Shown here: positions 1-64,000 of the stretch, one piece after another | Layout: every line of letters begins with the position of its first letter | Position numbering within the stretch: the stretch's first letter is position 1 | Source of the DNA: Robertkochia flava | GTDB taxonomy: Bacteria > Bacteroidota > Bacteroidia > Flavobacteriales > Flavobacteriaceae | Assembly (NCBI RefSeq): GCF_020166515.1 | Contig: NZ_JAINZT010000002.1 | Coordinates: 372,001-436,000, forward strand | Reading direction: 5' to 3' | DNA length: 64,000 bases | Notes under the pieces: model-generated | What the model was told of the DNA's origin: nothing | The model's input: only the letters and a program-made list of their open reading frames with translations | Database searches by the model: none | Program-made: the position numbers and the translations under genes

Positions 1-173
1 AGAAGGAATTCGGGAACCAACCTCCGCGAAATACACATCTTCCATTCCAACTTGAACATGATCAGGCCGTACTGTCTTATTCAGATGGAGAGCAAAGGAA
101 GTATTACAAAGTAACCGGGATGCAATTGGCTCCGGCTATACACTACGAAGACCGACCGGCTTTAAAAAATTAA
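1..173 (+). CDS. C-terminal end of an unrecognised protein (partial)
   Basis: An open frame enters from the left edge (first whole codon at base 3) and stops at TAA 171-173, giving the last 56 residues of a protein. The tail is polar, contains LSYSDGEQRKYYKV, and ends in RPALKN. I do not recognise the family. It lies on the same strand and 58 bases before the flippase start, so it may be the preceding gene of the same operon. No membrane segment or sorting signal is visible in this tail. Confidence 0.55.
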   Translation, partial: KEFGNQPPRNTHLPFQLEHDQAVLSYSDGEQRKYYKVTGMQLAPAIHYEDRPALKN

Positions 174-231
174 GTGCTTCCATTGTCAGGCCTGATTAAT
201 TTAAATACTTTTAGACCTTAAAGATGTCAAT

Positions 232-1713
232 TTGAGCGCCCTGAAGAATCTTTTTAAGAATACCTTTATTTACGGACTGGCTACAGTACTTCCGCGCGTT
301 TTAGGTCTAGTGCTCACCCCTCTTTATGTCTCGGGGCTACCGGAAAAGCAATTCGGTGTCTATGTCATCCTGATGACCTATCTTATCATGGGGAATATTC
401 TCCTGTCTTACGGTATGGAGACCGCTTTTTTCAGGTTTATCAACCGGGGCGATGATAAGCAGAAAGTGCAAAGCACAGCGCTGACATCCTTGTTTACTAC
501 AGCGGTTATTTTTCTCTTGCTGGCCGTTGTTTTTAAGGCAGAACTTTCGCAGTTCCTCAAATATCAAACCGCATTTATCGTGTACGCTGTGGTTATCCTT
601 TTTCTGGATACCCTGGCAGTAATTCCGTTTGCCTGGTTCAGGCAAAATGAAAAACCCATGCGGTATTCAGTGATTAAGATCACCAATGTGGTGATCAACC
701 TGGGGCTGAATCTTTTCTTCTTTTTAGTACTGCCTGAAATCACCGGAGCAGGCGATGGAATAGCCGATCACCTGGTTTTTGAAAATAAGGTTCATTATAT
801 TTTTATTTCCAATATCATAGCCAGTGCGGTGACCCTTTTGCTGGTTGCTCCCTTGTATTTTCGAATCGGACTGCGATTGGACCTGGGGCTATGGAAGGAG
901 ATGATTATTTACGCCTTACCGGTATTGGTAGCCGGAATGGCCTTTTCCATAAATGAGGCAGGTGATAAGCTTATGCTGAGGTACCTGCTTCCCGAAGCCG
1001 TTGCTGAGTCTGAAGTAGGTGTTTACGGTGCAGCGTATAAACTTGGGGCGTTCATGACGCTTTTTGTTACGGCCTTTAAACTTGGGGTGGAGCCCTTCTT
1101 CTTTAGTCAGGCCAATAAGAAGGATGCCAGGAATACCTACGCCAATATTACCCTTTACTTCACCATCTTTGGATCTTTGATCCTCCTTTTTGTGGTGGTG
1201 TATACCGATCTTTTTGCTGCAATTCTACTGCCGGAAAGGAGTTACTGGAGAGCCTTATGGGTAGTCCCTTTCATTCTCCTGGCCAATCTATGTTTGGGCG
1301 TATACCATAATTTATCTGTCTGGTATAAGATCACAGACCGAACCATTTATGGGGCATGGATATCTGTTGGCGGGGCGGTTATTACCATCGTGCTGAACCT
1401 GCTGCTTATTCCGGTGCTTAGTTATAAAGGGTCGGCTATTGCCACCCTTGCGGCCTATGGCACCATGATGGCCACCTCCTATCTGCTGGGACAAAAACAC
1501 TATCCCATTCCTTATGACCTGAAAAAGATCGGGGTATATATGACTACTTCCGTGGTGTTTTCTGCCCTGGCCTTTTATGTTTTTAAGGGTAGCCTGTTAC
1601 CGGGAACCGTTTTACTTTTATTATTTTTGAGCCTCATCTATTATTTGGAGCGGCAGGAGTTGAGAAAGCTGTTTAAGCCCTTGCTCGATAGTACCGCCAA
1701 AAAGTTCAAATAA
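232..1713 (+). CDS. Polysaccharide/oligosaccharide flippase, Wzx/MATE-like membrane protein
   Basis: A 493-residue integral inner-membrane protein with about 12-14 hydrophobic segments spread along its length. The N-terminus (FIYGLATVLPRVLGLVLTPLY) and the FWEF-like 'YGMETAFFRF' region near residues 60-70 are typical of the polysaccharide biosynthesis/MOP exporter family, which flips lipid-linked sugars across the membrane. The substrate cannot be told. The start is TTG; a three-codon ATG mini-frame (224-235) ends in a TGA that overlaps this TTG, so translational coupling is possible. It heads an envelope operon: dut follows after 9 bases, then a sugar-nucleotide transferase that could supply its substrate pathway. 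Confidence 0.85.
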   Translation: MSALKNLFKNTFIYGLATVLPRVLGLVLTPLYVSGLPEKQFGVYVILMTYLIMGNILLSYGMETAFFRFINRGDDKQKVQSTALTSLFTTAVIFLLLAVVFKAELSQFLKYQTAFIVYAVVILFLDTLAVIPFAWFRQNEKPMRYSVIKITNVVINLGLNLFFFLVLPEITGAGDGIADHLVFENKVHYIFISNIIASAVTLLLVAPLYFRIGLRLDLGLWKEMIIYALPVLVAGMAFSINEAGDKLMLRYLLPEAVAESEVGVYGAAYKLGAFMTLFVTAFKLGVEPFFFSQANKKDARNTYANITLYFTIFGSLILLFVVVYTDLFAAILLPERSYWRALWVVPFILLANLCLGVYHNLSVWYKITDRTIYGAWISVGGAVITIVLNLLLIPVLSYKGSAIATLAAYGTMMATSYLLGQKHYPIPYDLKKIGVYMTTSVVFSALAFYVFKGSLLPGTVLLLLFLSLIYYLERQELRKLFKPLLDSTAKKFK

Positions 1714-1722
1714 AACCAATTT

Positions 1723-2157
1723 ATGAAGATTAACGTGATTAACAGATCGTCTCATGCCTTGCCGGAATATGAGACCTTCGCCTCTGCAGGAATGGACCTC
1801 AGGGCAAATATTGATGCTCCCATTACCTTGAAACCCCTTGAACGTGCTATAGTGAAAACAGGTTTGTTTATTGAATTACCTGTGGGATTCGAAGCCCAGG
1901 TACGACCGCGTAGCGGACTTGCGGCCAAGAAAGGAATTACCGTACTCAATTCGCCCGGTACCATAGATGCCGATTACCGCGGCGAGATTGGCGTTATCCT
2001 CGTTAATCTTTCGAATGAGCCCTTTACCATTGAAAACGGAGAACGTGTTGCGCAGATGGTGATCGCCAAACACGAACGTGCAGAATGGAACCAGGTGGAG
2101 GCTCTTTCTGAAACCTCAAGAGGTGCAGGTGGATTCGGGAGTACCGGAACCAAATAA
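1723..2157 (+). CDS. dut: Deoxyuridine 5'-triphosphate nucleotidohydrolase (dUTPase)
   Basis: A 144-residue cytoplasmic enzyme that hydrolyses dUTP to dUMP and pyrophosphate, keeping uracil out of DNA and providing dUMP for thymidylate synthesis. All five trimeric-dUTPase motifs are present in order: AGMDL (22-26), RPRSGLA (61-67), the substrate loop [13 protein letters not shown] (76-88) with the catalytic Asp at 82 or 84, RVAQMV near 107-113, and the flexible C-terminal [10 protein letters not shown] (133-142). Length is normal for the family. It sits 9 bases after the flippase and 42 before the nucleotidyltransferase, in an operon otherwise about the envelope. Confidence 0.97.
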
Positions 2158-2199
2158 CTGAAGATCTGAAAATATTATAATGAGACCGTAAGGTCATAA

Positions 2200-3222
2200 A
2201 TGCTGAAAGACATGAGAATTATTGTACCCATGGCCGGACGAGGATCCAGATTGCGTCCGCATACCCTTACAATCCCAAAACCCCTGATCCCGATAGCGGG
2301 GAAACCAATTGTTCAACGCCTCGTGGAAGACATCGCTTCAGTACTTGATGAACAGGTGGAAGAGGTGGCTTTTGTTATCAAGGATGATTTCGGGCCGGAG
2401 ATCGAAGAAAAACTACTCGGGGTAGCCTCGGATCTGGGCGCTAAAGGTACTATTTACTACCAGGATAGGCCATTGGGAACCGGCCATGCCATTATGTGTG
2501 CCAAAGATTCCCTTGAGGGGCCATGTGTGATTGCCTATGCCGATACCCTATTCAAGGCAGATTTCAACCTCGACACGTCTGCAGACAGTGTGATCTGGGT
2601 GAAACAGGTAAAGGATCCCCAGGCATACGGTGTGGTGGAATTGAACAAAGAGAGAGCCATTACCGGTTTGGTGGAAAAGCCTCAGGAATTCGTTTCTGAC
2701 CTTGCCGTTATCGGAATCTATTATTTTAAAGATGCCGGAGCGTTAAAGCAGGAGCTTCAGACGGTACTGGATAATAACATCATTCATGGTGGTGAGTACC
2801 AGATCAATGATGGCATCAAGGCGATGATGGCTAAAGGAATGCGCTTTGTTCCCGGGAAAGTGGATGAATGGATGGATTGCGGAAACAAGAACGTTACCGT
2901 AGAGACAAATTCCCGTATGCTCGGATTTCTGCATGAGGAAGGTCAGGATCTGGTTTCTGAAAACATTGAAATGCGAAATTCCGAGATCATACCCCCTTGT
3001 TATATTGGGGAAGGGGTGGTTCTTCATAATGCCGTGGTGGGCCCGAATGTGTCTGTGGGTAAGGGCACTCGCATTGAAAATTCGACTGTTAAAAACAGTC
3101 TAATACAAACCCATTCCATCATAAAAAATGCTAACTTGGATAATGCTATGATCGGCAACCATGCAGTATTTAATGGAGCATTCAAAGATGTAAGTATAGG
3201 CGATTTTTCTGCGCTTACCTGA
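2200..3222 (+). CDS. Sugar-1-phosphate nucleotidyltransferase, RmlA/GlmU-like
   Basis: A 340-residue cytoplasmic enzyme that should make an NDP-sugar from NTP and sugar-1-phosphate. The N-terminal GT-A-type domain shows the nucleotide-binding signature VPMAGRGSRLRPHT (about residues 9-22) followed by the conserved Lys in TIPKPLIPIAGKP. A typical YADTLF metal/sugar segment lies near 113-118 and EKP near 158-160. Residues about 250-340 look like a left-handed beta-helix with hexapeptide-like repeats (YIGEGVVLHNAVVGPNVSVG). ATG at 2212 is an alternative start, as homologues often begin MRIIVPMAG. The base and sugar specificity cannot be read by eye. Same operon as the flippase. Confidence 0.88.
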   Translation: MLKDMRIIVPMAGRGSRLRPHTLTIPKPLIPIAGKPIVQRLVEDIASVLDEQVEEVAFVIKDDFGPEIEEKLLGVASDLGAKGTIYYQDRPLGTGHAIMCAKDSLEGPCVIAYADTLFKADFNLDTSADSVIWVKQVKDPQAYGVVELNKERAITGLVEKPQEFVSDLAVIGIYYFKDAGALKQELQTVLDNNIIHGGEYQINDGIKAMMAKGMRFVPGKVDEWMDCGNKNVTVETNSRMLGFLHEEGQDLVSENIEMRNSEIIPPCYIGEGVVLHNAVVGPNVSVGKGTRIENSTVKNSLIQTHSIIKNANLDNAMIGNHAVFNGAFKDVSIGDFSALT

Positions 3223-3274
3223 ATGCTGCTGGTGGCGGGCTTAGGAAGTCGTTAACCGATAAAATGATTCCGGG

Positions 3275-4219
3275 ATGAAGGGTGTTCAATGGTTTTGGAA
3301 ATTTGCAGTAATGGTAATGGTGTGTTTTCCTGTTGCCTCTCATGCCCAGGTCGAAGAAAGTGCTGAGCTGTCTACAGAGCTGGTGGAAGACGCCTTTCAG
3401 GACAATTTTTTTGAAGCCTTAAAGCAAAAAGGGATCGGGAACCTCGATAAAGCGTTGAATCATCTTGTGGAATGTAAAAGGCTGGAGCCTGGAGAGGCGG
3501 TGGTTGATTACGAGCTCGGCCGTCTTTACGGAGAGTTAAAACAATACCTTCCTGCGGAAGAACACCTTCAGAATGCCCTGAAGGCAGAACCCGGCAATTT
3601 CTGGTACCTGAATGCAGTTGTGCAATTGTATCTGGAGCAGGAAGATCCCGGGAAGGCAGTCGCAGTGGCAGAGGGTTACAGGCAATACGGATGGGAGCAG
3701 GAATTATTGGTGGCAGACCTCTACATACGAAACAAGGATTTTGATAAGGCGGAGGCCGCACTGAATACCGTGGAATTTCCGGATGAGGCCTATACCGCCT
3801 TTGCTGCAGTTAAACTGCGCCTCATAGATCAGCGCAGTGCATCTGCCCGGAGCGGTTCTGAGAAATTGCCGGAGGAGGCAACTGCTACAGGAGAATTAAA
3901 CACCCTGAACGAATATAAAAAAGCCCTTGAATCTCTTGCAGGATTAAGGAATTATGAAGAACTGTTGCTGGTAAGTACGGAGGCCGTAGGCAATTTTCCG
4001 GCTCAACCGGAGTTCTATTATTTCCGGGGCCTGGCCCAGTTAAAAACCGGGGATGCAGAGCAGGCTTTGGAGACCGCCCAGGAGGGATTGGCATATTTAT
4101 TGGACGATAATCAACTGGAACTTGCTTTTTATCAGTTAATGAAGGAAGCATATGGCGTTCTCGGTAATGACAAAAAACGAAAGGAAATTGAAAATAAGAT
4201 CGGTCAGAAAGGGTTTTAG
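3275..4219 (+). CDS. Periplasmic tetratricopeptide-repeat protein
   Basis: A 314-residue protein with a Sec signal peptide (about 1-24, ending SHAQ) and several TPR motifs between about 40 and 165 (for example the A-x-x-L-x-x-A patterns around NLDKALNHL and PAEEHLQNAL), then another helical repeat region near 220-300. TPRs bind partner proteins; no catalytic residues are visible. It lies between the nucleotidyltransferase and the DUF4292 lipoprotein, whose start codon lies inside its 3' end, so the two are translationally coupled. Context suggests a scaffold role in envelope assembly; that is inference. Confidence 0.8.
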   Translation: MKGVQWFWKFAVMVMVCFPVASHAQVEESAELSTELVEDAFQDNFFEALKQKGIGNLDKALNHLVECKRLEPGEAVVDYELGRLYGELKQYLPAEEHLQNALKAEPGNFWYLNAVVQLYLEQEDPGKAVAVAEGYRQYGWEQELLVADLYIRNKDFDKAEAALNTVEFPDEAYTAFAAVKLRLIDQRSASARSGSEKLPEEATATGELNTLNEYKKALESLAGLRNYEELLLVSTEAVGNFPAQPEFYYFRGLAQLKTGDAEQALETAQEGLAYLLDDNQLELAFYQLMKEAYGVLGNDKKRKEIENKIGQKGF

Positions 4220-5000
4220 TCTCGTACATAAAATACGGTCGGGAGCAGGTATTCTCTTGCTTGCCGCTTTAGTACTGTCTTCCTGTGGTTCCAAGAAAAT
4301 GGTCACTTCAGGCGAAACCAAAAGCAACCTTAGCGCGAAACAGATCATTAGAAATCACTATCAGAATGATGTCGATTTTGAAACCCTGAGGGGTAGGGTG
4401 AAGGTGGATTATACCGACGGGAATAGTGACCAGGGTTTCTCGGTGAGCCTTCGAATGAAGAAGGATGAGGCCATTTGGCTGGCAGCTACCCTTTCTGTAG
4501 TGAAGGTCCTTATCACCCCGGACAGGGTGAGTTTTTACAACAAGCTCGACAATACTTATTTTGACGGAGATTTCACCCTCCTCAATGAATTACTCGGTAC
4601 AGAAGTGAATTTTACGATGGTTCAGAACCTCCTGCTGGGGCAGTCCATCTATGATTTGAAAGACCAGCGATACACGGCCTCCATTGCAGAGAACCTGTAT
4701 CAGCTGAAGCCGGACAGGCAATTGGAATTGTTTAAACTGTTGTTTCTGCTCGAGCCCAGTAATTTTAAAATTGCCCTTCAGCAACTTTCCCAGCCGGAAA
4801 AAGGAAGAATTCTTAATATTGCATATGAAAGCTATCAGGATGTGGAAGGAAAGGTGGTTCCCGATAAGATCAGTCTTGAGGCTCTTGACGGAGCAGAGAT
4901 CACCCGGATCGACCTGGAATACAGAAACCTTGAGTTTGATCAGCAGGTCACTTTTCCCTATAGCATTCCAATCGGATACAAGCCAATAGAACTGGAGTAA
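4152..5000 (+). CDS. DUF4292-like outer-membrane lipoprotein
   Basis: A 282-residue lipoprotein of a family I recognise as DUF4292, widespread and uncharacterised in Bacteroidota. The lipobox is LLLAALVLSSC, with the acylated Cys at about residue 45. The fold downstream is beta-rich and resembles LolA/LolB-like lipid-carrier proteins (my inference). The start is uncertain: the only in-frame ATGs before the signal segment are 4152 and 4167, both inside the TPR gene, and both give an unusually long basic n-region. EnvC follows after 4 bases. A gene order of TPR, DUF4292, EnvC-type protein is one I associate with flavobacteria. Confidence 0.8.
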   Translation: MAFSVMTKNERKLKIRSVRKGFSLVHKIRSGAGILLLAALVLSSCGSKKMVTSGETKSNLSAKQIIRNHYQNDVDFETLRGRVKVDYTDGNSDQGFSVSLRMKKDEAIWLAATLSVVKVLITPDRVSFYNKLDNTYFDGDFTLLNELLGTEVNFTMVQNLLLGQSIYDLKDQRYTASIAENLYQLKPDRQLELFKLLFLLEPSNFKIALQQLSQPEKGRILNIAYESYQDVEGKVVPDKISLEALDGAEITRIDLEYRNLEFDQQVTFPYSIPIGYKPIELE

Positions 5001-5004
5001 GTTT

Positions 5005-6240
5005 ATGAATAACCTCAAATCGCGCCTCATTCTTCTTGTTTTAACCGCTTTCCTTGCTTTGGGAGGGGTACACGCTCAGTCTTCAGAACAGAAAAAGCTG
5101 GAGGCGCAAAAGGAACGCCTCCAGGATGAAATCCGTCAGATAAATTCCCTGTTGTCTCAGCAACGTAAAGAACGCAAATCGGTTTTGGAGGAACTCGAAG
5201 ATCTCAATCAGAAGATCAGGGTGAGGCGTGAACTGATAAAAGTGACCAACCAGCAGGCCAATCTGCTTAACCGGCGTATCAATGCCAATCAGAAGGAGAT
5301 CAAAACCCTGAGGAGCCAGTTAGCGGAGCTGAAGAAAGACTACGCTGCCATGATCAGGAAATCCTATAAAAGTAAATCTCAGCAAAGCAGGCTTATGTTT
5401 CTGTTGTCTTCCGAGAATTTCCAGCAGGCCTTTAAGCGTATGAAATATATGCAGCAATATGCAGCCTATCGCAAAGAACAGGGGCAGGAGATCGTGGCTA
5501 CTACGGAAAAACTCAAGGCGCTTAATGACGGGCTTGTGGTTCAGCGAAGGGAAAAACAGAAATTGATCGATGAGAATAAGCAGGTACAGGCGCAGCTCGA
5601 AAAGGAACTTGGCTCTCAACGTAGCCTGGTCGATGCCATAAAGCAAAAAGAGAGCACCTATGCGGCCCAGATCCGCAAGAAGCAAAAGGAATCTGATGAG
5701 ATCGACAGGCAGATCGATAAGCTTATCAAAGAGGCCATAGCCCGTTCCAACAGGGAGAATACTAAAAAAGGCGCTACCGCCTCATCTACGAGCTTCGCAC
5801 TTACAGCAGAAGCGAGATTGGTCGGGCAGGATTTCCGTCAGAATAAGGGCAAATTGCCCTGGCCTGTGGAAAAGGGAGTGGTCAAGATGCGTTACGGTAC
5901 GCAACCGCATCCGGTGGTTACCTCGGTAAAGATAAAAAGTAACGGGGTGCGAATAGCCACTGAAAAGGGGTCGAGGGCCCGTTCTGTTTTTAACGGAAAA
6001 GTGCTGGCAGTAACCGGTTATAAAGGAGGAAATAAGGCGGTGCTTATTCAGCACGGAAATTATATCTCTGTTTACAACAACCTCAGTAAGGTCTTCGTGA
6101 AGGAAGGAGATGTGGTGAATACCAAAGAACAGATCGGGGAGGTGTTTACCAATAATGTAACCAACGAAACCCTCCTGAAGTTCATGATCTATGAGAACAA
6201 TAAGATCGACAATCCTTCGGACTGGATCTACAGGATGTAG
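5005..6240 (+). CDS. EnvC-like murein hydrolase activator (coiled coil plus degenerate LytM/M23 domain)
   Basis: A 411-residue periplasmic protein. A signal peptide (1-25, ending VHAQ) is followed by a long coiled coil rich in K/E/Q (about 26-255) and a C-terminal LytM/M23-like domain (about 280-411). The zinc-binding pattern of active M23 peptidases is not intact: the first HxxxD equivalent reads SNGVR, and the final HxH equivalent reads LLKFMIYE. EnvC and NlpD have the same loss and activate cell-wall amidases rather than cutting peptidoglycan, so an activator role at division is the best reading. It closes the envelope operon. Confidence 0.88.
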   Translation: MNNLKSRLILLVLTAFLALGGVHAQSSEQKKLEAQKERLQDEIRQINSLLSQQRKERKSVLEELEDLNQKIRVRRELIKVTNQQANLLNRRINANQKEIKTLRSQLAELKKDYAAMIRKSYKSKSQQSRLMFLLSSENFQQAFKRMKYMQQYAAYRKEQGQEIVATTEKLKALNDGLVVQRREKQKLIDENKQVQAQLEKELGSQRSLVDAIKQKESTYAAQIRKKQKESDEIDRQIDKLIKEAIARSNRENTKKGATASSTSFALTAEARLVGQDFRQNKGKLPWPVEKGVVKMRYGTQPHPVVTSVKIKSNGVRIATEKGSRARSVFNGKVLAVTGYKGGNKAVLIQHGNYISVYNNLSKVFVKEGDVVNTKEQIGEVFTNNVTNETLLKFMIYENNKIDNPSDWIYRM

Positions 6241-6365
6241 TGTCTAAACTTCTGTCTGCTGCCTCATAAACTGATAATTGTTTGGTTTTTAGTGAAAAAT
6301 ACCCTGTATTTTTAGCAAACGCGAATATACAGGAAACAGCCCTTTCACTTAAAATACCGTAATAT

Positions 6366-8036
6366 ATGTTATCAGATATCGAGATCGCACAACATGCCAG
6401 CCTTTGTCATATTAAAGAAATTGCAGCCAAATTAGGCATCGATGAAGATCAGCTTGAACAATATGGCAAGCATAAAGCAAAGCTTCCTCTTTCCCTAATA
6501 GATGATAAAAAGGTGGGCCAGAGCAACCTGATCCTGGTCACAGCCATCACCCCGACTCCTGCCGGAGAAGGTAAAACAACCACTTCCATTGGTCTTGCAG
6601 ACGGTTTGGCAAGCATCGGCAAAAAGGTGGCAGTAGTGCTTCGGGAACCTTCATTAGGCCCGGTATTCGGCATTAAGGGCGGGGCCGCCGGGGGCGGCTA
6701 TTCCCAGGTGGTGCCCATGGAAGATATCAACCTTCATTTCACCGGGGATTTCGCGGCTATTGAAAAAGCAAATAATCTGCTTGCAGCCCTTATCGATAAC
6801 AATATCCAGAGTAAAAGCCGAAGCCTGGGGATAGACCCGCGGACGGTACTTTGGAAGCGATGTATGGACATGAACGACCGTTCCCTGAGAAAGATCGTAA
6901 GTGCCCTTGGGGGGAAGTCCGGTGGAATTCCCATGGAAACGGGATTTAATATCACTGCCGCCTCAGAGATCATGGCCATACTGTGTTTGAGCAACGATTT
7001 GAGTGATCTTAAGAAGCGAATGGGAAATATTTACATCGGGGATACGTTCCAGGGGAAAGCCATCTATGCCCGTGACCTTAATGCACAGGGGGCTATGGCC
7101 GCCCTGTTAAAAGATGCTATAAAACCTAACCTGGTGCAAACGCTGGAAAATGTCCCTGCCCTTATTCACGGCGGGCCTTTTGCAAATATAGCCCAGGGAA
7201 CCAACAGTGTTATCGCTACGAAGATGGGGATGTCCCTGGCAGATTTCGTGGTTACAGAAGCGGGATTCGGCGCAGATCTCGGAGCTGAGAAATTCTTTAA
7301 TATCAAATGCCGAAATGCGGGAATTTCTCCCCGGGCGGTGGTCCTGGTGGCTACCATTCGCGCATTGAAATATCACGGGGGCAAGGCCTTGTCCGAATTA
7401 AAGCAGCCCGATCCCAAAGCTGTGGAAACCGGTGCCGAAAATCTCAGGAAACATTTGGAGACCATAGCGAGCTTCGGGGTGCCTGCCGTGGTGTGTATAA
7501 ACAGGTTCGATGCTGATACCGATGAGGAGGTCAGGGTGCTGGAGCGGATTTGTGAGGCACATGGGGCGAAGGTTGCCGTGAGCGAGGGCTTCGCCAGGGG
7601 AAGTGAAGGAACCCGTACCCTCGCGACCATAGTGGCTAAAACAGTTGAAGGTTCAAAATCCACATTCCGGCCTACCTATAGCCTGGACGACCCGGTTCGG
7701 GAAAAGATCGAAAAAATATGCAAGACTGTTTACGGGGCCAAATACGTTATCCTGTCTAACAAAGCGAAAAGCCAATTAAGGCGCTTTGAGGATCTCGGAT
7801 TCGGTAAGATGCCCGTTTGTATAGCAAAAACGCAAAAATCGCTCTCAGACGATGAGAAGTTGCTTGGCAGGCCTAAAGACTTCGATATACACATCCGGGA
7901 ATTTGAAGTGGCTTCGGGAGCAGGCTTCCTGATCCCGATTGCGGGCACCATGCTTCGTATGCCCGGACTGCCGGCACTACCTGCCGCGGAAGGTATGGAT
8001 ATCGATGCCGAAGGTAATATTAGCGGGCTCTCGTAA
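6366..8036 (+). CDS. fhs: Formate--tetrahydrofolate ligase
   Basis: A 556-residue cytoplasmic enzyme that joins formate to tetrahydrofolate using ATP, giving 10-formyl-THF for purine and formyl-Met synthesis. The ATP-binding P-loop TPAGEGKTT lies at 64-72, followed by the family signature regions REPSLGPVFGIKGGAAGGG (about 94-112) and HFTGDFAAI (about 122-130). Length matches the monofunctional family. It is a single-gene unit: 125 bases separate it from the envelope operon, with a promoter-like TATTTTTA near 6310, and it converges with the thioesterase. A 7-bp hairpin (8027-8053) spans its stop codon. Confidence 0.97.
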   Translation: MLSDIEIAQHASLCHIKEIAAKLGIDEDQLEQYGKHKAKLPLSLIDDKKVGQSNLILVTAITPTPAGEGKTTTSIGLADGLASIGKKVAVVLREPSLGPVFGIKGGAAGGGYSQVVPMEDINLHFTGDFAAIEKANNLLAALIDNNIQSKSRSLGIDPRTVLWKRCMDMNDRSLRKIVSALGGKSGGIPMETGFNITAASEIMAILCLSNDLSDLKKRMGNIYIGDTFQGKAIYARDLNAQGAMAALLKDAIKPNLVQTLENVPALIHGGPFANIAQGTNSVIATKMGMSLADFVVTEAGFGADLGAEKFFNIKCRNAGISPRAVVLVATIRALKYHGGKALSELKQPDPKAVETGAENLRKHLETIASFGVPAVVCINRFDADTDEEVRVLERICEAHGAKVAVSEGFARGSEGTRTLATIVAKTVEGSKSTFRPTYSLDDPVREKIEKICKTVYGAKYVILSNKAKSQLRRFEDLGFGKMPVCIAKTQKSLSDDEKLLGRPKDFDIHIREFEVASGAGFLIPIAGTMLRMPGLPALPAAEGMDIDAEGNISGLS

Positions 8037-8061
8037 GACGATGCAGCGAGAGCTGGAAGAT

Positions 8062-8571
8062 TTAATCAAAAAGGGCTTTGAGCTCTGTAGCCTCCTGTGG
8101 CTTCATCTTACCCGCGAGAACAAGGCTCAATTGCTTGCGCCTCAGGGCTGCGGCAAACCGTTCCTTTTCCAGTTCAGTTTCCGGCGCCACCGGAGGTACC
8201 TCCACCGGGCGCCCGGTTTCGTCTACGGCAACAAAGGTGTATATCGCTTCATTGGCTTTGGTGCGGTTACCACTTTCCCGATCTTCGACCCATACGTCGA
8301 TAAAGATCTCCATAGAGCTTTTGAATGCCCTTGATATACTGGCCTCAACGGTAACAACACTACCCAACGGGACAGCCCTGTTGAAAGCCACGTGGTTTAC
8401 GGATGCTGTAACACATACCCTTCTTGAATGACGTCTTGCAGAAATACTTGCAGCCCTGTCCATTCTTGCCAGAAGCTCCCCGCCGAACAGGTTGTTCAGG
8501 GGGTTGGTCTCGCTGGGCAGGACCAGGTCGGTCATAATAGTGCGGGATTCACTGGGTGTTTTCGCCTTCAT
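8062..8571 (-). CDS. Acyl-CoA thioesterase, hotdog fold (YciA/ACOT type)
   Basis: A 169-residue cytoplasmic hotdog-fold enzyme expected to hydrolyse acyl-CoA to free acid and CoA. Visible family features are TDLVLPSETNPLNNLFGGELL (about 14-34), where the Asn/Gly/Glu cluster forms the active site, and the SxxH-like VNHVAFNRAV segment near 59-68. The C-terminal 40 residues are charged and helical. It forms a single-gene unit convergent with fhs, with a TATCTTTG box (8588-8595) giving a leader of about 10 bases. Substrate chain length cannot be inferred. Confidence 0.9.
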   Translation of the reverse strand: MKAKTPSESRTIMTDLVLPSETNPLNNLFGGELLARMDRAASISARRHSRRVCVTASVNHVAFNRAVPLGSVVTVEASISRAFKSSMEIFIDVWVEDRESGNRTKANEAIYTFVAVDETGRPVEVPPVAPETELEKERFAAALRRKQLSLVLAGKMKPQEATELKALFD

Positions 8572-8587
8572 TGCAGATTATTTTTTG

Positions 8588-8595
8588 CAAAGATA
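8588..8595 (-). promoter_or_regulatory. -7 promoter box for the thioesterase gene
   Basis: On the minus strand this reads TATCTTTG, an exact match to the Bacteroidota -7 consensus TAnnTTTG, 16 bases before the ATG. No clear TTG at -33 with normal spacing was seen. Confidence 0.5.
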
Positions 8596-8630
8596 CCTTC
8601 TGTAAGGCCAATTTTAAAATGCTAAGACCA

Positions 8631-9689
8631 TTATTCCTTTTCAGATCCGGTGGCCTGATAGAACACGTTGTCCAGAAAGGAGATTATATCCCGGATCGGA
8701 CCTATGGCATTGTTTTCAAAACTGGTTCCCAGAAATTCGTTACTTCCGGAGTCGAGATAGGCATGTGGTTGGTCAGGGTACACTTTGTACAGTACATCTG
8801 CCCCCCGTTCGCGTAATGAGTTTACATAAGCTCCTACTGCAGCAGGGGGTGTAGTATTGTCTTCCTCGCCAACATGGCAGAATATGGGAGGGAGTTTCCG
8901 CTCTTCAGGGATGGTGTATATGGGTGAGACTTTTTTATAAAGGCTGCTGTGATCCTTGGCATTGAGGCTGTCTCCAAAGATACCTCTGGGTTTCCCATTT
9001 CCCATTTCCCAGAAAAAATTGGAAGCGCTTTCAAATCCTGTTCCGGGTCCATTTCCGCTGCATGCCGCCAGTAAGTCTGTTGCCGGATAACTTATAACAG
9101 CGGCCTGAACGGCCAGCAGGTTTTCCTTCTTTACGGTTTCCACAACTACGCCCTCGGGCATATAGGTGGGTTTAAAGCAGATTTGAGAAGCCGAAAGTCC
9201 GCAGGCTCCCAGGAGTTCCTGGCCTTGCATCACCATAGCCGCAAGCTGGCCTCCTGCACTGTCTCCGGTAACCGCGATCTGCTCAGGATCTCCTCCGTAG
9301 TCCCTGATGTTTTCCTTTACCCAGAGTACTGCGCCCATGGCGTCTTCAATGATCGCATTCATAGGGGTGGTATTGTTGTTGGCAGTGAGTAGCCTGTAAT
9401 CGACATTGCATACTACATATTTCCCTGTTCCTGCAATGTATTCCGACATTTCATCCATGATGGATTTGGTGTTGATGAGCCATCCGCCCCCATGATAGAT
9501 GATCAATACGGGCAGCCGGTTGTCATTCTCCTCCGGGGAATAGATATCCATGTGAAGTTCAGTGTTTCCCGGGGTAGCCCATAGCACATCCCTGGTTACT
9601 TTGTACTTTTCAGTTGCTGCCTCCTGGGCGTTAATTGCTATAGAGAAAAACAGGATGGTTAATAACTGGATTGACTTAAAAGATCGCAT
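8631..9689 (-). CDS. Secreted alpha/beta-hydrolase esterase (carboxylesterase/BD-FAE-like)
   Basis: A 352-residue exported esterase. A signal peptide (1-22, ending INAQ) precedes the catalytic domain. The oxyanion-hole motif HGGGW is at 66-70 and the nucleophile elbow GDSAGG at 142-147 puts the catalytic Ser at 144. Asp277 and His309 (QPHAY) are the likely triad partners. The HGGGW motif places it in the hormone-sensitive-lipase/acetyl-esterase group, members of which remove acyl groups from polysaccharides or small esters. It begins 7 bases after the GH3 glycosidase stop, so the two are co-transcribed and probably act on the same substrate. Confidence 0.88.
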   Translation of the reverse strand: MRSFKSIQLLTILFFSIAINAQEAATEKYKVTRDVLWATPGNTELHMDIYSPEENDNRLPVLIIYHGGGWLINTKSIMDEMSEYIAGTGKYVVCNVDYRLLTANNNTTPMNAIIEDAMGAVLWVKENIRDYGGDPEQIAVTGDSAGGQLAAMVMQGQELLGACGLSASQICFKPTYMPEGVVVETVKKENLLAVQAAVISYPATDLLAACSGNGPGTGFESASNFFWEMGNGKPRGIFGDSLNAKDHSSLYKKVSPIYTIPEERKLPPIFCHVGEEDNTTPPAAVGAYVNSLRERGADVLYKVYPDQPHAYLDSGSNEFLGTSFENNAIGPIRDIISFLDNVFYQATGSEKE

Positions 9690-9696
9690 AAACTGG

Positions 9697-12012
9697 TTAT
9701 TTTTTAAGAGTTTCTAGTGGTTTTTCAGGGGACAGGATGTCCTTTGTTTTTAATATAATCATGGAAGGTAATTCGAAGGATTTCTCATGGATAATCGTAT
9801 TCACATCGGTGCAAATCAAAACGCTGTAGGTACCCTCGTCTGTTTTCCAGCTGTTTTCCCTGGCATCAAAATACCCGAGTTCATCAATGGGGATGCTTAA
9901 GGTGATGTCCTGAGAACCTCCTGGCTGCAGGAGAGTGGTTTTAGTAAAGGCCTCCAACTCTTTCAGTGGCCCCCGGGAGTCTGCTTCAGGTGATTTTACA
10001 TAAACCTGTACCACTTCCTTTCCCTGATAAGTTCCTGTGTTAGAAATCGTAAGGTCAATATTGATGGTGTCTCCGTTTTTCCGGATGCTTATATCCTGGT
10101 AGTCAAACTGGGTATAAGACAGGCCATACCCAAAAGGGTAGGATACTTCTTCCCTGAAGGTGTCGAAATACCGATATCCGATATAGATGTCTTCCTTGTA
10201 GATTTCCCTGGATTCCTGAGCCATCATGGGATTCTCCGGTTTAGGGGCGTTCGGGTCTAAAACGGTTCCCGGGAAGTTTTCTGATGATGGAACGTCCTCA
10301 AGAGAAACAGGAAAGGTAACCGGGAGTTTACCGCTTGGAGTAACTGCTCCACTAAGGAGGTCTGCAATGGAATTGCCGCCCTCCTGTCCGGGTTGCCAGG
10401 CCAGAAGGATGGCGTCCGGAATCGATTTCCAGGATTGAGTTTCCATAACTCCACCTATGTTAAGTATCACCACAAATTTCTTTGATCTTGAGTGAAATGC
10501 CTCCGCCAGGGAAGTTATCAGTTCTTTTTCTTTTGGAGTGATCAGGTAATCGCCCTCGATGTTGCGGTCCTGGAATTCACCTGATGTACGTCCCAGGGTG
10601 TATATGCCCATGTCATTGTTCTCTGCCATACGATTTATGTCCTCCTGGGTTAGGGGCATCTCCCGTATAAGCCTGTCGGGTGCGAACCAAAATTCCTTGG
10701 GGGGCATGTTTTGCTCTTCAGATTTTATATAGCTGGTGTATTCCTGTGCCAACTCCCTGTTTACAGCAAAGCCTGCATTTTCAAGGCCTTCCTCTATGGA
10801 AACCATATAGGCCTTATTTACATCCCCGCTCCCGGTGCCTCCAGAGATAGTGGCATATGAGGTATTGCCAAACAATGCTATTTTGGTACCGTTCTGAATC
10901 GGAAGGGTATTCATGTTTTTTAAAAGTACCATGCCTTCGGTTGCAGCTTGTCTCGCAATGCCTTTGTGTTGTTCAAGCGGAGGGGTATTGGTTGGTTTGG
11001 ATCCGTTGAAGGATGGAGTTTTAAAATATTGGTTGAGGATATTTCTTATGTTTCGGTCGAGTATTTCTTCGCTGAGCACTCCTGATTTTACAGCTTCCAG
11101 GATGGCCGAATTCTGTTGGGGCGTTCCGGGCATCAGCAGATCATTTCCTGCTGCCATTTGTTGTATGGGATCTCGCCCGCCGAACCAATCGGTCATTACA
11201 AAGCCGGAGAAGTTCCATTCATTTCTTAGCAGATCGATTAATAAGGCAGTGTTCTCTGAGGCATAGATTCCGTTGATCTTATTGTAGGAGGACATGACAG
11301 CCCAGGGTTGTTCGATTTTCATGGCCACCCGAAATCCTTTCAGGTAGATCTCTCTAAGGGCCCGTTTGGAAACCACGGTGTTCAGGGCCGTACGGTTGGT
11401 TTCTGAGTTGTTTGCCACAAAGTGTTTTAAGGTGGCCCCGATGCCTTGCGATTGTACGCCCTTAACAAAATATCCGGCAATGGTGCCTGATAAAAGAGGG
11501 TCTTCAGAATAATATTCAAAATTTCGTCCACCAAGCGGATTACGGTGAATATTCAGGGCAGGTGCCAGTAAAAAGTCTATTCCGTAGTGTTTCCCCTCTA
11601 TTCCGAATGCCATCCCTACCTTCTTTACCAGTTCGGTGTTCCAGCTGGAGGAAATAGTGATGGCGGTTGGAAAGGCAGTAGCGTAAAATGATTGGTCCGG
11701 GGCTTCGTCCCTTTTGGGGTCAATGCGTATTCCGGCAGGGCCATCCGCAAATACAACGGCAGGGATGCCAAGCCTTTCGATACTGTAACTGGTGCCTGCC
11801 GCCCCGGGCACTTTGTCTTTGGTAGTGCCAACTGTGGCCTGTATGGGTTCGCTGTTTTCGGGCACGCCCGGAATGTCCATCCCGGTTCCGGTAACCATAT
11901 AGACTTTTTCTTCGAGGGACATAAGGCTTATCAGGCTGTCCGCTTTTTGACCGGTTTGGGCAGCCGAAATGCCGGTTATAAGAATACAGAGAACAAGAGC
12001 AATACGATTCAT
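9697..12012 (-). CDS. Secreted glycoside hydrolase family 3 (beta-glucosidase/xylosidase-like)
   Basis: A 771-residue exported glycosidase. A signal peptide (1-19, ending SAAQ) is followed by the GH3 (alpha/beta)8 barrel, with DGPAG at 90-94, GGRNFEYYSEDP at 161-172, KHF at 196-198 and the nucleophile Asp275 in FVMTDWFGG. The alpha/beta sandwich follows (about 360-600) and a C-terminal fibronectin III-like domain (about 655-755). It should remove terminal beta-linked sugars; the sugar is not decidable. First gene of a two-gene unit with the esterase; a Crp/Fnr regulator lies upstream on the same strand, 56 bases away. No SusC/SusD pair is present, so this is not a classical PUL. Confidence 0.93.
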   Translation of the reverse strand: MNRIALVLCILITGISAAQTGQKADSLISLMSLEEKVYMVTGTGMDIPGVPENSEPIQATVGTTKDKVPGAAGTSYSIERLGIPAVVFADGPAGIRIDPKRDEAPDQSFYATAFPTAITISSSWNTELVKKVGMAFGIEGKHYGIDFLLAPALNIHRNPLGGRNFEYYSEDPLLSGTIAGYFVKGVQSQGIGATLKHFVANNSETNRTALNTVVSKRALREIYLKGFRVAMKIEQPWAVMSSYNKINGIYASENTALLIDLLRNEWNFSGFVMTDWFGGRDPIQQMAAGNDLLMPGTPQQNSAILEAVKSGVLSEEILDRNIRNILNQYFKTPSFNGSKPTNTPPLEQHKGIARQAATEGMVLLKNMNTLPIQNGTKIALFGNTSYATISGGTGSGDVNKAYMVSIEEGLENAGFAVNRELAQEYTSYIKSEEQNMPPKEFWFAPDRLIREMPLTQEDINRMAENNDMGIYTLGRTSGEFQDRNIEGDYLITPKEKELITSLAEAFHSRSKKFVVILNIGGVMETQSWKSIPDAILLAWQPGQEGGNSIADLLSGAVTPSGKLPVTFPVSLEDVPSSENFPGTVLDPNAPKPENPMMAQESREIYKEDIYIGYRYFDTFREEVSYPFGYGLSYTQFDYQDISIRKNGDTINIDLTISNTGTYQGKEVVQVYVKSPEADSRGPLKELEAFTKTTLLQPGGSQDITLSIPIDELGYFDARENSWKTDEGTYSVLICTDVNTIIHEKSFELPSMIILKTKDILSPEKPLETLKK

Positions 12013-12068
12013 GAGCTTTTAATTTACTCAAAATTGAAGAATTGTTCCCGCAACTCAATTGATATATG

Positions 12069-12653
12069 TCAAATACGTGAGGACCTGATCCGACTGAGCG
12101 TTTCTGAAGTAATACCCAGGAAAGAGGCAATGTGTTGCAGAGGCGCCTTGAGAATGATGTTGGGGTGGTGTTTTTCGAGGTGTTCATACCGCTCTCTTGC
12201 GGTTTCAAATTGTATGGAACTCATGCGTTGCTGGGACAATACAAGGGAACCTGAGAACATGGCTATGAACAGGTTTGCTATTTCAAGATTACTGCCTATC
12301 AGGCGGCTGATGTCTTCCCGGGGGATTTTGAAGATTTGACTCTCCTCGATGGTCTCTATGGCCAGGGAGCTGGGCTGATTGGTAAAATAACTTTCGATGG
12401 AAAAACAAAATTCGCCCTTGTCAGCGAACCATTCGGTCACCTCTTTTCCGTTTTTCAGGTAATAAATTCTAACGAATCCGCGGTTCACAAAATAAATATG
12501 CCTGCAGGCTTTTCCAAAGGGAAGCAGCAGTTCCTGTTTTTCCAGGAAAACCTCATCGGTAATGGAGAGCAGTTGTTCAGTGCTTTCCGTGCTAAGAGTG
12601 TGAATATTGTTAAGAGCACCTATGAAGCCGGTACTCCTTTCCCGGTCTAACAT
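12069..12653 (-). CDS. Crp/Fnr-family transcriptional regulator
   Basis: A 194-residue regulator with an N-terminal cyclic-nucleotide-binding-like beta-roll (about 20-115, with LLPFGKACRHIYFVNRG in the usual place) and a C-terminal helix-turn-helix (about 150-194, ending LGITSETLSRIRSSRI). The Cys ligands of a true FNR iron-sulfur cluster are absent at the N-terminus. This is the common short Bacteroidota type whose ligand is usually unknown. It lies 56 bases upstream of the GH3-esterase pair on the same strand, so it either heads that transcript or controls it; that link is inference from position. Confidence 0.87.
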   Translation of the reverse strand: MLDRERSTGFIGALNNIHTLSTESTEQLLSITDEVFLEKQELLLPFGKACRHIYFVNRGFVRIYYLKNGKEVTEWFADKGEFCFSIESYFTNQPSSLAIETIEESQIFKIPREDISRLIGSNLEIANLFIAMFSGSLVLSQQRMSSIQFETARERYEHLEKHHPNIILKAPLQHIASFLGITSETLSRIRSSRI

Positions 12654-12692
12654 GGTTAACGTATTAAAGCAGGGTTGGAAGCTTGTGCATAG

Positions 12693-13628
12693 CTAGTCTA
12701 CAAGAAGCCAGGCATCCTGAGACTCCTCTCTTTTAATTTTTCTGAGATAGGATAAAGCTTCGTCTACATCGGCAAAGCTGGAATAAGCCACCTGATGCAA
12801 TCCGTATTTGTTTACGCCTAACAGATGCGCATCAAATCCGCGGTCTGTGAGTTCGTCTATCCTTTTCTGTGCATTGGCTTCAATACGAAAGGCGCCTGCA
12901 ACAATGTGATATTTCAGGGGGGCTTTATGCAATTCCAGGGTTACAGCCGGTAGTTCAATGGGTGAAGTGTCGAAAAATGTAGCCTGTTGAATCGTTTTTT
13001 CCACTTCCTGCTGGGCTTCCTGCTGGGCAAACTCCATGCGCCGGTTGTAATCCTGTTCCACCAGTTTGTAGCCTACAGTACCCGCCGATAAGGCAAGCAT
13101 AAATACGGCTGCATACTTGAGCAGGGAAGGGATGTTTGTGCGACGTTCCGGGGTAAATGCTACCGGTGTCTTCTCTTCCAGCTTTTCTACTTCTGCCTTA
13201 AGGGTCTCCCTGCTAACGGCAGGAGAAACAAAGGAAGACAGACCGAAGGAGCTGGTGAGGTAATTGACGTGGTCAGAAGGTTGAAAGAGAATTTTATTTT
13301 CATTGCTGTACCAGATCTCTCCGATTTGGTCCATTGCAATGGTCTCTCCGTTTTCCATTTTGGAGACCCAGCTTTGGACCTCTTTTTTGATCCTTGCCGA
13401 AGCCTCTTCATAGGCGATCTGGTTCACCTGGGCCACATGCTTGGTGAGCAGGCCGTCGTCATCGCTTAGCTGGCCGTTAAAGGAAATTACCTTGGTGGGC
13501 GGATAGAATACATTAGTGGTATGATACACTTTAGCAGATTGGTGTCTCGCAAGGAAAGATCCAAGTCCGGGAACCGTCACACACTGGTAGCGGTAAAGCA
13601 GGTCACTGATGTATTTTTCTATATGCAT
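12693..13628 (-). CDS. HU-CCDC81-like and SPOR domain membrane protein
   Basis: A 311-residue single-pass membrane protein. Residues about 1-130 match the tandem HU-like (prokaryotic CCDC81-type) domain: MHIEKYISDLLYRY, then VPGLGSFLARHQSA, then the FNGQLSDDDGLLTKHVA stretch. A transmembrane helix follows (about 169-187), then a periplasmic linker with coiled-coil character, and a C-terminal SPOR domain (about 233-308), a fold that binds glycan strands lacking stem peptides at division sites. The layout would put a DNA- or protein-binding HU module in the cytoplasm and a septal peptidoglycan sensor in the periplasm. It is divergent from dprA. Confidence 0.82.
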   Translation of the reverse strand: MHIEKYISDLLYRYQCVTVPGLGSFLARHQSAKVYHTTNVFYPPTKVISFNGQLSDDDGLLTKHVAQVNQIAYEEASARIKKEVQSWVSKMENGETIAMDQIGEIWYSNENKILFQPSDHVNYLTSSFGLSSFVSPAVSRETLKAEVEKLEEKTPVAFTPERRTNIPSLLKYAAVFMLALSAGTVGYKLVEQDYNRRMEFAQQEAQQEVEKTIQQATFFDTSPIELPAVTLELHKAPLKYHIVAGAFRIEANAQKRIDELTDRGFDAHLLGVNKYGLHQVAYSSFADVDEALSYLRKIKREESQDAWLLVD

Positions 13629-13729
13629 AAAACAAAGATGTAAAAAAATGTAAAAGGATTTGAGATTGTTATCCTAAATTTATTAACAGATTAAGAAATC
13701 CCCCTATTAACGTCCGGAAAATCAAAACA

Positions 13730-14836
13730 ATGACCAGTCAGAACGAATTGTATTTTTTGCTGGCCCTGCAGGGAACTCCGCGGATCGGGGATCTCAGGGC
13801 AAGAAAAATGATAGAAGCCTGCGGGAGTGCTGAAGCCGTTTTCAGCGAATCTCCGGGGAAATTAATGCAGATCGCGGGGATAGGTTCTGCCGCAGTCCGT
13901 ATGATAAGGGAAAAGGAAAATCTGACCCGGGCCGGGAAGGAACTCCATTGGATAGAATCGCGCAATATCAGGGCCATTCCGTTTACGCATCCTGACTTTC
14001 CCTTCAGGCTCAATCAATGTCCGGACGGTCCATTGGTTTTGTTTGTTCAGGGAGATGTGAATCTGAACCCTAGGCGTTGTATAAGTATAGTAGGTACAAG
14101 GCGGCTTACCCGTGAAGGCAGGGAATTTTGCGAACAGTTTGTAAAGGACCTCCTTCCGTATGCACCTGTAATTGTAAGCGGCTATGCCTATGGGGCGGAT
14201 ATTTGCGCCCACCTTTCGGCAGTGGAAAATGGCTTGCAAACCATAGCTTGTATGGCTCATGGATTAGGGCAAACCTATCCTTATGCGCATCGAATATACA
14301 ATGACCGCATCCTCAAAAACGGCGGGTTCATCACCGATTTTTGGGGTAATGAAGGTCCGGAGAGAGATCACTTTCTTAGGCGCAACCGGATCATTGCAGG
14401 AATCTCTGAGGCTGTGGTCGTTGTGGAGTCCGCAGAAAAGGGAGGAAGCCTGGTCACCGCAGATATTGCCAATTCCTATGACCGGGAGGTCTTTGCGGTA
14501 CCCGGCAGTCCCGGCGAACCATTTAAAAAAGGCTGTAATGCCCTTATTAAGAAACACCGGGCTCATCTTCTGGAGAGCGCCGAAGACCTGGTGTATATGC
14601 TGGGATGGGATGAAACCTCAAAGCGAAATAGTCCGGCTCAGCCCCAGTTGTTTCCGGTTCTTGATCCGGATGAAGAGGAGGTCTATGAAAAACTGCACCT
14701 GCATGGGAAGATGCTCATAGACGATATCGCCTTGTCTTGTCAAATGCCGGTACAAAGAGTCTCGGTAACCCTGTTAGGTATGGAAATGCGGGGGGTGGTC
14801 CGGCCGCTGCCCGGGAAATATTTTGAAATTGCCTGA
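13730..14836 (+). CDS. dprA: DNA-processing protein DprA
   Basis: A 368-residue cytoplasmic protein that loads RecA on incoming single-stranded DNA during natural transformation. An N-terminal helix-hairpin-helix/SAM-like region (about 1-75) precedes the Rossmann core: SIVGTRR (119-125), VSGYAYGAD (about 159-167), the NRIIAGIS stretch (about 219-226), and KGGSLVTA followed by VFAVPG. The C-terminal winged-helix (about 300-368) is present, so the protein is full length. It is divergent from the HU/SPOR gene and convergent with trpS, with only 2 bases between stops. No other competence gene is in the window. Confidence 0.95.
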   Translation: MTSQNELYFLLALQGTPRIGDLRARKMIEACGSAEAVFSESPGKLMQIAGIGSAAVRMIREKENLTRAGKELHWIESRNIRAIPFTHPDFPFRLNQCPDGPLVLFVQGDVNLNPRRCISIVGTRRLTREGREFCEQFVKDLLPYAPVIVSGYAYGADICAHLSAVENGLQTIACMAHGLGQTYPYAHRIYNDRILKNGGFITDFWGNEGPERDHFLRRNRIIAGISEAVVVVESAEKGGSLVTADIANSYDREVFAVPGSPGEPFKKGCNALIKKHRAHLLESAEDLVYMLGWDETSKRNSPAQPQLFPVLDPDEEEVYEKLHLHGKMLIDDIALSCQMPVQRVSVTLLGMEMRGVVRPLPGKYFEIA

Positions 14837-14838
14837 AT

Positions 14839-15807
14839 TTAGTAGCCCATCTTTTCCCGTACGCGCTGGAGCACCTTGTTGGCCACCGCAGCCGCTTTTG
14901 CAGCGCCTTCTTCAAGAATCGCATTAACCTCTTCCGGGTGATCCATAAAATAATTGAAGCGCTCCCGCTCTTCTGCAAAACGGGCTGTGATGAGTTCGTA
15001 CAGTGCCTGTTTGGCATGGCCGTAACCAAAGCCGCCGGCAAGGTATTTTTGGCGTAGGTCTTCCGTCTCAGCTGTGCTGGCCATCAGTTTATAGAGCGCA
15101 AAAACGTTGCATGTGTCAGGATCTTTAGGTTCCTCCAGCGGGGTGCTGTCGGTTTTAATACCCATAATTTGTTTTCTGAGCTTTTTATCCGGAAGAAATA
15201 TGTTGATGATATTATCTCTTGATTTGCTCATTTTTTCCCCATCGGTTCCCGGAACCAGTTTGGTGTTCTCCTGCACCCTGGCTTCAGGCATGACAAAGAG
15301 CTCTCCAACCTTGCTGTGTATTCTCGAGGCCACATCCCTGGTCATTTCCAGGTGTTGCAACTGGTCTTTTCCTACGGGTACGTACTCTGCGTCATAGAGC
15401 AGGATGTCTGCAGCCATGAGCATGGGGTACGTAAAGAGGCCGGTGTTCACATCAGCCAGCCTGTCGGCCTTATCTTTAAAGGAGTGGGCAAGTGTTAACC
15501 GCTGGTAAGGGAAATAGCAGCTCAGGTACCAGGTGAGCTCTGTGGTTTGTGGCACGTCGCTTTGGCGGTAGAAAACAGATTTACTGGTATCGAGTCCGCA
15601 GGCAAGCCAGGCCGCAGCAGTAGCAAGGGTGTTGGCACGCAGGGTATCCCCGTCTTTTATCTGGGTAAGTGAGTGCAGGTCGGCTATAAAAAGAAAGGAA
15701 TCGTTTTCCGGCTGCTTTGCCATTTCAATAGCGGGGATGATCGCTCCCAGGAGATTACCAAGATGTGGAACACCCGTACTTTGAATGCCTGTTAAAATTC
15801 TTGCCAT
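14839..15807 (-). CDS. trpS: Tryptophanyl-tRNA synthetase
   Basis: A 322-residue class I aminoacyl-tRNA synthetase that charges tRNA-Trp. The HIGH-type motif reads HLGN (15-18) within TGVPHLGNLLGA, and the KMSKS loop is exact at 192-196. The helical anticodon-binding part fills the C-terminus. Length and motifs are normal for the bacterial enzyme. It is a single-gene unit with a TAACTTTG -7 box 23 bases before the start. Confidence 0.97.
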   Translation of the reverse strand: MARILTGIQSTGVPHLGNLLGAIIPAIEMAKQPENDSFLFIADLHSLTQIKDGDTLRANTLATAAAWLACGLDTSKSVFYRQSDVPQTTELTWYLSCYFPYQRLTLAHSFKDKADRLADVNTGLFTYPMLMAADILLYDAEYVPVGKDQLQHLEMTRDVASRIHSKVGELFVMPEARVQENTKLVPGTDGEKMSKSRDNIINIFLPDKKLRKQIMGIKTDSTPLEEPKDPDTCNVFALYKLMASTAETEDLRQKYLAGGFGYGHAKQALYELITARFAEERERFNYFMDHPEEVNAILEEGAAKAAAVANKVLQRVREKMGY

Positions 15808-15830
15808 TTATATTGAGCTTTAGTGTCGCG

Positions 15831-15838
15831 CAAAGTTA
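15831..15838 (-). promoter_or_regulatory. -7 promoter box for trpS
   Basis: On the minus strand the bases read TAACTTTG, matching TAnnTTTG, 23 bases before the trpS ATG. Confidence 0.5.
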
Positions 15839-15902
15839 AGTATCGTAAAAGACTTTAAAAATAGCCTTGGAGTATTTGTTGGTACCTTTTGAATTAATAG
15901 GT

Positions 15903-15910
15903 TATGTTTG
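15903..15910 (+). promoter_or_regulatory. -7 promoter box for the acyltransferase gene
   Basis: TATGTTTG matches TAnnTTTG, 25 bases before the acyltransferase ATG. A TTG at 15879-15881 lies 21 bases upstream and is a possible -33 element. Confidence 0.5.
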
Positions 15911-15935
15911 TAACCGTAGTTAATAGTATTGCTCC

Positions 15936-16679
15936 ATGCTCAAGCCACTGAGATGTTTTTTAATGTTGTTGTATCGAATATGGTTCTATCTCCTTGCGGG
16001 GATACCGATACTCCTCTTTTTTCCGGTACTGTTGATCCTTACCTCTACTGAACGTTTATACCCGCAATTCTTCTGGTTTGCAAGGAATATTTGGGCAACC
16101 ACTATATTATATGGGATGGGTTTTTTTCCCACTTTTGAGAAGGAACAGAAACTGGAGAAAGGAAAAAGTTATATGCTGGTAGCTAATCATGTTTCTATGG
16201 CCGATATCATGCTTATGCTCAGGGCAAGCCGAAACCCTTTCGTTTTTGTTGGGAAGAAGGAATTGGTAAAACTACCTGTATTCGGTTTCTTTTACAGGAA
16301 GGTGTGCATCATGGTGGACCGCAGTTGCACCAAAAGCAGGTCCGGTGTTTTTAAGAGGGCCCAGGCCCGTTTGAACCAGGGGCTGAGTATTTGCATATTT
16401 CCGGAAGGGGGAGTGCCTATAGAAGAAGATATTGTTCTGGATAGGTTTAAGGATGGAGCCTTCAGTCTGGCCATAGATCATCAGATTCCTGTGGTTCCTA
16501 TGACATTCCGCGATAATAAAAAACGGTTTCCATTTGAGTTTTGCAAGGGAGGGCCCGGAAGGATGAGGGTCCATATCCATCGTTTCCTTGATACCGAAGG
16601 TAAAGATCTCAGTTGTAAAAGCCAGTTAAGGGATCAAACCCGTAAGGTGATCCTGGATTGTCTTCTGGAAGAGCAGTAA
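15936..16679 (+). CDS. plsC: 1-acyl-sn-glycerol-3-phosphate acyltransferase (PlsC family)
   Basis: A 247-residue membrane-bound acyltransferase that should convert lysophosphatidic acid to phosphatidic acid. Two N-terminal hydrophobic segments (about 9-36 and 48-66) precede the catalytic motif NHxxxxD, here NHVSMAD at 84-90. Block III FPEGG is at 155-159 and a VPMTFRD-like block IV near 188-194. Length fits PlsC. Family members can also acylate other lipids (for example ornithine or aminolipids), so the symbol is by family. It is divergent from trpS, with its own -7 box. Confidence 0.88.
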   Translation: MLKPLRCFLMLLYRIWFYLLAGIPILLFFPVLLILTSTERLYPQFFWFARNIWATTILYGMGFFPTFEKEQKLEKGKSYMLVANHVSMADIMLMLRASRNPFVFVGKKELVKLPVFGFFYRKVCIMVDRSCTKSRSGVFKRAQARLNQGLSICIFPEGGVPIEEDIVLDRFKDGAFSLAIDHQIPVVPMTFRDNKKRFPFEFCKGGPGRMRVHIHRFLDTEGKDLSCKSQLRDQTRKVILDCLLEEQ

Positions 16680-16708
16680 AAAAAATGCTCCCCACCACAG
16701 GGAGCATT
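16678..16708 (-). terminator. Intrinsic terminator of the sigma/barrel operon
   Basis: A 9-bp perfect stem (AATGCTCCC, 16684-16692, with GGGAGCATT, 16700-16708) and a 7-base loop. Read on the minus strand it is followed by a run of eight T residues, so it ends the minus-strand transcript of the barrel-fusion gene. There is no T-run on the plus side. Confidence 0.8.
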
Positions 16709-16752
16709 CCGGTCATCATTGCTTTAGCAATTTAACCTAACCAACTAAAAGT

Positions 16753-18099
16753 TTAAAACCTAAAACTAAAACCTGTATATATCCCCAGGAGATATGGGCT
16801 GAAACCGCCGTCATTCCCTGAGAAGGTATTCCATTGATATTTGAACATAGGCTCGAGGTTGAACAAAAGTTCGTCAGTAAAGCGGTAGTCTACCCCAACT
16901 CCCAGGTTGGTGCTAAAATTCATGGAATTAATATTGTTGGCCTCCCCGACTTCGGTATAAATAGTTGAAGACTGAAGAAGGATCTGATTGTCCAGAAGGA
17001 ATAAAGAGCTCACACCGCCAATCAGGTGAACCCCGAGGCGATTTCCTGTCATTTGATATTTTAATTCAAAGGGAACTTCGAGGTATCCCATACGTTGTAT
17101 CATGTTGCCGTTATAGATCGCGCCTGCCTTCGGGATATCAGACTGGATAGTGCTCTGTGGGCGTTGCCCAAGATCACTGATGATAATGTTCAGGTTATTG
17201 TTGGAGTAATCGATCGTTTCGGAGCTCCGGGCCGACGCAGTACCTGCAGAAAAGGAAACCCCGTCTGTGGTGTATCCCATGGTAACCCTGTTCACCCCGG
17301 TGCGGACGATCAGTTTATTGGCAGCCTGGTAAGCCACATTAAGCCCGTAACTCAGGTGGGTTTCCCCGTTTTTTGAATTATCGTTAAACCTTTGTGCCAC
17401 GGGAGATCCGCTTTTTAAGGTGTTGTAATAAACCGGGGCAATGGAGGGGTTGACCGTCCATCGGTTTAAACCGGGCTGCTTTTCGTTCAGTGCCTCTGAC
17501 GGATCATCAAGGTGGGCCGTTAACACGCTTCGCGATGCATCATCCTTTTGTGGGTCTCGCTCAAGGAATAAGGTACCTGATAGGGTTAGTGGTAAAGGCA
17601 TGCCCGTTATGGAGTTGGGGGTAAGGGAAACCATGGTTTGGAGGGTGTTTTTTTCAAGGCCGGCAGTGCCTGGTTCTGTTGTTAAAGGCTGCCCGGTTTC
17701 TCCCTTGATGTTGTCATAGGCGGAAGAGAAGGCGTTTTTAACCTGAATTTCCGGAGAGGATGCGAAGCTGGATTCGGTCTGAGTAACCTTTACCCCGGGA
17801 AAATTATCCTTTTGTGGGGTATTAACCGGGGTAGGGACGTCCTCGGCAGGAACAGAGGTTACAGGAAGAGAAGGCTGAGGTGTAACCGGAGCTGTAAGGT
17901 AGGCCAATGTGCCCATAAGGGCTATGGCCATTACAGCGGCGATTCCGCCAAGTCTTTTCCATAGAAAGATGGGTACGCGTCTTTTCTCTGAAGCCTCAAG
18001 GCGATTCAGAATACCATCCCAGAGGTCGTGCTGCGGACGGGATTCGAAATCCTTAAATCGCTCCTGGAATAATCTTTCAAGATCTTTCTCTTCTTTCAT
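16753..18099 (-). CDS. Anti-sigma-like/inner-membrane segment fused to an outer-membrane beta-barrel
   Basis: A 448-residue protein in three parts. Residues 1-46 are charged and helical (DLERLFQERFKDFESRPQHD then LWDGILNRLE), like the cytoplasmic stub of Bacteroidota anti-sigma factors. Residues about 47-69 form one transmembrane helix. A Pro/Thr/Ser-rich linker (about 70-205) leads to a beta-barrel-like region (about 210-448) ending in the aromatic YTGFSFRF, a typical barrel-assembly signal. The start ATG overlaps the stop of the ECF sigma factor gene by one base (TAATG). That coupling, with the stub, suggests sigma-factor control; the barrel could be a sensor. No characterised homologue is known to me. 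Confidence 0.75.
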   Translation of the reverse strand: MKEEKDLERLFQERFKDFESRPQHDLWDGILNRLEASEKRRVPIFLWKRLGGIAAVMAIALMGTLAYLTAPVTPQPSLPVTSVPAEDVPTPVNTPQKDNFPGVKVTQTESSFASSPEIQVKNAFSSAYDNIKGETGQPLTTEPGTAGLEKNTLQTMVSLTPNSITGMPLPLTLSGTLFLERDPQKDDASRSVLTAHLDDPSEALNEKQPGLNRWTVNPSIAPVYYNTLKSGSPVAQRFNDNSKNGETHLSYGLNVAYQAANKLIVRTGVNRVTMGYTTDGVSFSAGTASARSSETIDYSNNNLNIIISDLGQRPQSTIQSDIPKAGAIYNGNMIQRMGYLEVPFELKYQMTGNRLGVHLIGGVSSLFLLDNQILLQSSTIYTEVGEANNINSMNFSTNLGVGVDYRFTDELLFNLEPMFKYQWNTFSGNDGGFSPYLLGIYTGFSFRF

Positions 18100-18650
18100 T
18101 ATTGATTAGAGCTTTTAGCTTCTTTTTGGTGAATTATTTCTCGTATTCTTGTTCTTAATAGGGCTTTTGCCCTGGCCAGATTCGACTTTGAAGTTCCGGT
18201 GCTGATTCCCAGCATTTCTGATATCTCCCTGTGTGAATATCCGTCCAGAACGTAGAGGTTAAAGGTTAGACGGTACTGATCGGGGAGCTCCTGAATGAGT
18301 TTGAGCAGGGTGTCCAGGTCGGTATCATCTTCTTCGATAACAAGGGCGGCCGTATCAGGTAACTCCTGGGTTGACACCAGGTACAGCACCCCATCTTTCC
18401 GGTATTTCTGTAAAACCGTATTGATGGTGATCCTTTTCAGCCATCCTTCGAAAGATCCCTTAAAGTGGTATTGACCGATCTTCTCAAATATGGTCACAAA
18501 ACTATCCTGTAAATTATCTTCGGCTTCGACCCGGTTTCGCGAATATTTAAGACACACCGAATAGAGTTTGTCTCCGAATATGCGATATAATTCCTCCTGG
18601 GCCTTTCGGTCCTGTTGAATACAACGCGAAACGAGTTTTTTAAGCTGCAC
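18099..18650 (-). CDS. ECF-type RNA polymerase sigma-70 factor
   Basis: A 183-residue sigma factor with region 2 (about 15-85, containing YRIFGDKLYSVCLKYSRNR and the DNA-melting FKGSFEGWLKRITINTV) and region 4 (about 120-178, helix-turn-helix YSHREISEMLGISTGTSKSN). It lacks region 3, as expected for the extracytoplasmic-function group. A TAATG overlap couples it to the fused anti-sigma-like/barrel gene, so the pair probably forms one envelope-stress or transport-responsive switch. The regulon is unknown. The lipoprotein gene upstream on the same strand ends 19 bases before its start codon. Confidence 0.92.
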   Translation of the reverse strand: MQLKKLVSRCIQQDRKAQEELYRIFGDKLYSVCLKYSRNRVEAEDNLQDSFVTIFEKIGQYHFKGSFEGWLKRITINTVLQKYRKDGVLYLVSTQELPDTAALVIEEDDTDLDTLLKLIQELPDQYRLTFNLYVLDGYSHREISEMLGISTGTSKSNLARAKALLRTRIREIIHQKEAKSSNQ

Positions 18651-18669
18651 CTACTTAGAGTGATCTGTT

Positions 18670-19113
18670 TTAATTGGTCTGAGGGTTTACTACCGGTACT
18701 TCATAGACAATGAACTGGTCTTCGCCACTGGTATCGGTCCCGGAGTATAATTTAAAGACATATGTGTCAGTAAACAATACCTCAAAGTCAAAAAATGATG
18801 TGATCGTTTCCTCTGGTAGTTCTTCGCAATTGGTTCGCTCCACCACAGAACTTATCGGGTAAATCGTCCGTTCTGTGTTGGTGTCGCCGGTGCGGGAAAA
18901 ATCAAAGCCTTCGAAGTAATGGCACGTGCTTGGTCGGAGCATGGTTACATCGATCCGGTAAATCTTCCCGAATTCAAAGCTTTCCGGAAAATCTGCGCTT
19001 ACCACCTCGAGGGCCTCAAAGTAATAGTCAACCCCATCATCATCATTAAGATCACAACCGTGCAGGGTCAGGAGAAAAGGTAAAACAACTATATATATCA
19101 GAAGTTTCTTCAT
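18670..19113 (-). CDS. Small lipoprotein of unknown function
   Basis: A 147-residue lipoprotein. The signal ends in the lipobox LTLHGC (Cys20) followed by an acidic DLNDDDG stretch, which in Bacteroidota favours outer-membrane or surface display. The rest is beta-rich, with two Cys (in STCHYF and RTNCEE) that could form a disulfide. I do not recognise the family. It is the gene immediately upstream of the sigma factor, on the same strand with a 19-base gap, and could belong to the same envelope-signalling unit or be an input to it. Confidence 0.7.
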   Translation of the reverse strand: MKKLLIYIVVLPFLLTLHGCDLNDDDGVDYYFEALEVVSADFPESFEFGKIYRIDVTMLRPSTCHYFEGFDFSRTGDTNTERTIYPISSVVERTNCEELPEETITSFFDFEVLFTDTYVFKLYSGTDTSGEDQFIVYEVPVVNPQTN

Positions 19114-19180
19114 CTTGATCCTAAACGTTGGTTTTACTATCTAGATGCAGAAAATCTTAAATGGTTGCGTATCAGCATAA

Positions 19181-19208
19181 AAAAACCCGGAAGATTATCC
19201 GGGTTTTT
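19181..19208 (-). terminator. Terminator of recA (bidirectional hairpin)
   Basis: An 11-bp perfect stem (AAAAACCCGGA, 19181-19191, with TCCGGGTTTTT, 19198-19208) with a 6-base loop; both strands end in a T-run. It lies directly after the recA stop. Confidence 0.85.
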
Positions 19209-19212
19209 GTTG

Positions 19213-20220
19213 TTATTCTTTCAGGGCTTTGATGGCCTCTCTGATCTTTTCTTCGAGTTCCTCGAGCAGTTCGGGGTTGTCTTTAAGCAGAACCTTTACT
19301 GCATCCCTTCCTTGTCCGAGCTTGGTGTCGCCGTAGCTGAACCAGGAGCCGCTCTTTTTAATAATGTCGTATTCGACACCCAGGTCGAGGATTTCTCCGA
19401 TTCTCGAAATTCCTTCCCCGTACATAATATCGAATTCCGTCGCTTTAAACGGTGGTGCTACCTTGTTCTTTACGACCTTTACCCGTGTCTTGTTTCCTGA
19501 AACATCTCCGCCACTGTCTTTAATCTGGGTAGATCTTCTTATATCCAGGCGCACAGAAGCATAGAATTTAAGAGCATTACCCCCGGTAGTGGTTTCCGGA
19601 TTACCGAACATTACTCCGATCTTTTCCCTTAGCTGGTTGATGAAGATCACGGTACATTTGGTTTTGCTGATACTGGAGGTTAGTTTTCGAAGGGCCTGGG
19701 ACATCAGTCTTGCATGTAATCCCATTTTGGAATCTCCCATCTCACCTTCGATCTCACTTTTAGGGGTAAGGGCTGCCACAGAGTCAATGATCACAATATC
19801 AATAGCGCCGGAACGGATCAGGTTGTCTGCGATTTCCAGAGCCTGCTCTCCGTTGTCGGGCTGAGAGATGATCAGGTTGTCGATGTCTACCCCCAGCTTT
19901 TCGGCATAAAACCTGTCAAAAGCATGTTCGGCATCGATAAATGCAGCAATCCCCCCAGCTTTCTGAGCTTCGGCAATGGCGTGAAGGGTGAGGGTAGTCT
20001 TACCTGAGGATTCAGGCCCGTAAATTTCAATGACCCTTCCCTTTGGGTATCCTCCAACACCGAGGGCGATATCCAGACCTATGGATCCGGATGGAATAAC
20101 TTCTACATCCTGAACCACGCTGTCTCCCATTTTCATGACCGCCCCTTTTCCGTAGGTCTTGTCAAGTTTGTCTAACGTGAGTTTCAGCGCTTTTAACTTC
20201 GCATCTTTTTCCGAGCTCAT
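19213..20220 (-). CDS. recA: Recombinase RecA
   Basis: A 335-residue cytoplasmic ATPase that forms filaments on single-stranded DNA for homologous recombination and, where present, SOS signalling. Walker A is GPESSGKTT (68-76), Walker B is VDSVAAL-like ([10 protein letters not shown], about 142-151), and the L2-region [10 protein letters not shown] stretch lies near 205-214. The C-terminal acidic/helical tail ([19 protein letters not shown]) is intact. Single-gene unit with a strong terminator. The upstream region carries TTG, 19 bases, TATTTTAG (minus strand) as a plausible promoter; I see no obvious LexA-type operator. Confidence 0.98.
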
Positions 20221-20389
20221 GTACGATATGGTTTTATTTTGTGAATGCTGCTAAAATACTATTTATTTTTCACCAGACAATTACTAAAACCCCACTTTTT
20301 TATGGAATAATTCCACAAATAGGGATTAAATCCAAATTCTTATGAATGTTTCAACAGGGGATGGGGTGGGAATAAACACTGCGGCGCCC

Positions 20390-20425
20390 GGTATTTTCAG
20401 GAGGGCCAAAAATACCTTACTTTTG
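20390..20425 (+). promoter_or_regulatory. trhO promoter with overlapping palindrome
   Basis: The -7 box TACTTTTG is at 20418-20425. Directly upstream is an inverted repeat, GGTATTTT (20390-20397) and AAAATACC (20409-20416), with an 11-base spacer. It ends one base before the -7 box, where a repressor operator or anti-terminator stem could sit. Confidence 0.45.
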
Positions 20426-20460
20426 CGGTTTAATTAACGCTTATAAAATTTAAGTATAGC

Positions 20461-21492
20461 ATGCAACTGTACAATAAATTAAGCGCAGAAGAGCGTAAAG
20501 AACTGATAGCAAAGGCCGGGAAGGACCGGTTAACCATATCTTTTTATCAATATCATCATATTCAGAATCCTGATGATTTCAGGGATCAGCTCTTTTTGGA
20601 GTGGGATGCCCTCGAAGTTCTTGGGAGGATTTATGTGGCCCATGAAGGTATTAATGCCCAGCTCTCGCTGCCTGCCGAAAATTTCGAAGCATTTAAGAAG
20701 CACCTCGACAGCATTGATTTTCTGGAGGATGTGCGCCTGAACATAGCGATTGAACAGGATAATTTTTCCTTTCTGAAGCTCAAGATCAAGGTTCGTGATA
20801 AGATCGTTGCCGACGGGTTGGATGATGCGAGTTTTGATGTCACCAATAAGGGAGTGCATCTTGATGCGCAGGGATTCAATCAGATCCTGGAAGACCCCAA
20901 CACGGTGGTAGTAGATATGAGAAATCACTATGAAAGTGAGATTGGTCATTTTAGAAATGCCATTACCCCTGATGTGGATACCTTCAGGGAGTCGCTTCCT
21001 ATCATTGAGGAGGATCTTAAGGAGCACAAGGAAGACCGCAACCTGGTTATGTATTGTACCGGGGGAATACGTTGCGAAAAGGCCAGTGCCTATTACAAGC
21101 ACAAGGGCTTCAGGAATGTATACCAGCTGGAAGGCGGTATCATCAATTATTTTCGCCAGGTACAGGAAATGGGACTGGAAAATAAGTTTATAGGGAAAAA
21201 CTTCGTCTTCGATGACCGGCGTGCCGAACGCATTTCTGACGATGTGATTGCCAGCTGCCACCAATGTGGAAAGCCATGTGATACGCATGTGAACTGCGCG
21301 AATGACGGCTGTCATTTGCTCTTTATTCAGTGTGAAGCGTGTGCGGCAGAGATGGATAGGTGTTGTTCAGATCGGTGTAAGGAGATCATAGCACTCCCAG
21401 AAGAGGAGCAAAAGCGTTTGCGACGCGGTAAGGACAAAAGCAACAAGATCTTTAAAAAGGGAAGGTCCGAATCGCTTTTGTATAAAAAGTAG
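20461..21492 (+). CDS. trhO: tRNA uridine(34) hydroxylase (TrhO/YceA rhodanese family)
   Basis: A 343-residue cytoplasmic protein that hydroxylates uridine 34 of certain tRNAs, an O2-dependent first step to 5-carboxymethoxy- or methoxyuridine. An N-terminal acylphosphatase-like/UPF0176 domain (about 1-120) contains YVAHEGINAQLS; the rhodanese domain (about 140-235) carries the active Cys199 in YCTGGIRCEK. The C-terminus (about 253-310) is unusually Cys-rich (CHQCGKPC, CANDGC, CEACAAEMDRCC), probably a zinc site as in many family members. Single gene with its own promoter and a palindromic operator-like sequence. Confidence 0.92.
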   Translation: MQLYNKLSAEERKELIAKAGKDRLTISFYQYHHIQNPDDFRDQLFLEWDALEVLGRIYVAHEGINAQLSLPAENFEAFKKHLDSIDFLEDVRLNIAIEQDNFSFLKLKIKVRDKIVADGLDDASFDVTNKGVHLDAQGFNQILEDPNTVVVDMRNHYESEIGHFRNAITPDVDTFRESLPIIEEDLKEHKEDRNLVMYCTGGIRCEKASAYYKHKGFRNVYQLEGGIINYFRQVQEMGLENKFIGKNFVFDDRRAERISDDVIASCHQCGKPCDTHVNCANDGCHLLFIQCEACAAEMDRCCSDRCKEIIALPEEEQKRLRRGKDKSNKIFKKGRSESLLYKK

Positions 21493-21519
21493 CGCGTTTT
21501 TCTTGTTGCGAAATAATCT

Positions 21520-21605
21520 TATCTTTACGAAGATAGTTAACGGAAATATGAACTTTCTCCGGAGGTTGCTGCAGCCGCAGCACAACCGGTTCAAGATATA
21601 AAATT
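21520..21605 (+). promoter_or_regulatory. ricT leader with a 17-codon mini-ORF and a hairpin
   Basis: A -7-like box TATCTTTA (21520-21527) is followed by a 17-codon frame (21548-21601) that ends 4 bases before the ricT ATG. A bulged hairpin (GGTTGCTGC pairing with GCAG and CAACC, about 21564-21588) lies inside it. A leader with a coupling or attenuation role is possible. Confidence 0.3.
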
Positions 21606-22883
21606 ATGGGTTGTAGCAGTTGTTCAACCGGTAAGGATGGGCAGCCGCGCGGGTGTAAGAATAATGGAACTTGCGGAAGTGACGGTTGTAATAAACTTAC
21701 GGTATTTGATTGGCTTTCCAATATGTCTCTCCCCAATGGTCAAAAGCCTTTTGACTGCGTGGAGGTACGTTTCAAGAATAGTAGAAAAGAGTTTTTCAGA
21801 AATACAGAGAACCTGACCCTGTCTATAGGGGACGTGGTGGCTACTGAAGCCAGCCCCGGACATGACGTCGGTATTGTTACCCTCGTCGGGGAGCTGGTAA
21901 AAGTGCAGATGAAGAAAAAGGGCACGGATCCTGAAGATCCTGCCATGCCTAAGGTTTACCGGAAGGCCTCTCAAAAGGATATCGATATCTGGCAAGGGGT
22001 AAGAGACCGGGAGGCTGCTGTTCAAAAGCGCTCCAGGGAACTGGCTATTGCCCTCGGACTGGAGATGAAGATCTCTGATGTCGAATTCCAGGGAGACGGC
22101 TCCAAAGCGACATTTTATTACACGGCCGAAGGGCGCGTGGATTTTCGTCAACTCATTAAGGACATGGCCCGGGCCTTTAATATCCGAATTGAGATGCGGC
22201 AGATCGGGTACCGGCAGGAGGCCTCCAGGCTGGGAGGAATCGGCTCCTGCGGAAGAGAACTTTGTTGCTCTACATGGCTGACAGATTTTCGTTCGGTAAA
22301 CACCGCAAGTGCCCGCTACCAGCAGTTGTCTCTTAATCCGCAAAAGCTTGCAGGGCAGTGTGGGAAGCTCAAGTGCTGTCTCAATTACGAGCTGGATGCT
22401 TACCTCGATGCGCTCAAGGAATTTCCGAAACAGGATGTGAAGCTGGAAACCGAAAAAGGGCTTGCCGTTTGTCAGAAGATAGATATTTTTAAAGGCCTTA
22501 TGTGGTATGCCTATGAAGGGGATTGGGCAAAATGGCATATGCTGTCGGTAGACCAGGTGAATACCATAATAGATAAAAATAAGGCCGGTGAACCGGTAGC
22601 AGGACTGGAAGATTTTGCCCTGGATCCTGCAGAAGATACTAAAAAGGACTTTGAGAACGTTGTAGGTCAGGACAGCCTTACCCGTTTTGACAGGCCTAAG
22701 AATCGCAGAAAGAATACCAAGCGCTCAAAGGGAAGACCCCCAAAAGGAGGAGGTAAACCCCAGCAGAAAGGAAACGCCCCTAAGAAGGCAGCCCCTGCCG
22801 GTAAAAAGAGCGATGGAAAAGGAAAAGGCAAAGGAAACGCGAACCGAAAACCGAATAAAAGAAGAAACCCCAGAAATGCTTAA
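21606..22883 (+). CDS. ricT: PSP1-domain protein RicT
   Basis: A 425-residue cytoplasmic protein of the PSP1/RicT family. In Bacillus, RicT works with RicA and RicF in an iron-sulfur complex that controls RNase Y; no RicA or RicF is seen here. The N-terminus is Cys-rich (MGCSSCSTG, then CKNNGTCGSDGC), the PSP1 core spans about 40-290, and the family signature with GSCGRELCCSTW (about 215-226) and CGKLKCCLNYE (about 253-263) is intact. The tail (about 365-425) is low-complexity K/G/P/R-rich, perhaps RNA-binding. Its 3' end overlaps the gldH start by 8 bases. Confidence 0.88.
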   Translation: MGCSSCSTGKDGQPRGCKNNGTCGSDGCNKLTVFDWLSNMSLPNGQKPFDCVEVRFKNSRKEFFRNTENLTLSIGDVVATEASPGHDVGIVTLVGELVKVQMKKKGTDPEDPAMPKVYRKASQKDIDIWQGVRDREAAVQKRSRELAIALGLEMKISDVEFQGDGSKATFYYTAEGRVDFRQLIKDMARAFNIRIEMRQIGYRQEASRLGGIGSCGRELCCSTWLTDFRSVNTASARYQQLSLNPQKLAGQCGKLKCCLNYELDAYLDALKEFPKQDVKLETEKGLAVCQKIDIFKGLMWYAYEGDWAKWHMLSVDQVNTIIDKNKAGEPVAGLEDFALDPAEDTKKDFENVVGQDSLTRFDRPKNRRKNTKRSKGRPPKGGGKPQQKGNAPKKAAPAGKKSDGKGKGKGNANRKPNKRRNPRNA

Positions 22884-23358
22884 ACAATCCCTTCTCATTG
22901 GCCTGCTTATGCTGGTAGCCGGGTGCAGTAAGAATAAGATCGCGTTTGCCGATTATCAAAATATTGAAGATGGCTGGAAAAAAGACCAGGCCGTAACCTT
23001 CACCTTTGATGCTCCGGATACCCTGAACGTGTATGACCTCTTTATCAATCTTCGCAATGATGAGCGGTTTCCCTACAGTAATATCTTTCTTATCGTCAAT
23101 ATGGAATTTCCCGAAGGCCGTGTCATTACCGATACGCTGGAGTATGAAATGGCCCGCCCGAACGGCGAGTGGTTAGGTCAGGGTTTTACCGATCTCAAGG
23201 AAAATAAGCTGTGGTATAAAGAAGGGGTGAAGTTCCCGGATACCGGCAGCTATACCCTCGAGGTTTACCACGCCATGAGGAGAATCGGAAATGTGGAAGG
23301 CGTGACATCTCTGGAAGGGATTACAGACGTAGGTATATCGATAGAAAATAAAGAATAG
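22876..23358 (+). CDS. gldH: Gliding-motility lipoprotein GldH
   Basis: A 160-residue lipoprotein. The start chosen is ATG 22876, which gives a compact signal MLKQSLLIGLLMLVAGC with the lipobox VAGC; the longer frame upstream only reads ricT out of frame. Family features are the beta-rich body with YDLFINLRNDERFPYSNIFL and the ending GMEVVT-like GVTSLEGITDVGI. GldH is required for gliding and T9SS function in Flavobacterium johnsoniae. It overlaps ricT by 8 bases and PBP1A begins 9 bases downstream, so the three are co-transcribed and coupled. Confidence 0.88.
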   Translation: MLKQSLLIGLLMLVAGCSKNKIAFADYQNIEDGWKKDQAVTFTFDAPDTLNVYDLFINLRNDERFPYSNIFLIVNMEFPEGRVITDTLEYEMARPNGEWLGQGFTDLKENKLWYKEGVKFPDTGSYTLEVYHAMRRIGNVEGVTSLEGITDVGISIENKE

Positions 23359-23367
23359 TGTTGTTTT

Positions 23368-25710
23368 ATGGCTAAAAAGGCTGCCTCAAATAAAAAGAAA
23401 AAGAACCAGGGATCCCGTAAATATGTATGGTGGTTCTGGAGATTATTCGCACTTGGTGTGGGTGCGGTGGTGTTATTGTTCGTCCTGGCTTCCTGGGGGG
23501 TGTTCGGAGCACTTCCCACATTTGAGATCCTGGAAAATCCACAGACTAACCTGGCCTCTGAGGTCATTTCCTCCGATGGCAAAACTCTGGGGAAATATTA
23601 CCTGAGCGACAACCGTACGCCCGTTCCCTTTGATAACCTGCCAGACCATCTGGTTAACGCTTTGGTAGCCACCGAAGATGAACGGTTCTTTGAGCATTCC
23701 GGCATCGACGCCTGGGGTACCCTCAGGGCAGTTGCCTTTCTGGGGTCTAAGGGAGGGGCAAGTACCATCTCCCAGCAGTTGGCCAAACAGTTATTTACCG
23801 ACCAGGTTTCCGCAAATATCGGAGAGCGGATCCTACAGAAGGTTAAAGAATGGATCATAGCTGTTCAGCTGGAAAAACAGTATACCAAGGAAGAGATCAT
23901 AGCCATGTATTTTAATATCTATGATTTTAACAACAATGCCGATGGAATACGTTCTGCCGCCCGGATCTATTTCGGAAAGGAACCCGCAGAACTCAATGTG
24001 GAAGAATCTGCCATGCTGGTAGGAATGTTTAAAAACTCTGCCCTGTATAACCCCAGAAGAAATGTTGAAGGGGTAACCAACAGAAGAAATGTCGTGCTCG
24101 GGCAGATGTATAAGAATGATTTTCTAACTAAAAAGCAAAAGGACAGCCTGCAGGCATTGCCCCTTGAGATCGATTATCACCCGGAATCTCATAGCCAGGG
24201 CATCGCCACCTATTTCAGGATGTACCTGAGAGACTGGTTGAAAAACTGGGCCGACGAAGAAGAGAACCGGAAACCGGACGGATCCAAGTATAACATCTAC
24301 CTGGATGGACTTAAGATCTTTACCACCATAGATTCGCGCATGCAGGCGTATGCTGAAGAATCTGTAAATGAGCATATGCCCAGACTGCAGGCCGAATTCT
24401 TTCATCAGAATACCAAGAAAAGAAATCCTACTGCTCCATGGCAGGACCTGAGGAAAGGACAGATAGACACCCTGATGCGCTTAACCATGAGGCGCTCAGA
24501 GCGGTGGAGACATATGAAATACGACCTTAAAAAGGACGACGAAGAGATCGAAGCATCCTTTCACGAACCGGTTCCTATGGAGGTCTTTTCCTGGAAAGGC
24601 GATATAGACACAGTGATGACCCCGATGGATTCCATCAGGTATTACAAATATTTCCTGAGAACAGGGATGATGTCTATGGAACCGCAAACCGGACACGTGA
24701 AGGCCTGGGTTGGAGGAATAAACTACAGGCACTTCCAGTACGATCAGGTAAAGCAAGCGAAGCGCCAGGCAGGATCTACCTTTAAACCCTTTGTGTATTC
24801 CACCGCGATAGATCAGTTGCACCTTTCTCCATGTGATGAATATCCGGATCTGCCTACCTGTATCGAGGCCGGAAAATATGGAAATATGGAAGCCTGGTGT
24901 CCCGAGAATTCCAGCGGGAAATTTACAGGAGAAAGCATTACACTTAAGGAGGGTCTTGCCAATTCGGTGAATTCGATAACAGCGCGATTAATGGATATGG
25001 TAGGGCCACAACCAGTCGTGAACCTGATCAAAAAAATGGGGGTGGAAGCCAGTATACTTCCCGTACCTTCTATTGCTCTGGGTACTCCTGATATCTCCAT
25101 TTATGAAATGGTGGGAGCTTACGGAACCTTTGCCAACCAGGGAGTGTATGTAAAGCCTGTAATGATCACCCGGATCGAAGATAAGAATGGTACCGTACTC
25201 TACGAATCGGTGCCGGAAACACAGGATGTCCTGAGTCCTGAGATCGCTTATGCCACGGTGAACCTGATGAAAGGGGTTACCGAGTCGGGGTCGGGAATGC
25301 GTTTGAGGCATTCGTCCCTTGGCGACGTACCCGTTTATAAGGAGATCATTACCGGTTATCCTTACGGATTTGATAATCCTATCGCCGGGAAAACCGGAAC
25401 CACCCAGAATCAAAGTGACGGTTGGTTTATGGGAATGGTGCCTAACCTGGTTACCGGGGTTTGGGTCGGAGGAGAAGACCGTTCAACCCACTTTGCCACG
25501 ATAACCTACGGACAGGGTGCCTCTATGGCCCTGCCTATATGGGGGTTGTATATGAAGAAGTGTTATGGTGATGAGGATCTAAAAGTTTCAAAAGACGACT
25601 TTGAGCAGCCCGAAGATCTTAGTATCAGAGTAGATTGCGATCTCGCTGCCGAGGCAGAAACCGATAGTATTCCGAAACCTAAAAAACCGGCCGTAGAGAT
25701 CGATTTCTAG
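23368..25710 (+). CDS. Bifunctional class A penicillin-binding protein (PBP1A)
   Basis: A 780-residue inner-membrane enzyme that polymerises and cross-links peptidoglycan. A basic cytoplasmic tail (1-20) and one transmembrane helix (about 22-45) lead to the GT51 transglycosylase domain, with the catalytic Glu in EDERFFEH (103-110) and GASTISQQLAKQ (130-141). The transpeptidase domain has SxxK as STFK (470-473), SxN as SVN (533-535) and KTGT (675-678). All catalytic motifs are intact. It is the last gene of the ricT-gldH unit; the C-terminal tail is acidic then KPKKPAVEIDF. Confidence 0.96.
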   Translation: MAKKAASNKKKKNQGSRKYVWWFWRLFALGVGAVVLLFVLASWGVFGALPTFEILENPQTNLASEVISSDGKTLGKYYLSDNRTPVPFDNLPDHLVNALVATEDERFFEHSGIDAWGTLRAVAFLGSKGGASTISQQLAKQLFTDQVSANIGERILQKVKEWIIAVQLEKQYTKEEIIAMYFNIYDFNNNADGIRSAARIYFGKEPAELNVEESAMLVGMFKNSALYNPRRNVEGVTNRRNVVLGQMYKNDFLTKKQKDSLQALPLEIDYHPESHSQGIATYFRMYLRDWLKNWADEEENRKPDGSKYNIYLDGLKIFTTIDSRMQAYAEESVNEHMPRLQAEFFHQNTKKRNPTAPWQDLRKGQIDTLMRLTMRRSERWRHMKYDLKKDDEEIEASFHEPVPMEVFSWKGDIDTVMTPMDSIRYYKYFLRTGMMSMEPQTGHVKAWVGGINYRHFQYDQVKQAKRQAGSTFKPFVYSTAIDQLHLSPCDEYPDLPTCIEAGKYGNMEAWCPENSSGKFTGESITLKEGLANSVNSITARLMDMVGPQPVVNLIKKMGVEASILPVPSIALGTPDISIYEMVGAYGTFANQGVYVKPVMITRIEDKNGTVLYESVPETQDVLSPEIAYATVNLMKGVTESGSGMRLRHSSLGDVPVYKEIITGYPYGFDNPIAGKTGTTQNQSDGWFMGMVPNLVTGVWVGGEDRSTHFATITYGQGASMALPIWGLYMKKCYGDEDLKVSKDDFEQPEDLSIRVDCDLAAEAETDSIPKPKKPAVEIDF

Positions 25711-25857
25711 ATCCATGGCCGGCTTCATTCTCAGCAGGATAAAAAATCAGCAAATCCAAAACTGCTTTTTATTGATTATTCGTATTTTTCAGGTTGCAAT
25801 CAAACAACACGTAAACCTCTTTGATTTAAGGAGGTAAACAGAAAAACACTGAAAATT

Positions 25858-26559
25858 ATGATCAATAAAAAGGTGCCTTCTGCCACAGAAGCACTTCAGG
25901 GAGTCCGCGATGGAATGACCCTGATGCTCGGCGGATTTGGTCTTTGCGGGATTCCCGAAAACAGTATCAACCGCCTGGTGGAACTGGGAGTAAAGGAACT
26001 TACCTGTATCTCTAATAATGCCGGGGTAGATGATTTCGGTCTCGGCTTACTACTTCAAAAAAGACAGATAAAAAAGATGATCTCCTCTTACGTGGGAGAG
26101 AATGATGAATTCGAAAGGCAAATGCTTAGCGGTGAGCTTGAAGTCGACCTTGTTCCCCAGGGCAGTCTGGCAGAAAGGTGCCGTGCTGCACAAGCGGGTA
26201 TTCCTGCCTTTTTTACCCCGGCCGGATACGGAACCGAGGTTGGAGAAGGTAAGGAGAGTCGGGATTTCAATGGTAAAATGCATATTCTTGAGCATGCATT
26301 TGAAGCCGATTTTGCCTTTGTGAAGGCCTGGAAGGGGGATGAAGCCGGCAATCTTGTCTTTAAAGGAACCGCAAGAAACTTTAATCCGGTAATGTGTGGA
26401 GCGGCTAAAATTACGGTTGCTGAGGTGGAAGAACTGGTGCCTGCCGGGGAACTAGATCCGAATAGTATTCATATTCCGGGGATCTTTGTACAACGTATCT
26501 ACCAGGGAGCCGCCTACGAAAAACGAATTGAACAACGAACCGTAAGAAAAAGACAGTAA
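25858..26559 (+). CDS. 3-oxoacid CoA-transferase, subunit A
   Basis: A 233-residue cytoplasmic subunit that, with subunit B, moves CoA between succinyl-CoA and acetoacetate (or a related 3-oxoacid). The family signature [13 protein letters not shown] (about 30-42) is present, with SNNAG near 65-69 and the conserved [10 protein letters not shown]-type segment near 106-115. Length matches the alpha chain of two-subunit enzymes. Subunit B follows after a single base. This supports ketone-body or branched-chain acid use and may link to brnQ in the window only loosely. Confidence 0.93.
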
Positions 26560-26560
26560 T

Positions 26561-27217
26561 ATGAGCCTTACTAAAGAGCAAATAGCACAGCGCATCGCAA
26601 AAGAGGTTAAAGACGGATATTATGTGAACCTGGGTATCGGGATTCCTACGCTTGTTGCAAACTTCGTTCGCGACGATATTTCGGTCGAATTTCAAAGTGA
26701 GAATGGCGTGCTCGGGATGGGGCCGTTTCCTTATGAGGGAGAGGAAGACCCGGATATTATTAATGCCGGGAAACAAACCATTACCACCCTTCCAGGTGCC
26801 TCCTTCTTTGATTCAGCCATGAGTTTCTCCATGATCCGGGGGCAGCATGTACATCTCACCATTCTGGGCGCAATGGAAGTAGCCGAAAATGGGGATATCG
26901 CCAACTGGAAGATACCCGGAAAAATGGTGAAAGGTATGGGCGGGGCAATGGACCTTGTGGCTTCTGCGGAAAATATCATTGTAGCCATGATGCATACTAA
27001 TAAGGCAGGCGATTCTAAACTCCTTGACCGTTGTACCCTGCCGCTAACCGGAGTGGGTTGCGTAAAAAAGATCGTAACCAATCTGGCGGTGCTGGAAGTG
27101 TCTGAAAACGGATTTGTACTGAAGGAACGTGCCCCGGGTGTTTCTGTAGAGGAAATTCAGGATGCAACCCTGGGAAAATTGATTGTTGAGGGCGAAATCC
27201 CTGAGATGATCCTATAA
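26561..27217 (+). CDS. 3-oxoacid CoA-transferase, subunit B
   Basis: A 218-residue partner of subunit A. The catalytic glutamate that carries the CoA thioester is Glu47 in SENGVLGMGP. Other family blocks are VNLGIGIPTLV (about 22-32), INAGKQTIT near 80, and the GGAMDLV stretch near 132. Length is normal for the beta chain. One base separates its ATG from the subunit A stop, so the pair is a tight operon. No terminator is clear after it; a new promoter region begins within about 60 bases. Confidence 0.93.
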   Translation: MSLTKEQIAQRIAKEVKDGYYVNLGIGIPTLVANFVRDDISVEFQSENGVLGMGPFPYEGEEDPDIINAGKQTITTLPGASFFDSAMSFSMIRGQHVHLTILGAMEVAENGDIANWKIPGKMVKGMGGAMDLVASAENIIVAMMHTNKAGDSKLLDRCTLPLTGVGCVKKIVTNLAVLEVSENGFVLKERAPGVSVEEIQDATLGKLIVEGEIPEMIL

Positions 27218-27276
27218 TGTGACATATGGAAAACAATACTGCAGGTTCTTCGGGACCTGTTTTTTTATTCAAATAG

Positions 27277-27336
27277 TGCATTTCATCGAAAAAACAGGGT
27301 CATTAATCGAGGATGTAAGAAAATGTTGTATGTTTG
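27277..27336 (+). promoter_or_regulatory. Activator-type element with -7 promoter (copy 1)
   Basis: TGCATTTCATCGAAAAA at 27277-27293 is identical to bases 53976-53992. Two half-sites, TTCATCGA and TTAATCGA (TCATCGA at 27283, TAATCGA at 27304), lie 21 bp apart, and a TATGTTTG -7 box (27329-27336) lies 25 bp after the second. The other copy has the same 21- and 25-bp spacings. This looks like a dimer-activated promoter. The stretch 27218-27496 otherwise holds no credible gene. Confidence 0.55.
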
Positions 27337-27496
27337 ATAATGAAAGCAACCCTGACGTTCTTACATATAACGGAATTATAAAAGGAAGGATACACAACAA
27401 CAAAAAGGTGTTTTACAACTTAAATTCTTTTCGACAGAAGTTTAATCCTACTTTTATAATGCCTTGAAAGTCTAACCAGCTTTAACCTATTATGTT

Positions 27497-27637
27497 ATGA
27501 GTATGAATTCTGTAACCTACCAGAATGATGGTTCCAAGAGTCGGTCTGCTTTGTACGCCCTGAATGAGAACTTAAAAGCGACCTTGGAATTAAGTAAAAG
27601 TTTGATGTTAGTTGCTAAAAAGCTGTTTATGTTCTGA
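27497..27637 (+). CDS. Putative 46-residue small protein
   Basis: ATG 27497 opens a 46-codon frame ending at TGA 27635-27637, with product MSMNSVTYQNDGSKSRSALY and a hydrophobic/basic C-terminal half ending AKKLFMF. It sits about 155 bases after the shared promoter element and 48 bases before a strong terminator, so a transcript of about 380 bases begins and ends around it. The C-terminal LMLVAKKLFMF could be a short amphipathic or membrane-binding helix. I do not recognise it; the unit might instead be a regulatory RNA. Unusual in being a self-contained short unit in a 609-base gap between CoA-transferase and serine hydrolase genes. Confidence 0.45.
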   Translation: MSMNSVTYQNDGSKSRSALYALNENLKATLELSKSLMLVAKKLFMF

Positions 27638-27684
27638 TTGCCCCTCAGAATAGCCCCAAATGAAGCTTTTTGGTGTAAAACCTG

Positions 27685-27724
27685 AAAAGGAGACGTAAGA
27701 TCTTGATCTGCGTCTCCTTTTTTT
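27685..27724 (+). terminator. Strong intrinsic terminator after the 46-codon ORF
   Basis: An 11-bp stem (AAAAGGAGACG, 27685-27695, with CGTCTCCTTTT, 27711-27721) with a 15-base loop and a T-run to 27724. Confidence 0.88.
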
Positions 27725-27826
27725 GTTTAGTCCTGACCGGAATTTTTCCATAGGAAACGGATTAATTTTTTCATTGACCTTCTTACGACTAATTTTCATT
27801 AAATTTTACGTTTAAAAAATAACGCG

Positions 27827-28999
27827 ATGAGTATAAAAACCAACATTCCGTTTCAACTCCGGATTATATTTTTTATAGGGCTTATTACAAGTGTTCCGGT
27901 ATCGGCCCAATCTGATTATTATTTTCCGGACCGCAATGCGGTATGGGAAAAGGTGACTCCGGCCGAAGCGGGATTCAATGAGGAGAAACTACAGCAGGCC
28001 GTTAATTTTGCCCTGGCAAATGAATATGCCGGGGAACGTGATCTTAGAATTGCTATTTTAAAGGGGTTTGCGCATGAGCCTTACCACCAGATCTCCGGAC
28101 CTGTAAAAGAACGTGGAGGACCGGCAGGAATGATTCTGAAGAAAGGGTACGCGGTTGCTTCCTGGGGAGATCTGCGCAGGGTGGATATGACCTTTAGTGT
28201 AACCAAAAGCTATCTCTCTACGGTTGCAGGTTTAGCCTGGGACAAAAAGCTTGTTCGGGATGTAGACGACATGGTTTCACATTATGTGTGGGATGATACC
28301 TTTAAAGGAGCGCATAACAGCAAGATCACCTGGAGGCACTTGTTAAACCAGTCTTCAGACTGGTACGGAACCCTTTGGGGTGGGCATGACTGGGCCGACA
28401 GGCCACCAAAAGAGGGAGGTGTAGATGAATGGCGTAACCGTACCCTTCATGAGCCCGGCACCTTTTTTAAATACAATGACGTTCGGGTAAATCTTTTGGC
28501 CTATTCCTTACTCCAGGTATGGAGAAAGCCATTGCCGTCTGTGTTAAAGGAAAATATTATGGATCCTATAGGTGCCTCCTCCACCTGGCGATGGTTCGGA
28601 TATGACAATGCCTGGGTCAATGTAGACGGACTCAGGATGCAATCGGTCACAGGCGGCGGCCACTCCGGCGGAGGTCTTTTTATCAATACGGAAGACCATG
28701 CCCGTTTCGGACTGCTATTTCTGAACCGCGGGAAGTGGAAAGATCGTCAGTTAATTAGTGAAGACTGGATCAAATTGGCCACGGAGCCCTCTTTGGCAAA
28801 AGCAGACTATGGTTTTATGTGGTGGTTAAACAGCGAAAATCGTTTTAAGGATTTCTCGGATAATGTATTTATGGCAGCGGGGTTTGGAGGGAACTTTATT
28901 GTGGTTATTCCACAACATGATCTCGTGGTGGTTACCCGATGGCTGGAGCCTTCTCAGCTGGAAAGGTTTATGGAATTGGTGGCTGAGGCTGTCAATTGA
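27827..28999 (+). CDS. Secreted serine hydrolase, class C beta-lactamase/DD-peptidase fold
   Basis: A 390-residue exported protein with a signal peptide (about 1-28, ending VSAQ). The nucleophile motif SxxK is SVTK (124-127) in MTFSVTKSYLST. The usual second-motif Tyr lies in FFKYNDVRVN, a non-classical YND in place of YSN, and a GGGHSGGG loop is near 284-291. Family members include esterases, DD-peptidases and beta-lactamase-like enzymes, so resistance should not be assumed. It is one of three such proteins in the window. It is a single-gene unit after the small-ORF terminator. Confidence 0.85.
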   Translation: MSIKTNIPFQLRIIFFIGLITSVPVSAQSDYYFPDRNAVWEKVTPAEAGFNEEKLQQAVNFALANEYAGERDLRIAILKGFAHEPYHQISGPVKERGGPAGMILKKGYAVASWGDLRRVDMTFSVTKSYLSTVAGLAWDKKLVRDVDDMVSHYVWDDTFKGAHNSKITWRHLLNQSSDWYGTLWGGHDWADRPPKEGGVDEWRNRTLHEPGTFFKYNDVRVNLLAYSLLQVWRKPLPSVLKENIMDPIGASSTWRWFGYDNAWVNVDGLRMQSVTGGGHSGGGLFINTEDHARFGLLFLNRGKWKDRQLISEDWIKLATEPSLAKADYGFMWWLNSENRFKDFSDNVFMAAGFGGNFIVVIPQHDLVVVTRWLEPSQLERFMELVAEAVN

Positions 29000-29084
29000 T
29001 GTTTTACTGGTGATATCTTCTTAAGAGGGTTGCTCAAATTTGTATCCTTATAAAGGCTTCCTTAACAAAAGAATTAATAAAATA

Positions 29085-29109
29085 AACCCCTGGCTCGCGC
29101 TCAGGGGTT
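29085..29109 (-). terminator. Terminator between serine hydrolase and DinB genes
   Basis: An 8-bp stem (AACCCCTG, 29085-29092, with CAGGGGTT, 29102-29109) and a 9-base loop. The minus strand continues into TTTATTTTATT, so it fits best as the end of the DinB transcript, with possible use from both sides. Confidence 0.7.
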
Positions 29110-29132
29110 CGTTGATTTTGTGGTTTAATTAC

Positions 29133-29744
29133 TCAGGAAGTAGGGAAGTCCGGGTTATTTTTTATTTCGGTGATCTGTGCGTTGTGTCTGCTTTGATGAC
29201 CGGCACCGAAAAGCAGCATCTGGTAGCCGTCGAGTTTGCCAAATGGCATTTCAAAGTAATGGCTTCTGAGTTCCTTATCTGTTTTTTGAATGAAATTATG
29301 GGTTTCCCTTCTTGATTTTTTAAAGGCCTTCATGGTTTCCTTCGTACTTTCCCACTTATTGGAAGGTTCAAGGGGTTGGGAGGTCTTTACCTTCTGTTCC
29401 CGGTTAGTGATCATGGCGTAGACATCCTTGTCATCAAACTTCTTGTCTGGCGCAGCGGAAGGATCTACGGGACTTTCGAGTTCCTTTTGTAGCATTTCCC
29501 TGAACATATCCTCCGATAGCGCAAGGTGTTCTATACAGTCGGCAATAGACCAGCTTTCTGCAGTGGGTTTAAAGTTTAATTGCTCCTTACTTAGCCCTCT
29601 GATCTCTTCTTCGGTTTGCTCCATGGCCTTCTCATAAAGGTTCACGACGCGTTTTTTTTCGTCTTTACTTAGGGTCTGTGCATCCACCCAATGAAAGGTG
29701 AACATTAAAAGAAGAATAATCGCTGGTTGAATGGATCTTTTCAT
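29133..29744 (-). CDS. Secreted DinB-superfamily protein
   Basis: A 203-residue protein with a signal peptide (about 1-23, ending VDAQ) and a DinB-like four-helix bundle. Likely metal-binding His residues are in CIEHL (about residue 70) and HQSRHN (about 186-190). Cytoplasmic relatives are thiol S-transferases or metal-dependent hydrolases; those substrates are cytoplasmic, so this exported version has an unknown role. It shares the layout of a second DinB gene at 59965-60486. Single-gene unit. Confidence 0.82.
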   Translation of the reverse strand: MKRSIQPAIILLLMFTFHWVDAQTLSKDEKKRVVNLYEKAMEQTEEEIRGLSKEQLNFKPTAESWSIADCIEHLALSEDMFREMLQKELESPVDPSAAPDKKFDDKDVYAMITNREQKVKTSQPLEPSNKWESTKETMKAFKKSRRETHNFIQKTDKELRSHYFEMPFGKLDGYQMLLFGAGHQSRHNAQITEIKNNPDFPTS

Positions 29745-29870
29745 AGTGATGATTTTAAAACGGTAATTTACGAAAAAAAGTATTCAAAGCACTGGTAAAC
29801 AATGTATTAGTGATTTTACAACTTTTCAATTGCCGGAGTCTAAAGTGCCATGGCAGTAATTCCGAAGTAA

Positions 29871-29901
29871 AAAAATAGCCTGCAATTTGCAGGCTATTTT
29901 T
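29871..29901 (-). terminator. Terminator of the sdhCAB operon
   Basis: A 14-bp perfect stem (AAAAATAGCCTGCA, 29871-29884, with TGCAGGCTATTTTT, 29888-29901) and a 3-base loop, T-rich on both strands, directly after sdhB. Confidence 0.88.
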
Positions 29902-29928
29902 ATATGATAAACAGTGTTATAAACGGGT

Positions 29929-30675
29929 CTATCCCTTAAGCGAAGCTGCCAGATATTCGCGATTCATTCTCGCGATGTTTTCCAGGGAGATCCCTTTTGG
30001 ACATTCGATCTCACAGGCTCCGGTGTTGGTGCAGTTACCAAATCCTTCCAGGTCCATTTGACGAACCATGTTCATTACCCGGTCAGTAGCTTCCACCTGC
30101 CCTTGTGGAAGAAGGGCGAATTGGGAAACCTTTGCGGAGGTAAACAGCATGGCACTTGCGTTTTTACAAGCTGCAACACAGGCCCCGCAGCCGATACAGG
30201 TAGCGGCGTCGAATGCTTTGTCGGCATCGTGCTTATTTACGGGAATGGCATTGGCGTCAATGGTATTTCCGGAAGTATTTACCGAGATATATCCTCCCGC
30301 TTGCTGGATGCGGTCAAAAGAACTTCGGTCTACGATCAGGTCTTTTACTACCGGGAAAGCCTTTGCACGGAAGGGCTCAATGTATATGGTATCCCCATCC
30401 TTGAACTTTCGCATATGAAGCTGGCAGGTGGTCACCCCGCGGTCAGGCCCGTGAGGTTCGCCGTTGATCTGTAGCGAGCATGCGCCACAAATACCTTCGC
30501 GACAGTCGTGATCAAATTCTACCGGGTCATCGCCTTTGGCGATCAGATCCTCGTTAAGAACGTCAAGCATTTCCAGGAAAGACATGTCAGGAGATACATC
30601 ACTGATCTCGTAGTCTACCATCTTTCCAGCTGAATCGGCATCTTTCTGACGCCATATTTTGAGTTTTAAATTCAT
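29929..30675 (-). CDS. sdhB: Succinate dehydrogenase/fumarate reductase iron-sulfur subunit
   Basis: A 248-residue membrane-associated electron-transfer subunit of complex II. The N-terminal [2Fe-2S] ferredoxin domain has CREGICGAC and a later CQLH in the plant-type Cys pattern (about 58-86). The C-terminal domain has the [11 protein letters not shown] cluster motif (about 161-171) and further Cys in [15 protein letters not shown] for the second and third clusters. Length matches the family. Last gene of sdhC-sdhA-sdhB; its 54-base gap from sdhA is the widest in the operon. Confidence 0.96.
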
Positions 30676-30729
30676 AATCTTGGTGCTTTAAGCCTGCCCT
30701 GAAGCAGGGGTTGCGATCAGGCAACGGTT

Positions 30730-32733
30730 TTACTTATAACTTCTTGTTTTAAGTTCGATGTTCTCGTAGATGAGCTCTTCCTTGTGAAGTACGGCATCCT
30801 TGGGTTCGCCTTTGTATTCCCAGGCTGCGACATACTTAAAGTTTTCATCATCCCTGAGTGCTTCGCCCTCTTCGGTCTGGTACTCTTCTCTGAAGTGTCC
30901 TCCACAGGATTCATTTCGGTGCAGGGCATCTTTTGCGAAGAGCTCTCCGAGTTCCAGGAAGTCGGCAACGCGCATTGCCTTCTCCAGTTCAGAATTCTTT
31001 CCGCTCTCCTCTCCGGGAACACGTACGTTTTTGTAGAAGTCTTCGCGAAGGGCACTGATCTCCTCAATGGCTTCCTTTAGACCTTGCTCATTACGTGCCA
31101 TTCCGCATTTGTTCCACATGATCTTACCAAGTTTTTTATGGTAATAATCTACAGAATTGGTACCGTTGTTATTGATCAGTTTGCTTATTTGTGCTTTTAC
31201 ATGGTTCTCGGCTTCTTCAAATTCAGGAAGGTCGGTTGAGATCTCCCCGGTTCGGATGTCCTTAGACAGGTAATCCCCTATCGTGTAAGGCAATACGAAA
31301 TAACCGTCGGCCAGACCCTGCATTAATGCAGAGGCACCAAGCCTGTTCGCTCCGTGATCGGAGAAATTCGCCTCTCCGGCTGCATAACAGCCAGGGATGG
31401 TAGTCATCAGGTTGTAATCTACCCAGATACCTCCCATGGTATAATGTACCGCGGGATAGATCTTCATTGGGGTTTTATACGGATTTTCGTCAACGATCTT
31501 TTCATACATCTGGAAGAGGTTCCCGTATTTAGCCTCGATAACCTCTTCTCCAAGTTTTCTTACCTGGTCTTCGGTTGGGTTTTTAATACCGCTGGTTACC
31601 GCTTTTTCCCTTCCGTATCTCATGATGGCAGAAGAGAAGTCCAGGTAAACGGCCTCTCCTGTGGCATTTACTCCAAATCCGGCATCACAGCGTTCTTTGG
31701 CTGCTCTGGAAGCCACATCACGTGGTACCAGGTTACCAAAGGAAGGATATCTCCTCTCCAGGTAGTAATCGCGGTCTTCTTCCGCCAGCGCTGTTGGCTT
31801 AAGCTTTCCTTCCCGAATAGCCTTGGCGTCTTCCAGTTTTTTAGGAACCCAGATTCTTCCGTCGTTTCTCAGGGACTCCGACATCAGGGTTAGTTTAGAC
31901 TGATGCTCCCCGGAAACCGGGATACAGGTCGGGTGAATCTGTGTAAAGCAGGGATTAGCAAAATAGGCCCCCTTCTTGTGGATCTTCCAGGAAGCAGTAA
32001 CATTACTTCCCATGGCATTGGTAGACAGGAAGAATACATTTCCGTATCCTCCTGAAGCAATAACCACGGCATGAGCAGAATGTCTTTCGATCTCCCCGGT
32101 CACCAGGTTTCTGGCTATAATTCCTCGTGCTTTCCCATCCACGATCACCAGGTCGAGCATCTCATGACGGTTGTAGGATTTTATCTTTCCGCGGTTGATC
32201 TGTCGGTTCATGGCGCTGTAGGCTCCGAGAAGTAGCTGCTGTCCGGTTTGCCCTTTGGCATAAAAGGTTCTCGAAACAAGTACCCCACCAAAAGACCTGT
32301 TATCCAGCAGTCCACCGTATTCGCGTGCAAAAGGAACACCCTGAGCCACACACTGGTCGATAATGTTGGCAGATACCTCTGCGAGACGGTACACGTTGGC
32401 CTCCCTGGCGCGGTAGTCACCTCCTTTTACCGTATCGTAAAACAAGCGGTATACCGAATCTCCGTCACCCTGGTAGTTCTTTGCTGCGTTTATTCCCCCC
32501 TGGGCAGCGATCGAGTGCGCTCTTCTCGGGGAGTCCTGGTAACAAAAGGTCTTAACATTGTATCCCAGCTCGGCAAGAGTGGCTGCAGCCGAACCCCCTG
32601 CAAGTCCTGTACCAACTACGATAACGTCAATATTACGTTTGTTGGCAGGGTTAACCAGGTTAATTTCGTTCTTATGTTTAGTCCACATGTCGGCTAATGG
32701 CCCCTGTGGTATTTTAGAATCTAATGTTGACAT
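30730..32733 (-). CDS. sdhA: Succinate dehydrogenase/fumarate reductase flavoprotein subunit
   Basis: A 667-residue catalytic subunit that oxidises succinate to fumarate using covalently bound FAD. The dinucleotide-binding motif [19 protein letters not shown] is at about 40-58. The flavin-linking His segment [19 protein letters not shown] lies near 72-91, and the catalytic region contains HPTCIP and [27 protein letters not shown], in the C-terminal part, is the classic family motif. The longer N-terminal extension ([16 protein letters not shown]) is typical of the B-type complex II. Start is 11 bases after the sdhC stop. Confidence 0.97.
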
Positions 32734-32744
32734 CTTGTTCGCTG

Positions 32745-33407
32745 TTAAAATTGATTAAAATGATGGAATAGTGCAATAAATACAAACCCGAACGGGATCA
32801 CTACCGCAAAGGTTTTTCCCAGGGTTTTGATCGCCGGGGTGTACTTGTTGTTAACTCCCATGGTTTGAAAAGCAGACTGGAAGCCATGCCATAAATGCAG
32901 GGCCAGAAGCGCAAAGGAAACCACGTAAATTCCCGTCCTTACAGGACTCTCAAACTTATGCACCAACTCAGGAAAGTATCGTGCAGGATCTTCCGGATTG
33001 AATTCGATGTACTTGTATACCATTTCCGGCACCCAGAAATCGTAGAAGTGCAAACCAAGAAAAGCAAGAACGACCATTCCGGAAATGATCATGTTGCGGG
33101 AAACCCAGCTGGCATTGGCACTTCCCTTGTACATGGCATACTTGGCATTCCGCGCCTGTCTGTTCTTTAGTTCAAGGGCAAACCCCATCACAAAGTGAAA
33201 AACCACCCCAAAGATGAGGACAGGCTGTAGTAAAAATTGAACCAGGGCGTTGGTTCCCATGAAGTGAGAAATCTCATTGAAATTCTCCGGGCTCACCACC
33301 GATGTGAAGTTGATGACAAAGTGTTGTGTCAGAAAAATTATAAGGAATAGACCGGATAGGGCCATAGCGATCTTCCTTGCAATTGAAGTATTCAGTAATC
33401 CGCTCAT
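32745..33407 (-). CDS. sdhC: Succinate dehydrogenase cytochrome b subunit
   Basis: A 220-residue membrane anchor with five hydrophobic segments and several His available as axial ligands for two b hemes ([29 protein letters not shown]). The start chosen is ATG 33405-33407 ([12 protein letters not shown]), because the -7 promoter box for the operon lies at 33431-33438, inside the longer frame. A single cytochrome subunit without SdhD marks a B-type complex II. It heads the operon sdhC-sdhA-sdhB. Confidence 0.93.
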
Positions 33408-33430
33408 TAGTAATTTTTTGTTAGATATGG

Positions 33431-33461
33431 CAAAAATAACCCAGAGAGCACTTTTGCACAA
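33431..33461 (-). promoter_or_regulatory. sdhCAB promoter
   Basis: Minus-strand TATTTTTG (33431-33438) with a TTG (33459-33461) 20 bases upstream, a good match to the Bacteroidota promoter. It supports the shorter sdhC start at 33407. Confidence 0.65.
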
Positions 33462-33602
33462 GGTTTCCTCATCCTTTTAAAAGGAATTTAGAACAATTTT
33501 AAAGTAATTGATTTGTTTGTTTAAGGATTTAGCAATCAAACCCCTGCTATCATTGGACTATTGCTAAACGAAGTTGTCGAGAAATTGCAGCTTTAAAATA
33601 AT

Positions 33603-33629
33603 AAAACCCCGGAATTTTTCCGGGGTTTT
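33603..33629 (-). terminator. Terminator of the VPS10-repeat gene
   Basis: A 12-bp perfect stem (AAAACCCCGGAA, 33603-33614, with TTCCGGGGTTTT, 33618-33629) with a 3-base TTT loop. T-rich on both sides, so it can end transcripts in either direction. Confidence 0.88.
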
Positions 33630-33649
33630 AAAAAAACATTAACGATTAC

Positions 33650-36493
33650 CTACTTGATATTAAAATGCTTTTCAGAGCTTTGGTTTCCTTTTTCCACCTT
33701 GAGAAGGTAATCTCCTTTAGGTAAATAGGTTTTCCCGTTTGCCGAAGGCTTCACCGGGTTGTCTTTATTTTTCTTGTTGTAATTCTTAATTCCCTTTTCA
33801 CTAAGGGTCTGGTCAAATTCCAGTGCGTTAAAGCCCTTACTCACCTGAAGGTTGCCTTCTTGCAGTACGATGCCGGATTCATCCTTGATCACATAATTCA
33901 GACTGCCTTCCTCTTTGCTGTAGATGCTGTAATTCATCGAAGGCTCGAAAGGCTCGGACCAGGCTCTTGAATTACCCCATCGCGGAGAATAGCGTACATC
34001 TTCCGGCTGGAAAAGTGTGAGTTCGTCTTCCAGCATTACGGCATTGGCCTCCTGCATTGCTGCAATGTCTGCGATATAGATGCTTCGGCCATGTGTGCCT
34101 ATTACCAGGTCCTTTTCCCTTTCCTGTATTACAAGATCATGAACGGCCACCTCCGGAAGGTCGTTGCCAAAAGGCTCCCAGCTGTTACCCCTGTTGAAGC
34201 TCACATACAACCCGTTATCGGTTCCTGCAAAGAGGAGGTCCTGGTTTACAGGATCCTCAAGGATCACATTTACCGGAGACAACGGCAGGTTGCTGCTGAT
34301 GGCTTTCCAGGTTTTGCCCTGGTCCTCGCTCATATATACATAGGGTGTGAAATCGTCCCATCGATATCCGTTGAGGGCAACATAAACCCTTTCCCTGGAG
34401 TGTTGTGAGGCAGCTACCCTGCTTACCCACAGGTCTTTGGGAAGGTTGTCGGAAATGCGTTCCCAACTGCCTCCGCCGTTGGTGGATACATGGACAAGTC
34501 CATCATCACTCCCTGTGTACAGATGGCCAAATTTAAAGGGAGATTCACTGATGGTGGTCAGGGTTCCGTAAGCTACGTTGCCCGGTTTGCCGCCGTTGGT
34601 GAGGTCTTCCGAAATGGCTTCCCAGGAATCGCCCCGGTCAAGGCTGCGCATCAGCTTATTTCCACCCAGGTACAGAATGTCCGAATTGTGGGAAGAGAGC
34701 AGGATGGGCGTTTGCCAGTTAAAGCGATAGGGGCGTTCTCCAAGTTCGTGTTTGGGCTGGATATAGGTTCTCGACCCCTTATCCAGGTCAATGCGGAAAT
34801 AGTTTCCAAACTGAAAACCGGTGTAAACAATATTAGGGTGTTCGGGATCGGCTTCCACCTGCATTCCGTCGCCTCCCATGATCGACTTCCAGGGGTATTC
34901 CCCGTCCTGGTGCCAGCCGCTGTTCTCGCGCGCATTATGCGGAGCCATCCATACCCCGTTATCCTGCAACCCGCCGTAGATATTGTAGGGTTTTTGGTTG
35001 TCTACCTCAATGGCGTAAAACTGGCCGACTGCCGGGGTATTGTTCTTGATCCAGGAAGCCCCATCGTCATAGCTGATGTTAACTCCCCCGTCATTACCAT
35101 TGATGATATGCCCGGGTTTGTTGGGGTTGATCCAGATCGCATGGTGGTCTGAATGCACGTTCTCACCGTTAATGGATATCCAGGTCTTTCCTCCGTCGTC
35201 AGACCGGATAATGGGTACCCCGCCGGCATAAAGTTTCTCCGGGTTACCGGGGTCAACTGCGAGCTGACAGAAATAATACCCGTAACTGTAAAACAGATCT
35301 TCAATAGTTCCTTCATGGGTTTTTTTCCAGGTGTTACCCCCATCTGTACTTTTGTACACCTCAGCTCCGATCACGGGGGTGTCAAATAGCATGGCGTTGG
35401 CATCTTCAAGATATTTCGCAATATCTTCCGGTTTTACCGAACCACTGCTTACCAGTTGTTTGACATTTTCGGCACGGTACTTCTCCTGAAATCCGTTGGT
35501 CTTTAAGAAAGCATTCAGCTTTTTGTTGTCAAGCGCCAGGAAGTCTTCATTCGACATGGTTTTGAAGTCGTCTTTCTGAAGGTTGTCCGACTCCTTGCTG
35601 TCTTCCTTTATCTCTTGGTGATATTGATTGTCGTGAATGGCGTAAATGGTATTGGCATCGTAAACAGCTATTCCGATCCGGCCTACACCTTCTCCGGTAG
35701 GAAATCCACTTTCCTCTGTTGAGACCAGGTCCCAGGTCTCGCCTCCGTCTGTACTTTTGTAAATTCCCGAGCCTTCACCGTTCCCGGTGAAATTCCATGC
35801 TTTACGATCTTTCTGCCAGGCAGATGCGAAAAGTACATCGGGGTTGCCAGGTGTCATTACCAGGTCTATTATTCCCGTTTCATCATTGATAAAAAGCGTA
35901 TTTTTCCAGGTTTTTCCACCGTCGGTAGACTTATAAACCCCTCTTTCCGAATTGGATGAATACAAATGTCCGGTTACTCCGATCCAGATGGTATCCGGAT
36001 CTTCAGGATGTAAAACGATGCGGCCAATGTGGTGGGAATCGGGGAGTCCCATATGCGTCCAGGTTTTACCATGGTCGTCCGATCGTAATACGCCGATACC
36101 GGCATAAGAAGATCTGGAAGCGTTATTCTCTCCTGTTCCGGCCCAGATGATCTGGTTTTTCCAGTCTACTGCGATATCACCGATATTCTGCGTCGGGGCA
36201 TTGTCCATAACAGGGGTAAAAGTGGTTCCGTTGTTTTTGGTATGCCACAATCCGCCACTGGCATAGGCCACGTAAAATTCTGTGGGATCTTGTGGATTAA
36301 CAGCCAGGTCGGTTACGCGACCGCTCATAATGGTGGGCCCTGCATTTTTCAGCGGAATGGCCTGAACCCTGGATTCGGATTCCAGTAAAGATTTTTTCCC
36401 AATAGCGTCCAGGTAGGCCTCAGGGCTCGTAGCAGGTTGCTGAGCCTGAACCTGTAGTCCGGCCATCAGGGATAGAAGTAAGGCGTATTTCAT
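33650..36493 (-). CDS. Secreted VPS10/sortilin-type BNR-repeat protein
   Basis: A 947-residue exported protein with a signal peptide (1-18, ending QVQAQ). About ten Asp-box/BNR repeats of the form S-x-D-x-G-x-x-W are visible (for example STDGGKTWKN, SDDHGKTWTH, STDGGNTWKK, SEDQGKTWKA, SFNRGNSWEP), so it folds into beta-propellers of the VPS10/sialidase-like type. An unusual helical insertion (roughly residues 298-380, many K/E/D) interrupts the repeats. C-terminal residues about 830-947 form a separate domain. Annotated relatives are called glycosyl hydrolase, but I see no proven catalytic triad. Single gene. Confidence 0.87.
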   Translation of the reverse strand: MKYALLLSLMAGLQVQAQQPATSPEAYLDAIGKKSLLESESRVQAIPLKNAGPTIMSGRVTDLAVNPQDPTEFYVAYASGGLWHTKNNGTTFTPVMDNAPTQNIGDIAVDWKNQIIWAGTGENNASRSSYAGIGVLRSDDHGKTWTHMGLPDSHHIGRIVLHPEDPDTIWIGVTGHLYSSNSERGVYKSTDGGKTWKNTLFINDETGIIDLVMTPGNPDVLFASAWQKDRKAWNFTGNGEGSGIYKSTDGGETWDLVSTEESGFPTGEGVGRIGIAVYDANTIYAIHDNQYHQEIKEDSKESDNLQKDDFKTMSNEDFLALDNKKLNAFLKTNGFQEKYRAENVKQLVSSGSVKPEDIAKYLEDANAMLFDTPVIGAEVYKSTDGGNTWKKTHEGTIEDLFYSYGYYFCQLAVDPGNPEKLYAGGVPIIRSDDGGKTWISINGENVHSDHHAIWINPNKPGHIINGNDGGVNISYDDGASWIKNNTPAVGQFYAIEVDNQKPYNIYGGLQDNGVWMAPHNARENSGWHQDGEYPWKSIMGGDGMQVEADPEHPNIVYTGFQFGNYFRIDLDKGSRTYIQPKHELGERPYRFNWQTPILLSSHNSDILYLGGNKLMRSLDRGDSWEAISEDLTNGGKPGNVAYGTLTTISESPFKFGHLYTGSDDGLVHVSTNGGGSWERISDNLPKDLWVSRVAASQHSRERVYVALNGYRWDDFTPYVYMSEDQGKTWKAISSNLPLSPVNVILEDPVNQDLLFAGTDNGLYVSFNRGNSWEPFGNDLPEVAVHDLVIQEREKDLVIGTHGRSIYIADIAAMQEANAVMLEDELTLFQPEDVRYSPRWGNSRAWSEPFEPSMNYSIYSKEEGSLNYVIKDESGIVLQEGNLQVSKGFNALEFDQTLSEKGIKNYNKKNKDNPVKPSANGKTYLPKGDYLLKVEKGNQSSEKHFNIK

Positions 36494-36583
36494 AAAGGGT
36501 TGATTTTTGTCTAAAGAAACTGAAGGGTTTCTTAGGTTATCATAATTTTAGCGAAGTTTAACACTTAAGGGTGCCAATCTTCT

Positions 36584-36591
36584 TAAATTTG
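36584..36591 (+). promoter_or_regulatory. -7 promoter box for the aminopeptidase P gene
   Basis: TAAATTTG matches TAnnTTTG, 20 bases before the ATG at 36612. Confidence 0.5.
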
Positions 36592-36611
36592 GGGAAATTT
36601 AAAAAATAGAT

Positions 36612-37904
36612 ATGAAATACGACCTGATAGACCGTAATCTATTCATCAAGAACAGAGAGAAATTCATGGCTCAGATGAAGCCAAAAAGTATTGCTGTTTT
36701 CAATTCCAATGATATATATCCCATAGGGTCAGACAGTACCATGCCTTTTCAACAGGCACGCGACCTTTTTTACCTCAGTGGGGTAGATCAGGAGGAAAGT
36801 ATTTTAGTGCTTTTCCCGGATGCGATGGAAGAAAAGCACAGGGAAATACTCTTTGTCAGAGAAACTAATGATCATATTGCAGTTTGGGAAGGTGAGAAGC
36901 TTACCAAGGAAAAGGCTTTTGAAGTAAGCGGGATCAAAACCGTATACTGGCTTAAGGAGTTCGATAAGGTGTTCTTCGACATCATGACCGAGGCCGAGGC
37001 GGTATACTTCAATACCAATGAACACTACCGTCAGGCTGTGGAAACTGAAACCAGGGAAGATCGTTTTATCAAATGGTGCAAGGAGAAATTTCCTGCTCAT
37101 CGATGGGAAAAGAGCAACCAGATCCTTCAGCGGTTGAGAGGTACCAAGGAGCCCCAGGAGATCGACCTGTTGCTGCAGGCCTGTAAGATCACCGAAAAAG
37201 GATTTAAAAGGGTGTTGCAATTTGTGAAGCCCGGGGTTTGGGAGTACGAGATCGAAGCAGAATACATGCATGAGTTTTTGAGAAACCGGTCCAGGGGGTT
37301 CTCCTATACGCCGATTATCGCTTCCGGAAACAATGCCAATGTGCTTCATTATATCGAGAACAGGAACCAGTGTAAAGACGGGGATATGCTTCTTATGGAT
37401 GTGGGAGCAGAGTATGCGAACTATTCCAGCGACATGACCCGGACGATTCCTGTGAACGGAAGGTTCACCGACCGCCAGAAACAGGTGTATAATGCCGTAC
37501 TGCGCGTTAAGAACGAAGCGACAAAAATGCTTGTTCCCGGTACCATGTGGAAGGAATATCACATAGAGGTCGGGAAGCTGATGACCAGCGAATTGCTGGG
37601 TCTTGGGTTGCTCGATAAGGCGGATGTGCAAAATGAAAACCCCGATTGGCCGGCATACAAGAAGTATTTCATGCACGGTACCAGTCACCATATCGGTTTG
37701 GATACGCATGACTACGGGCCGTTGAAAGAGCCAATGAACGCCAATATGGTGTTCACGGTAGAGCCCGGTATCTATATTCCTGATGAACAAATGGGAATCC
37801 GACTGGAAGACGATGTAGTAATCCGTGATAACCAGGAGCCATTTAACCTGATGCGAAATATCCCGATCGAAGTGGAAGAGATCGAGGAGTGGATGAATAA
37901 ATAA
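36612..37904 (+). CDS. pepP: Xaa-Pro aminopeptidase (peptidase M24)
   Basis: A 430-residue cytoplasmic metallopeptidase that removes an N-terminal residue before proline. The creatinase-like N-terminal domain spans about 1-165, followed by the pita-bread M24 domain. Metal ligands are visible in MDVGAEYANYSSDMTR (both Asp), GTSHHIGLDTHD (His), FTVEPG (Glu) and GIRLEDDV (Glu). The set is complete, so it should be active. Single-gene unit; a hairpin terminator after it overlaps the end of convergent brnQ. The pepP symbol is by family. Confidence 0.93.
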   Translation: MKYDLIDRNLFIKNREKFMAQMKPKSIAVFNSNDIYPIGSDSTMPFQQARDLFYLSGVDQEESILVLFPDAMEEKHREILFVRETNDHIAVWEGEKLTKEKAFEVSGIKTVYWLKEFDKVFFDIMTEAEAVYFNTNEHYRQAVETETREDRFIKWCKEKFPAHRWEKSNQILQRLRGTKEPQEIDLLLQACKITEKGFKRVLQFVKPGVWEYEIEAEYMHEFLRNRSRGFSYTPIIASGNNANVLHYIENRNQCKDGDMLLMDVGAEYANYSSDMTRTIPVNGRFTDRQKQVYNAVLRVKNEATKMLVPGTMWKEYHIEVGKLMTSELLGLGLLDKADVQNENPDWPAYKKYFMHGTSHHIGLDTHDYGPLKEPMNANMVFTVEPGIYIPDEQMGIRLEDDVVIRDNQEPFNLMRNIPIEVEEIEEWMNK

Positions 37905-37919
37905 ATTACGCTTCCATAG

Positions 37920-39215
37920 TTAGGAGAACCGGTTGGGAAGATGGCTTTCCGGCCGGTTCTTTTTTATTTGCATCAGCAGGAAAACCACCAGTGCGGGAAC
38001 CACCCAGGTAAAGTCTGTGCTGTCCCAGGGGGTTAATGAGCTCATCAGTTCACTGGCCCACGGAAACCCGATGGCACCCAGTACATCCGGCACAGAAAAC
38101 AGCAGTACGGTAAAGGTAACTGCCCGGAAGGTGAGGTGGTCTGTCCACCGTGATGGGAGGTTGTGAAGCAATATGAAGGTGATAATAAGCGGGTAAATAA
38201 ACAGCAACGCCGGAATGCCTATATCAATAATGATACCCACTTCCAGCTGCCCGATAAGTACCCCTGCCAGGCAGCTGCTTGCAGCGGTGATGCGGTAAGC
38301 AGCAACACGGTCTTTAAAAAGACCTCTTACATAATCTGATGCCCCGGTAACGATCCCTACAGTGGTGGAAAAGCATGCCAGAGCGATCAGTACAGCGAGG
38401 AATATGTGCCCTTTTGTACCCAGGGCGAAAAGGATCATGGCGTTAAGGATGCCGCTTCGGTCCAGCGTCGGGTCAAAGGTACCACTAAGCAGTGCGCCAC
38501 TATAGATAAGGCCTGCGTAGATAAGGCATAGCCCAAGTCCGGCCAGTATTCCTGCCCTGGAGATAATACGCTTCCGGTCGAGGTAATCGAGCCCCGGCTT
38601 AAAATTCAGGGAAATGATGATGACCGCCCCAACCACCACCGCGCCCATGGCATCGTAAGTCTGGTACCCTTCAAGGATGCCTTCTGAAATGCCGGGCGGC
38701 GCAGAGAAAATTGCGGGAAAAACTTCCGGATGGGCGGCAACCATGGCAATGACCAGGCAAAGGATGATCAGGATAAAAGGGGTGAGAAAACGGCCGATGA
38801 GGTCCAGGATCTGAGACCTGAAAATGACGAAAAGGAAAACAGCCGAAAAATAGAGGCTGCTCGTAACCAGGCTGTCGACATCCAGATAGGGGGCTACGGC
38901 CATCTCATGAGTGAGGCTTGCTGTTCGTGGCGAAGGCAGACAGACCGCTATAAGATAAACCACAGAACAAAATACAATGCTGAATACCGGAGAGACCTTG
39001 TTGGCAAAATCCAGCATACTGCCCTGTAGCTTTGCATGAGCCCGGATACCCAGGATGGGTATGATCACCGCCGTAATAATGAACCCCAGGGTTACCAGGG
39101 GCCAGTTGTTTCCGGAAGTAAAACCCAGGTAGGGAGGCAGGATAATATTTCCCGCCCCGAAAAAAAGTGAGAAAAGTGCAAAGCTGGTTAACAGGGTAAG
39201 TTTCGTATTCCTCAT
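37920..39215 (-). CDS. brnQ: Branched-chain amino acid transporter (BrnQ/LIVCS family)
   Basis: A 431-residue inner-membrane protein with about 12 hydrophobic segments. The N-terminus SFALFSLFFGAGNIILPPYLG is the signature of the LIVCS family, which imports leucine, isoleucine and valine with Na+ or H+. Length is normal. It converges with the aminopeptidase gene, whose terminator overlaps its last codons, and diverges from the alpha/beta hydrolase. Import of branched-chain amino acids would feed the 3-oxoacid CoA metabolism, but the genes are far apart. Confidence 0.93.
   Translation of the reverse strand: MRNTKLTLLTSFALFSLFFGAGNIILPPYLGFTSGNNWPLVTLGFIITAVIIPILGIRAHAKLQGSMLDFANKVSPVFSIVFCSVVYLIAVCLPSPRTASLTHEMAVAPYLDVDSLVTSSLYFSAVFLFVIFRSQILDLIGRFLTPFILIILCLVIAMVAAHPEVFPAIFSAPPGISEGILEGYQTYDAMGAVVVGAVIIISLNFKPGLDYLDRKRIISRAGILAGLGLCLIYAGLIYSGALLSGTFDPTLDRSGILNAMILFALGTKGHIFLAVLIALACFSTTVGIVTGASDYVRGLFKDRVAAYRITAASSCLAGVLIGQLEVGIIIDIGIPALLFIYPLIITFILLHNLPSRWTDHLTFRAVTFTVLLFSVPDVLGAIGFPWASELMSSLTPWDSTDFTWVVPALVVFLLMQIKKNRPESHLPNRFS
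37925..37965 (+). terminator. Terminator after the aminopeptidase P gene
   Basis: An 8-bp stem (AGAACCGG, 37925-37932, with CCGGTTCT, 37953-37960) with a 20-base loop and a T-run to 37965. It lies inside the 3' coding end of brnQ. Confidence 0.65.
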
Positions 39216-39224
39216 TGGGTGAAT

Positions 39225-39232
39225 TATCTTTG
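39225..39232 (+). promoter_or_regulatory. -7 promoter box for the alpha/beta hydrolase
   Basis: TATCTTTG matches TAnnTTTG, about 40 bases before the ATG at 39274. Confidence 0.5.
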
Positions 39233-39273
39233 ACTTTTATTTGGCTTTGGGTTGGAGTTCAATATAGTATAAA

Positions 39274-40053
39274 ATGGAATTAGCTTACAAAGGAACGCGT
39301 ATTTTTTATACCGATGAAGGTAGTGGCACGGCTGTAGTGTTTCTGCACGGGTTTTTGGAGAACAGCAGTATTTGGAATGCGCTTAAGGAAGACCTGGTTT
39401 CCAGGTATCGGGTGGTCTGTATCGATCTTTTGGGGCATGGAAAAACCGGCTGTATCGGGTATATGCACACCATGACCATGATGGCCGAGGCCGTAAAAGC
39501 CGTGTTGGACCACCTGCGATTGAGAAAGGTGGTTCTTGCAGGACATTCCATGGGGGGGTATGTGGCATTGGCCTTTGCAGAGATGTACGCGGATAATGTC
39601 AAAGGCCTGGCCCTGATCAACTCTACTCCTTTCGCAGATGCTGCAGAGAAGAAATTAAATCGCGACCGGGCGATTGGGGCGGTAAAGCAAAATCACAAAA
39701 GCTTTATACGAATGGCAGTGACCAATCTGTTCCGGCCAAAAAACAGAAAGATGCTTTCAGCAGAGATCCGTGATTTAAAGGCGGAGGCTCTCAAGACACC
39801 CTTGCAGGGAATCGTAGCTGCACTGGAAGGCATGAAGATCAGACCGGATCGGGAGGTGCTGATGCATTTCACTCCCTATCCCAAAATGGTGGTTATAGGA
39901 AGAAAAGACCCGGTGGTAGACGCAGATTTTCTTCTTAATTCCCTGGAAAACACAGAAGTGGATGTATTCGTTTACCCTGACGGACATATGAGTTTCCTCG
40001 AGAATTTCGGGGTTTTACAACAAGATCTGCAAGGTTGGCTAAAAAAAGTTTGA
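39274..40053 (+). CDS. Cytoplasmic alpha/beta hydrolase
   Basis: A 259-residue protein with no signal peptide. The HGF oxyanion-hole motif is at about 25-27 (FLHGFLENSSIW), the nucleophile elbow AGHSMGG near 90-96 holds the catalytic Ser, and DPVVDADF and DGHMSF carry the likely Asp and His. Residues 110-200 form the cap. The family covers esterases, thioesterases, epoxide hydrolases and lipases, so the substrate is open. It is divergent from brnQ, and the small Cys-rich gene follows after 48 bases on the same strand. Confidence 0.87.
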   Translation: MELAYKGTRIFYTDEGSGTAVVFLHGFLENSSIWNALKEDLVSRYRVVCIDLLGHGKTGCIGYMHTMTMMAEAVKAVLDHLRLRKVVLAGHSMGGYVALAFAEMYADNVKGLALINSTPFADAAEKKLNRDRAIGAVKQNHKSFIRMAVTNLFRPKNRKMLSAEIRDLKAEALKTPLQGIVAALEGMKIRPDREVLMHFTPYPKMVVIGRKDPVVDADFLLNSLENTEVDVFVYPDGHMSFLENFGVLQQDLQGWLKKV

Positions 40054-40101
40054 TGATCTCTTAAAAATTTCTAGATTAGAGAGCCTAAATTTCTTAACCT
40101 T

Positions 40102-40338
40102 ATGAAAACCTCAAACTTAAGCCTCGGCAATTTGCTGTGTTCCGTCTTCGGCCATCGCTACCAGGTGGCCAAAAAAATTACACCACATATTACGGAGTAC
40201 AAATGCACGGTATGCAATTGTGAGTCGACCACAAATATCAGCGGACGTCTTGACAAGCTCACCCCGGAATTAAAGGAGATCAACAGGACGTTGGCCGACT
40301 TTTACAGAAAAAGGCACTCGCTTAGAACGGTTGCCTGA
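40102..40338 (+). CDS. Small conserved Cys-containing protein
   Basis: A 78-residue protein with a C-x2-C pair (CTVCNCE, about 36-42), a further Cys near position 13 and His residues nearby. This resembles half a zinc ribbon. The opening LGNLLCSVFGHRYQV followed by the CxxC is a pattern I associate with short hypothetical and phage-like proteins in Bacteroidota. No function is known. It lies between the alpha/beta hydrolase and convergent thiL, 2 bases from the thiL stop, so it may be co-transcribed with the hydrolase. Confidence 0.75.
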   Translation: MKTSNLSLGNLLCSVFGHRYQVAKKITPHITEYKCTVCNCESTTNISGRLDKLTPELKEINRTLADFYRKRHSLRTVA

Positions 40339-40340
40339 AA

Positions 40341-41390
40341 CTAATCCTTTTTAAGCGCATTCCATCCTCTGGCCTCAAGGGGTATTTTTGTGCCTATCCT
40401 TGTGATCAGATGCGCTCCTTCATGCTTTTCTGTCATATGACCTATGACGGATAAGTGCGGATTGCCTTTTATTTTCGGATAGTCTTCCTGGGCTATCGTA
40501 AAGAGCAGTTCATAATCTTCCCCACCACTTAACGCCACCATGGTGCTGTTAAGTTCAAATTCTTCAGAGGTGGAGATCACCTGAGGATCCAGGGGGATCT
40601 TATCTTCATAGAGATTGCAGCCAACGCCAGACTGTTTACAGAGGTGCAGGATCTCAGAAGACAGGCCGTCACTGATATCGATCATAGAGGTAGGTCTTAC
40701 TTGCAGGTCTTTTAGAATCTCCGGTATATCCGCTCTGGGTTCCGGCTTAAGCTGCCGCTCTACGATATACGCATAAGGAGCAAGGTCCGGCTGATTGTTT
40801 GGATTCACCTTGAACACCTCTTTTTCCCGCTCCAGTACCTGGAGGCCGAGGTAGGCCCCTCCGAGGTCGCCGCTAACCACCAGAAGGTCGTTGGGTTTTG
40901 CCGTATTTCGGTACGTGATATCTTCCTTAGGCGCCACTCCTATAGCAGTGACTGAGATAAGCAGCCCTTTTGTTGATGAGGTGGTATCGCCTCCTACCAG
41001 GTCTACTTTATAGCGCTTGCACGCCAGGGCTATTCCGTCGTAAAGTTCTTCAAGGGCTTCAACAGGAAATCGGTTGGAGACCGCAATGGAAACGGTGATC
41101 TGGGTTGGGGTTGCATTCATGGCGCAGATATCCGAAAGATTGACCGCCACGGCCTTATATCCCAGATGTTTCAACGGAGCATAAGACAGGTCAAAATGAA
41201 CGCCTTCTACCAGGAGGTCGGTGGAGATCACTGTTTGCCGGTCACCAAACTCCATGACTGCAGCATCGTCATTGATTCCTTTTATGGTAGTAGGATGGGT
41301 GGGGGTGAAATTTTTGGTAAGATGTTCGATCAAACCAAATTCTCCCAGTTCTTCAAGGGGTGTCCGTTTTGGATTCTTATCTTCTAACAT
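40341..41390 (-). CDS. thiL: Thiamine-monophosphate kinase
   Basis: A 349-residue cytoplasmic kinase that phosphorylates thiamine monophosphate to the active cofactor thiamine diphosphate. It belongs to the PurM-like AIR-synthase fold: INDDAAVM near 37-44, STDLLVEGVHFDL near 57-69, VGGDTT near 135-140 and SGGEDYEL near 293-300. The start chosen is ATG 41388-41390 (MLEDKNPKRT); 12 codons of in-frame DNA before it contain the promoter. The -7 box TACCTTTG (41395-41402) lies so close that the mRNA would be almost leaderless. No other thiamine genes are nearby. Confidence 0.93.
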   Translation of the reverse strand: MLEDKNPKRTPLEELGEFGLIEHLTKNFTPTHPTTIKGINDDAAVMEFGDRQTVISTDLLVEGVHFDLSYAPLKHLGYKAVAVNLSDICAMNATPTQITVSIAVSNRFPVEALEELYDGIALACKRYKVDLVGGDTTSSTKGLLISVTAIGVAPKEDITYRNTAKPNDLLVVSGDLGGAYLGLQVLEREKEVFKVNPNNQPDLAPYAYIVERQLKPEPRADIPEILKDLQVRPTSMIDISDGLSSEILHLCKQSGVGCNLYEDKIPLDPQVISTSEEFELNSTMVALSGGEDYELLFTIAQEDYPKIKGNPHLSVIGHMTEKHEGAHLITRIGTKIPLEARGWNALKKD

Positions 41391-41394
41391 AGTG

Positions 41395-41402
41395 CAAAGG
41401 TA
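41395..41402 (-). promoter_or_regulatory. -7 promoter box of thiL
   Basis: The minus strand reads TACCTTTG, matching TAnnTTTG, only 4 bases before the ATG at 41390. Transcription should begin at or next to the ATG. Confidence 0.55.
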
Positions 41403-41634
41403 ATCAGTTGGAAGCAATCCCGGCAACCGGCCCTGATGCCATTTATCAAAATTTAAAGATTATCAGGTGATTTTTCTGCATTTCGGAAAATTTCACCCTC
41501 CGGACTGCTGTATTTTTTACAGACCTGGAAATTGATTGGAAACCTGTTAAATCAAAAGAAGTGGTATAGGTAAACTCTATGCCCGTATATGATTTATAAA
41601 TTTGTTAAAATGCGGGAAATCGCCTTTTAGTTCT

Positions 41635-41642
41635 TATTTTTG
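41635..41642 (+). promoter_or_regulatory. -7 promoter box of the sufA operon
   Basis: TATTTTTG matches TAnnTTTG, 28 bases before sufA. Confidence 0.55.
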
Positions 41643-41670
41643 TTAACTATTTAGAAATAATCTATTTAAT

Positions 41671-42000
41671 ATGATAAAGGTATCGGATACAGCTAAAAAC
41701 AAGCTCGCCCAGCTAATGGCGGAGGATGGCTTTGATGTACAAAGTCACTTTGTTCGTGTTGGGGTCAAAAGCGGTGGTTGTAGCGGATTGTCATATGACC
41801 TGAATTTTGACACGGAAAGCAGGGAAAACGATAAGGTTTTTGAAGATAATGAAGTGCGGATTGTGGTCGATAAAAAGAGTTTTCTCTACCTGGTAGGGAC
41901 CATCCTGGAATATTCCGGTGGCCTTAACGGGAAAGGGTTCGTTTTTAACAACCCGAACGCACAGCGAACCTGCGGATGCGGAGAAAGTTTTTCACTTTAA
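41671..42000 (+). CDS. sufA: Iron-sulfur carrier protein SufA/IscA/HesB type
   Basis: A 109-residue A-type carrier with the three conserved Cys: GGCSGL (Cys near 39) and CGCGES (about 103-107) at the C-terminus. It receives iron-sulfur clusters from the SufBCD scaffold and passes them to apoproteins. Length matches the family. First gene of the SUF operon, 18 bases before sufB and with its own promoter box; the region between thiL and sufA (41403-41634) holds nothing else I can name. Confidence 0.93.
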   Translation: MIKVSDTAKNKLAQLMAEDGFDVQSHFVRVGVKSGGCSGLSYDLNFDTESRENDKVFEDNEVRIVVDKKSFLYLVGTILEYSGGLNGKGFVFNNPNAQRTCGCGESFSL

Positions 42001-42018
42001 CAGCTTAAGAAATATAAC

Positions 42019-43464
42019 ATGGCTTATACCGAAGAAGAATTAAAAAAGGAATTAGAGACTAAGGAGTATGAGTACGGCTTCTATACCGATATAGAATCCG
42101 ATACTTTTCCCGTAGGCTTGAATGAGGATATTGTGAGAGCCATCTCCATGAAAAAGGAAGAGCCCGAATGGATGACCGAATGGCGTCTGGAGGCCTTTCG
42201 GGTCTGGAAAGAGATGGAAGAGCCCGAGTGGGCAAATGTAAAGTACAAAAAGCCGGATTTCCAGGCGATCTCCTATTATTCGGCGCCGATGAATAAGCCA
42301 AAGTACGACAGCCTTGATGAGGTTGATCCGGAATTGCTGGACACCTTTAAGAGGTTGGGGATCTCCCTGGAGGAACAAAAGAAACTGGCAGGGGTTGCCG
42401 TAGATGTGGTGATGGACTCTGTTTCCGTGGCAACCACCTTTAAGAAGACCCTTGCAGAAAAAGGGATCATCTTTTGCTCCATTTCTGAAGCGATCAAAGA
42501 GCATCCGGAATTGGTGAAAAAATATATCGGATCGGTGGTGCCAAGAAAGGATAATTTCTATGCGGCCCTGAACTCTGCAGTATTTTCAGACGGATCTTTC
42601 TGCTATATTCCGAAAGGGGTGCGTTGCCCTATGGAACTGTCTACATATTTCCGAATCAATCAGGCAGGGACCGGGCAGTTCGAGCGAACCCTGGTGATTG
42701 CTGATGAAGGAAGTTATGTGAGCTACCTGGAAGGATGTACCGCTCCGATGCGGGATGAAAACCAACTTCATGCTGCAGTTGTGGAACTTATTGCCCTTGA
42801 CGATGCAGAGATCAAGTACTCTACCGTTCAGAACTGGTTCCCCGGGGATAAGGAAGGTAAGGGAGGTGTTTTCAACTTCGTGACCAAGCGAGGACTTTGC
42901 GAAACCAATGCCAAGATCAGCTGGACACAGGTGGAAACCGGTTCTGCTGTAACCTGGAAATACCCTTCATGTGTACTTAAAGGAGATAACTCCATAGGGG
43001 AGTTCTACTCGATTGCCGTGACCAATAATTATCAGCAGGCCGATACCGGAACCAAGATGATCCACCTGGGAAGAAATACCAGAAGTACCATTATCTCCAA
43101 AGGGATCTCTGCCGGAAAATCACAAAACAGCTACCGCGGACTGGTCCAGATCAACAGCAGGGCAGAGAATGCGAGGAACTTTTCCCAGTGTGATTCCCTG
43201 TTGATGGGTAACGAATGCGGAGCACATACCTTCCCTTACATCGAGGCGAAAAACAAAACCTCCCAGGTCGAGCATGAGGCGACGACCAGTAAGATCGGGG
43301 AAGATCAGATTTTCTATTGTAACCAGCGAGGAATCGATACCGAGAAGGCCATCGCTCTTATCGTAAACGGATTTAGTAAGGAAGTACTCAATAAATTGCC
43401 AATGGAATTTGCAGTGGAGGCTCAAAAACTGTTGGAGATCTCGCTTGAGGGATCGGTTGGATAA
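42019..43464 (+). CDS. sufB: Fe-S cluster assembly scaffold SufB
   Basis: A 481-residue subunit of the SufBC2D complex, where iron-sulfur clusters are built. The family core (about 190-465) is a beta-helix with the conserved regions [33 protein letters not shown], and [17 protein letters not shown] with a Cys-containing loop. It is in the expected position after sufA and before sufC, with 43 bases to the latter. Length and motifs are normal. Confidence 0.97.
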
Positions 43465-43507
43465 ATAAAAAATAAATTTCCAGGTTGCTGGAAACACAAG
43501 AAGAGAT

Positions 43508-44260
43508 ATGTTAAAGATCAAAAATTTACACGCTAGCGTAGAAGGAAAAGAGATCCTGAAAGGAATTAATCTGGAGGTGAATCCGGGAGAAGTACATGCC
43601 ATAATGGGCCCTAACGGTTCCGGTAAAAGTACCCTGGCCTCTGTGATCGCGGGAAATGAAGATTTTGAGATCACCGATGGAAGTATCGAACTCGAAGGAG
43701 AAGAGCTTAATGAAATGGCTCCCGAGGAACGTGCCCATCAGGGGGTATTCCTGTCTTTTCAGTACCCTGTGGAGATCCCCGGAGTTACGGTAACCAACTT
43801 TATGAAAACCGCGATCAATGAAACCCGTAAGGCCCGCGGACAGGAAGAAATGCCTGCCAATGAGATGCTCAAAAAGATCAGAGAGAAATCTGAACTGCTG
43901 GAGATCGACAGGAAGTTCCTTTCCAGGTCCCTTAATGAAGGGTTTTCCGGAGGAGAGAAGAAGCGAAATGAGATCTTTCAGCTGGCCATGATGGAGCCTA
44001 AGCTGGCCATTCTTGATGAGACCGATTCCGGACTCGATATCGATGCCCTTAAGATCGTTGCTAACGGGGTAAATCGTCTGAAAACCGACAAGAATGCTAC
44101 CATCGTTATTACGCACTACCAGCGCCTTCTGGATTATATCATCCCGGATCACGTACACGTATTGCTCAACGGGAAGATCGTGAAATCCGGAGGCAAGGAA
44201 CTTGCCCTGGAACTGGAGGAAAAAGGATACGACTGGATCAAGCAGGAAGCAGCGGTTTAA
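43508..44260 (+). CDS. sufC: Fe-S cluster assembly ATPase SufC
   Basis: A 250-residue ABC-type ATPase that powers SufB/SufD. Walker A is GPNGSGKST (34-42), the signature stretch is EGFSGGEKKRNEI (about 143-155), and Walker B is LAILDETDSGLD (about 166-177). The SufC-specific ETDSGLD is diagnostic. It overlaps neither neighbour; sufD follows after 15 bases. Confidence 0.97.
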   Translation: MLKIKNLHASVEGKEILKGINLEVNPGEVHAIMGPNGSGKSTLASVIAGNEDFEITDGSIELEGEELNEMAPEERAHQGVFLSFQYPVEIPGVTVTNFMKTAINETRKARGQEEMPANEMLKKIREKSELLEIDRKFLSRSLNEGFSGGEKKRNEIFQLAMMEPKLAILDETDSGLDIDALKIVANGVNRLKTDKNATIVITHYQRLLDYIIPDHVHVLLNGKIVKSGGKELALELEEKGYDWIKQEAAV

Positions 44261-44275
44261 AAAAGAAAAAATTAC

Positions 44276-45589
44276 ATGGATTTAAAAGATAAATTGATAT
44301 CGTCCTTTATGGCCTTCGAAAATACCGTGGATGTAAATCACCCGGTACATGAAGTCCGTTCAGAGGCGATCAAGAACTTTGAAAACCTGGGGTTTCCTTC
44401 CAAGAAAATGGAAGAATGGAAATACACCTCTCTGAAGAGCTTGCTTAAAAGCGATATGAGTGTGTTTCCTAAAAAGGAATCTAACCTGGATTACAAGGAC
44501 GTAAAGCAATATTTCATCCACGAGATCGAGTCTTACAAGATCGTTTTTATAGATGGGGTATATAGTTCTCACCTGTCGGAAACATCGCATGAAGGTCTTG
44601 ATGTGTGCCTGATGAGTGCAGCCTTAAGCAAACCTAAATATCGCCTGCTTATTGAAAACTATTTCAATAAGATCGCGGTCAGGGACGGATTGACCTCTTT
44701 GAATACTGCGTTCTCTAAAGAGGGCGCTTTTATTAATATTCCGAGAGGGGTGGTTGTGGAAAAACCGATACAGATCCTTCACTTTTCAACAGGGATGGAA
44801 TCTTCTCTGATGACCCAACCCAGAAACCTTATCGTGGTAGGGGAGAATGCGCATGTGCAGATTATCGAGCGTCATCAGAGTCTCACGGATAATCCCACGC
44901 TTACAAACAGCGTAACTGAGATCTTTGCCAATAAGAGAGGAATTGTTGATTACTACAAGATCCAGAATGACAAGGATGCCGCCTCCCTTATTGATAATAC
45001 TTACATCTCCCAGCAACGCAACAGCCATGTTTCTGTTCACACCTTTTCACTGGGTGGAAAATTAACGCGGAACAACCTGCAGTTTTTCCAGAAAGGAGAA
45101 TACCTGGATTCGACCCTTAAGGGGATTACGATCACAGATAAGAAACAGCATGTAGATCATTCTACCCTGGTGCATCACGCTCAGCCTAATTGTGAAAGCC
45201 ATCAGGATTATAAAGGTATTTACGCCGATAAGAGTACCGGGGTATTCAATGGTAGGATCGTTGTGGAAAAGGAGGCTCAGAAAACCAATGGGTTTCAGCA
45301 AAGCAATAACATCCTGTTAGACGATACGGCTACCATCAATGCCAAGCCGCAACTCGAGATCTTTGCAGACGATGTGCGCTGTTCACATGGTTGTACCATC
45401 GGTCAGTTGGATGATGAGGCACTTCTCTACCTGAGGTCAAGAGGAATCCCCAAAAAGGAGGCTACTGCACTACTTATGTTCGGTTTTGCCAATAATGTTC
45501 TCGAAAGTGTTAAGATCCCGGAACTTAAGCAACGCATCACCAGGCTTATCGCAGATAAGCTGGGCGTGAACCTTGGTTTCGACCTGTAA
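44276..45589 (+). CDS. sufD: Fe-S cluster assembly protein SufD
   Basis: A 437-residue partner of SufB in the SufBC2D scaffold. The N-terminal helical region contains PSKKMEEWKYT, the common SufD start of the beta-helix is near 150, and the C-terminal CSHGCTIGQLDDEALLYLRSRGI block is the family signature. Last gene of the first SUF unit; a terminator follows at 45615. Confidence 0.96.
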   Translation: MDLKDKLISSFMAFENTVDVNHPVHEVRSEAIKNFENLGFPSKKMEEWKYTSLKSLLKSDMSVFPKKESNLDYKDVKQYFIHEIESYKIVFIDGVYSSHLSETSHEGLDVCLMSAALSKPKYRLLIENYFNKIAVRDGLTSLNTAFSKEGAFINIPRGVVVEKPIQILHFSTGMESSLMTQPRNLIVVGENAHVQIIERHQSLTDNPTLTNSVTEIFANKRGIVDYYKIQNDKDAASLIDNTYISQQRNSHVSVHTFSLGGKLTRNNLQFFQKGEYLDSTLKGITITDKKQHVDHSTLVHHAQPNCESHQDYKGIYADKSTGVFNGRIVVEKEAQKTNGFQQSNNILLDDTATINAKPQLEIFADDVRCSHGCTIGQLDDEALLYLRSRGIPKKEATALLMFGFANNVLESVKIPELKQRITRLIADKLGVNLGFDL

Positions 45590-45614
45590 CAGTTCGAAGG
45601 AATAAAATAGCAAG

Positions 45615-45646
45615 AGCGGGCGGCCTTTTCGGTTTGCCCGCTTTTT
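45615..45646 (+). terminator. Terminator after sufD
   Basis: A 7-bp G/C stem (AGCGGGC, 45615-45621, with GCCCGCT, 45636-45642) with a 14-base loop and a T-run. It overlaps the stop region of the opposite-strand serine hydrolase. Confidence 0.75.
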
Positions 45647-46991
45647 ATTTTATTGCAGCTGTGATGCCTCCTGCAAAGGCATTGAAATCAAAATGATCGC
45701 CATTGGTGAGTCCAAGACGTACGATCACCATGTCTTTTGAAGGAACGATGTAGACCCGCTGTCCCTGGTAACCATCCGCATAATACGTGTCCCGGGGAAC
45801 ATCCGGCATGACTCCGGAGGCGTTCAACCAGAAGTGCCCTCCGTAGATCCCTTCAGAATCGGAGGCCGGAGTGCTCACATACCTGGCCCAATCTTCAGAA
45901 AAGATCCTTTCGCCGTTCCAATCCCCCTTGTGGAGATAAAGTAATCCGAATTTCCCCCAGTCTCTAGCGGTGGCCCAACTGTAGGAAGAGCCCACGTAGT
46001 TTCCCGAAGCATCGGTTTCCAGGATCATACTGCTCATTCCAATGCGGTCGATCAGGTCGTGGTATGGAAAATCAAGGTATCCCTGCAGGTCGTCAAAGGT
46101 ATTGCGCAGTAACCCGGAAAGTAAATTGGAAGTCCCGGAGGAATAGTAATAATGACTACCGGGAGGGTAGAGCAGTTCCTTTTCTGCCTGTGCCTGGCTC
46201 ATATCTTCTGCCTTGAAAAGCATTTGAGTAACATCTGAGATCCGGGTGTAATCTTCCTCCCAGGCCAGTCCGCTGCTCATCTGTAAAAGATGGTTGTAGG
46301 TTATTTTCCGGCGTTCATCATTTTGCCAGCTCGGTACAGGAGCCGGGCTGGAAATATCGATTTTTCCCTGGTAGTCGAGAATTCCATATAGGGTCGAAGT
46401 GATGCTTTTGGTCATAGACCATCCCAGGTGAAGCGAAGTGCTGTCGAACCCGGGGGCATAAGCTTCTGCAATGATCTGATTCTTATAGAGCACTAAAACC
46501 GCCCGGGTTTTTTTCATGGCGTTATCTTCAAAGGCTTCCTTGACTGTAGCGGCAAGGAGTTCCCGGTCTACCTCCGGGAACAGGGTGTCTTTTTGGGGAC
46601 CATCCCCGTAGGGATAGGGTTGAGGGGAAGTCCTGGGGCTTCTTTGAGGCCTTTCCCCGAATGGCAGCTCTGATATAGAATCAGGAAGGAGAACACAGCC
46701 CAATCCGGGATAATATTTTGCAGTTCTTTCTTTCATCCCGAATACAGCGGCGGTTGCTGTCTGTTCTGTTCGCTGTACTTTGTCTGCAGCAAGGTCTACA
46801 GGTGAAAAATTATTGTCTACACTGTCGGTGTAGGCTTCCGGGCGACCCGCAATATAGGTACAGGAACAATTGCTCTTAGAAGAGTATCCGGTGATCAGAT
46901 CGAGTTTGGGGTAGTTCAGGTAGAAGAGGATGGCAATACCCGCCGGAATAAGAATAAGAAGGAGTTTGAACGCTTGTTTTAGTCGGGTCAC
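45645..46991 (-). CDS. Membrane-anchored serine hydrolase, beta-lactamase fold
   Basis: A 448-residue protein with one N-terminal membrane segment (about 9-26) and then a linker with three Cys (NCSCTYIAG and GLGCVLL). The catalytic SxxK is SMTK (192-195) in LGWSMTKSITST. A YSSGTSN near 300 gives the second motif, and the third-motif His-x-Gly is replaced by YQG in DGYQGQ. It lies on the opposite strand between sufD and sufS, interrupting the SUF gene order. Substrate unknown; one of three relatives in the window. Confidence 0.84.
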   Translation of the reverse strand: MTRLKQAFKLLLILIPAGIAILFYLNYPKLDLITGYSSKSNCSCTYIAGRPEAYTDSVDNNFSPVDLAADKVQRTEQTATAAVFGMKERTAKYYPGLGCVLLPDSISELPFGERPQRSPRTSPQPYPYGDGPQKDTLFPEVDRELLAATVKEAFEDNAMKKTRAVLVLYKNQIIAEAYAPGFDSTSLHLGWSMTKSITSTLYGILDYQGKIDISSPAPVPSWQNDERRKITYNHLLQMSSGLAWEEDYTRISDVTQMLFKAEDMSQAQAEKELLYPPGSHYYYSSGTSNLLSGLLRNTFDDLQGYLDFPYHDLIDRIGMSSMILETDASGNYVGSSYSWATARDWGKFGLLYLHKGDWNGERIFSEDWARYVSTPASDSEGIYGGHFWLNASGVMPDVPRDTYYADGYQGQRVYIVPSKDMVIVRLGLTNGDHFDFNAFAGGITAAIK

Positions 46992-47056
46992 TTTAAACGG
47001 GACTTTTGAGGTTTAAATTAATCTCAAGATAGGGATTCCTCCTAATAAATACTTAG

Positions 47057-47064
47057 TATTTTTG
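47057..47064 (+). promoter_or_regulatory. -7 promoter box of sufS
   Basis: TATTTTTG matches TAnnTTTG, 14 bases before the sufS ATG. Confidence 0.55.
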
Positions 47065-47078
47065 CGTAAAGAATTGTT

Positions 47079-48293
47079 ATGATCGACGTTAAGAGCATAC
47101 GGGAAGATTTTCCCATTCTCAAAAGAGAGATCAACGGCTATCCATTGGTATACCTGGATAATGCGGCTACCTCCCAAACCCCGAAGCAGGTAATCGATAC
47201 CATTGTTGATTATTATTCGAATTATAATGCCAACATCCATCGGGGGGTACATACCCTTTCACAGGAAGCTACCGATAAATATGAGATGGCCCGGAAGACC
47301 ATCCAAAAGCATTTCAATGCAAAGCATTCTTATGAGATCCTCTTTACCTCAGGAACCACCCATGGGATCAATCTCGTGGCCAGTGGTTTTGCTGCCTTGC
47401 TTAAGCCCGGAGACGAGTTGTTGGTGTCGGCCATGGAACATCATTCCAATATAGTGCCCTGGCAAATGCTGTGTGAAAAAACAGGAGCTGTTTTAAAGGT
47501 CATCCCTATGAATGAGGAAGGGGACCTGGTAATGGATTCCTATAAGGCGCTTCTTAACGATAAGACCAAACTGGTTTTCTGCAATCATATTTCCAATGCT
47601 CTGGGCTCGATTAATCCTGTAGAAGAGATCATAGCCGGAGCCCACGCCGTAGGCGCTGCTGTGCTGATAGACGGCGCGCAGGCATGTCCTCACCTCAAGG
47701 CAGATGTTCAGGCGCTGGATGTAGATTTTTATACGGTATCTGCCCATAAAATGTGTGGTCCTACCGGGGTGGGGGTTTTGTACGGAAAAGAGGAATGGTT
47801 GCGAAAGTTACCCCCTTACCAGGGTGGAGGAGAAATGATAGCCGAGGTTAGTTTTGAAAAGACGACCTACGCTGATCTGCCTCACAAATTCGAGGCAGGA
47901 ACTCCTAATATATGCGGCGGAATTGCTTTCGGAGCAGCCGTGGATTACCTGAACGGAATAGGGATGGATGCAATAGCTGCCTACGAGCAGGAATTGCTGC
48001 AATACGCTACCGGTAAACTCCTGGAGATTCCCGGGGTGAGGATCTTCGGAACCTCTGCCAATAAAACTTCCGTGATCTCCTTTAATATTGAAGGGATTCA
48101 CCCTTATGATATAGGTGCTATACTCGATAAACTGGGCGTTGCTGTGCGCACCGGCCACCATTGTGCCCAACCTATTATGGATTACTACAAGATCCCGGGT
48201 ACGGTGAGGGCGAGCTTTGCCTTTTACAACACCAGGGAAGAGGTGGACACTTTTATTGAAGCGGTTAAAAGGGCCAGAAACATGCTGTTGTAA
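47079..48293 (+). CDS. sufS: Cysteine desulfurase SufS
   Basis: A 404-residue cytoplasmic PLP enzyme that pulls sulfur from cysteine for cluster assembly and passes it to SufE. The PLP Lys is Lys224 in VSAHKMCGPTG, and the persulfide Cys is Cys362 in TGHHCAQP, the short loop of the SufS (group II) type. Length fits. It is separated from sufD by the serine hydrolase and has its own promoter; a long hairpin follows it. Confidence 0.97.
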   Translation: MIDVKSIREDFPILKREINGYPLVYLDNAATSQTPKQVIDTIVDYYSNYNANIHRGVHTLSQEATDKYEMARKTIQKHFNAKHSYEILFTSGTTHGINLVASGFAALLKPGDELLVSAMEHHSNIVPWQMLCEKTGAVLKVIPMNEEGDLVMDSYKALLNDKTKLVFCNHISNALGSINPVEEIIAGAHAVGAAVLIDGAQACPHLKADVQALDVDFYTVSAHKMCGPTGVGVLYGKEEWLRKLPPYQGGGEMIAEVSFEKTTYADLPHKFEAGTPNICGGIAFGAAVDYLNGIGMDAIAAYEQELLQYATGKLLEIPGVRIFGTSANKTSVISFNIEGIHPYDIGAILDKLGVAVRTGHHCAQPIMDYYKIPGTVRASFAFYNTREEVDTFIEAVKRARNMLL

Positions 48294-48323
48294 GAATAGA
48301 GAGTATTCAGATCTCATTTTAAG

Positions 48324-48362
48324 GCGCGTTGTTTAATTGTTGATAACTTTTAAACAACGCGC
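48324..48362 (+). terminator. Long hairpin after sufS
   Basis: A 13-bp perfect stem (GCGCGTTGTTTAA, 48324-48336, with TTAAACAACGCGC, 48350-48362) with a 13-base loop. No pure T-run follows (TTCTTCGTTT), so it may be a terminator or an mRNA-stability stem. Confidence 0.55.
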
Positions 48363-48503
48363 TTCTTCGTTTAAAAGAGGGATCTGATCGATGAAATGCA
48401 TGTAGCTTCCAGGGCGAAACGGCATTTTTGTACTAAACAACTTGTTAAACTATCGTTAAAATAATGTATCTTTTCTTTCTATTAATCTAATATCTAATCA
48501 TTT

Positions 48504-49478
48504 ATGAAAAGAATATTTTTAAGTCTCGCGGCGGCATTTCTCTTGTTTTCCTGCGAGCAGGGTTCCTCCGGCGAAGAGTTCAATACGGATCAAAGCAGTG
48601 AATTGCAGGAGCAATTTGAATTTGCAGACGATCAATGTGGTACCATGGGGGTTCTCGATGAAAAACTGGCATCCGATCCGGATCTAGCCCTGAACATGCA
48701 GGCAGTGGAATTGCACACCAGTTCTGTTATGAAAAACGGGCTGTCTCAGCGTTTGGTAAATGGAGTCATTGAAATCCCGGTGGTTTTTCATATCATTTAC
48801 CGCACGGAAAGCGAGAACATTCCGCTTTCACAAATCCAGGAACAGATCGATGCCCTTAATGAAGATTTTAATCTTCAGAATCCTGGGAGATCTACGATTC
48901 CTGCCGAATTTCAAAGTGTGGAATCCAACATCGGCATCCGTTTCGTGTTGGAAGATGTGATCCGGGTGAACTCCAGAAACCGTCAATGGAGGCCGGATGA
49001 TTCTATGAAATTTACGGCATCAGGAGGTAGTGATGTGGTCAACCCTCAGGAGTTTCTCAATATCTGGGTGGTTAATAATATGCCTTATCGTGGAGGTAAT
49101 ATTCTCGGCTATGCCCAATTCCCCGGAGGCGACTGGGCAACAGACGGCGTTGTTCTCGATCATCGCTTCACCGGAAACACCGTGTACTCCACGGGAAGAA
49201 CGGCAACCCATGAGGTGGGTCACTGGCTGAATTTACGTCACATTTGGGGTGATGGAGGTTGTGGAGCTTCCGATTTTGTAGCCGACACCCCCGATGCCGA
49301 CGGCCCAAGCAGAGGGTGTCCGACTTATCCTACCGTAAGTTGTAATACCAATGACATGACCATGAACTTTATGGATTACTCCAATGATCCTTGTCTCAAT
49401 ATGTTTACAGAAGGGCAGAAAGTAAGGATGTTCGCAAATTTTGAAAATGGCGGATTTCGGGCTACAATGGCCGATTAA
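48504..49478 (+). CDS. M43 pappalysin/cytophagalysin-type zinc metalloprotease lipoprotein
   Basis: A 324-residue lipoprotein with lipobox LLFSC (Cys17) and an acidic region after it, so it is probably surface-exposed. The zinc motif HEVGHWLNLRH (His236, Glu237, His240, His246) is complete, and a Met-turn lies in MNFMDYSND. At 243 the usual Gly of HExxHxxGxxH is Asn, an unusual change. Six or so Cys (for example GDGGCGAS and SCNTND) may form disulfides. It sits between sufS and sufE; nothing links it functionally to SUF. Confidence 0.85.
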   Translation: MKRIFLSLAAAFLLFSCEQGSSGEEFNTDQSSELQEQFEFADDQCGTMGVLDEKLASDPDLALNMQAVELHTSSVMKNGLSQRLVNGVIEIPVVFHIIYRTESENIPLSQIQEQIDALNEDFNLQNPGRSTIPAEFQSVESNIGIRFVLEDVIRVNSRNRQWRPDDSMKFTASGGSDVVNPQEFLNIWVVNNMPYRGGNILGYAQFPGGDWATDGVVLDHRFTGNTVYSTGRTATHEVGHWLNLRHIWGDGGCGASDFVADTPDADGPSRGCPTYPTVSCNTNDMTMNFMDYSNDPCLNMFTEGQKVRMFANFENGGFRATMAD

Positions 49479-49506
49479 TTACCGGGTTTTGGTAAGAATT
49501 AGCTCT

Positions 49507-49534
49507 AAAGGCACCAAGAAGGGTGCCTTTTTTT
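49507..49534 (+). terminator. Terminator after the M43 protease gene
   Basis: A 9-bp stem (AAAGGCACC, 49507-49515, with GGTGCCTTT, 49522-49530) with a 6-base loop and a T-run to 49534. Confidence 0.85.
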
Positions 49535-49558
49535 ATACATTTAAACGAAATCTCGCCT

Positions 49559-49987
49559 ATGAAAATTTTAACCACGATCCTTTTTTTAACGCTGATTACA
49601 GGAGGATGCCTTTTCCAGGACCGGGAAGTGGTTCGTGAATTGCGCTATGAAGCCTTTACCAGGGGAAGTTCTTTTGAGGTCCTGGTGACTAGGGATAGTA
49701 TAAAAGTAAGAGAAGGGTTCAGGGGAACACCCTGGAGCAGCAGGAAATTAACACCCTCTGAATGGGATAATTTACTGAAGCGGCTTGAGGGGGTTGATGT
49801 ACAGGGGATGAAATCCCTGGAGCCACCTTCCTCCAAACGGTATTCAGATGCTGCGGCTCATGCACTAGTGCATGTACTTACACCATCTGAGGAGTATACT
49901 TCTGTTGAATTTGATCATGAGAATCCGCCGGAAGCGCTTGAATCATTGGTTAAAGCTATGATAACATTGGCAGAAACAGTTGAATAG
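49559..49987 (+). CDS. Small lipoprotein of unknown function
   Basis: A 142-residue protein starting at ATG 49559 (MKILTTILFLTLITGGC), so the mature form begins at the lipobox Cys17. The body is mixed alpha/beta with KLTPSEWDNLLKRLEGV and a final DHENPPEALESLVKAM stretch. A longer upstream frame (from 49523) is less likely, because it crosses the terminator end. I do not recognise the family. It is separated from sufE by 39 bases that hold sufE's promoter, so it is not part of the SUF transcript. Confidence 0.7.
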   Translation: MKILTTILFLTLITGGCLFQDREVVRELRYEAFTRGSSFEVLVTRDSIKVREGFRGTPWSSRKLTPSEWDNLLKRLEGVDVQGMKSLEPPSSKRYSDAAAHALVHVLTPSEEYTSVEFDHENPPEALESLVKAMITLAETVE

Positions 49988-50002
49988 CAGGTATACTTGT
50001 TG

Positions 50003-50010
50003 TATTTTTG
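50003..50010 (+). promoter_or_regulatory. -7 promoter box of the sufE operon
   Basis: TATTTTTG matches TAnnTTTG, 16 bases before the sufE ATG at 50027. A TTG about 20 bases upstream may serve as -33. Confidence 0.55.
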
Positions 50011-50026
50011 CGACAAAACAAAGTCT

Positions 50027-50449
50027 ATGACCATAAAAGAAATCCAGGACGCCATTGTAGATGAATTCTCCATGTTTGACGATTGGATGCAGCGGTATGA
50101 ATATATGATCGAGCTGGGTAAGTCGTTACCTCTTATCGATGAGAAATATAAGACCGATGACAACCTGATTAAGGGTTGTCAGAGCAAGGTTTGGGTACAC
50201 GCAGCACTGGATGGCGATAAGCTTGTTTTTACTGCAGACAGTGATGCGATCATCACCAAAGGGATCATTGCCATTCTTATCAGAGCATTCTCCGGGCAAT
50301 CGCCAAAAGCCATCATGGAAGCCGATACAGCATTTATCGATGAGATCGGGCTTAAGGAACATCTTTCGCCAACAAGGGCAAATGGTCTGGTGAGCATGAT
50401 CAAGCAACTGAAGATGTATGCCATAGCCTACCAAACACAACTTAATTAA
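50027..50449 (+). CDS. sufE: Sulfur transfer protein SufE
   Basis: A 140-residue cytoplasmic protein that accepts sulfane sulfur from SufS and hands it to SufB. The start is ATG 50027 (MTIKEIQDA); a longer frame begins before the promoter. The active Cys is Cys51 in IKGCQSKVWV, the same place as in the enteric protein. Homologous blocks LGKSLPLIDEKYKTDDNL and MIKQL are present. The DUF59 gene follows after 6 bases. Confidence 0.95.
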   Translation: MTIKEIQDAIVDEFSMFDDWMQRYEYMIELGKSLPLIDEKYKTDDNLIKGCQSKVWVHAALDGDKLVFTADSDAIITKGIIAILIRAFSGQSPKAIMEADTAFIDEIGLKEHLSPTRANGLVSMIKQLKMYAIAYQTQLN

Positions 50450-50455
50450 ACAGCA

Positions 50456-50782
50456 ATGAGCGAAACAACTATAGATACTACCGAGTTGGGAGAAAAGATC
50501 GTTAAGGTGTTAAAGACCATTTACGATCCGGAGATCCCTGTTGATATATATGAATTGGGACTTATTTACGACGTTTTTGTAAATGAGGATCACGACGTAA
50601 AGATCCTGATGACCCTGACCACACCCAACTGTCCGGTGGCAGAAACCCTGCCTGTGGAAGTGGAGGAAAAGGTAAAAACCATTGAACAGGTAAAGGACGC
50701 TGAGGTAGAGATCACCTTTGATCCGCCATGGAGCCAGGACCTGATGAGTGAGGAGGCCAAACTGGAACTCGGGTTACTTTAA
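50456..50782 (+). CDS. DUF59/MIP18-family Fe-S assembly protein (SufT-like)
   Basis: A 108-residue member of the DUF59 family, which helps mature iron-sulfur proteins and is often encoded in SUF clusters (SufT). Conserved features are YDPEIPVDIYELGLIYDV (about 22-39) and the Cys in LTTPNCPVAETLP (about 58-70). Length is normal. It follows sufE directly, in agreement with the pathway. Confidence 0.93.
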   Translation: MSETTIDTTELGEKIVKVLKTIYDPEIPVDIYELGLIYDVFVNEDHDVKILMTLTTPNCPVAETLPVEVEEKVKTIEQVKDAEVEITFDPPWSQDLMSEEAKLELGLL

Positions 50783-50923
50783 TTCCGAAGCCCGATACAG
50801 GTGCACAGGAAATTTTAAACGGACTTCGGATTTCAGGTTATGGTGCGATTGTGCGAAGTAGTGCCACATCCTTTGAAATCCGGTTTCATCCCTTTCACAA
50901 TTAACAGAATAGATATTTTTATT

Positions 50924-51427
50924 TTGGACGAAATCAGAAATCGCGTAGCAGAAAGCAAGCTGGTAACTTTTGATCTGGAAGACCTCTACCCGGAAGGGGA
51001 ACGGGTACTTCTGGACATTAAAGACTGGCTTTATGAAGGCGTTTTGTTAAGGGAAAAAGAGTTCAGGGAAAATTTAAACGCGGTAGACTGGACAGCTTTT
51101 ACCGGGAAATACGTGGCCTTGCACTGTTCTACAGAGGCCATTGTGCCGGCCTGGGCCTTTATGCTGATTGCCACTCATCTGGCTCCCTATGCGAAGAAGA
51201 CCATTACAGGCAACCTGGAACAACTGGAGAGTGCCATTTATCAGGAAGCTATTGCAGATCTCGACCTGGAGTACCTGAGGGACCTTCCGGTTATAGTTAA
51301 AGGGTGTTCTAAAAAGCCTGTCCCCCAAAACGCATATCTTTTTCTTATAAAAAAATTGCATACGGTAGCGAAAACCATAATGTATGGGGAGGCCTGTTCA
51401 TCTGTGCCTTTGTACAAACGTCGATAA
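50924..51427 (+). CDS. DUF2480-family protein
   Basis: A 167-residue protein of a family I recognise as DUF2480, found in SUF clusters of Bacteroidota with no known function. The start is taken as TTG 50924, giving MDEIRNRVAESKLVTFDLED; a longer frame (from 50840) extends into the upstream gap and lacks homologous look. Conserved landmarks are LEDLYPEGERVLLDIKDWLYEG (about 16-37) and VALHCSTEAIVPAWAFMLIA. Two Cys near the C-terminus (KGCSKKPV, GEACSSV) may have a cluster or metal role. Confidence 0.8.
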   Translation: MDEIRNRVAESKLVTFDLEDLYPEGERVLLDIKDWLYEGVLLREKEFRENLNAVDWTAFTGKYVALHCSTEAIVPAWAFMLIATHLAPYAKKTITGNLEQLESAIYQEAIADLDLEYLRDLPVIVKGCSKKPVPQNAYLFLIKKLHTVAKTIMYGEACSSVPLYKRR

Positions 51428-51516
51428 TTTGACGGATATTTCGTCTTTCCGAAGTTGTATTGATTATATTTAAGAAGTGATTCTTAGGGGTTTATCTCCT
51501 TTTCTAATGCTACACT

Positions 51517-52446
51517 ATGAAACATTTCTTATTATTCATCCTGATGGGTGCCCTCACCTTATCTGTTCAGGGACAAACCGTGGAGGAGCTCAAAGCCCTT
51601 AAAGCCCAAAAACAGGATTCTCTTGATGCCTTACAAGGCCAGATCGACGACATTGATAAAAAAATTAAGGAATTTCCCGGCTGGAAATTTGGAGCAATTG
51701 CCACGGCAGGGTTCAATGTTTCCCAATTCAGTAACTGGTATGCCCAGGGTTCGCCAAACGTGAACTCCGGGAAGATCGGAGTTATTTTTAATGGGTTTGC
51801 GAATCTGGACCGGGAGAAGTTTTTCTGGCGAAATGCTGCCAATATCAATCTTCAGTGGATCAAGTTCGACGATAAGGACAATCCCGATGATGAGGATGGG
51901 TACCGGGAGGCTACCGATGTCTTCAATATTAATTCTCTGTATGGTTATAAACTAAATGAAAAGTTCGCCCTCTCCGCCATGGGAGAATACCGGACTACCA
52001 TATTGAGTAATTTTAATGATCCCGGTTACCTGGACCTGGGGGTGGGGGGCACCTGGACCGCCATCAAGGATGAATTGGTCCTGGTGGTGCATCCGCTCAA
52101 CTACAATTTCGTTTTCAGTGATGAAGATGATATTTTCACCTCATCTGCGGGTTGTAAGGTGCTGGCGGATTATACAAAAGCCATTGGAAAACTGAAGTTC
52201 AAGTCAAATTTTTCTGGATTTTTCAGTTATCGCGATTCCAATTACTCCAACTGGACCTGGACAAATACCCTGGGATATACTTTGTGGAAGAATATCGGTA
52301 TGGGGTTTGAATTTGGACTGAGAGATAATAAACAGGAAGCCCTCAATTACGCCTTGAACACCCTGGATATCGCAGATGCAGATTATGACAATATCGACAA
52401 TAACCTGCAGTCGTACTGGCTCTTTGGAGTGAACTACAGCTTTTAA
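51517..52446 (+). CDS. DUF3078-family outer-membrane beta-barrel protein
   Basis: A 309-residue protein with a signal peptide (about 1-19, ending SVQGQ), a short coiled coil (about 22-55, KALKAQKQDSLDALQGQ) and a beta-barrel ending in LFGVNYSF, a terminal aromatic residue typical of outer-membrane assembly. It is of the type named DUF3078. In Bacteroidota this gene often follows the SUF/DUF2480 genes, as here. Likely an OM porin-like or structural protein; no transport substrate can be deduced. Confidence 0.82.
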   Translation: MKHFLLFILMGALTLSVQGQTVEELKALKAQKQDSLDALQGQIDDIDKKIKEFPGWKFGAIATAGFNVSQFSNWYAQGSPNVNSGKIGVIFNGFANLDREKFFWRNAANINLQWIKFDDKDNPDDEDGYREATDVFNINSLYGYKLNEKFALSAMGEYRTTILSNFNDPGYLDLGVGGTWTAIKDELVLVVHPLNYNFVFSDEDDIFTSSAGCKVLADYTKAIGKLKFKSNFSGFFSYRDSNYSNWTWTNTLGYTLWKNIGMGFEFGLRDNKQEALNYALNTLDIADADYDNIDNNLQSYWLFGVNYSF

Positions 52447-52453
52447 AATATAG

Positions 52454-52482
52454 AAAAAGGCAGCCTTGAGGCTGCCTTTTTT
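52454..52482. terminator. Shared terminator of DUF3078 and hflX genes
   Basis: A 12-bp perfect stem (AAAAAGGCAGCC, 52454-52465, with GGCTGCCTTTTT, 52470-52481), 4-base loop, T-rich on both strands. The hflX stop codon begins at its right edge. Confidence 0.88.
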
Positions 52483-53698
52483 ATGAAGGGTCGATTTCTT
52501 CGTACTCGGGATAGAGAAAGTTATTATAGGGAAATCTCGTGATGTGAATATCCCGTACCGCCTGGTATACCCGTTTCCTGAATTCTTCCAGGTTTTCTTT
52601 ATTCAGGGCAGAAATGAACAAGGCGTTATCTCCGATACGTCCCATCCAGGTATTTTTCCACTCTTCAAGGGTGAAATGGCGACTGGTTTTTTCGGTGATA
52701 AGGTCGTCTTCTTCTATGGTTTCATGCTCATAGGCATCGATCTTGTTAAAAACCATGATCGTAGGCTTATCCGCACTGTCAATCTCATCCAGGATCTTAT
52801 TTACCGAGGCAATATGCTCCTCGAAATTGGGGTGCGAGATGTCTACTACATGAAGCAGGAGATCGGCCTCCCTTACTTCATCCAGGGTACTTTTAAAGGA
52901 TTCCACGAGCTGGGTGGGAAGCTTTCTGATAAATCCAACGGTATCACTTAATAGAAAAGGCAGGTTGCCGATTACCACCTTGCGTACCGTAGTGTCCAGG
53001 GTGGCAAATAATTTGTTCTCCGCAAATACATTGCTCTTACTGATCACGTTCATCAGGGTCGATTTCCCGACATTGGTATATCCAATTAGGGCTACCCGGA
53101 CCAGGGCCCCACGGTTCCCCCTTTGTGTTTCCATTTGCTTATCGATCTTGGCCAGTTTTTTCTTTAAAAGACTGATGCGGTCACGAACGATACGACGGTC
53201 GGTCTCGATCTCGGTTTCCCCCGGTCCGCGCATCCCAATACCTCCTCGTTGCCGCTCCAGGTGAGTCCATAGTCCGGCAAGGCGCGGCAGTAAATACTGA
53301 TATTGCGCCAGTTCTACCTGGGTTCTTGCGTAGCTGGTTTGGGCCCTTTGTGCAAAAATGTCGAGTATCAGGCTCGTCCGGTCCAGAACCTTACAGCGCA
53401 GGATCCGTTCGATGTTCTTCTGTTGTGCTGGTGATAATTCGTCGTCAAAGATCACCGTTCCTACGTCATGCTCCTTAATAAACGAAAGAACCTCTTCCAT
53501 CTTTCCGGAACCTATAAAGGTTTTGGGATTGGGAATCTCAATTTTTTGAGTAAATCTACCTACAACCTCGCCTCCTGCCGTATAGGCCAGAAATTCCAAC
53601 TCATCAAGGTATTCCTTAGATTTTTCCTCATCCTGCTCCTGGTTGATCACCCCAATGAGCACAGCTTTTTCATAATCTAATGTCTTCTTTTCAAGCAT
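52481..53698 (-). CDS. hflX: GTPase HflX
   Basis: A 405-residue translational GTPase-like protein that binds the 50S ribosome and can split stalled or heat-damaged ribosomes. G1 is GYTNVGKST (near 208-216), G3 is DTVGF, G4 is NKID, with an N-terminal HflX-type domain (about 1-195) that carries ARTQVELAQYQYLLPRL. Length fits. A TACCTTTG -7 box (53715-53722) lies 17 bases before its ATG. Divergent from the subtilase gene. Confidence 0.95.
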   Translation of the reverse strand: MLEKKTLDYEKAVLIGVINQEQDEEKSKEYLDELEFLAYTAGGEVVGRFTQKIEIPNPKTFIGSGKMEEVLSFIKEHDVGTVIFDDELSPAQQKNIERILRCKVLDRTSLILDIFAQRAQTSYARTQVELAQYQYLLPRLAGLWTHLERQRGGIGMRGPGETEIETDRRIVRDRISLLKKKLAKIDKQMETQRGNRGALVRVALIGYTNVGKSTLMNVISKSNVFAENKLFATLDTTVRKVVIGNLPFLLSDTVGFIRKLPTQLVESFKSTLDEVREADLLLHVVDISHPNFEEHIASVNKILDEIDSADKPTIMVFNKIDAYEHETIEEDDLITEKTSRHFTLEEWKNTWMGRIGDNALFISALNKENLEEFRKRVYQAVRDIHITRFPYNNFLYPEYEEIDPS

Positions 53699-53714
53699 AT
53701 ATAAAATTCTAATA

Positions 53715-53722
53715 CAAAGGTA
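53715..53722 (-). promoter_or_regulatory. -7 promoter box of hflX
   Basis: The minus strand reads TACCTTTG, matching TAnnTTTG, 16-17 bases before the hflX ATG. Confidence 0.5.
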
Positions 53723-53975
53723 CAGAAATGAAATTTTATCAGGAGAGAAAGAATTGCGGTCATTTCTATTGGTTTCCAGCTTCCCCGGAAGGTATAGGCA
53801 GGGTCATGGAGGGACTCCAAAGTTTCAGGCAGGGCCCCAAAGTATGTGATAAGGCATTTCTTACAAGAGAATGCTTGAGTCCGTTTAAATGCAAAAAAAG
53901 CCGATAAAATGTTTAATTGTTGTAGGAAATAGACTATTATTGTAGTGTAATTCTTAAAAAACCGATTCAAAACCC
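53723..53975. other. Intergenic region between hflX and the subtilase gene
   Basis: The 359-base gap 53699-54057 holds the hflX promoter at its left end and the activator element at its right end. In between I see no credible gene; a 130-codon minus-strand frame that crosses the whole gap is not supported by any family resemblance. Confidence 0.5.
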
Positions 53976-54034
53976 TGCATTTCATCGAAAAAGTAAGGGT
54001 TTTAATCAGAGATTGTAAGTTAAGTATTACATTG
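53976..54034 (+). promoter_or_regulatory. Activator-type element with -7 promoter (copy 2)
   Basis: TGCATTTCATCGAAAAA (53976-53992) is identical to copy 1 at 27277. The half-sites TTCATCGA and TTAATCAG (TCATCGA at 53982, TAATCAG at 54003) are 21 bp apart, and a -7-like TACATTG (54028-54034) lies 25 bp after the second, as in copy 1. It is placed to activate the subtilase gene. Confidence 0.55.
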
Positions 54035-54057
54035 CTAGACCCCTTAAATCTGAAATT

Positions 54058-56436
54058 ATGAATAACCACCGACGTAAGCTCTTACAAACGGCCAGTCTGG
54101 TCCTGTGGTTTCTACTAGGATCAAACATAGTTTTTTCACAAACTACTCAGGGGTCTTCTACCGGAGAATCTGCTTCGAAAAGCACCCTGAAGGGAATGGC
54201 TGCCAAATTTAAAAAGCGTGCCATAGCCAATAAAGCGGCAGCTGTTAAAAAAGCCCATATTCACGGATGGAAAATTGCCGAAGAGCTTGCCGGAGGTGGA
54301 TTCAGGGAACTGCAACAGGTAGATGCCCAGGGAAACCCCATTTACAAAGTATCCTTTAATGACGTCATCGTAAAAACCAGTCGTTCCGAATTTCTGTCGA
54401 ACGGACTGGAGTTTGATTTTGGAGTAGATGGAACCGACATGACCATAGGGGTATGGGACAGCGGAAAGGCATTACCGGAACATCAGGAATTTGACGATCG
54501 TTTTATTGCCGGGGATAACACACCCCGTATTAGTGGTCACGCCACCCACGTTTTGGGAACTGCCATTGCCTCCGGGGTAAATTCCAAGGCCAGGGGGGTA
54601 GCCTTTAATGCACGCGGGATGTCTTTTGACTGGAACCAGGATGAAGGGGAAGTAGCCGAACAGGCTGCCGAAGGCCTGCTTATCTCCAATCATTCCTACG
54701 GCTTAAGTGGAAGAAATCTTCCGGACTGGTATTTCGGGTCATACATTTACCAGGCCCAGGATTGGGATGAGATCATGTATGCTGCCCCGTATTACTTAAT
54801 GGTTACTGCCGCCGGAAATACGCAACACCTCGGGTATAACGAAGCGCCATTGGAAGGCGATGCCAGTGAAGGATATGATCTTCTGCTTGGGTTTGCGGTG
54901 TCAAAGAATGGTCTTACCGTAGCTGCAGCGGATAATATTAAGGTAGATGGTAACGGGCAACTGCTTCAGGCAGATATTGCTTCTTTCAGCAATTTTGGTC
55001 CTGCCGATGACGGGAGAATTAAGCCTGACATTACCGGAGCAGGGGTTAATGTTCTATCCTCTTTTTCGGATAGTGAAGATAGTTACAGAACCCTTTCAGG
55101 AACCTCTATGGCTTCTCCCGGAGTGGCTGCATCCCTGTTACTTTTACAACAGTATCATTACCTTGCTTTCGGCACTTATATGAGAGCGTCTACCCTTAAA
55201 GGTCTGGCTTTGCATACTGCCGATGAAGCGGGTGAGACTCCTGGTCCTGATCCTAAGTTCGGCTGGGGGATTATAAACAGTAAACGGGCTTCTGAAGTGA
55301 TTGAAGGAGCCGGGGTGAATACCAGGATCGAAGAGAACGAACTCAGGCAGGGCCGGGAATATGCCCTTACCGTTACCGCAATCGAAGGGGAGACACTGAG
55401 TGTTTCGCTAAGCTGGACAGATCCTGCATTTCCGTCTCATTTACACGGAACCGCCAACGATAATACTCCGGTTCTGGTGAACGATCTTGATATCCGTGTT
55501 ACCAAAGATGGAGAAACCTATTTTCCCTGGAAGCTGAGTTTAAGTGATCTTCGCGGCGGGGCCGTGAAGGGAGACAATCGCGTAGATCCTTTTGAAAAGA
55601 TCGAAATTCCCAATGCCAGTGGAGAATATACCATTGTCGTTTCTCATAAAGGAGAGCTGGCTAACACCTCTCAGGCGTATGCATTGATCGTTAGCGGCAT
55701 TTCCGAAACAGGGTGCACGACCGTAGCTCCTGAAGCCGCGGTTGTTGATGAGGTTGGGCAGCACGAGGCGCTGTTGTCGTGGAATCTGGTGAATGACGCC
55801 TTTTATGAAGTGCGTTATAAACGTGCAGATCAGGAAACCTGGGAATCTAAAATGGTGTCAGAGGGCGAGATCCGTCTTTCCGGTCTTATAGAGAATACAG
55901 AGTATATGGTAGAAGTACGTTCACTTTGTTCGGAACTTCTGGCCTCTGAATATGGAGAAACCCTTGTGTTCATGACCAAGGATATTCCTCAGGAGGAGCC
56001 TGACCCGGAAACCGGGGAAGATACGCCCCCGGAAGACTCGGGGGATAATACCGCAGATCTCCCGGAAGGAGAGACAGGTATTTTCGATCCTGATGTAACA
56101 GATCCGGAGGGCATACGTGAAGCTGTTGATCCGGGCGAGGGTGTGCGCTTTCTGGATCCCGAAACGGGAGATGGAACGATCTCAGAAAATACAGATGGTA
56201 TGACCTTCTCTCCGGAGGACCTGCTTTTGGTTAGAAATACCCAGGAACAAACCGTGTATATCCGGGGTGCTCAAAGCGCATTAGGCCCGTATTATATTGT
56301 GGATGCCGTGGGACGTATCGTCAAAACAGGTAGGGATGCCACCCAGCCGATATCCATATCCGAACTGAGTAGTGGATTGTATGTACTGGTGTTTGAAAAG
56401 AGCCAGGTGCTTAATCCCCACAAATTTATAAAGTAG
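54058..56436 (+). CDS. Secreted subtilisin-like serine protease with fibronectin III and T9SS sorting domains
   Basis: A 792-residue exported peptidase S8. Signal peptide about 1-28 (ending VFSQ), prodomain-like 29-125, then the catalytic triad Asp134 (VWDSG), His161 (GHATHV) and Ser350 (GTSMASPG), with oxyanion Asn254 in AAGN. A beta-sandwich (about 420-555) and a fibronectin III-like domain (about 558-650) follow, then a Pro/Glu/Asp-rich linker (about 650-725). The C-terminal about 65 residues, with VDAVGRIVKTG and SGLYVLVFEKS ending KFIK, are a type A T9SS sorting domain, so it should be secreted or surface-attached via the gliding-linked T9SS. Note HATH instead of HGTH at the His motif. 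Confidence 0.9.
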   Translation: MNNHRRKLLQTASLVLWFLLGSNIVFSQTTQGSSTGESASKSTLKGMAAKFKKRAIANKAAAVKKAHIHGWKIAEELAGGGFRELQQVDAQGNPIYKVSFNDVIVKTSRSEFLSNGLEFDFGVDGTDMTIGVWDSGKALPEHQEFDDRFIAGDNTPRISGHATHVLGTAIASGVNSKARGVAFNARGMSFDWNQDEGEVAEQAAEGLLISNHSYGLSGRNLPDWYFGSYIYQAQDWDEIMYAAPYYLMVTAAGNTQHLGYNEAPLEGDASEGYDLLLGFAVSKNGLTVAAADNIKVDGNGQLLQADIASFSNFGPADDGRIKPDITGAGVNVLSSFSDSEDSYRTLSGTSMASPGVAASLLLLQQYHYLAFGTYMRASTLKGLALHTADEAGETPGPDPKFGWGIINSKRASEVIEGAGVNTRIEENELRQGREYALTVTAIEGETLSVSLSWTDPAFPSHLHGTANDNTPVLVNDLDIRVTKDGETYFPWKLSLSDLRGGAVKGDNRVDPFEKIEIPNASGEYTIVVSHKGELANTSQAYALIVSGISETGCTTVAPEAAVVDEVGQHEALLSWNLVNDAFYEVRYKRADQETWESKMVSEGEIRLSGLIENTEYMVEVRSLCSELLASEYGETLVFMTKDIPQEEPDPETGEDTPPEDSGDNTADLPEGETGIFDPDVTDPEGIREAVDPGEGVRFLDPETGDGTISENTDGMTFSPEDLLLVRNTQEQTVYIRGAQSALGPYYIVDAVGRIVKTGRDATQPISISELSSGLYVLVFEKSQVLNPHKFIK

Positions 56437-57150
56437 TTATACATGCTTAATGGCCTCTTCTTCCAGGAGGGGCTCTCCTCTTAATTTGAGGAATACCTGG
56501 GCCGTGGCTATAACGTCTTTCTCGCAGTAGGTAACGATGCGATCCAAATCGTTTTCTTCATAATACACCTTGCTAACCATGCTGCCATCAATATCGTCTT
56601 TTGGCGATGGGATATTAAGCACATTCGTAAGTAACTTGAGAGAGGTATAGTGTTTAAAATCTCCGAACTTCCACAGTTCCATGGTGTCCAGATGGGGGAT
56701 TTCCCAGGGTTTTTTTCCGAACAAATTGAGCTTTTCAGGAAGTTTAATCCCGTGAATAAGCATTCTTCTGGCGATGTAAGGAAAGTCAAACTCTTTAGCA
56801 TTATGTCCGCAGAGTACCTTCTGGGGTCCGTAGTAATGGGTTTCCAGTAAATTCTTAAAAGCGGCCAGCAATTCGTATTCCTCTCCAAAAAAGGAGGTGG
56901 TTCTAAACTGTCTTTCCCCGCCTTTGGCTGTGAAAAAGCCAACAGAAATGCAAATGATCCGCCCGAACTCCGCCCAGATACCGGCTCGCTCATAGAACGC
57001 CTCTGCTGTCTGATCTTCCTTACGCTGATAGCGGGATTTTTGGTCCCATAACTCTTTTTTTACCGGGTCCAGTTCAGAGAAATCCGCGGTTTCAGGAACA
57101 GTTTCTATGTCCAGGAAGAGGATGTTGTCAAGGGGTATCTTATGGAGCAT
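56437..57150 (-). CDS. 3'-5' exonuclease, PolB-like DEDDy family
   Basis: A 237-residue cytoplasmic nuclease. The DEDD active site appears as DIETVP (Asp14, Glu16), then CGHNAKEFDFPYIAR (about 116-130) and YCEKDVIAT (about 214-222, the Tyr-x3-Asp of the DEDDy type). It resembles the predicted 3'-5' exonuclease related to the proofreading domain of PolB. It overlaps the 3' end of the upstream serine hydrolase gene by 11 bases, on the same strand, so they are probably co-transcribed. Target (DNA or RNA repair) is unknown. Confidence 0.85.
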   Translation of the reverse strand: MLHKIPLDNILFLDIETVPETADFSELDPVKKELWDQKSRYQRKEDQTAEAFYERAGIWAEFGRIICISVGFFTAKGGERQFRTTSFFGEEYELLAAFKNLLETHYYGPQKVLCGHNAKEFDFPYIARRMLIHGIKLPEKLNLFGKKPWEIPHLDTMELWKFGDFKHYTSLKLLTNVLNIPSPKDDIDGSMVSKVYYEENDLDRIVTYCEKDVIATAQVFLKLRGEPLLEEEAIKHV

Positions 57151-58300
57151 ATTCCATCATTTTATAGGATTGGTCAATATAGCCATAGATATCTTCCCTA
57201 AAGGGATCATTTCCCTTTTTGGGCGCAGCCCTGTGACCCAGTCTTACGATAATGACGTTGTCTTCCGGTTGAACGATCACGTATTGTCCCAGGTGGCCCC
57301 GGAGCATGAAAAAGTCTTTTCCATTATGTTGGAGAAGCCATAGGCCGTATCCGTATTCCGGATCCTTTTCAAATCTCGGGGTTACTGAACGTTGTGCAAA
57401 GGATTCCGGAATCAGCTGTTTTCCTTTCCATGCACCAAGGTCTTTGTATAATTTACCGAACCTGGCGAAATCTCTTGCCGAAGCTGCTACACAACAGTAG
57501 GCCTTTTCCATCCCGGAAGTTTCACTGTCCAATTGCCACAATCCGTCATTTTCAGCTCCCATCGGCTTCCAGAAGTGTTCGGAGAGGTACTCTGCCAGAG
57601 GTTTTCCGGTTGCCTTTTCAAGGATCATTCCTAATAATTGTGTGTTTCCACTGAGGTATTTAAAACCTGTTCCGGGCGATTCCACCACCTTCAGATCGCG
57701 AATCACCGGGCGGAGTTCCTTATCGAAATATGCCCTGGTTGTAACGGAAAAAGGGGAATAATACGATTCGTCCCAATCCAATCCACTGGACATGGACGAA
57801 AGATCACCAACAGTGAGTTTGGATGCAATGCCTTGCGAAAATTCCGGAAAAAAATCCCCTACGGGCTGCTCGAGACCTTTGATACTGCCCTCCAGTATTG
57901 CACTGCCAAGCATGGCAGATACAAACGATTTTGCCATAGAAAAGGAATTGCTTTTACTGTGCTCATCGTATCCTTCAAAATACTGTTCGTGCCATAGGCT
58001 GTCGTTCTTAATGATCAGAAATGCCACGGTACCGTAGCTGTCATGGAGTTCCTGAAGTTGTCCGGTAGGATTTGCTTTGTTATAGTCCTCATGTATTGGC
58101 CAGAATTGCGGTTGCTCCGGAGCGGCTATAGTTCTGTTGTCGAAGTGTTTGTAGTCGTCCAGGTAGGCGGTTTTATGGCCGCGCAGGTAGGTCACGTTAA
58201 TGGCAGTGAGCAGGTAGTCAAAGTTAAAGACGTACAGCGCAATAATAAGAATAAACAGTCCTGAAAGAAGGTATTTGAGGACTTTGATGAGTAATTTCAT
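57140..58300 (-). CDS. Membrane-anchored serine hydrolase, beta-lactamase fold
   Basis: A 386-residue protein with one N-terminal membrane segment (about 9-30) and an extracytoplasmic domain. Catalytic SxxK is SMAK (121-124) in NSFSMAKSFVSAM, and the second motif is YLSGN. The third motif has a complete HLG (RGHLGQY). It is a third relative of the family in the window and the best preserved. It overlaps the exonuclease gene by 11 bases, so the two are coupled. Substrate unknown. Confidence 0.85.
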   Translation of the reverse strand: MKLLIKVLKYLLSGLFILIIALYVFNFDYLLTAINVTYLRGHKTAYLDDYKHFDNRTIAAPEQPQFWPIHEDYNKANPTGQLQELHDSYGTVAFLIIKNDSLWHEQYFEGYDEHSKSNSFSMAKSFVSAMLGSAILEGSIKGLEQPVGDFFPEFSQGIASKLTVGDLSSMSSGLDWDESYYSPFSVTTRAYFDKELRPVIRDLKVVESPGTGFKYLSGNTQLLGMILEKATGKPLAEYLSEHFWKPMGAENDGLWQLDSETSGMEKAYCCVAASARDFARFGKLYKDLGAWKGKQLIPESFAQRSVTPRFEKDPEYGYGLWLLQHNGKDFFMLRGHLGQYVIVQPEDNVIIVRLGHRAAPKKGNDPFREDIYGYIDQSYKMMEYAP

Positions 58301-58348
58301 AGCAAGGGTGAGATTGAATATACGGCTAAATATAGAAAAATAATCTGC

Positions 58349-58825
58349 TTAAAATAGACGTTGCTGTTTTACCGGCTGCTCGTGCTCCAGAAGCCATTGC
58401 TTCACCTGTAGTCCCCCGGCATAGCCTGTAAGGGAGCCGTCACTGCCGATTACCCGGTGACATGGAATGATGATCCAGATGGGGTTGCGACCGTTTGCGG
58501 AAGCTACCGCCCTTATGGCTTTCATATTACCGAGAGATCGGGAAAGATGAGAATAGGATAGGGTACTCCCGAATGGGATTTCGGTAAGGGCTTGCCAAAC
58601 GGATTGCTGAAAAGGCGTGCCCTCAGGATTCAGGTTCAGGGTAAAAGTCTTCCTTTCGCCACGGAAGTATTCATGGATCTGCCGGGCGGCTTCTTCAAGA
58701 CAGGACGGCAGCGAGGTAGGTTTCGCATGCTTTCCTGTGAGACGGAATCCACTGACTCCCTTCTCGCAACCTTCAAGTATTGCAGATCCCAATGGGGTGT
58801 CAATTATGGCCTGCTGCTTCTTCAT
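58349..58825 (-). CDS. ogt: Methylated-DNA--protein-cysteine methyltransferase
   Basis: A 158-residue suicide repair protein that takes the alkyl group from O6-methylguanine to its own Cys. The active site is PCHRV (121-125, Cys122), with the helix-turn-helix DNA-binding FQQSVWQAL near 72-80 and the Tyr/Arg in AVASANGRNP. Length is normal for Ogt. It overlaps the CNNM/CBS gene by 26 bases on the same strand, an unusually long overlap for unrelated genes. Confidence 0.94.
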   Translation of the reverse strand: MKKQQAIIDTPLGSAILEGCEKGVSGFRLTGKHAKPTSLPSCLEEAARQIHEYFRGERKTFTLNLNPEGTPFQQSVWQALTEIPFGSTLSYSHLSRSLGNMKAIRAVASANGRNPIWIIIPCHRVIGSDGSLTGYAGGLQVKQWLLEHEQPVKQQRLF

Positions 58826-59912
58826 TGTTTGGCTCCGAAGGATTATCTATAATGCCCATGCGCTCTGCCCTGATCTGCCAATTGCGGCGGGCGAGCAGCT
58901 GCAGATCTTCCACGTTATCGCTCTCATCAACGATTTCCAGTCCTAAAAGGGTTTCAATAATGTCTTCCATGGTAACCAAACCGCCAATAGAACCATATTC
59001 GTCCACCACAAGCGCAATGTGATCTTTGTTGTCGATGAATTTTTCAAAGAGGTTAGGAATCGGAATGTTCCTTTTTGCAATTAAAATTTCCCTTCTCAGG
59101 GAGCTCAGCTTCTCTTTCCCATTCCCGTTGATCATTTCTTCCAGGACCTGGTCTTTGAGTACGAACCCGGTAATGTTGTCGGGCTTATCCTGGTAGATCG
59201 GGATCCGGGAGAAGCGCAATTGCGGATTGGCTTTAAAAAACTCTTCAATGCTCTGGTCTTCTGAGGCGGTTTTCATGACCGTTCTCGGGGTCATAACGTC
59301 TTTGGCTTCGATCTGGTTAAATCGTACGAGATTTTTGATGACCTTGGATTCAGACTCTTCAAAAACACCTTCTTCATGGGCAATATCTGCCATGGCGGTA
59401 AAGTCTTCCCGTTGAAACACCGAGGTATGGGCGCCCCTGCCACCTATGAGTTTGGTGGTGAGCTGCATAAACCAAAGAATACCGGTGTATTTAAGCGGAA
59501 TGATCAGCAGGGTGAGCATTCTGGCCGTAAAATTGGCGAGTTGTTTCCAATAGGTTGCTCCCAGGGTTTTAGGAATGATCTCTGAAACCACAAGGATAAG
59601 AAAGGTCATGACCGCAGAAACCACCCCCACGATGTTGATCCCCCACAGGTCGATCTTAAAAGGAAGTTTTTCTGCCTGTACCCCCACCAGTATGGCACCC
59701 ACGGTATGGGCAATAGTATTCAGGGTAAGAATGGCAATGAGGGGTTGGTCCACATCCTTCTTTAATTTCTCCAGGGTGTATCCGTAACTTTTCCCTTCCG
59801 ACTTTAAGACGTTGACATAGGTGGGCGTGATACTTAGGAACACCGCCTCCAGTATGGAACATAGAAATGAGATAAAGATGGAAAGCAGGGCGTATAAAAT
59901 GAGTAAGGTCAT
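58800..59912 (-). CDS. CNNM transmembrane/CBS-pair protein (HlyC/CorC-like)
   Basis: A 370-residue inner-membrane protein. The N-terminal DUF21/CNNM domain (about 1-150) has three or four hydrophobic segments with VSEIIPKTLGA near 108-118. A pair of CBS domains (about 200-325) contains VMTPRTVMKT and VVDEYGSIGGLVTMEDIIE, and the usual C-terminal CorC domain is absent or very short. Such proteins are linked to divalent cation efflux or transport, and a relative, GldE, acts in gliding; neither role is proven here. It shares a 26-base overlap with ogt. Confidence 0.88.
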   Translation of the reverse strand: MTLLILYALLSIFISFLCSILEAVFLSITPTYVNVLKSEGKSYGYTLEKLKKDVDQPLIAILTLNTIAHTVGAILVGVQAEKLPFKIDLWGINIVGVVSAVMTFLILVVSEIIPKTLGATYWKQLANFTARMLTLLIIPLKYTGILWFMQLTTKLIGGRGAHTSVFQREDFTAMADIAHEEGVFEESESKVIKNLVRFNQIEAKDVMTPRTVMKTASEDQSIEEFFKANPQLRFSRIPIYQDKPDNITGFVLKDQVLEEMINGNGKEKLSSLRREILIAKRNIPIPNLFEKFIDNKDHIALVVDEYGSIGGLVTMEDIIETLLGLEIVDESDNVEDLQLLARRNWQIRAERMGIIDNPSEPNNEEAAGHN

Positions 59913-59964
59913 TTGACTGTTAGTTGCTTTCCAGCTAATTTACTAATAAAATAGTGATTTTATC

Positions 59965-60486
59965 CTACCAACCGCTATATCGGGGAGGTTCAATGTTCAT
60001 CAGGTTCAGGTAAACGATTAGCTGACCCCGGTGATGGGTAACATGGTCCTGTAAGAGGTTCATGATTTGAAGCCTGGTTTTAGGCCCGGCGAAGAATTCT
60101 ACTTTCTCTGCAAGTGCTGCGGTATTTGCCTGGGCCACAAGGGTGTTGACCACGGTAAAACTTTCCTCCAGCATATCCAGTAATTCGGCCTTATTCGCGG
60201 GTACCGATTTGGAGTCGGGCACCTCCATACCTTCAGGATTAAAATAGGTATTGCCCAGCCAAAGCATATTAGCCCTTATATGCAGTAATTGCTCTTGTAC
60301 AGACATCTGTCTTTCTGTAGGCCTGTAGTTAAGGGAATCATCCGGGATACGGGCTGCCAGTTCCAGTAAATATTGGGCAGAATGTTGCCATTTTTCAAGG
60401 AATGCATCCTGGAGTATGGTTTCCTGTGCGAAGCTGTTCATAGAGAGCATTATAAAAAGGAGAAGGGAAAGAAGGGAAGTTCTCAA
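59965..60486 (-). CDS. Secreted DinB-superfamily protein (second copy)
   Basis: A 173-residue exported protein with signal peptide (about 1-20, ending SFAQ) and a DinB four-helix bundle. Likely metal His are in LLHIRAN (about 68) and VTHHRGQL (about 149-155), where HHRGQ is the family's best signature. It lies 16 bases after hemB on the same strand, and may be part of the heme operon. It shares the export signal with the DinB protein at 29133. Confidence 0.84.
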   Translation of the reverse strand: MRTSLLSLLLFIMLSMNSFAQETILQDAFLEKWQHSAQYLLELAARIPDDSLNYRPTERQMSVQEQLLHIRANMLWLGNTYFNPEGMEVPDSKSVPANKAELLDMLEESFTVVNTLVAQANTAALAEKVEFFAGPKTRLQIMNLLQDHVTHHRGQLIVYLNLMNIEPPRYSGW

Positions 60487-60502
60487 AGGTTAAAGTATTT
60501 GG

Positions 60503-61474
60503 TTAGAGTAATTTTGCAATATCCTTGGCGAAGTAGGTGGCAATAATGTCCGCTCCAGCCCTTTTAATGGCTATGGCCTGCTCCATCATTACGGCATCGT
60601 GATCCAGCCATCCCTTTTCTGCAGCTGCCTTGATCATGGCATATTCTCCACTTACCTGATAAACGGAAACGGGAACCGTAACCTGGTCTTTGATCTCCCT
60701 TACGATATCGAGGTAGCACAGGCCTGGTTTGACCATCACCATATCGGCGCCTTCTTCAATATCCATGAGCGTTTCTCTTATGGCCTCCAGGCGGTTGGCC
60801 GGATCCATCTGGTAGGTCTTTTTATCTCCGAAACCGGGAGCAGAATCCAGGGCATCCCTGAACGGACCATAGAACGCAGAAGCATATTTGGCGCTGTAGG
60901 ACATGATGCCGGTGTCGTGAAAACCGGCCTCTTCCAGGGCGCTTCGCATGCCGAAAATTCTTCCGTCCATCATATCACTGGGCGCTACAAAATCGGCCCC
61001 GGCACGGGCATGGCTCACAGCCATCTCAGACAATACCGCTACGGTGGGGTCGTTCACGATCTTGCCGTTCTCGACAATGCCGTCATGGCCATATGAGGAA
61101 TAAGGGTCCAGGGCAACGTCGGTAAACACATGCATTTCCGGCTGGGAGTCTTTTACCGTTTTTATGGCTCTTTGCATTAATCCATCTGCATTCAGGGCCT
61201 CTGTTCCTTTGTTGTCTTTCAGGTGGTCGGGAACTTTAACAAAAAGAAGTACAGAGCGAAGGCCAAGTCTGTATAGTAATTTTATCTCATCCTTTAATAG
61301 GTCAAGACTGTAGCGATAATAGCCGGGCATGGAAGCGATCTCCTCTTTTACCTGCTTTCCTTCGGTAATGAACAAAGGCACCATAAGGTTGGCAGGCACT
61401 AGAACGGTTTCCCTGACCATCGAACGGATGGCGTCTGTGGTTCTCAGTCTTCGGTTTCTTCGCAACGGATACAT
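60503..61474 (-). CDS. hemB: Delta-aminolevulinic acid dehydratase (porphobilinogen synthase)
   Basis: A 323-residue cytoplasmic enzyme that joins two 5-aminolevulinate molecules into porphobilinogen for heme. Both active-site Lys are present, Lys196 in MSYSAKYASAFYG and Lys249 in MVKPG. In the metal site, DVALDPYSSYGHDG (about 119-132) has no Cys, so it is the Mg/K-type rather than the Zn type. It lies 19 bases after hemF, in the same heme operon. Confidence 0.97.
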   Translation of the reverse strand: MYPLRRNRRLRTTDAIRSMVRETVLVPANLMVPLFITEGKQVKEEIASMPGYYRYSLDLLKDEIKLLYRLGLRSVLLFVKVPDHLKDNKGTEALNADGLMQRAIKTVKDSQPEMHVFTDVALDPYSSYGHDGIVENGKIVNDPTVAVLSEMAVSHARAGADFVAPSDMMDGRIFGMRSALEEAGFHDTGIMSYSAKYASAFYGPFRDALDSAPGFGDKKTYQMDPANRLEAIRETLMDIEEGADMVMVKPGLCYLDIVREIKDQVTVPVSVYQVSGEYAMIKAAAEKGWLDHDAVMMEQAIAIKRAGADIIATYFAKDIAKLL

Positions 61475-61493
61475 AGGATGTGTTTTTTTAGTG

Positions 61494-62402
61494 TTAAGAT
61501 ACCCAGTTTACCGGGTTTTTCAGTACGTCCAATAGTTTAGCTTCGTCAGATCCCGGCTCAGGATGATGATCATACACCCATTGTACATGGGGAGGAAGGC
61601 TCATCAGAATGCTTTCGATACGCCCCCCGGTCTTGAGTCCGAAGAGGGTTCCCTTGTCGTGTACCAGGTTGAATTCCACGTACCGGCCTCTTCTGATCTC
61701 CTGCCATTCGCGGTGTTTCGATTCATATGGCATGTCCTTTCTTCTTTTTACGATCGGACTATAAGCCTGCAGGAAGCTGTCGCCTACTTCTGTAACGAAG
61801 TTATACCAGTCTTCCATACTCATCTTCTCATCTGCACGGCAATAATCAAAAAAGAGTCCGCCGATACCACGGCCTTCCTGCCGGTGGGCGTTGTAAAAAT
61901 ACGAATCACATTTTTCTTTGAAGGCGACATAAAAATCGGGTTGGTGATTGTCGCATGCCTTTTTGCAAATTTCATGGAAATGTATGGCATCTTCTTCAAA
62001 GAGATAGTAGGGGGTAAGATCCTGCCCTCCTCCAAACCAGGAGTCGATAACCGCTCCCGTTTTGTCGTACATTTCAAAATACCTCCAGTTCGCATGAACA
62101 GTAGGCACAAAAGGGTTTTTTGGATGGATCACCAGGCTCAGGCCGCAGGCGAAAAAGTCGACATCTCCCACCTTAAAATAGTTTTGCATTGAAGCGGGCA
62201 GCGCGCCGTGCACAGCAGAGATATTAACCCCACCCTTTTCAAAAACAGCACCGTTTTCAATAACCCGGGTGCGTCCGCCTCCACCGCCTTCCCGCTCCCA
62301 AAGGTCTTGCCTGAAAGTGGCCTTTCCGTCGATGGCTTCAAGTTCTGAAGTAATTTGATCCTGCAAATTCAATATATAATCGTAAAATTTCGATTTCATC
62401 AT
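61494..62402 (-). CDS. hemF: Oxygen-dependent coproporphyrinogen-III oxidase
   Basis: A 302-residue cytoplasmic enzyme that decarboxylates coproporphyrinogen III to protoporphyrinogen IX with O2. Family blocks are GGGRTRVIENGAVFEKGGVN (about 41-60), NPFVPTVHANWRYFE (about 95-109), WFGGGQDLTPYY (about 121-132) and FDYCRADEKMSMEDW with the final GLKTGGRIESILMSLPP. The ATG overlaps the stop of the DUF6973-like gene (ATGA). Use of HemF implies aerobic growth. MMKSK allows a start at either Met. Confidence 0.97.
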   Translation of the reverse strand: MMKSKFYDYILNLQDQITSELEAIDGKATFRQDLWEREGGGGGRTRVIENGAVFEKGGVNISAVHGALPASMQNYFKVGDVDFFACGLSLVIHPKNPFVPTVHANWRYFEMYDKTGAVIDSWFGGGQDLTPYYLFEEDAIHFHEICKKACDNHQPDFYVAFKEKCDSYFYNAHRQEGRGIGGLFFDYCRADEKMSMEDWYNFVTEVGDSFLQAYSPIVKRRKDMPYESKHREWQEIRRGRYVEFNLVHDKGTLFGLKTGGRIESILMSLPPHVQWVYDHHPEPGSDEAKLLDVLKNPVNWVS

Positions 62403-62905
62403 TTTTCATCTTTTATATATATCAACTCCCCGGGAAACCGGTGGAGTTCTTCTGTGCTGTTTATTTTCCTCGCAGTTTTCAGCAAAGGTAATAAGGCTTG
62501 GGTTAATTGGGAGTTCTTCACCCCGTTTCGGTCAAAGTTTTGCAGGTACAATTGCCTGCCAGCGGCATTGTTGTGCAGGTCCATACTCCGGGCAAGAGGA
62601 GGGTTTGGGGAAAACGTTTCGTGCCAGTCGGTCAGTGATTTAACCCAGCTCCGGACCTTTTCGCTGTTTTTTTCAACAACAAATGCATTCCGCATGAGCA
62701 TCATATTCCAAAGGGCATGCCGGAAGGCGTTGGCCTTATTGTTCTTGTGGTGGCTTTTACCGAACATCCGGTCACAAATAAGGAGGCATTGTCCCGTTGC
62801 CGTAATCGCACTGAGAAATAATAAGGGGTGGCGGAAAAAGAATCCGGACACCCCTTTGAATTGTTTCCATTGCAGGATCTTTAACAATTTTAAAGATCCC
62901 TTCAT
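62399..62905 (-). CDS. DUF6973-like protein inserted in the heme operon
   Basis: A 168-residue protein with one hydrophobic segment (about 24-46) and two strongly conserved-looking polar blocks: [17 protein letters not shown] (about 58-74) and [13 protein letters not shown] (about 107-119), with DWHE between. The His/Asn/Asp/Arg pattern resembles what I recall as DUF6973, a putative enzymatic family with no known role. Both ends are coupled by 4-base ATGA overlaps, to hemE upstream and hemF downstream. It could thus act in heme handling or simply ride along. Confidence 0.75.
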
Positions 62906-63930
62906 TTGCCTTCGTATTCTTTAACGGCCTCGATAAACGCCTTGGCGTGGTCTACGGGAACCGTAGGCAGAATTCCATGCCCGAGATTCACCACATATTT
63001 ATCTTTCCCGAACCGGTCTATCATGGTATGGACCATTTTTTTGAGTTCCGGAATGGGTGTGAACAGTCGCGAAGGATCAAAATTTCCCTGCAGTGTAATA
63101 TTCCCTCCGGTGAGGTTCCTGGCAATTTCAGGAGAACAGGTCCAGTCTACCCCGAGAGCGCTGGCTTTACTCTTTGCCATGGTGTCCAGGGCAAACCAGC
63201 ATCCTTTTCCGAAGACGATCACCTCTGTCATCGGTTCAAGAGCCTCCACGATCTGGTTGATATATGGCCATGAGAAGGTATGGTAATCTTCGGGTGACAA
63301 CATGCCGCCCCAGGAGTCAAAGATCTGAACGGCATCTACCCCCGTTTTTACCTTTTCCTTCAGGTAGGCAATGGTAGTGTCGGTGATTTTCTGAAGTAAT
63401 ACGTGAGCTGCCTCGGGTTGTGAAAAGCAGAAGCTCTTGGCTGTATCGAAGCTTTTCGAACCCTTTCCTTCAACCGCATAGCAGAGGATGGTCCATGGGG
63501 ATCCTGCAAATCCGATAAGAGGTACCTCGTTGTTGAGCATTTCCTTGGTCAGGCGGATCGCATCCATGACATAACCCAGGGTTTCATCTATATCCGGAAC
63601 GATCACCTGTTCAACATCGGCGGCAGAGCGGATAGGCTTGGGTACCCATGGCCCGACTCCCGGTTTCATTTCCACATCGATATTCATGGCCTGGGGAATA
63701 ACCAGGATATCCGAAAAAAGAATGGCTGCATCCGGCTTTACGATCCGGATGGGTTGCACGGTGATCTCAGCAGCAAGTTCCGGAGTGCGACACCTGGTGA
63801 AGAAATCATACTTTTCCTTCAGGGCCATAAATTCAGGCAGGTATCGTCCGGCCTGACGCATCATCCAGACCGGGGGTCTGGAAACTTCTTCTCCTCTCAG
63901 GGCTCTTAAAAACAGATCGTTCTTTATCAT
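62902..63930 (-). CDS. hemE: Uroporphyrinogen decarboxylase
   Basis: A 342-residue cytoplasmic enzyme that removes four carboxyl groups from uroporphyrinogen III to give coproporphyrinogen III. Signatures are [16 protein letters not shown] (about 19-34), the [11 protein letters not shown] block with catalytic Asp and [16 protein letters not shown] (about 136-151). The start ATG overlaps the stop of the preceding gene (ATGA), and the stop overlaps the DUF6973-like start (ATGA). So this is a tightly coupled heme operon. Confidence 0.97.
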
Positions 63931-64000
63931 TGTTCTACGCTATGTTGTCTTTTAGGATTAAAATATTTTACGACCTCAAGGATCAGGTGTTCGGCTGTTG
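63927..64000 (-). CDS. C-terminal end of an unidentified gene upstream of hemE (partial)
   Basis: A frame enters from the right edge and ends in a TGA that overlaps the hemE ATG (ATGA). The last 23 residues end [12 protein letters not shown]. It belongs to the heme operon by coupling. In many relatives hemC or hemD lie upstream, but nothing in this short tail proves either. Confidence 0.5.

Follow-up and report, generated by a model that had tools for sequence, protein, structure and literature searches.

A conserved direct-repeat element at fixed distance to predicted promoters in Flavobacteriaceae, a putative operator of a LytTR-type activator

The closest described operator is that of YpdB. 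In the excerpts of PMC4847170 available, YpdB is described as binding a direct repeat of GGCATTTCAT with N11 between the copies, the strong half-site being bound first and the weak one second, and yhjX is said to be its sole direct target. The same excerpts give the operators of LytTR response regulators as two repeats of 9-11 nt with 11-13 nt between them, and call the mechanism of LytTR activators at promoters still obscure (2016). For flavobacterial promoters, the available part of PMC9723704 describes motif SM5 of F. psychrophilum as TAnnTTGY; that part mentions no activator element of the kind considered here, and the term 'LytTR' is absent from the main text. Among the part of the literature matches to CATTTCATCG, TTTCATCGA and TTTCATCGAAAA covered by title and start of abstract no flavobacterial regulatory motif appeared, and the element was not found in the portions of open-licence literature searched, PMC5552118 included.

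Here we analyse a window, the whole stretch of 64,000 nucleotides of Robertkochia flava contig NZ_JAINZT010000002.1 (positions 372,001 to 436,000), for which two distant promoters sharing an activator element had been predicted.

The two sites in the window

Exact copies of TGCATTTCATCGAAAAA are present as claimed at 27277-27293 and 53976-53992. The half-sites lie 21 bp apart at both sites (TTCATCGA at 27282-27289 and TTAATCGA at 27303-27310; 53981-53988 and TTAATCAG at 54002-54009), TTAATC forming in both copies a weaker direct repeat 21 bp past the TGCATTTCATCGAAAAA half-site. The -7 boxes start at 27329 and 54028, each 52 bp from the element start as predicted and 50 bp after the C of CATTT (register +50); the distance given as 25 bp is actually 26 bp, counted from the start of the second half-site. 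TAnnTTTG, the -7 box of flavobacterial sigma-A promoters, is found at site 1 (TATGTTTG), and the box of site 2 (TACATTGC) fits TAnnTT and departs from TAnnTTTG. The features are listed below, R1 being a model of 42 sites hand-picked from 62.

27241-27266, + strand: terminator-like hairpin and T run, 3' of the CoA-transferase gene and just before site 1 (stem 27241-27260 from the hairpin scan; T run read from the sequence)
27277-27293, + strand: site 1, strong half-site TGCATTTCATCGA and A tract (exact copy; E 2.3e-7, the best R1 match of the own genome; used in training R1)
27303-27310, + strand: site 1, weak half-site TTAATCGA, 21 bp after TTCATCGA (family-wide second half-site at 20/21 bp)
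27329-27336, + strand: site 1, -7 box TATGTTTG, register +50 (sequence; family register +50)
27394-27419, + strand: second direct repeat with a 21-bp period, ACAAC-N16-ACAAC, within the leader of the 46-aa ORF (by eye)
27449-27456, + strand: possible own -7 box TACTTTTA of the 46-aa ORF (by eye)
27497-27637, + strand: 46-aa ORF of the short unit, C-terminus KKLFMF (ORF list; homologues in genus mates)
27688-27725, + strand: inverted repeat GGAGACG...CGTCTCC with T run, resembling a terminator, 3' of the 46-aa ORF (by eye)
53976-53992, + strand: site 2, strong half-site TGCATTTCATCGA and A tract (exact copy; R1 match with E 1.9e-6; likewise used in training R1)
54002-54009, + strand: site 2, weak half-site TTAATCAG (sequence)
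54028-54035, + strand: site 2, -7-like box TACATTGC, register +50 (TACATTAG at the same register in genus mates, loci L057 and L064)
54058-56436, + strand: subtilase (792 aa) carrying an fn3 domain and a weak sorting tail of T9SS type A (Peptidase_S8 1.5e-26)

The gene upstream of site 1 encodes a CoA-transferase (CoA_trans domain match), and inverted repeats were noticed by eye in the leader of this site. The GGAGACG...CGTCTCC repeat is absent from the output of the hairpin scan, which allows loops of 3-8 only, and no Rfam family reached the gathering threshold anywhere in the window. ORFs of 45-48 aa that are homologous by eye to the 46-aa ORF occur in all four genus mates; three pairwise comparisons (own genome, G200 and G201) gave a pN/pS of about 0.41-0.48 overall and 0.15-0.24 for the last 24 codons. 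As for the proposed joint control of a T9SS-secreted subtilase and an unannotated short unit, the element does lie upstream of both, the sorting tail of the subtilase being weak (TIGR04183 18.1 bits, under the cut-off of 23).

Two further matches that had been put forward are attributable to chance. Among 145 sites, AGGGT occurs near the element in just two, the window sites themselves, at offset 17 in one and 18 in the other; GTAAG shows no peak above 3 of the 145. With three mismatches allowed, the window itself contains three matches against 0.40 expected, a number reached by 2 of 100 shuffles. The repeat is hence only mildly unusual inside the window, and its significance comes from outside it.

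Spread and architecture in the family

With at most two mismatches the own genome has 17 matches, against 3 for the reversed control. Searches with CATTTCATCGAWWAA gave 256 matches, in 114 of 199 Flavobacteriaceae genomes, the figure of 19 for the reversed control having been counted by eye from a table; a stricter 17-mer was found in none of 266 sampled genomes outside the family. A literal search of the own genome for TTCATCGA-N12..14-TTAATC, along the lines first proposed, retrieves the two window sites only, and a model with two half-sites finds more. The expected small regulon, possibly genome-wide, is borne out as a small set of predicted sites that spans the genome, and the family too. 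Site 1 is found in all four genus mates and site 2 in two of them; the order CoA-transferase, site, short ORF, hydrolase also occurs in another genus. Orthologous sites were counted separately in all site totals.

ORFs of at least 80 aa begin 50-150 nt downstream of 49 of 104 sites, compared to 21 of 104 in the mirrored direction, and the same test on 44 loci with equal flanks gave 21 versus 13. A crude ORF test placed 83 sites outside and 21 inside ORFs of at least 110 aa; a second rule gave 89 and 15, the 15 dropped sites including the ortholog of site 1 in G200 (L059).

To evaluate the second half-site, 89 sites were used that had been chosen on the first half-site alone. Counting at least 6 of 9 matching positions, it is found at a spacing of 20 bp in 18 sites and of 21 bp in 25 (these counts may overlap), and at any other spacing in 0-5 sites, except for 7 at 42. 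By best period per site, 36 sites have 21 (ties included) and 24 have 20, leaving 29 sites with no clear second half-site. The 21-bp spacing of the original prediction thus describes both window sites, the family-wide value being 20 or 21 bp.

Of the 145 sites, 25 have a -7 box with at least 5 of 6 matches at +40 and 30 have one at +50, where the largest peak in 300 base shuffles of the +34 to +80 stretch, which preserve base content and not dinucleotides, is 10. Each peak is present in both site sets, the two registers are one helical turn apart, and TAnnTT is found at +39-42 or +49-52 in 83 of 145 sites, the boxes being TAnnTTTG or near variants (TTCG, TTTA, TTAG). A fixed distance to the -7 box, as claimed, is supported, with two registers instead of one. 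A coupling of 20 bp with +40 and of 21 bp with +50, clear by eye in the first set, was abandoned since it was not replicated in 56 further sites (6 + 6 vs 6 + 13, Fisher p 0.45). These were found with R1, which makes them independent for the -7 box and dependent for the second half-site; of 70 loci inspected, 14 had been omitted as already used. The element holds a fixed distance to predicted promoters in most sampled genera of the family and frequently precedes genes of secreted and surface proteins.

Candidate regulators

We consider it probable that the element is an activator operator bound by a LytTR-type response regulator, with a candidate encoded beside rpsF. As had been remarked, no regulator is visible in the window, yet a LytTR search of the own genome identified this candidate elsewhere.

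G000:C11:231589-232275, minus strand: candidate LytTR response regulator, adjoining rpsF, outside the window

No kinase gene adjoining it was seen in the ORF list of the 3.3-kb locus. Of the 145 genomes that encode the candidate 129 have model sites, and of the 54 that lack it 10 do. This association includes genomes which supplied training sites and is confounded, since the similarity of the candidate tracks phylogeny and small genomes are numerous among those 54. The co-occurrence counts given here cover the candidate and the LytTR protein L020 described below.

The own genome has seven LytTR proteins, the membrane-bound L024-L026 included. Among the seven, L020, on C8, lies downstream of small membrane proteins resembling the 2TM type, and L022, on C11, adjoins a histidine kinase (both neighbours named by eye). 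That the operator is real and bound by another LytTR protein such as one of these two is unlikely, and it is the alternative that fares best. L020 is present at 1e-80 or better in 148 of 199 genomes, among them G088 and G194 (87% and 96% complete), which have 4 and 5 sites and no ortholog of the favoured candidate and so count against the latter. However, 12 of 14 genomes with the candidate and without L020 contain model sites, as opposed to 7 of 17 with L020 only and 3 of 37 with neither. L022 in turn is a better whole-protein match than the candidate, and the best one, to b2381 (annotated PyrR), which we take to be YpdB, and this too counts against the candidate; set against it, close L022 orthologs are rare, with one other genome near 1e-86 and the next best near 1e-52.

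Autoregulation of the candidate was rejected as a general feature: a strong site in the rpsF-side intergenic region was found in G190 only, two weak matches (E 0.007 and 0.011) were the most that the upstream regions from 21 other sources yielded, and a search of 80 more loci up to E 0.1 found no site. Neighbourhood was likewise discarded as a pointer to the regulator, with a single LytTR gene near a site (L092) among the loci examined and no pattern.

Binding by an AraC-type activator is improbable. Direct repeats with a two-turn period that adjoin a promoter would suit such a protein, the half-sites of AraC I1-I2 can lie about 21 bp apart beside the -33/-35 region, and the own genome does have AraC-like genes (two in L160, named by eye); however, the half-site, which matches one known for a LytTR protein, forms a compact block and not two boxes separated by a turn. 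A chance origin of the repeat, or membership of a dispersed repeat that has no part in regulation, might be entertained from the window alone and is scarcely credible given the family-wide enrichment, the spacing of the second half-site, the -7 register and the conservation at orthologous genes.

Predicted mechanism and relation to known operators

Sequence comparison shows a strong half-site RTGCATTTCATCGAWWAA, with a weaker direct repeat 20 or 21 bp further on in many sites. With the -7 box tending to lie at +40 or +50, a protein on the element would occupy the position of the -33 element or sit next to it. A LytTR-type response regulator would occupy the strong half-site before the weak one, as is reported for YpdB, and would recruit RNA polymerase; with less confidence, this regulator would be the one encoded beside rpsF. 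In the own genome it would switch on the subtilase, the unit of the 46-aa ORF, a CHU_C protein with PorP/SprF, a 476-aa lipoprotein-like protein and a few others. Several predicted targets are secreted or surface proteins, and the recurrence of the element in the family suggests that one type of regulator may be shared. More tentatively, though quite possibly, there is a Flavobacteriaceae regulon in which the rpsF-side LytTR regulator acts through a two-register asymmetric operator with nearly the half-site of YpdB, a pyruvate-responsive regulator of E. coli, and controls secreted and surface proteins as well as short unannotated peptides. If this is true, the surface and secreted proteins of a large group of environmental bacteria would gain a defined operator together with a candidate regulator, the regulon could be read from sequence in many Flavobacteriaceae genomes, and the two-register promoter geometry would offer a natural comparison for how LytTR-type activators act at promoters.

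Of the dimeric LytTR-type activator first suggested, two half-sites about two helical turns apart are supported. A LytTR protein is the preferred binder on the ground that GCATTTCAT, part of the half-site of YpdB, recurs in the half-site here, with an identical period of 21 bp. Against the LytTR reading count the sites without a clear second half-site and the 20-bp period, which is 1 bp under the LytTR range in the available excerpts of PMC4847170: period 21 fits that range, and for period 20, taking a half-site of 10 nt, the spacer is 10 nt long. Two good copies of GGCATTTCAT were not found, the first half-site matching GCATTTCAT and the second being degenerate in both window sites.

On the promoter side, the +40 and +50 boxes resemble the TAnnTTTG -7 box of flavobacterial sigma-A promoters. 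The box at 54028 (TACATTGC) fits TAnnTTGY of SM5 as given in the part of PMC9723704 available; the occurrence of TACATTAG at its place in two genus mates makes SM5 membership doubtful. The closest likeness remains the YpdB operator of the E. coli yhjX promoter, where GGCATTTCAT, in the excerpted description, shares GCATTTCAT and the 21-bp period with the element, and where the protein, a LytTR response regulator that induces its target (PMC4847170, same excerpts), is of the type predicted here. The element differs from it in its degenerate second half-site, in a conserved block extending to TGCATTTCATCGAWWAA, in a period of either 20 or 21 and in its flavobacterial -7 box, and it has several predicted targets whereas yhjX, according to those excerpts, is a single one.

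The element in the window and its own genome

As in the original prediction, the 17-mer TGCATTTCATCGAAAAA occurs exactly at 27277 and 53976, and at both sites the strong half-site TTCATCGA is followed by a second half-site 21 bp further on, with -7 boxes at 27329 and 54028. Counted from the C of CATTT in the strong half-site to the box start, both sites have register +50. Within the window alone the repeat is mildly unusual at most, and it was therefore tested in genomes.

The own genome (3,453,190 bases, 13 contigs, with the window at C6:372001-436000) was searched with the predicted two-half pattern, which matched nowhere but at the two window copies. The strong half-site with up to two mismatches gave 17 matches versus 3 for the reversed control, several of the 17 being intragenic as judged by eye. 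R1, a sequence-only model built from 42 sites, identified three strong sites, all of them in the training set, so that their scores are partly built in.

Sites and one further repeat in the window, and sites on other contigs (C numbers), with R1 E-values of the sites and, for the other contigs, the proteins encoded downstream
27277 (site 1): second half-site TTAATCGA at 27303; -7 box from 27329; E 2.3e-7
27394-27456 (46-aa ORF leader): further 21-bp direct repeat ACAAC-N16-ACAAC, then TACTTTTA
53976 (site 2): second half-site TTAATCAG at 54002; -7 box from 54028; E 1.9e-6
C10:120385: E 2.9e-7; 716-aa protein with CHU_C type IX secretion domain, then PorP/SprF protein
C9:585856: E 6.9e-4; 476-aa lipoprotein-like protein, no Pfam match
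C12:112572: E 0.003; 786-aa protein, no Pfam match

Weaker R1 sites rank below C12:112572; behind the weak site C8:16015 no same-strand ORF of at least 150 aa lies close by.

The box of site 2, TACATTGC (54028-54035), is imperfect, its counterparts in genus mates G199 and G200 being TACATTAG. It matches SM5, TAnnTTGY, an alternative -7 motif reported for F. psychrophilum (PMC9723704); these two genus mates deviate.

Conservation and anatomy of the element

Among named genomes, the LytTR protein L023 of the own genome has its closest matches in Robertkochia marina (98% identity) and a second Robertkochia (91%); own-genome records may be missing from that set. The window would accordingly belong to Robertkochia or something very closely related, within Flavobacteriaceae. 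All five genomes of the genus that were compared, own included, contain the core motif. Site 1 and its short ORF are kept in genus mates G199, G200, G201 and G202. In G199 and G200 site 2 is also present, together with a gene judged by eye to be subtilase-like; an exact pattern search did not find the site in G201 and G202. Site-bearing counterparts were recognized by eye for the C10 target in G199 and G201 and for the C9 target in G201. In G026, from another genus, a site lies again between CoA-transferase and beta-lactamase-like hydrolase genes, in an interval that also holds a short ORF ending in RKLFML and one more gene (locus L092); behind another G026 site, the downstream gene encodes a subtilase that carries a Por_Secre_tail domain.

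CATTTCATCGAWWAA gave 256 matches in 114 of 199 family genomes, against 19 for the reversed control (control counted by eye). Across the phylum, TGCATTTCATCGAWWAA was found in 11 of 296 sampled genomes: 11/30 Flavobacteriaceae versus 0/266 others (split by eye). The element is a real, family-wide promoter element.

The anatomy was determined on 104 distinct sites (89 classed as promoter-like, 15 as intragenic) picked by the first half-site alone. A second half-site was called when at least six of nine positions agree with TTTCATCGA, and spacings 14-57 were scanned. Of the 89 sites, 18 have one at spacing 20 and 25 have one at spacing 21; remaining spacings have 0-5 sites each, save 42 (seven sites). 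When 56 more sites located with R1 were added, 25 of the 145 sites had a -7 box (at least 5/6 matches) starting at +40 and 30 had one starting at +50, the highest peak among 300 shuffles being 10; both peaks are present in the 89-site and the 56-site sets. Among the 26 sites with TA at +40, 19 have TAnnTTCG (12) or TAnnTTTG (7), and among the 43 at +50, 20 have TAnnTTTG or TAnnTTTA (10 each). TAnnTT is absent from both registers in 62/145 sites.

Downstream genes

The 46-aa ORF behind site 1 (27497-27637) has 45-48 aa counterparts with a conserved C-terminus in four genus mates, and a rate test indicated constraint in three of five genomes, those with equal lengths. Together with L059-L062 (45-48 aa) and the L092 ORF (about 44 aa) it forms an unannotated family with the common C-terminus (K/R)K-L-(F/L)-M-(F/L); the window member has no NCBIfam match. 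Judged by eye, the ACAAC repeat with TACTTTTA behind it recurs in G200, G201 and G202, with repeat spacing 18 in G199, and 27394-27456 is perhaps a second regulated promoter. Since the leader thus holds a further repeat and a possible promoter of its own, this ORF may be served by two promoters, of which site 1 would be one.

Proteins examined downstream of sites include subtilases, a CAP protein, a putative esterase, an M43 metallopeptidase and a leucine-rich-repeat protein, of which more members were spotted by eye; several families among them are short or uncharacterised. T9SS sorting tails were detected once over and once slightly under the Pfam cut-off, besides CHU_C. Because 19 proteins were Pfam-scanned, three of which are encoded next to site 1 or other sites in the window or own genome, and seven of the 19 had no match at 0.001, the leaning to surface and secreted proteins is a tendency and not a measured enrichment.

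Three kinds of protein recur directly behind sites in different genera: 55 aa (L028, L117, L120), about 90 aa (L034, L036, L041, L080) and 294 aa (L073, L116, L118, L128). One member per kind was compared with NCBIfam and none matched; the 88-aa and 294-aa members had no Pfam match either.

Candidate regulator and proposed mechanism

The element is likely of LytTR type. Seven LytTR proteins are encoded in the own genome, and orthologs of the four other than the membrane-bound L024-L026 were sought in 199 genomes (cut-offs: ortholog 1e-80, R1 site E up to 0.003). L023, located beside rpsF (named by eye), is a candidate regulator: R1 sites occur in 129 of 145 genomes with L023 versus 10 of 54 without, as raw counts uncorrected for phylogeny and genome size. 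Sites are found in 12/14 genomes with L023 only, 7/17 with the LytTR protein L020 only and 3/37 with neither; G088 and G194 are counter-evidence to the association. In G190, the interval that separates rpsF from the LytTR ortholog carries a strong site (L198, 2763-2800), oriented towards rpsF. When the E. coli response regulator YpdB was compared with the seven proteins, L022 was favoured overall, and the LytTR domains alone were not decisive.

The geometry suggests that two subunits could bind on the same helix face, and that the weak half-site would adjoin or overlie the -33 element position. For YpdB, PMC4847170 reports that the A site must be occupied prior to B binding, and by analogy such sequential binding would fit the pair of a strong and a weak half-site.
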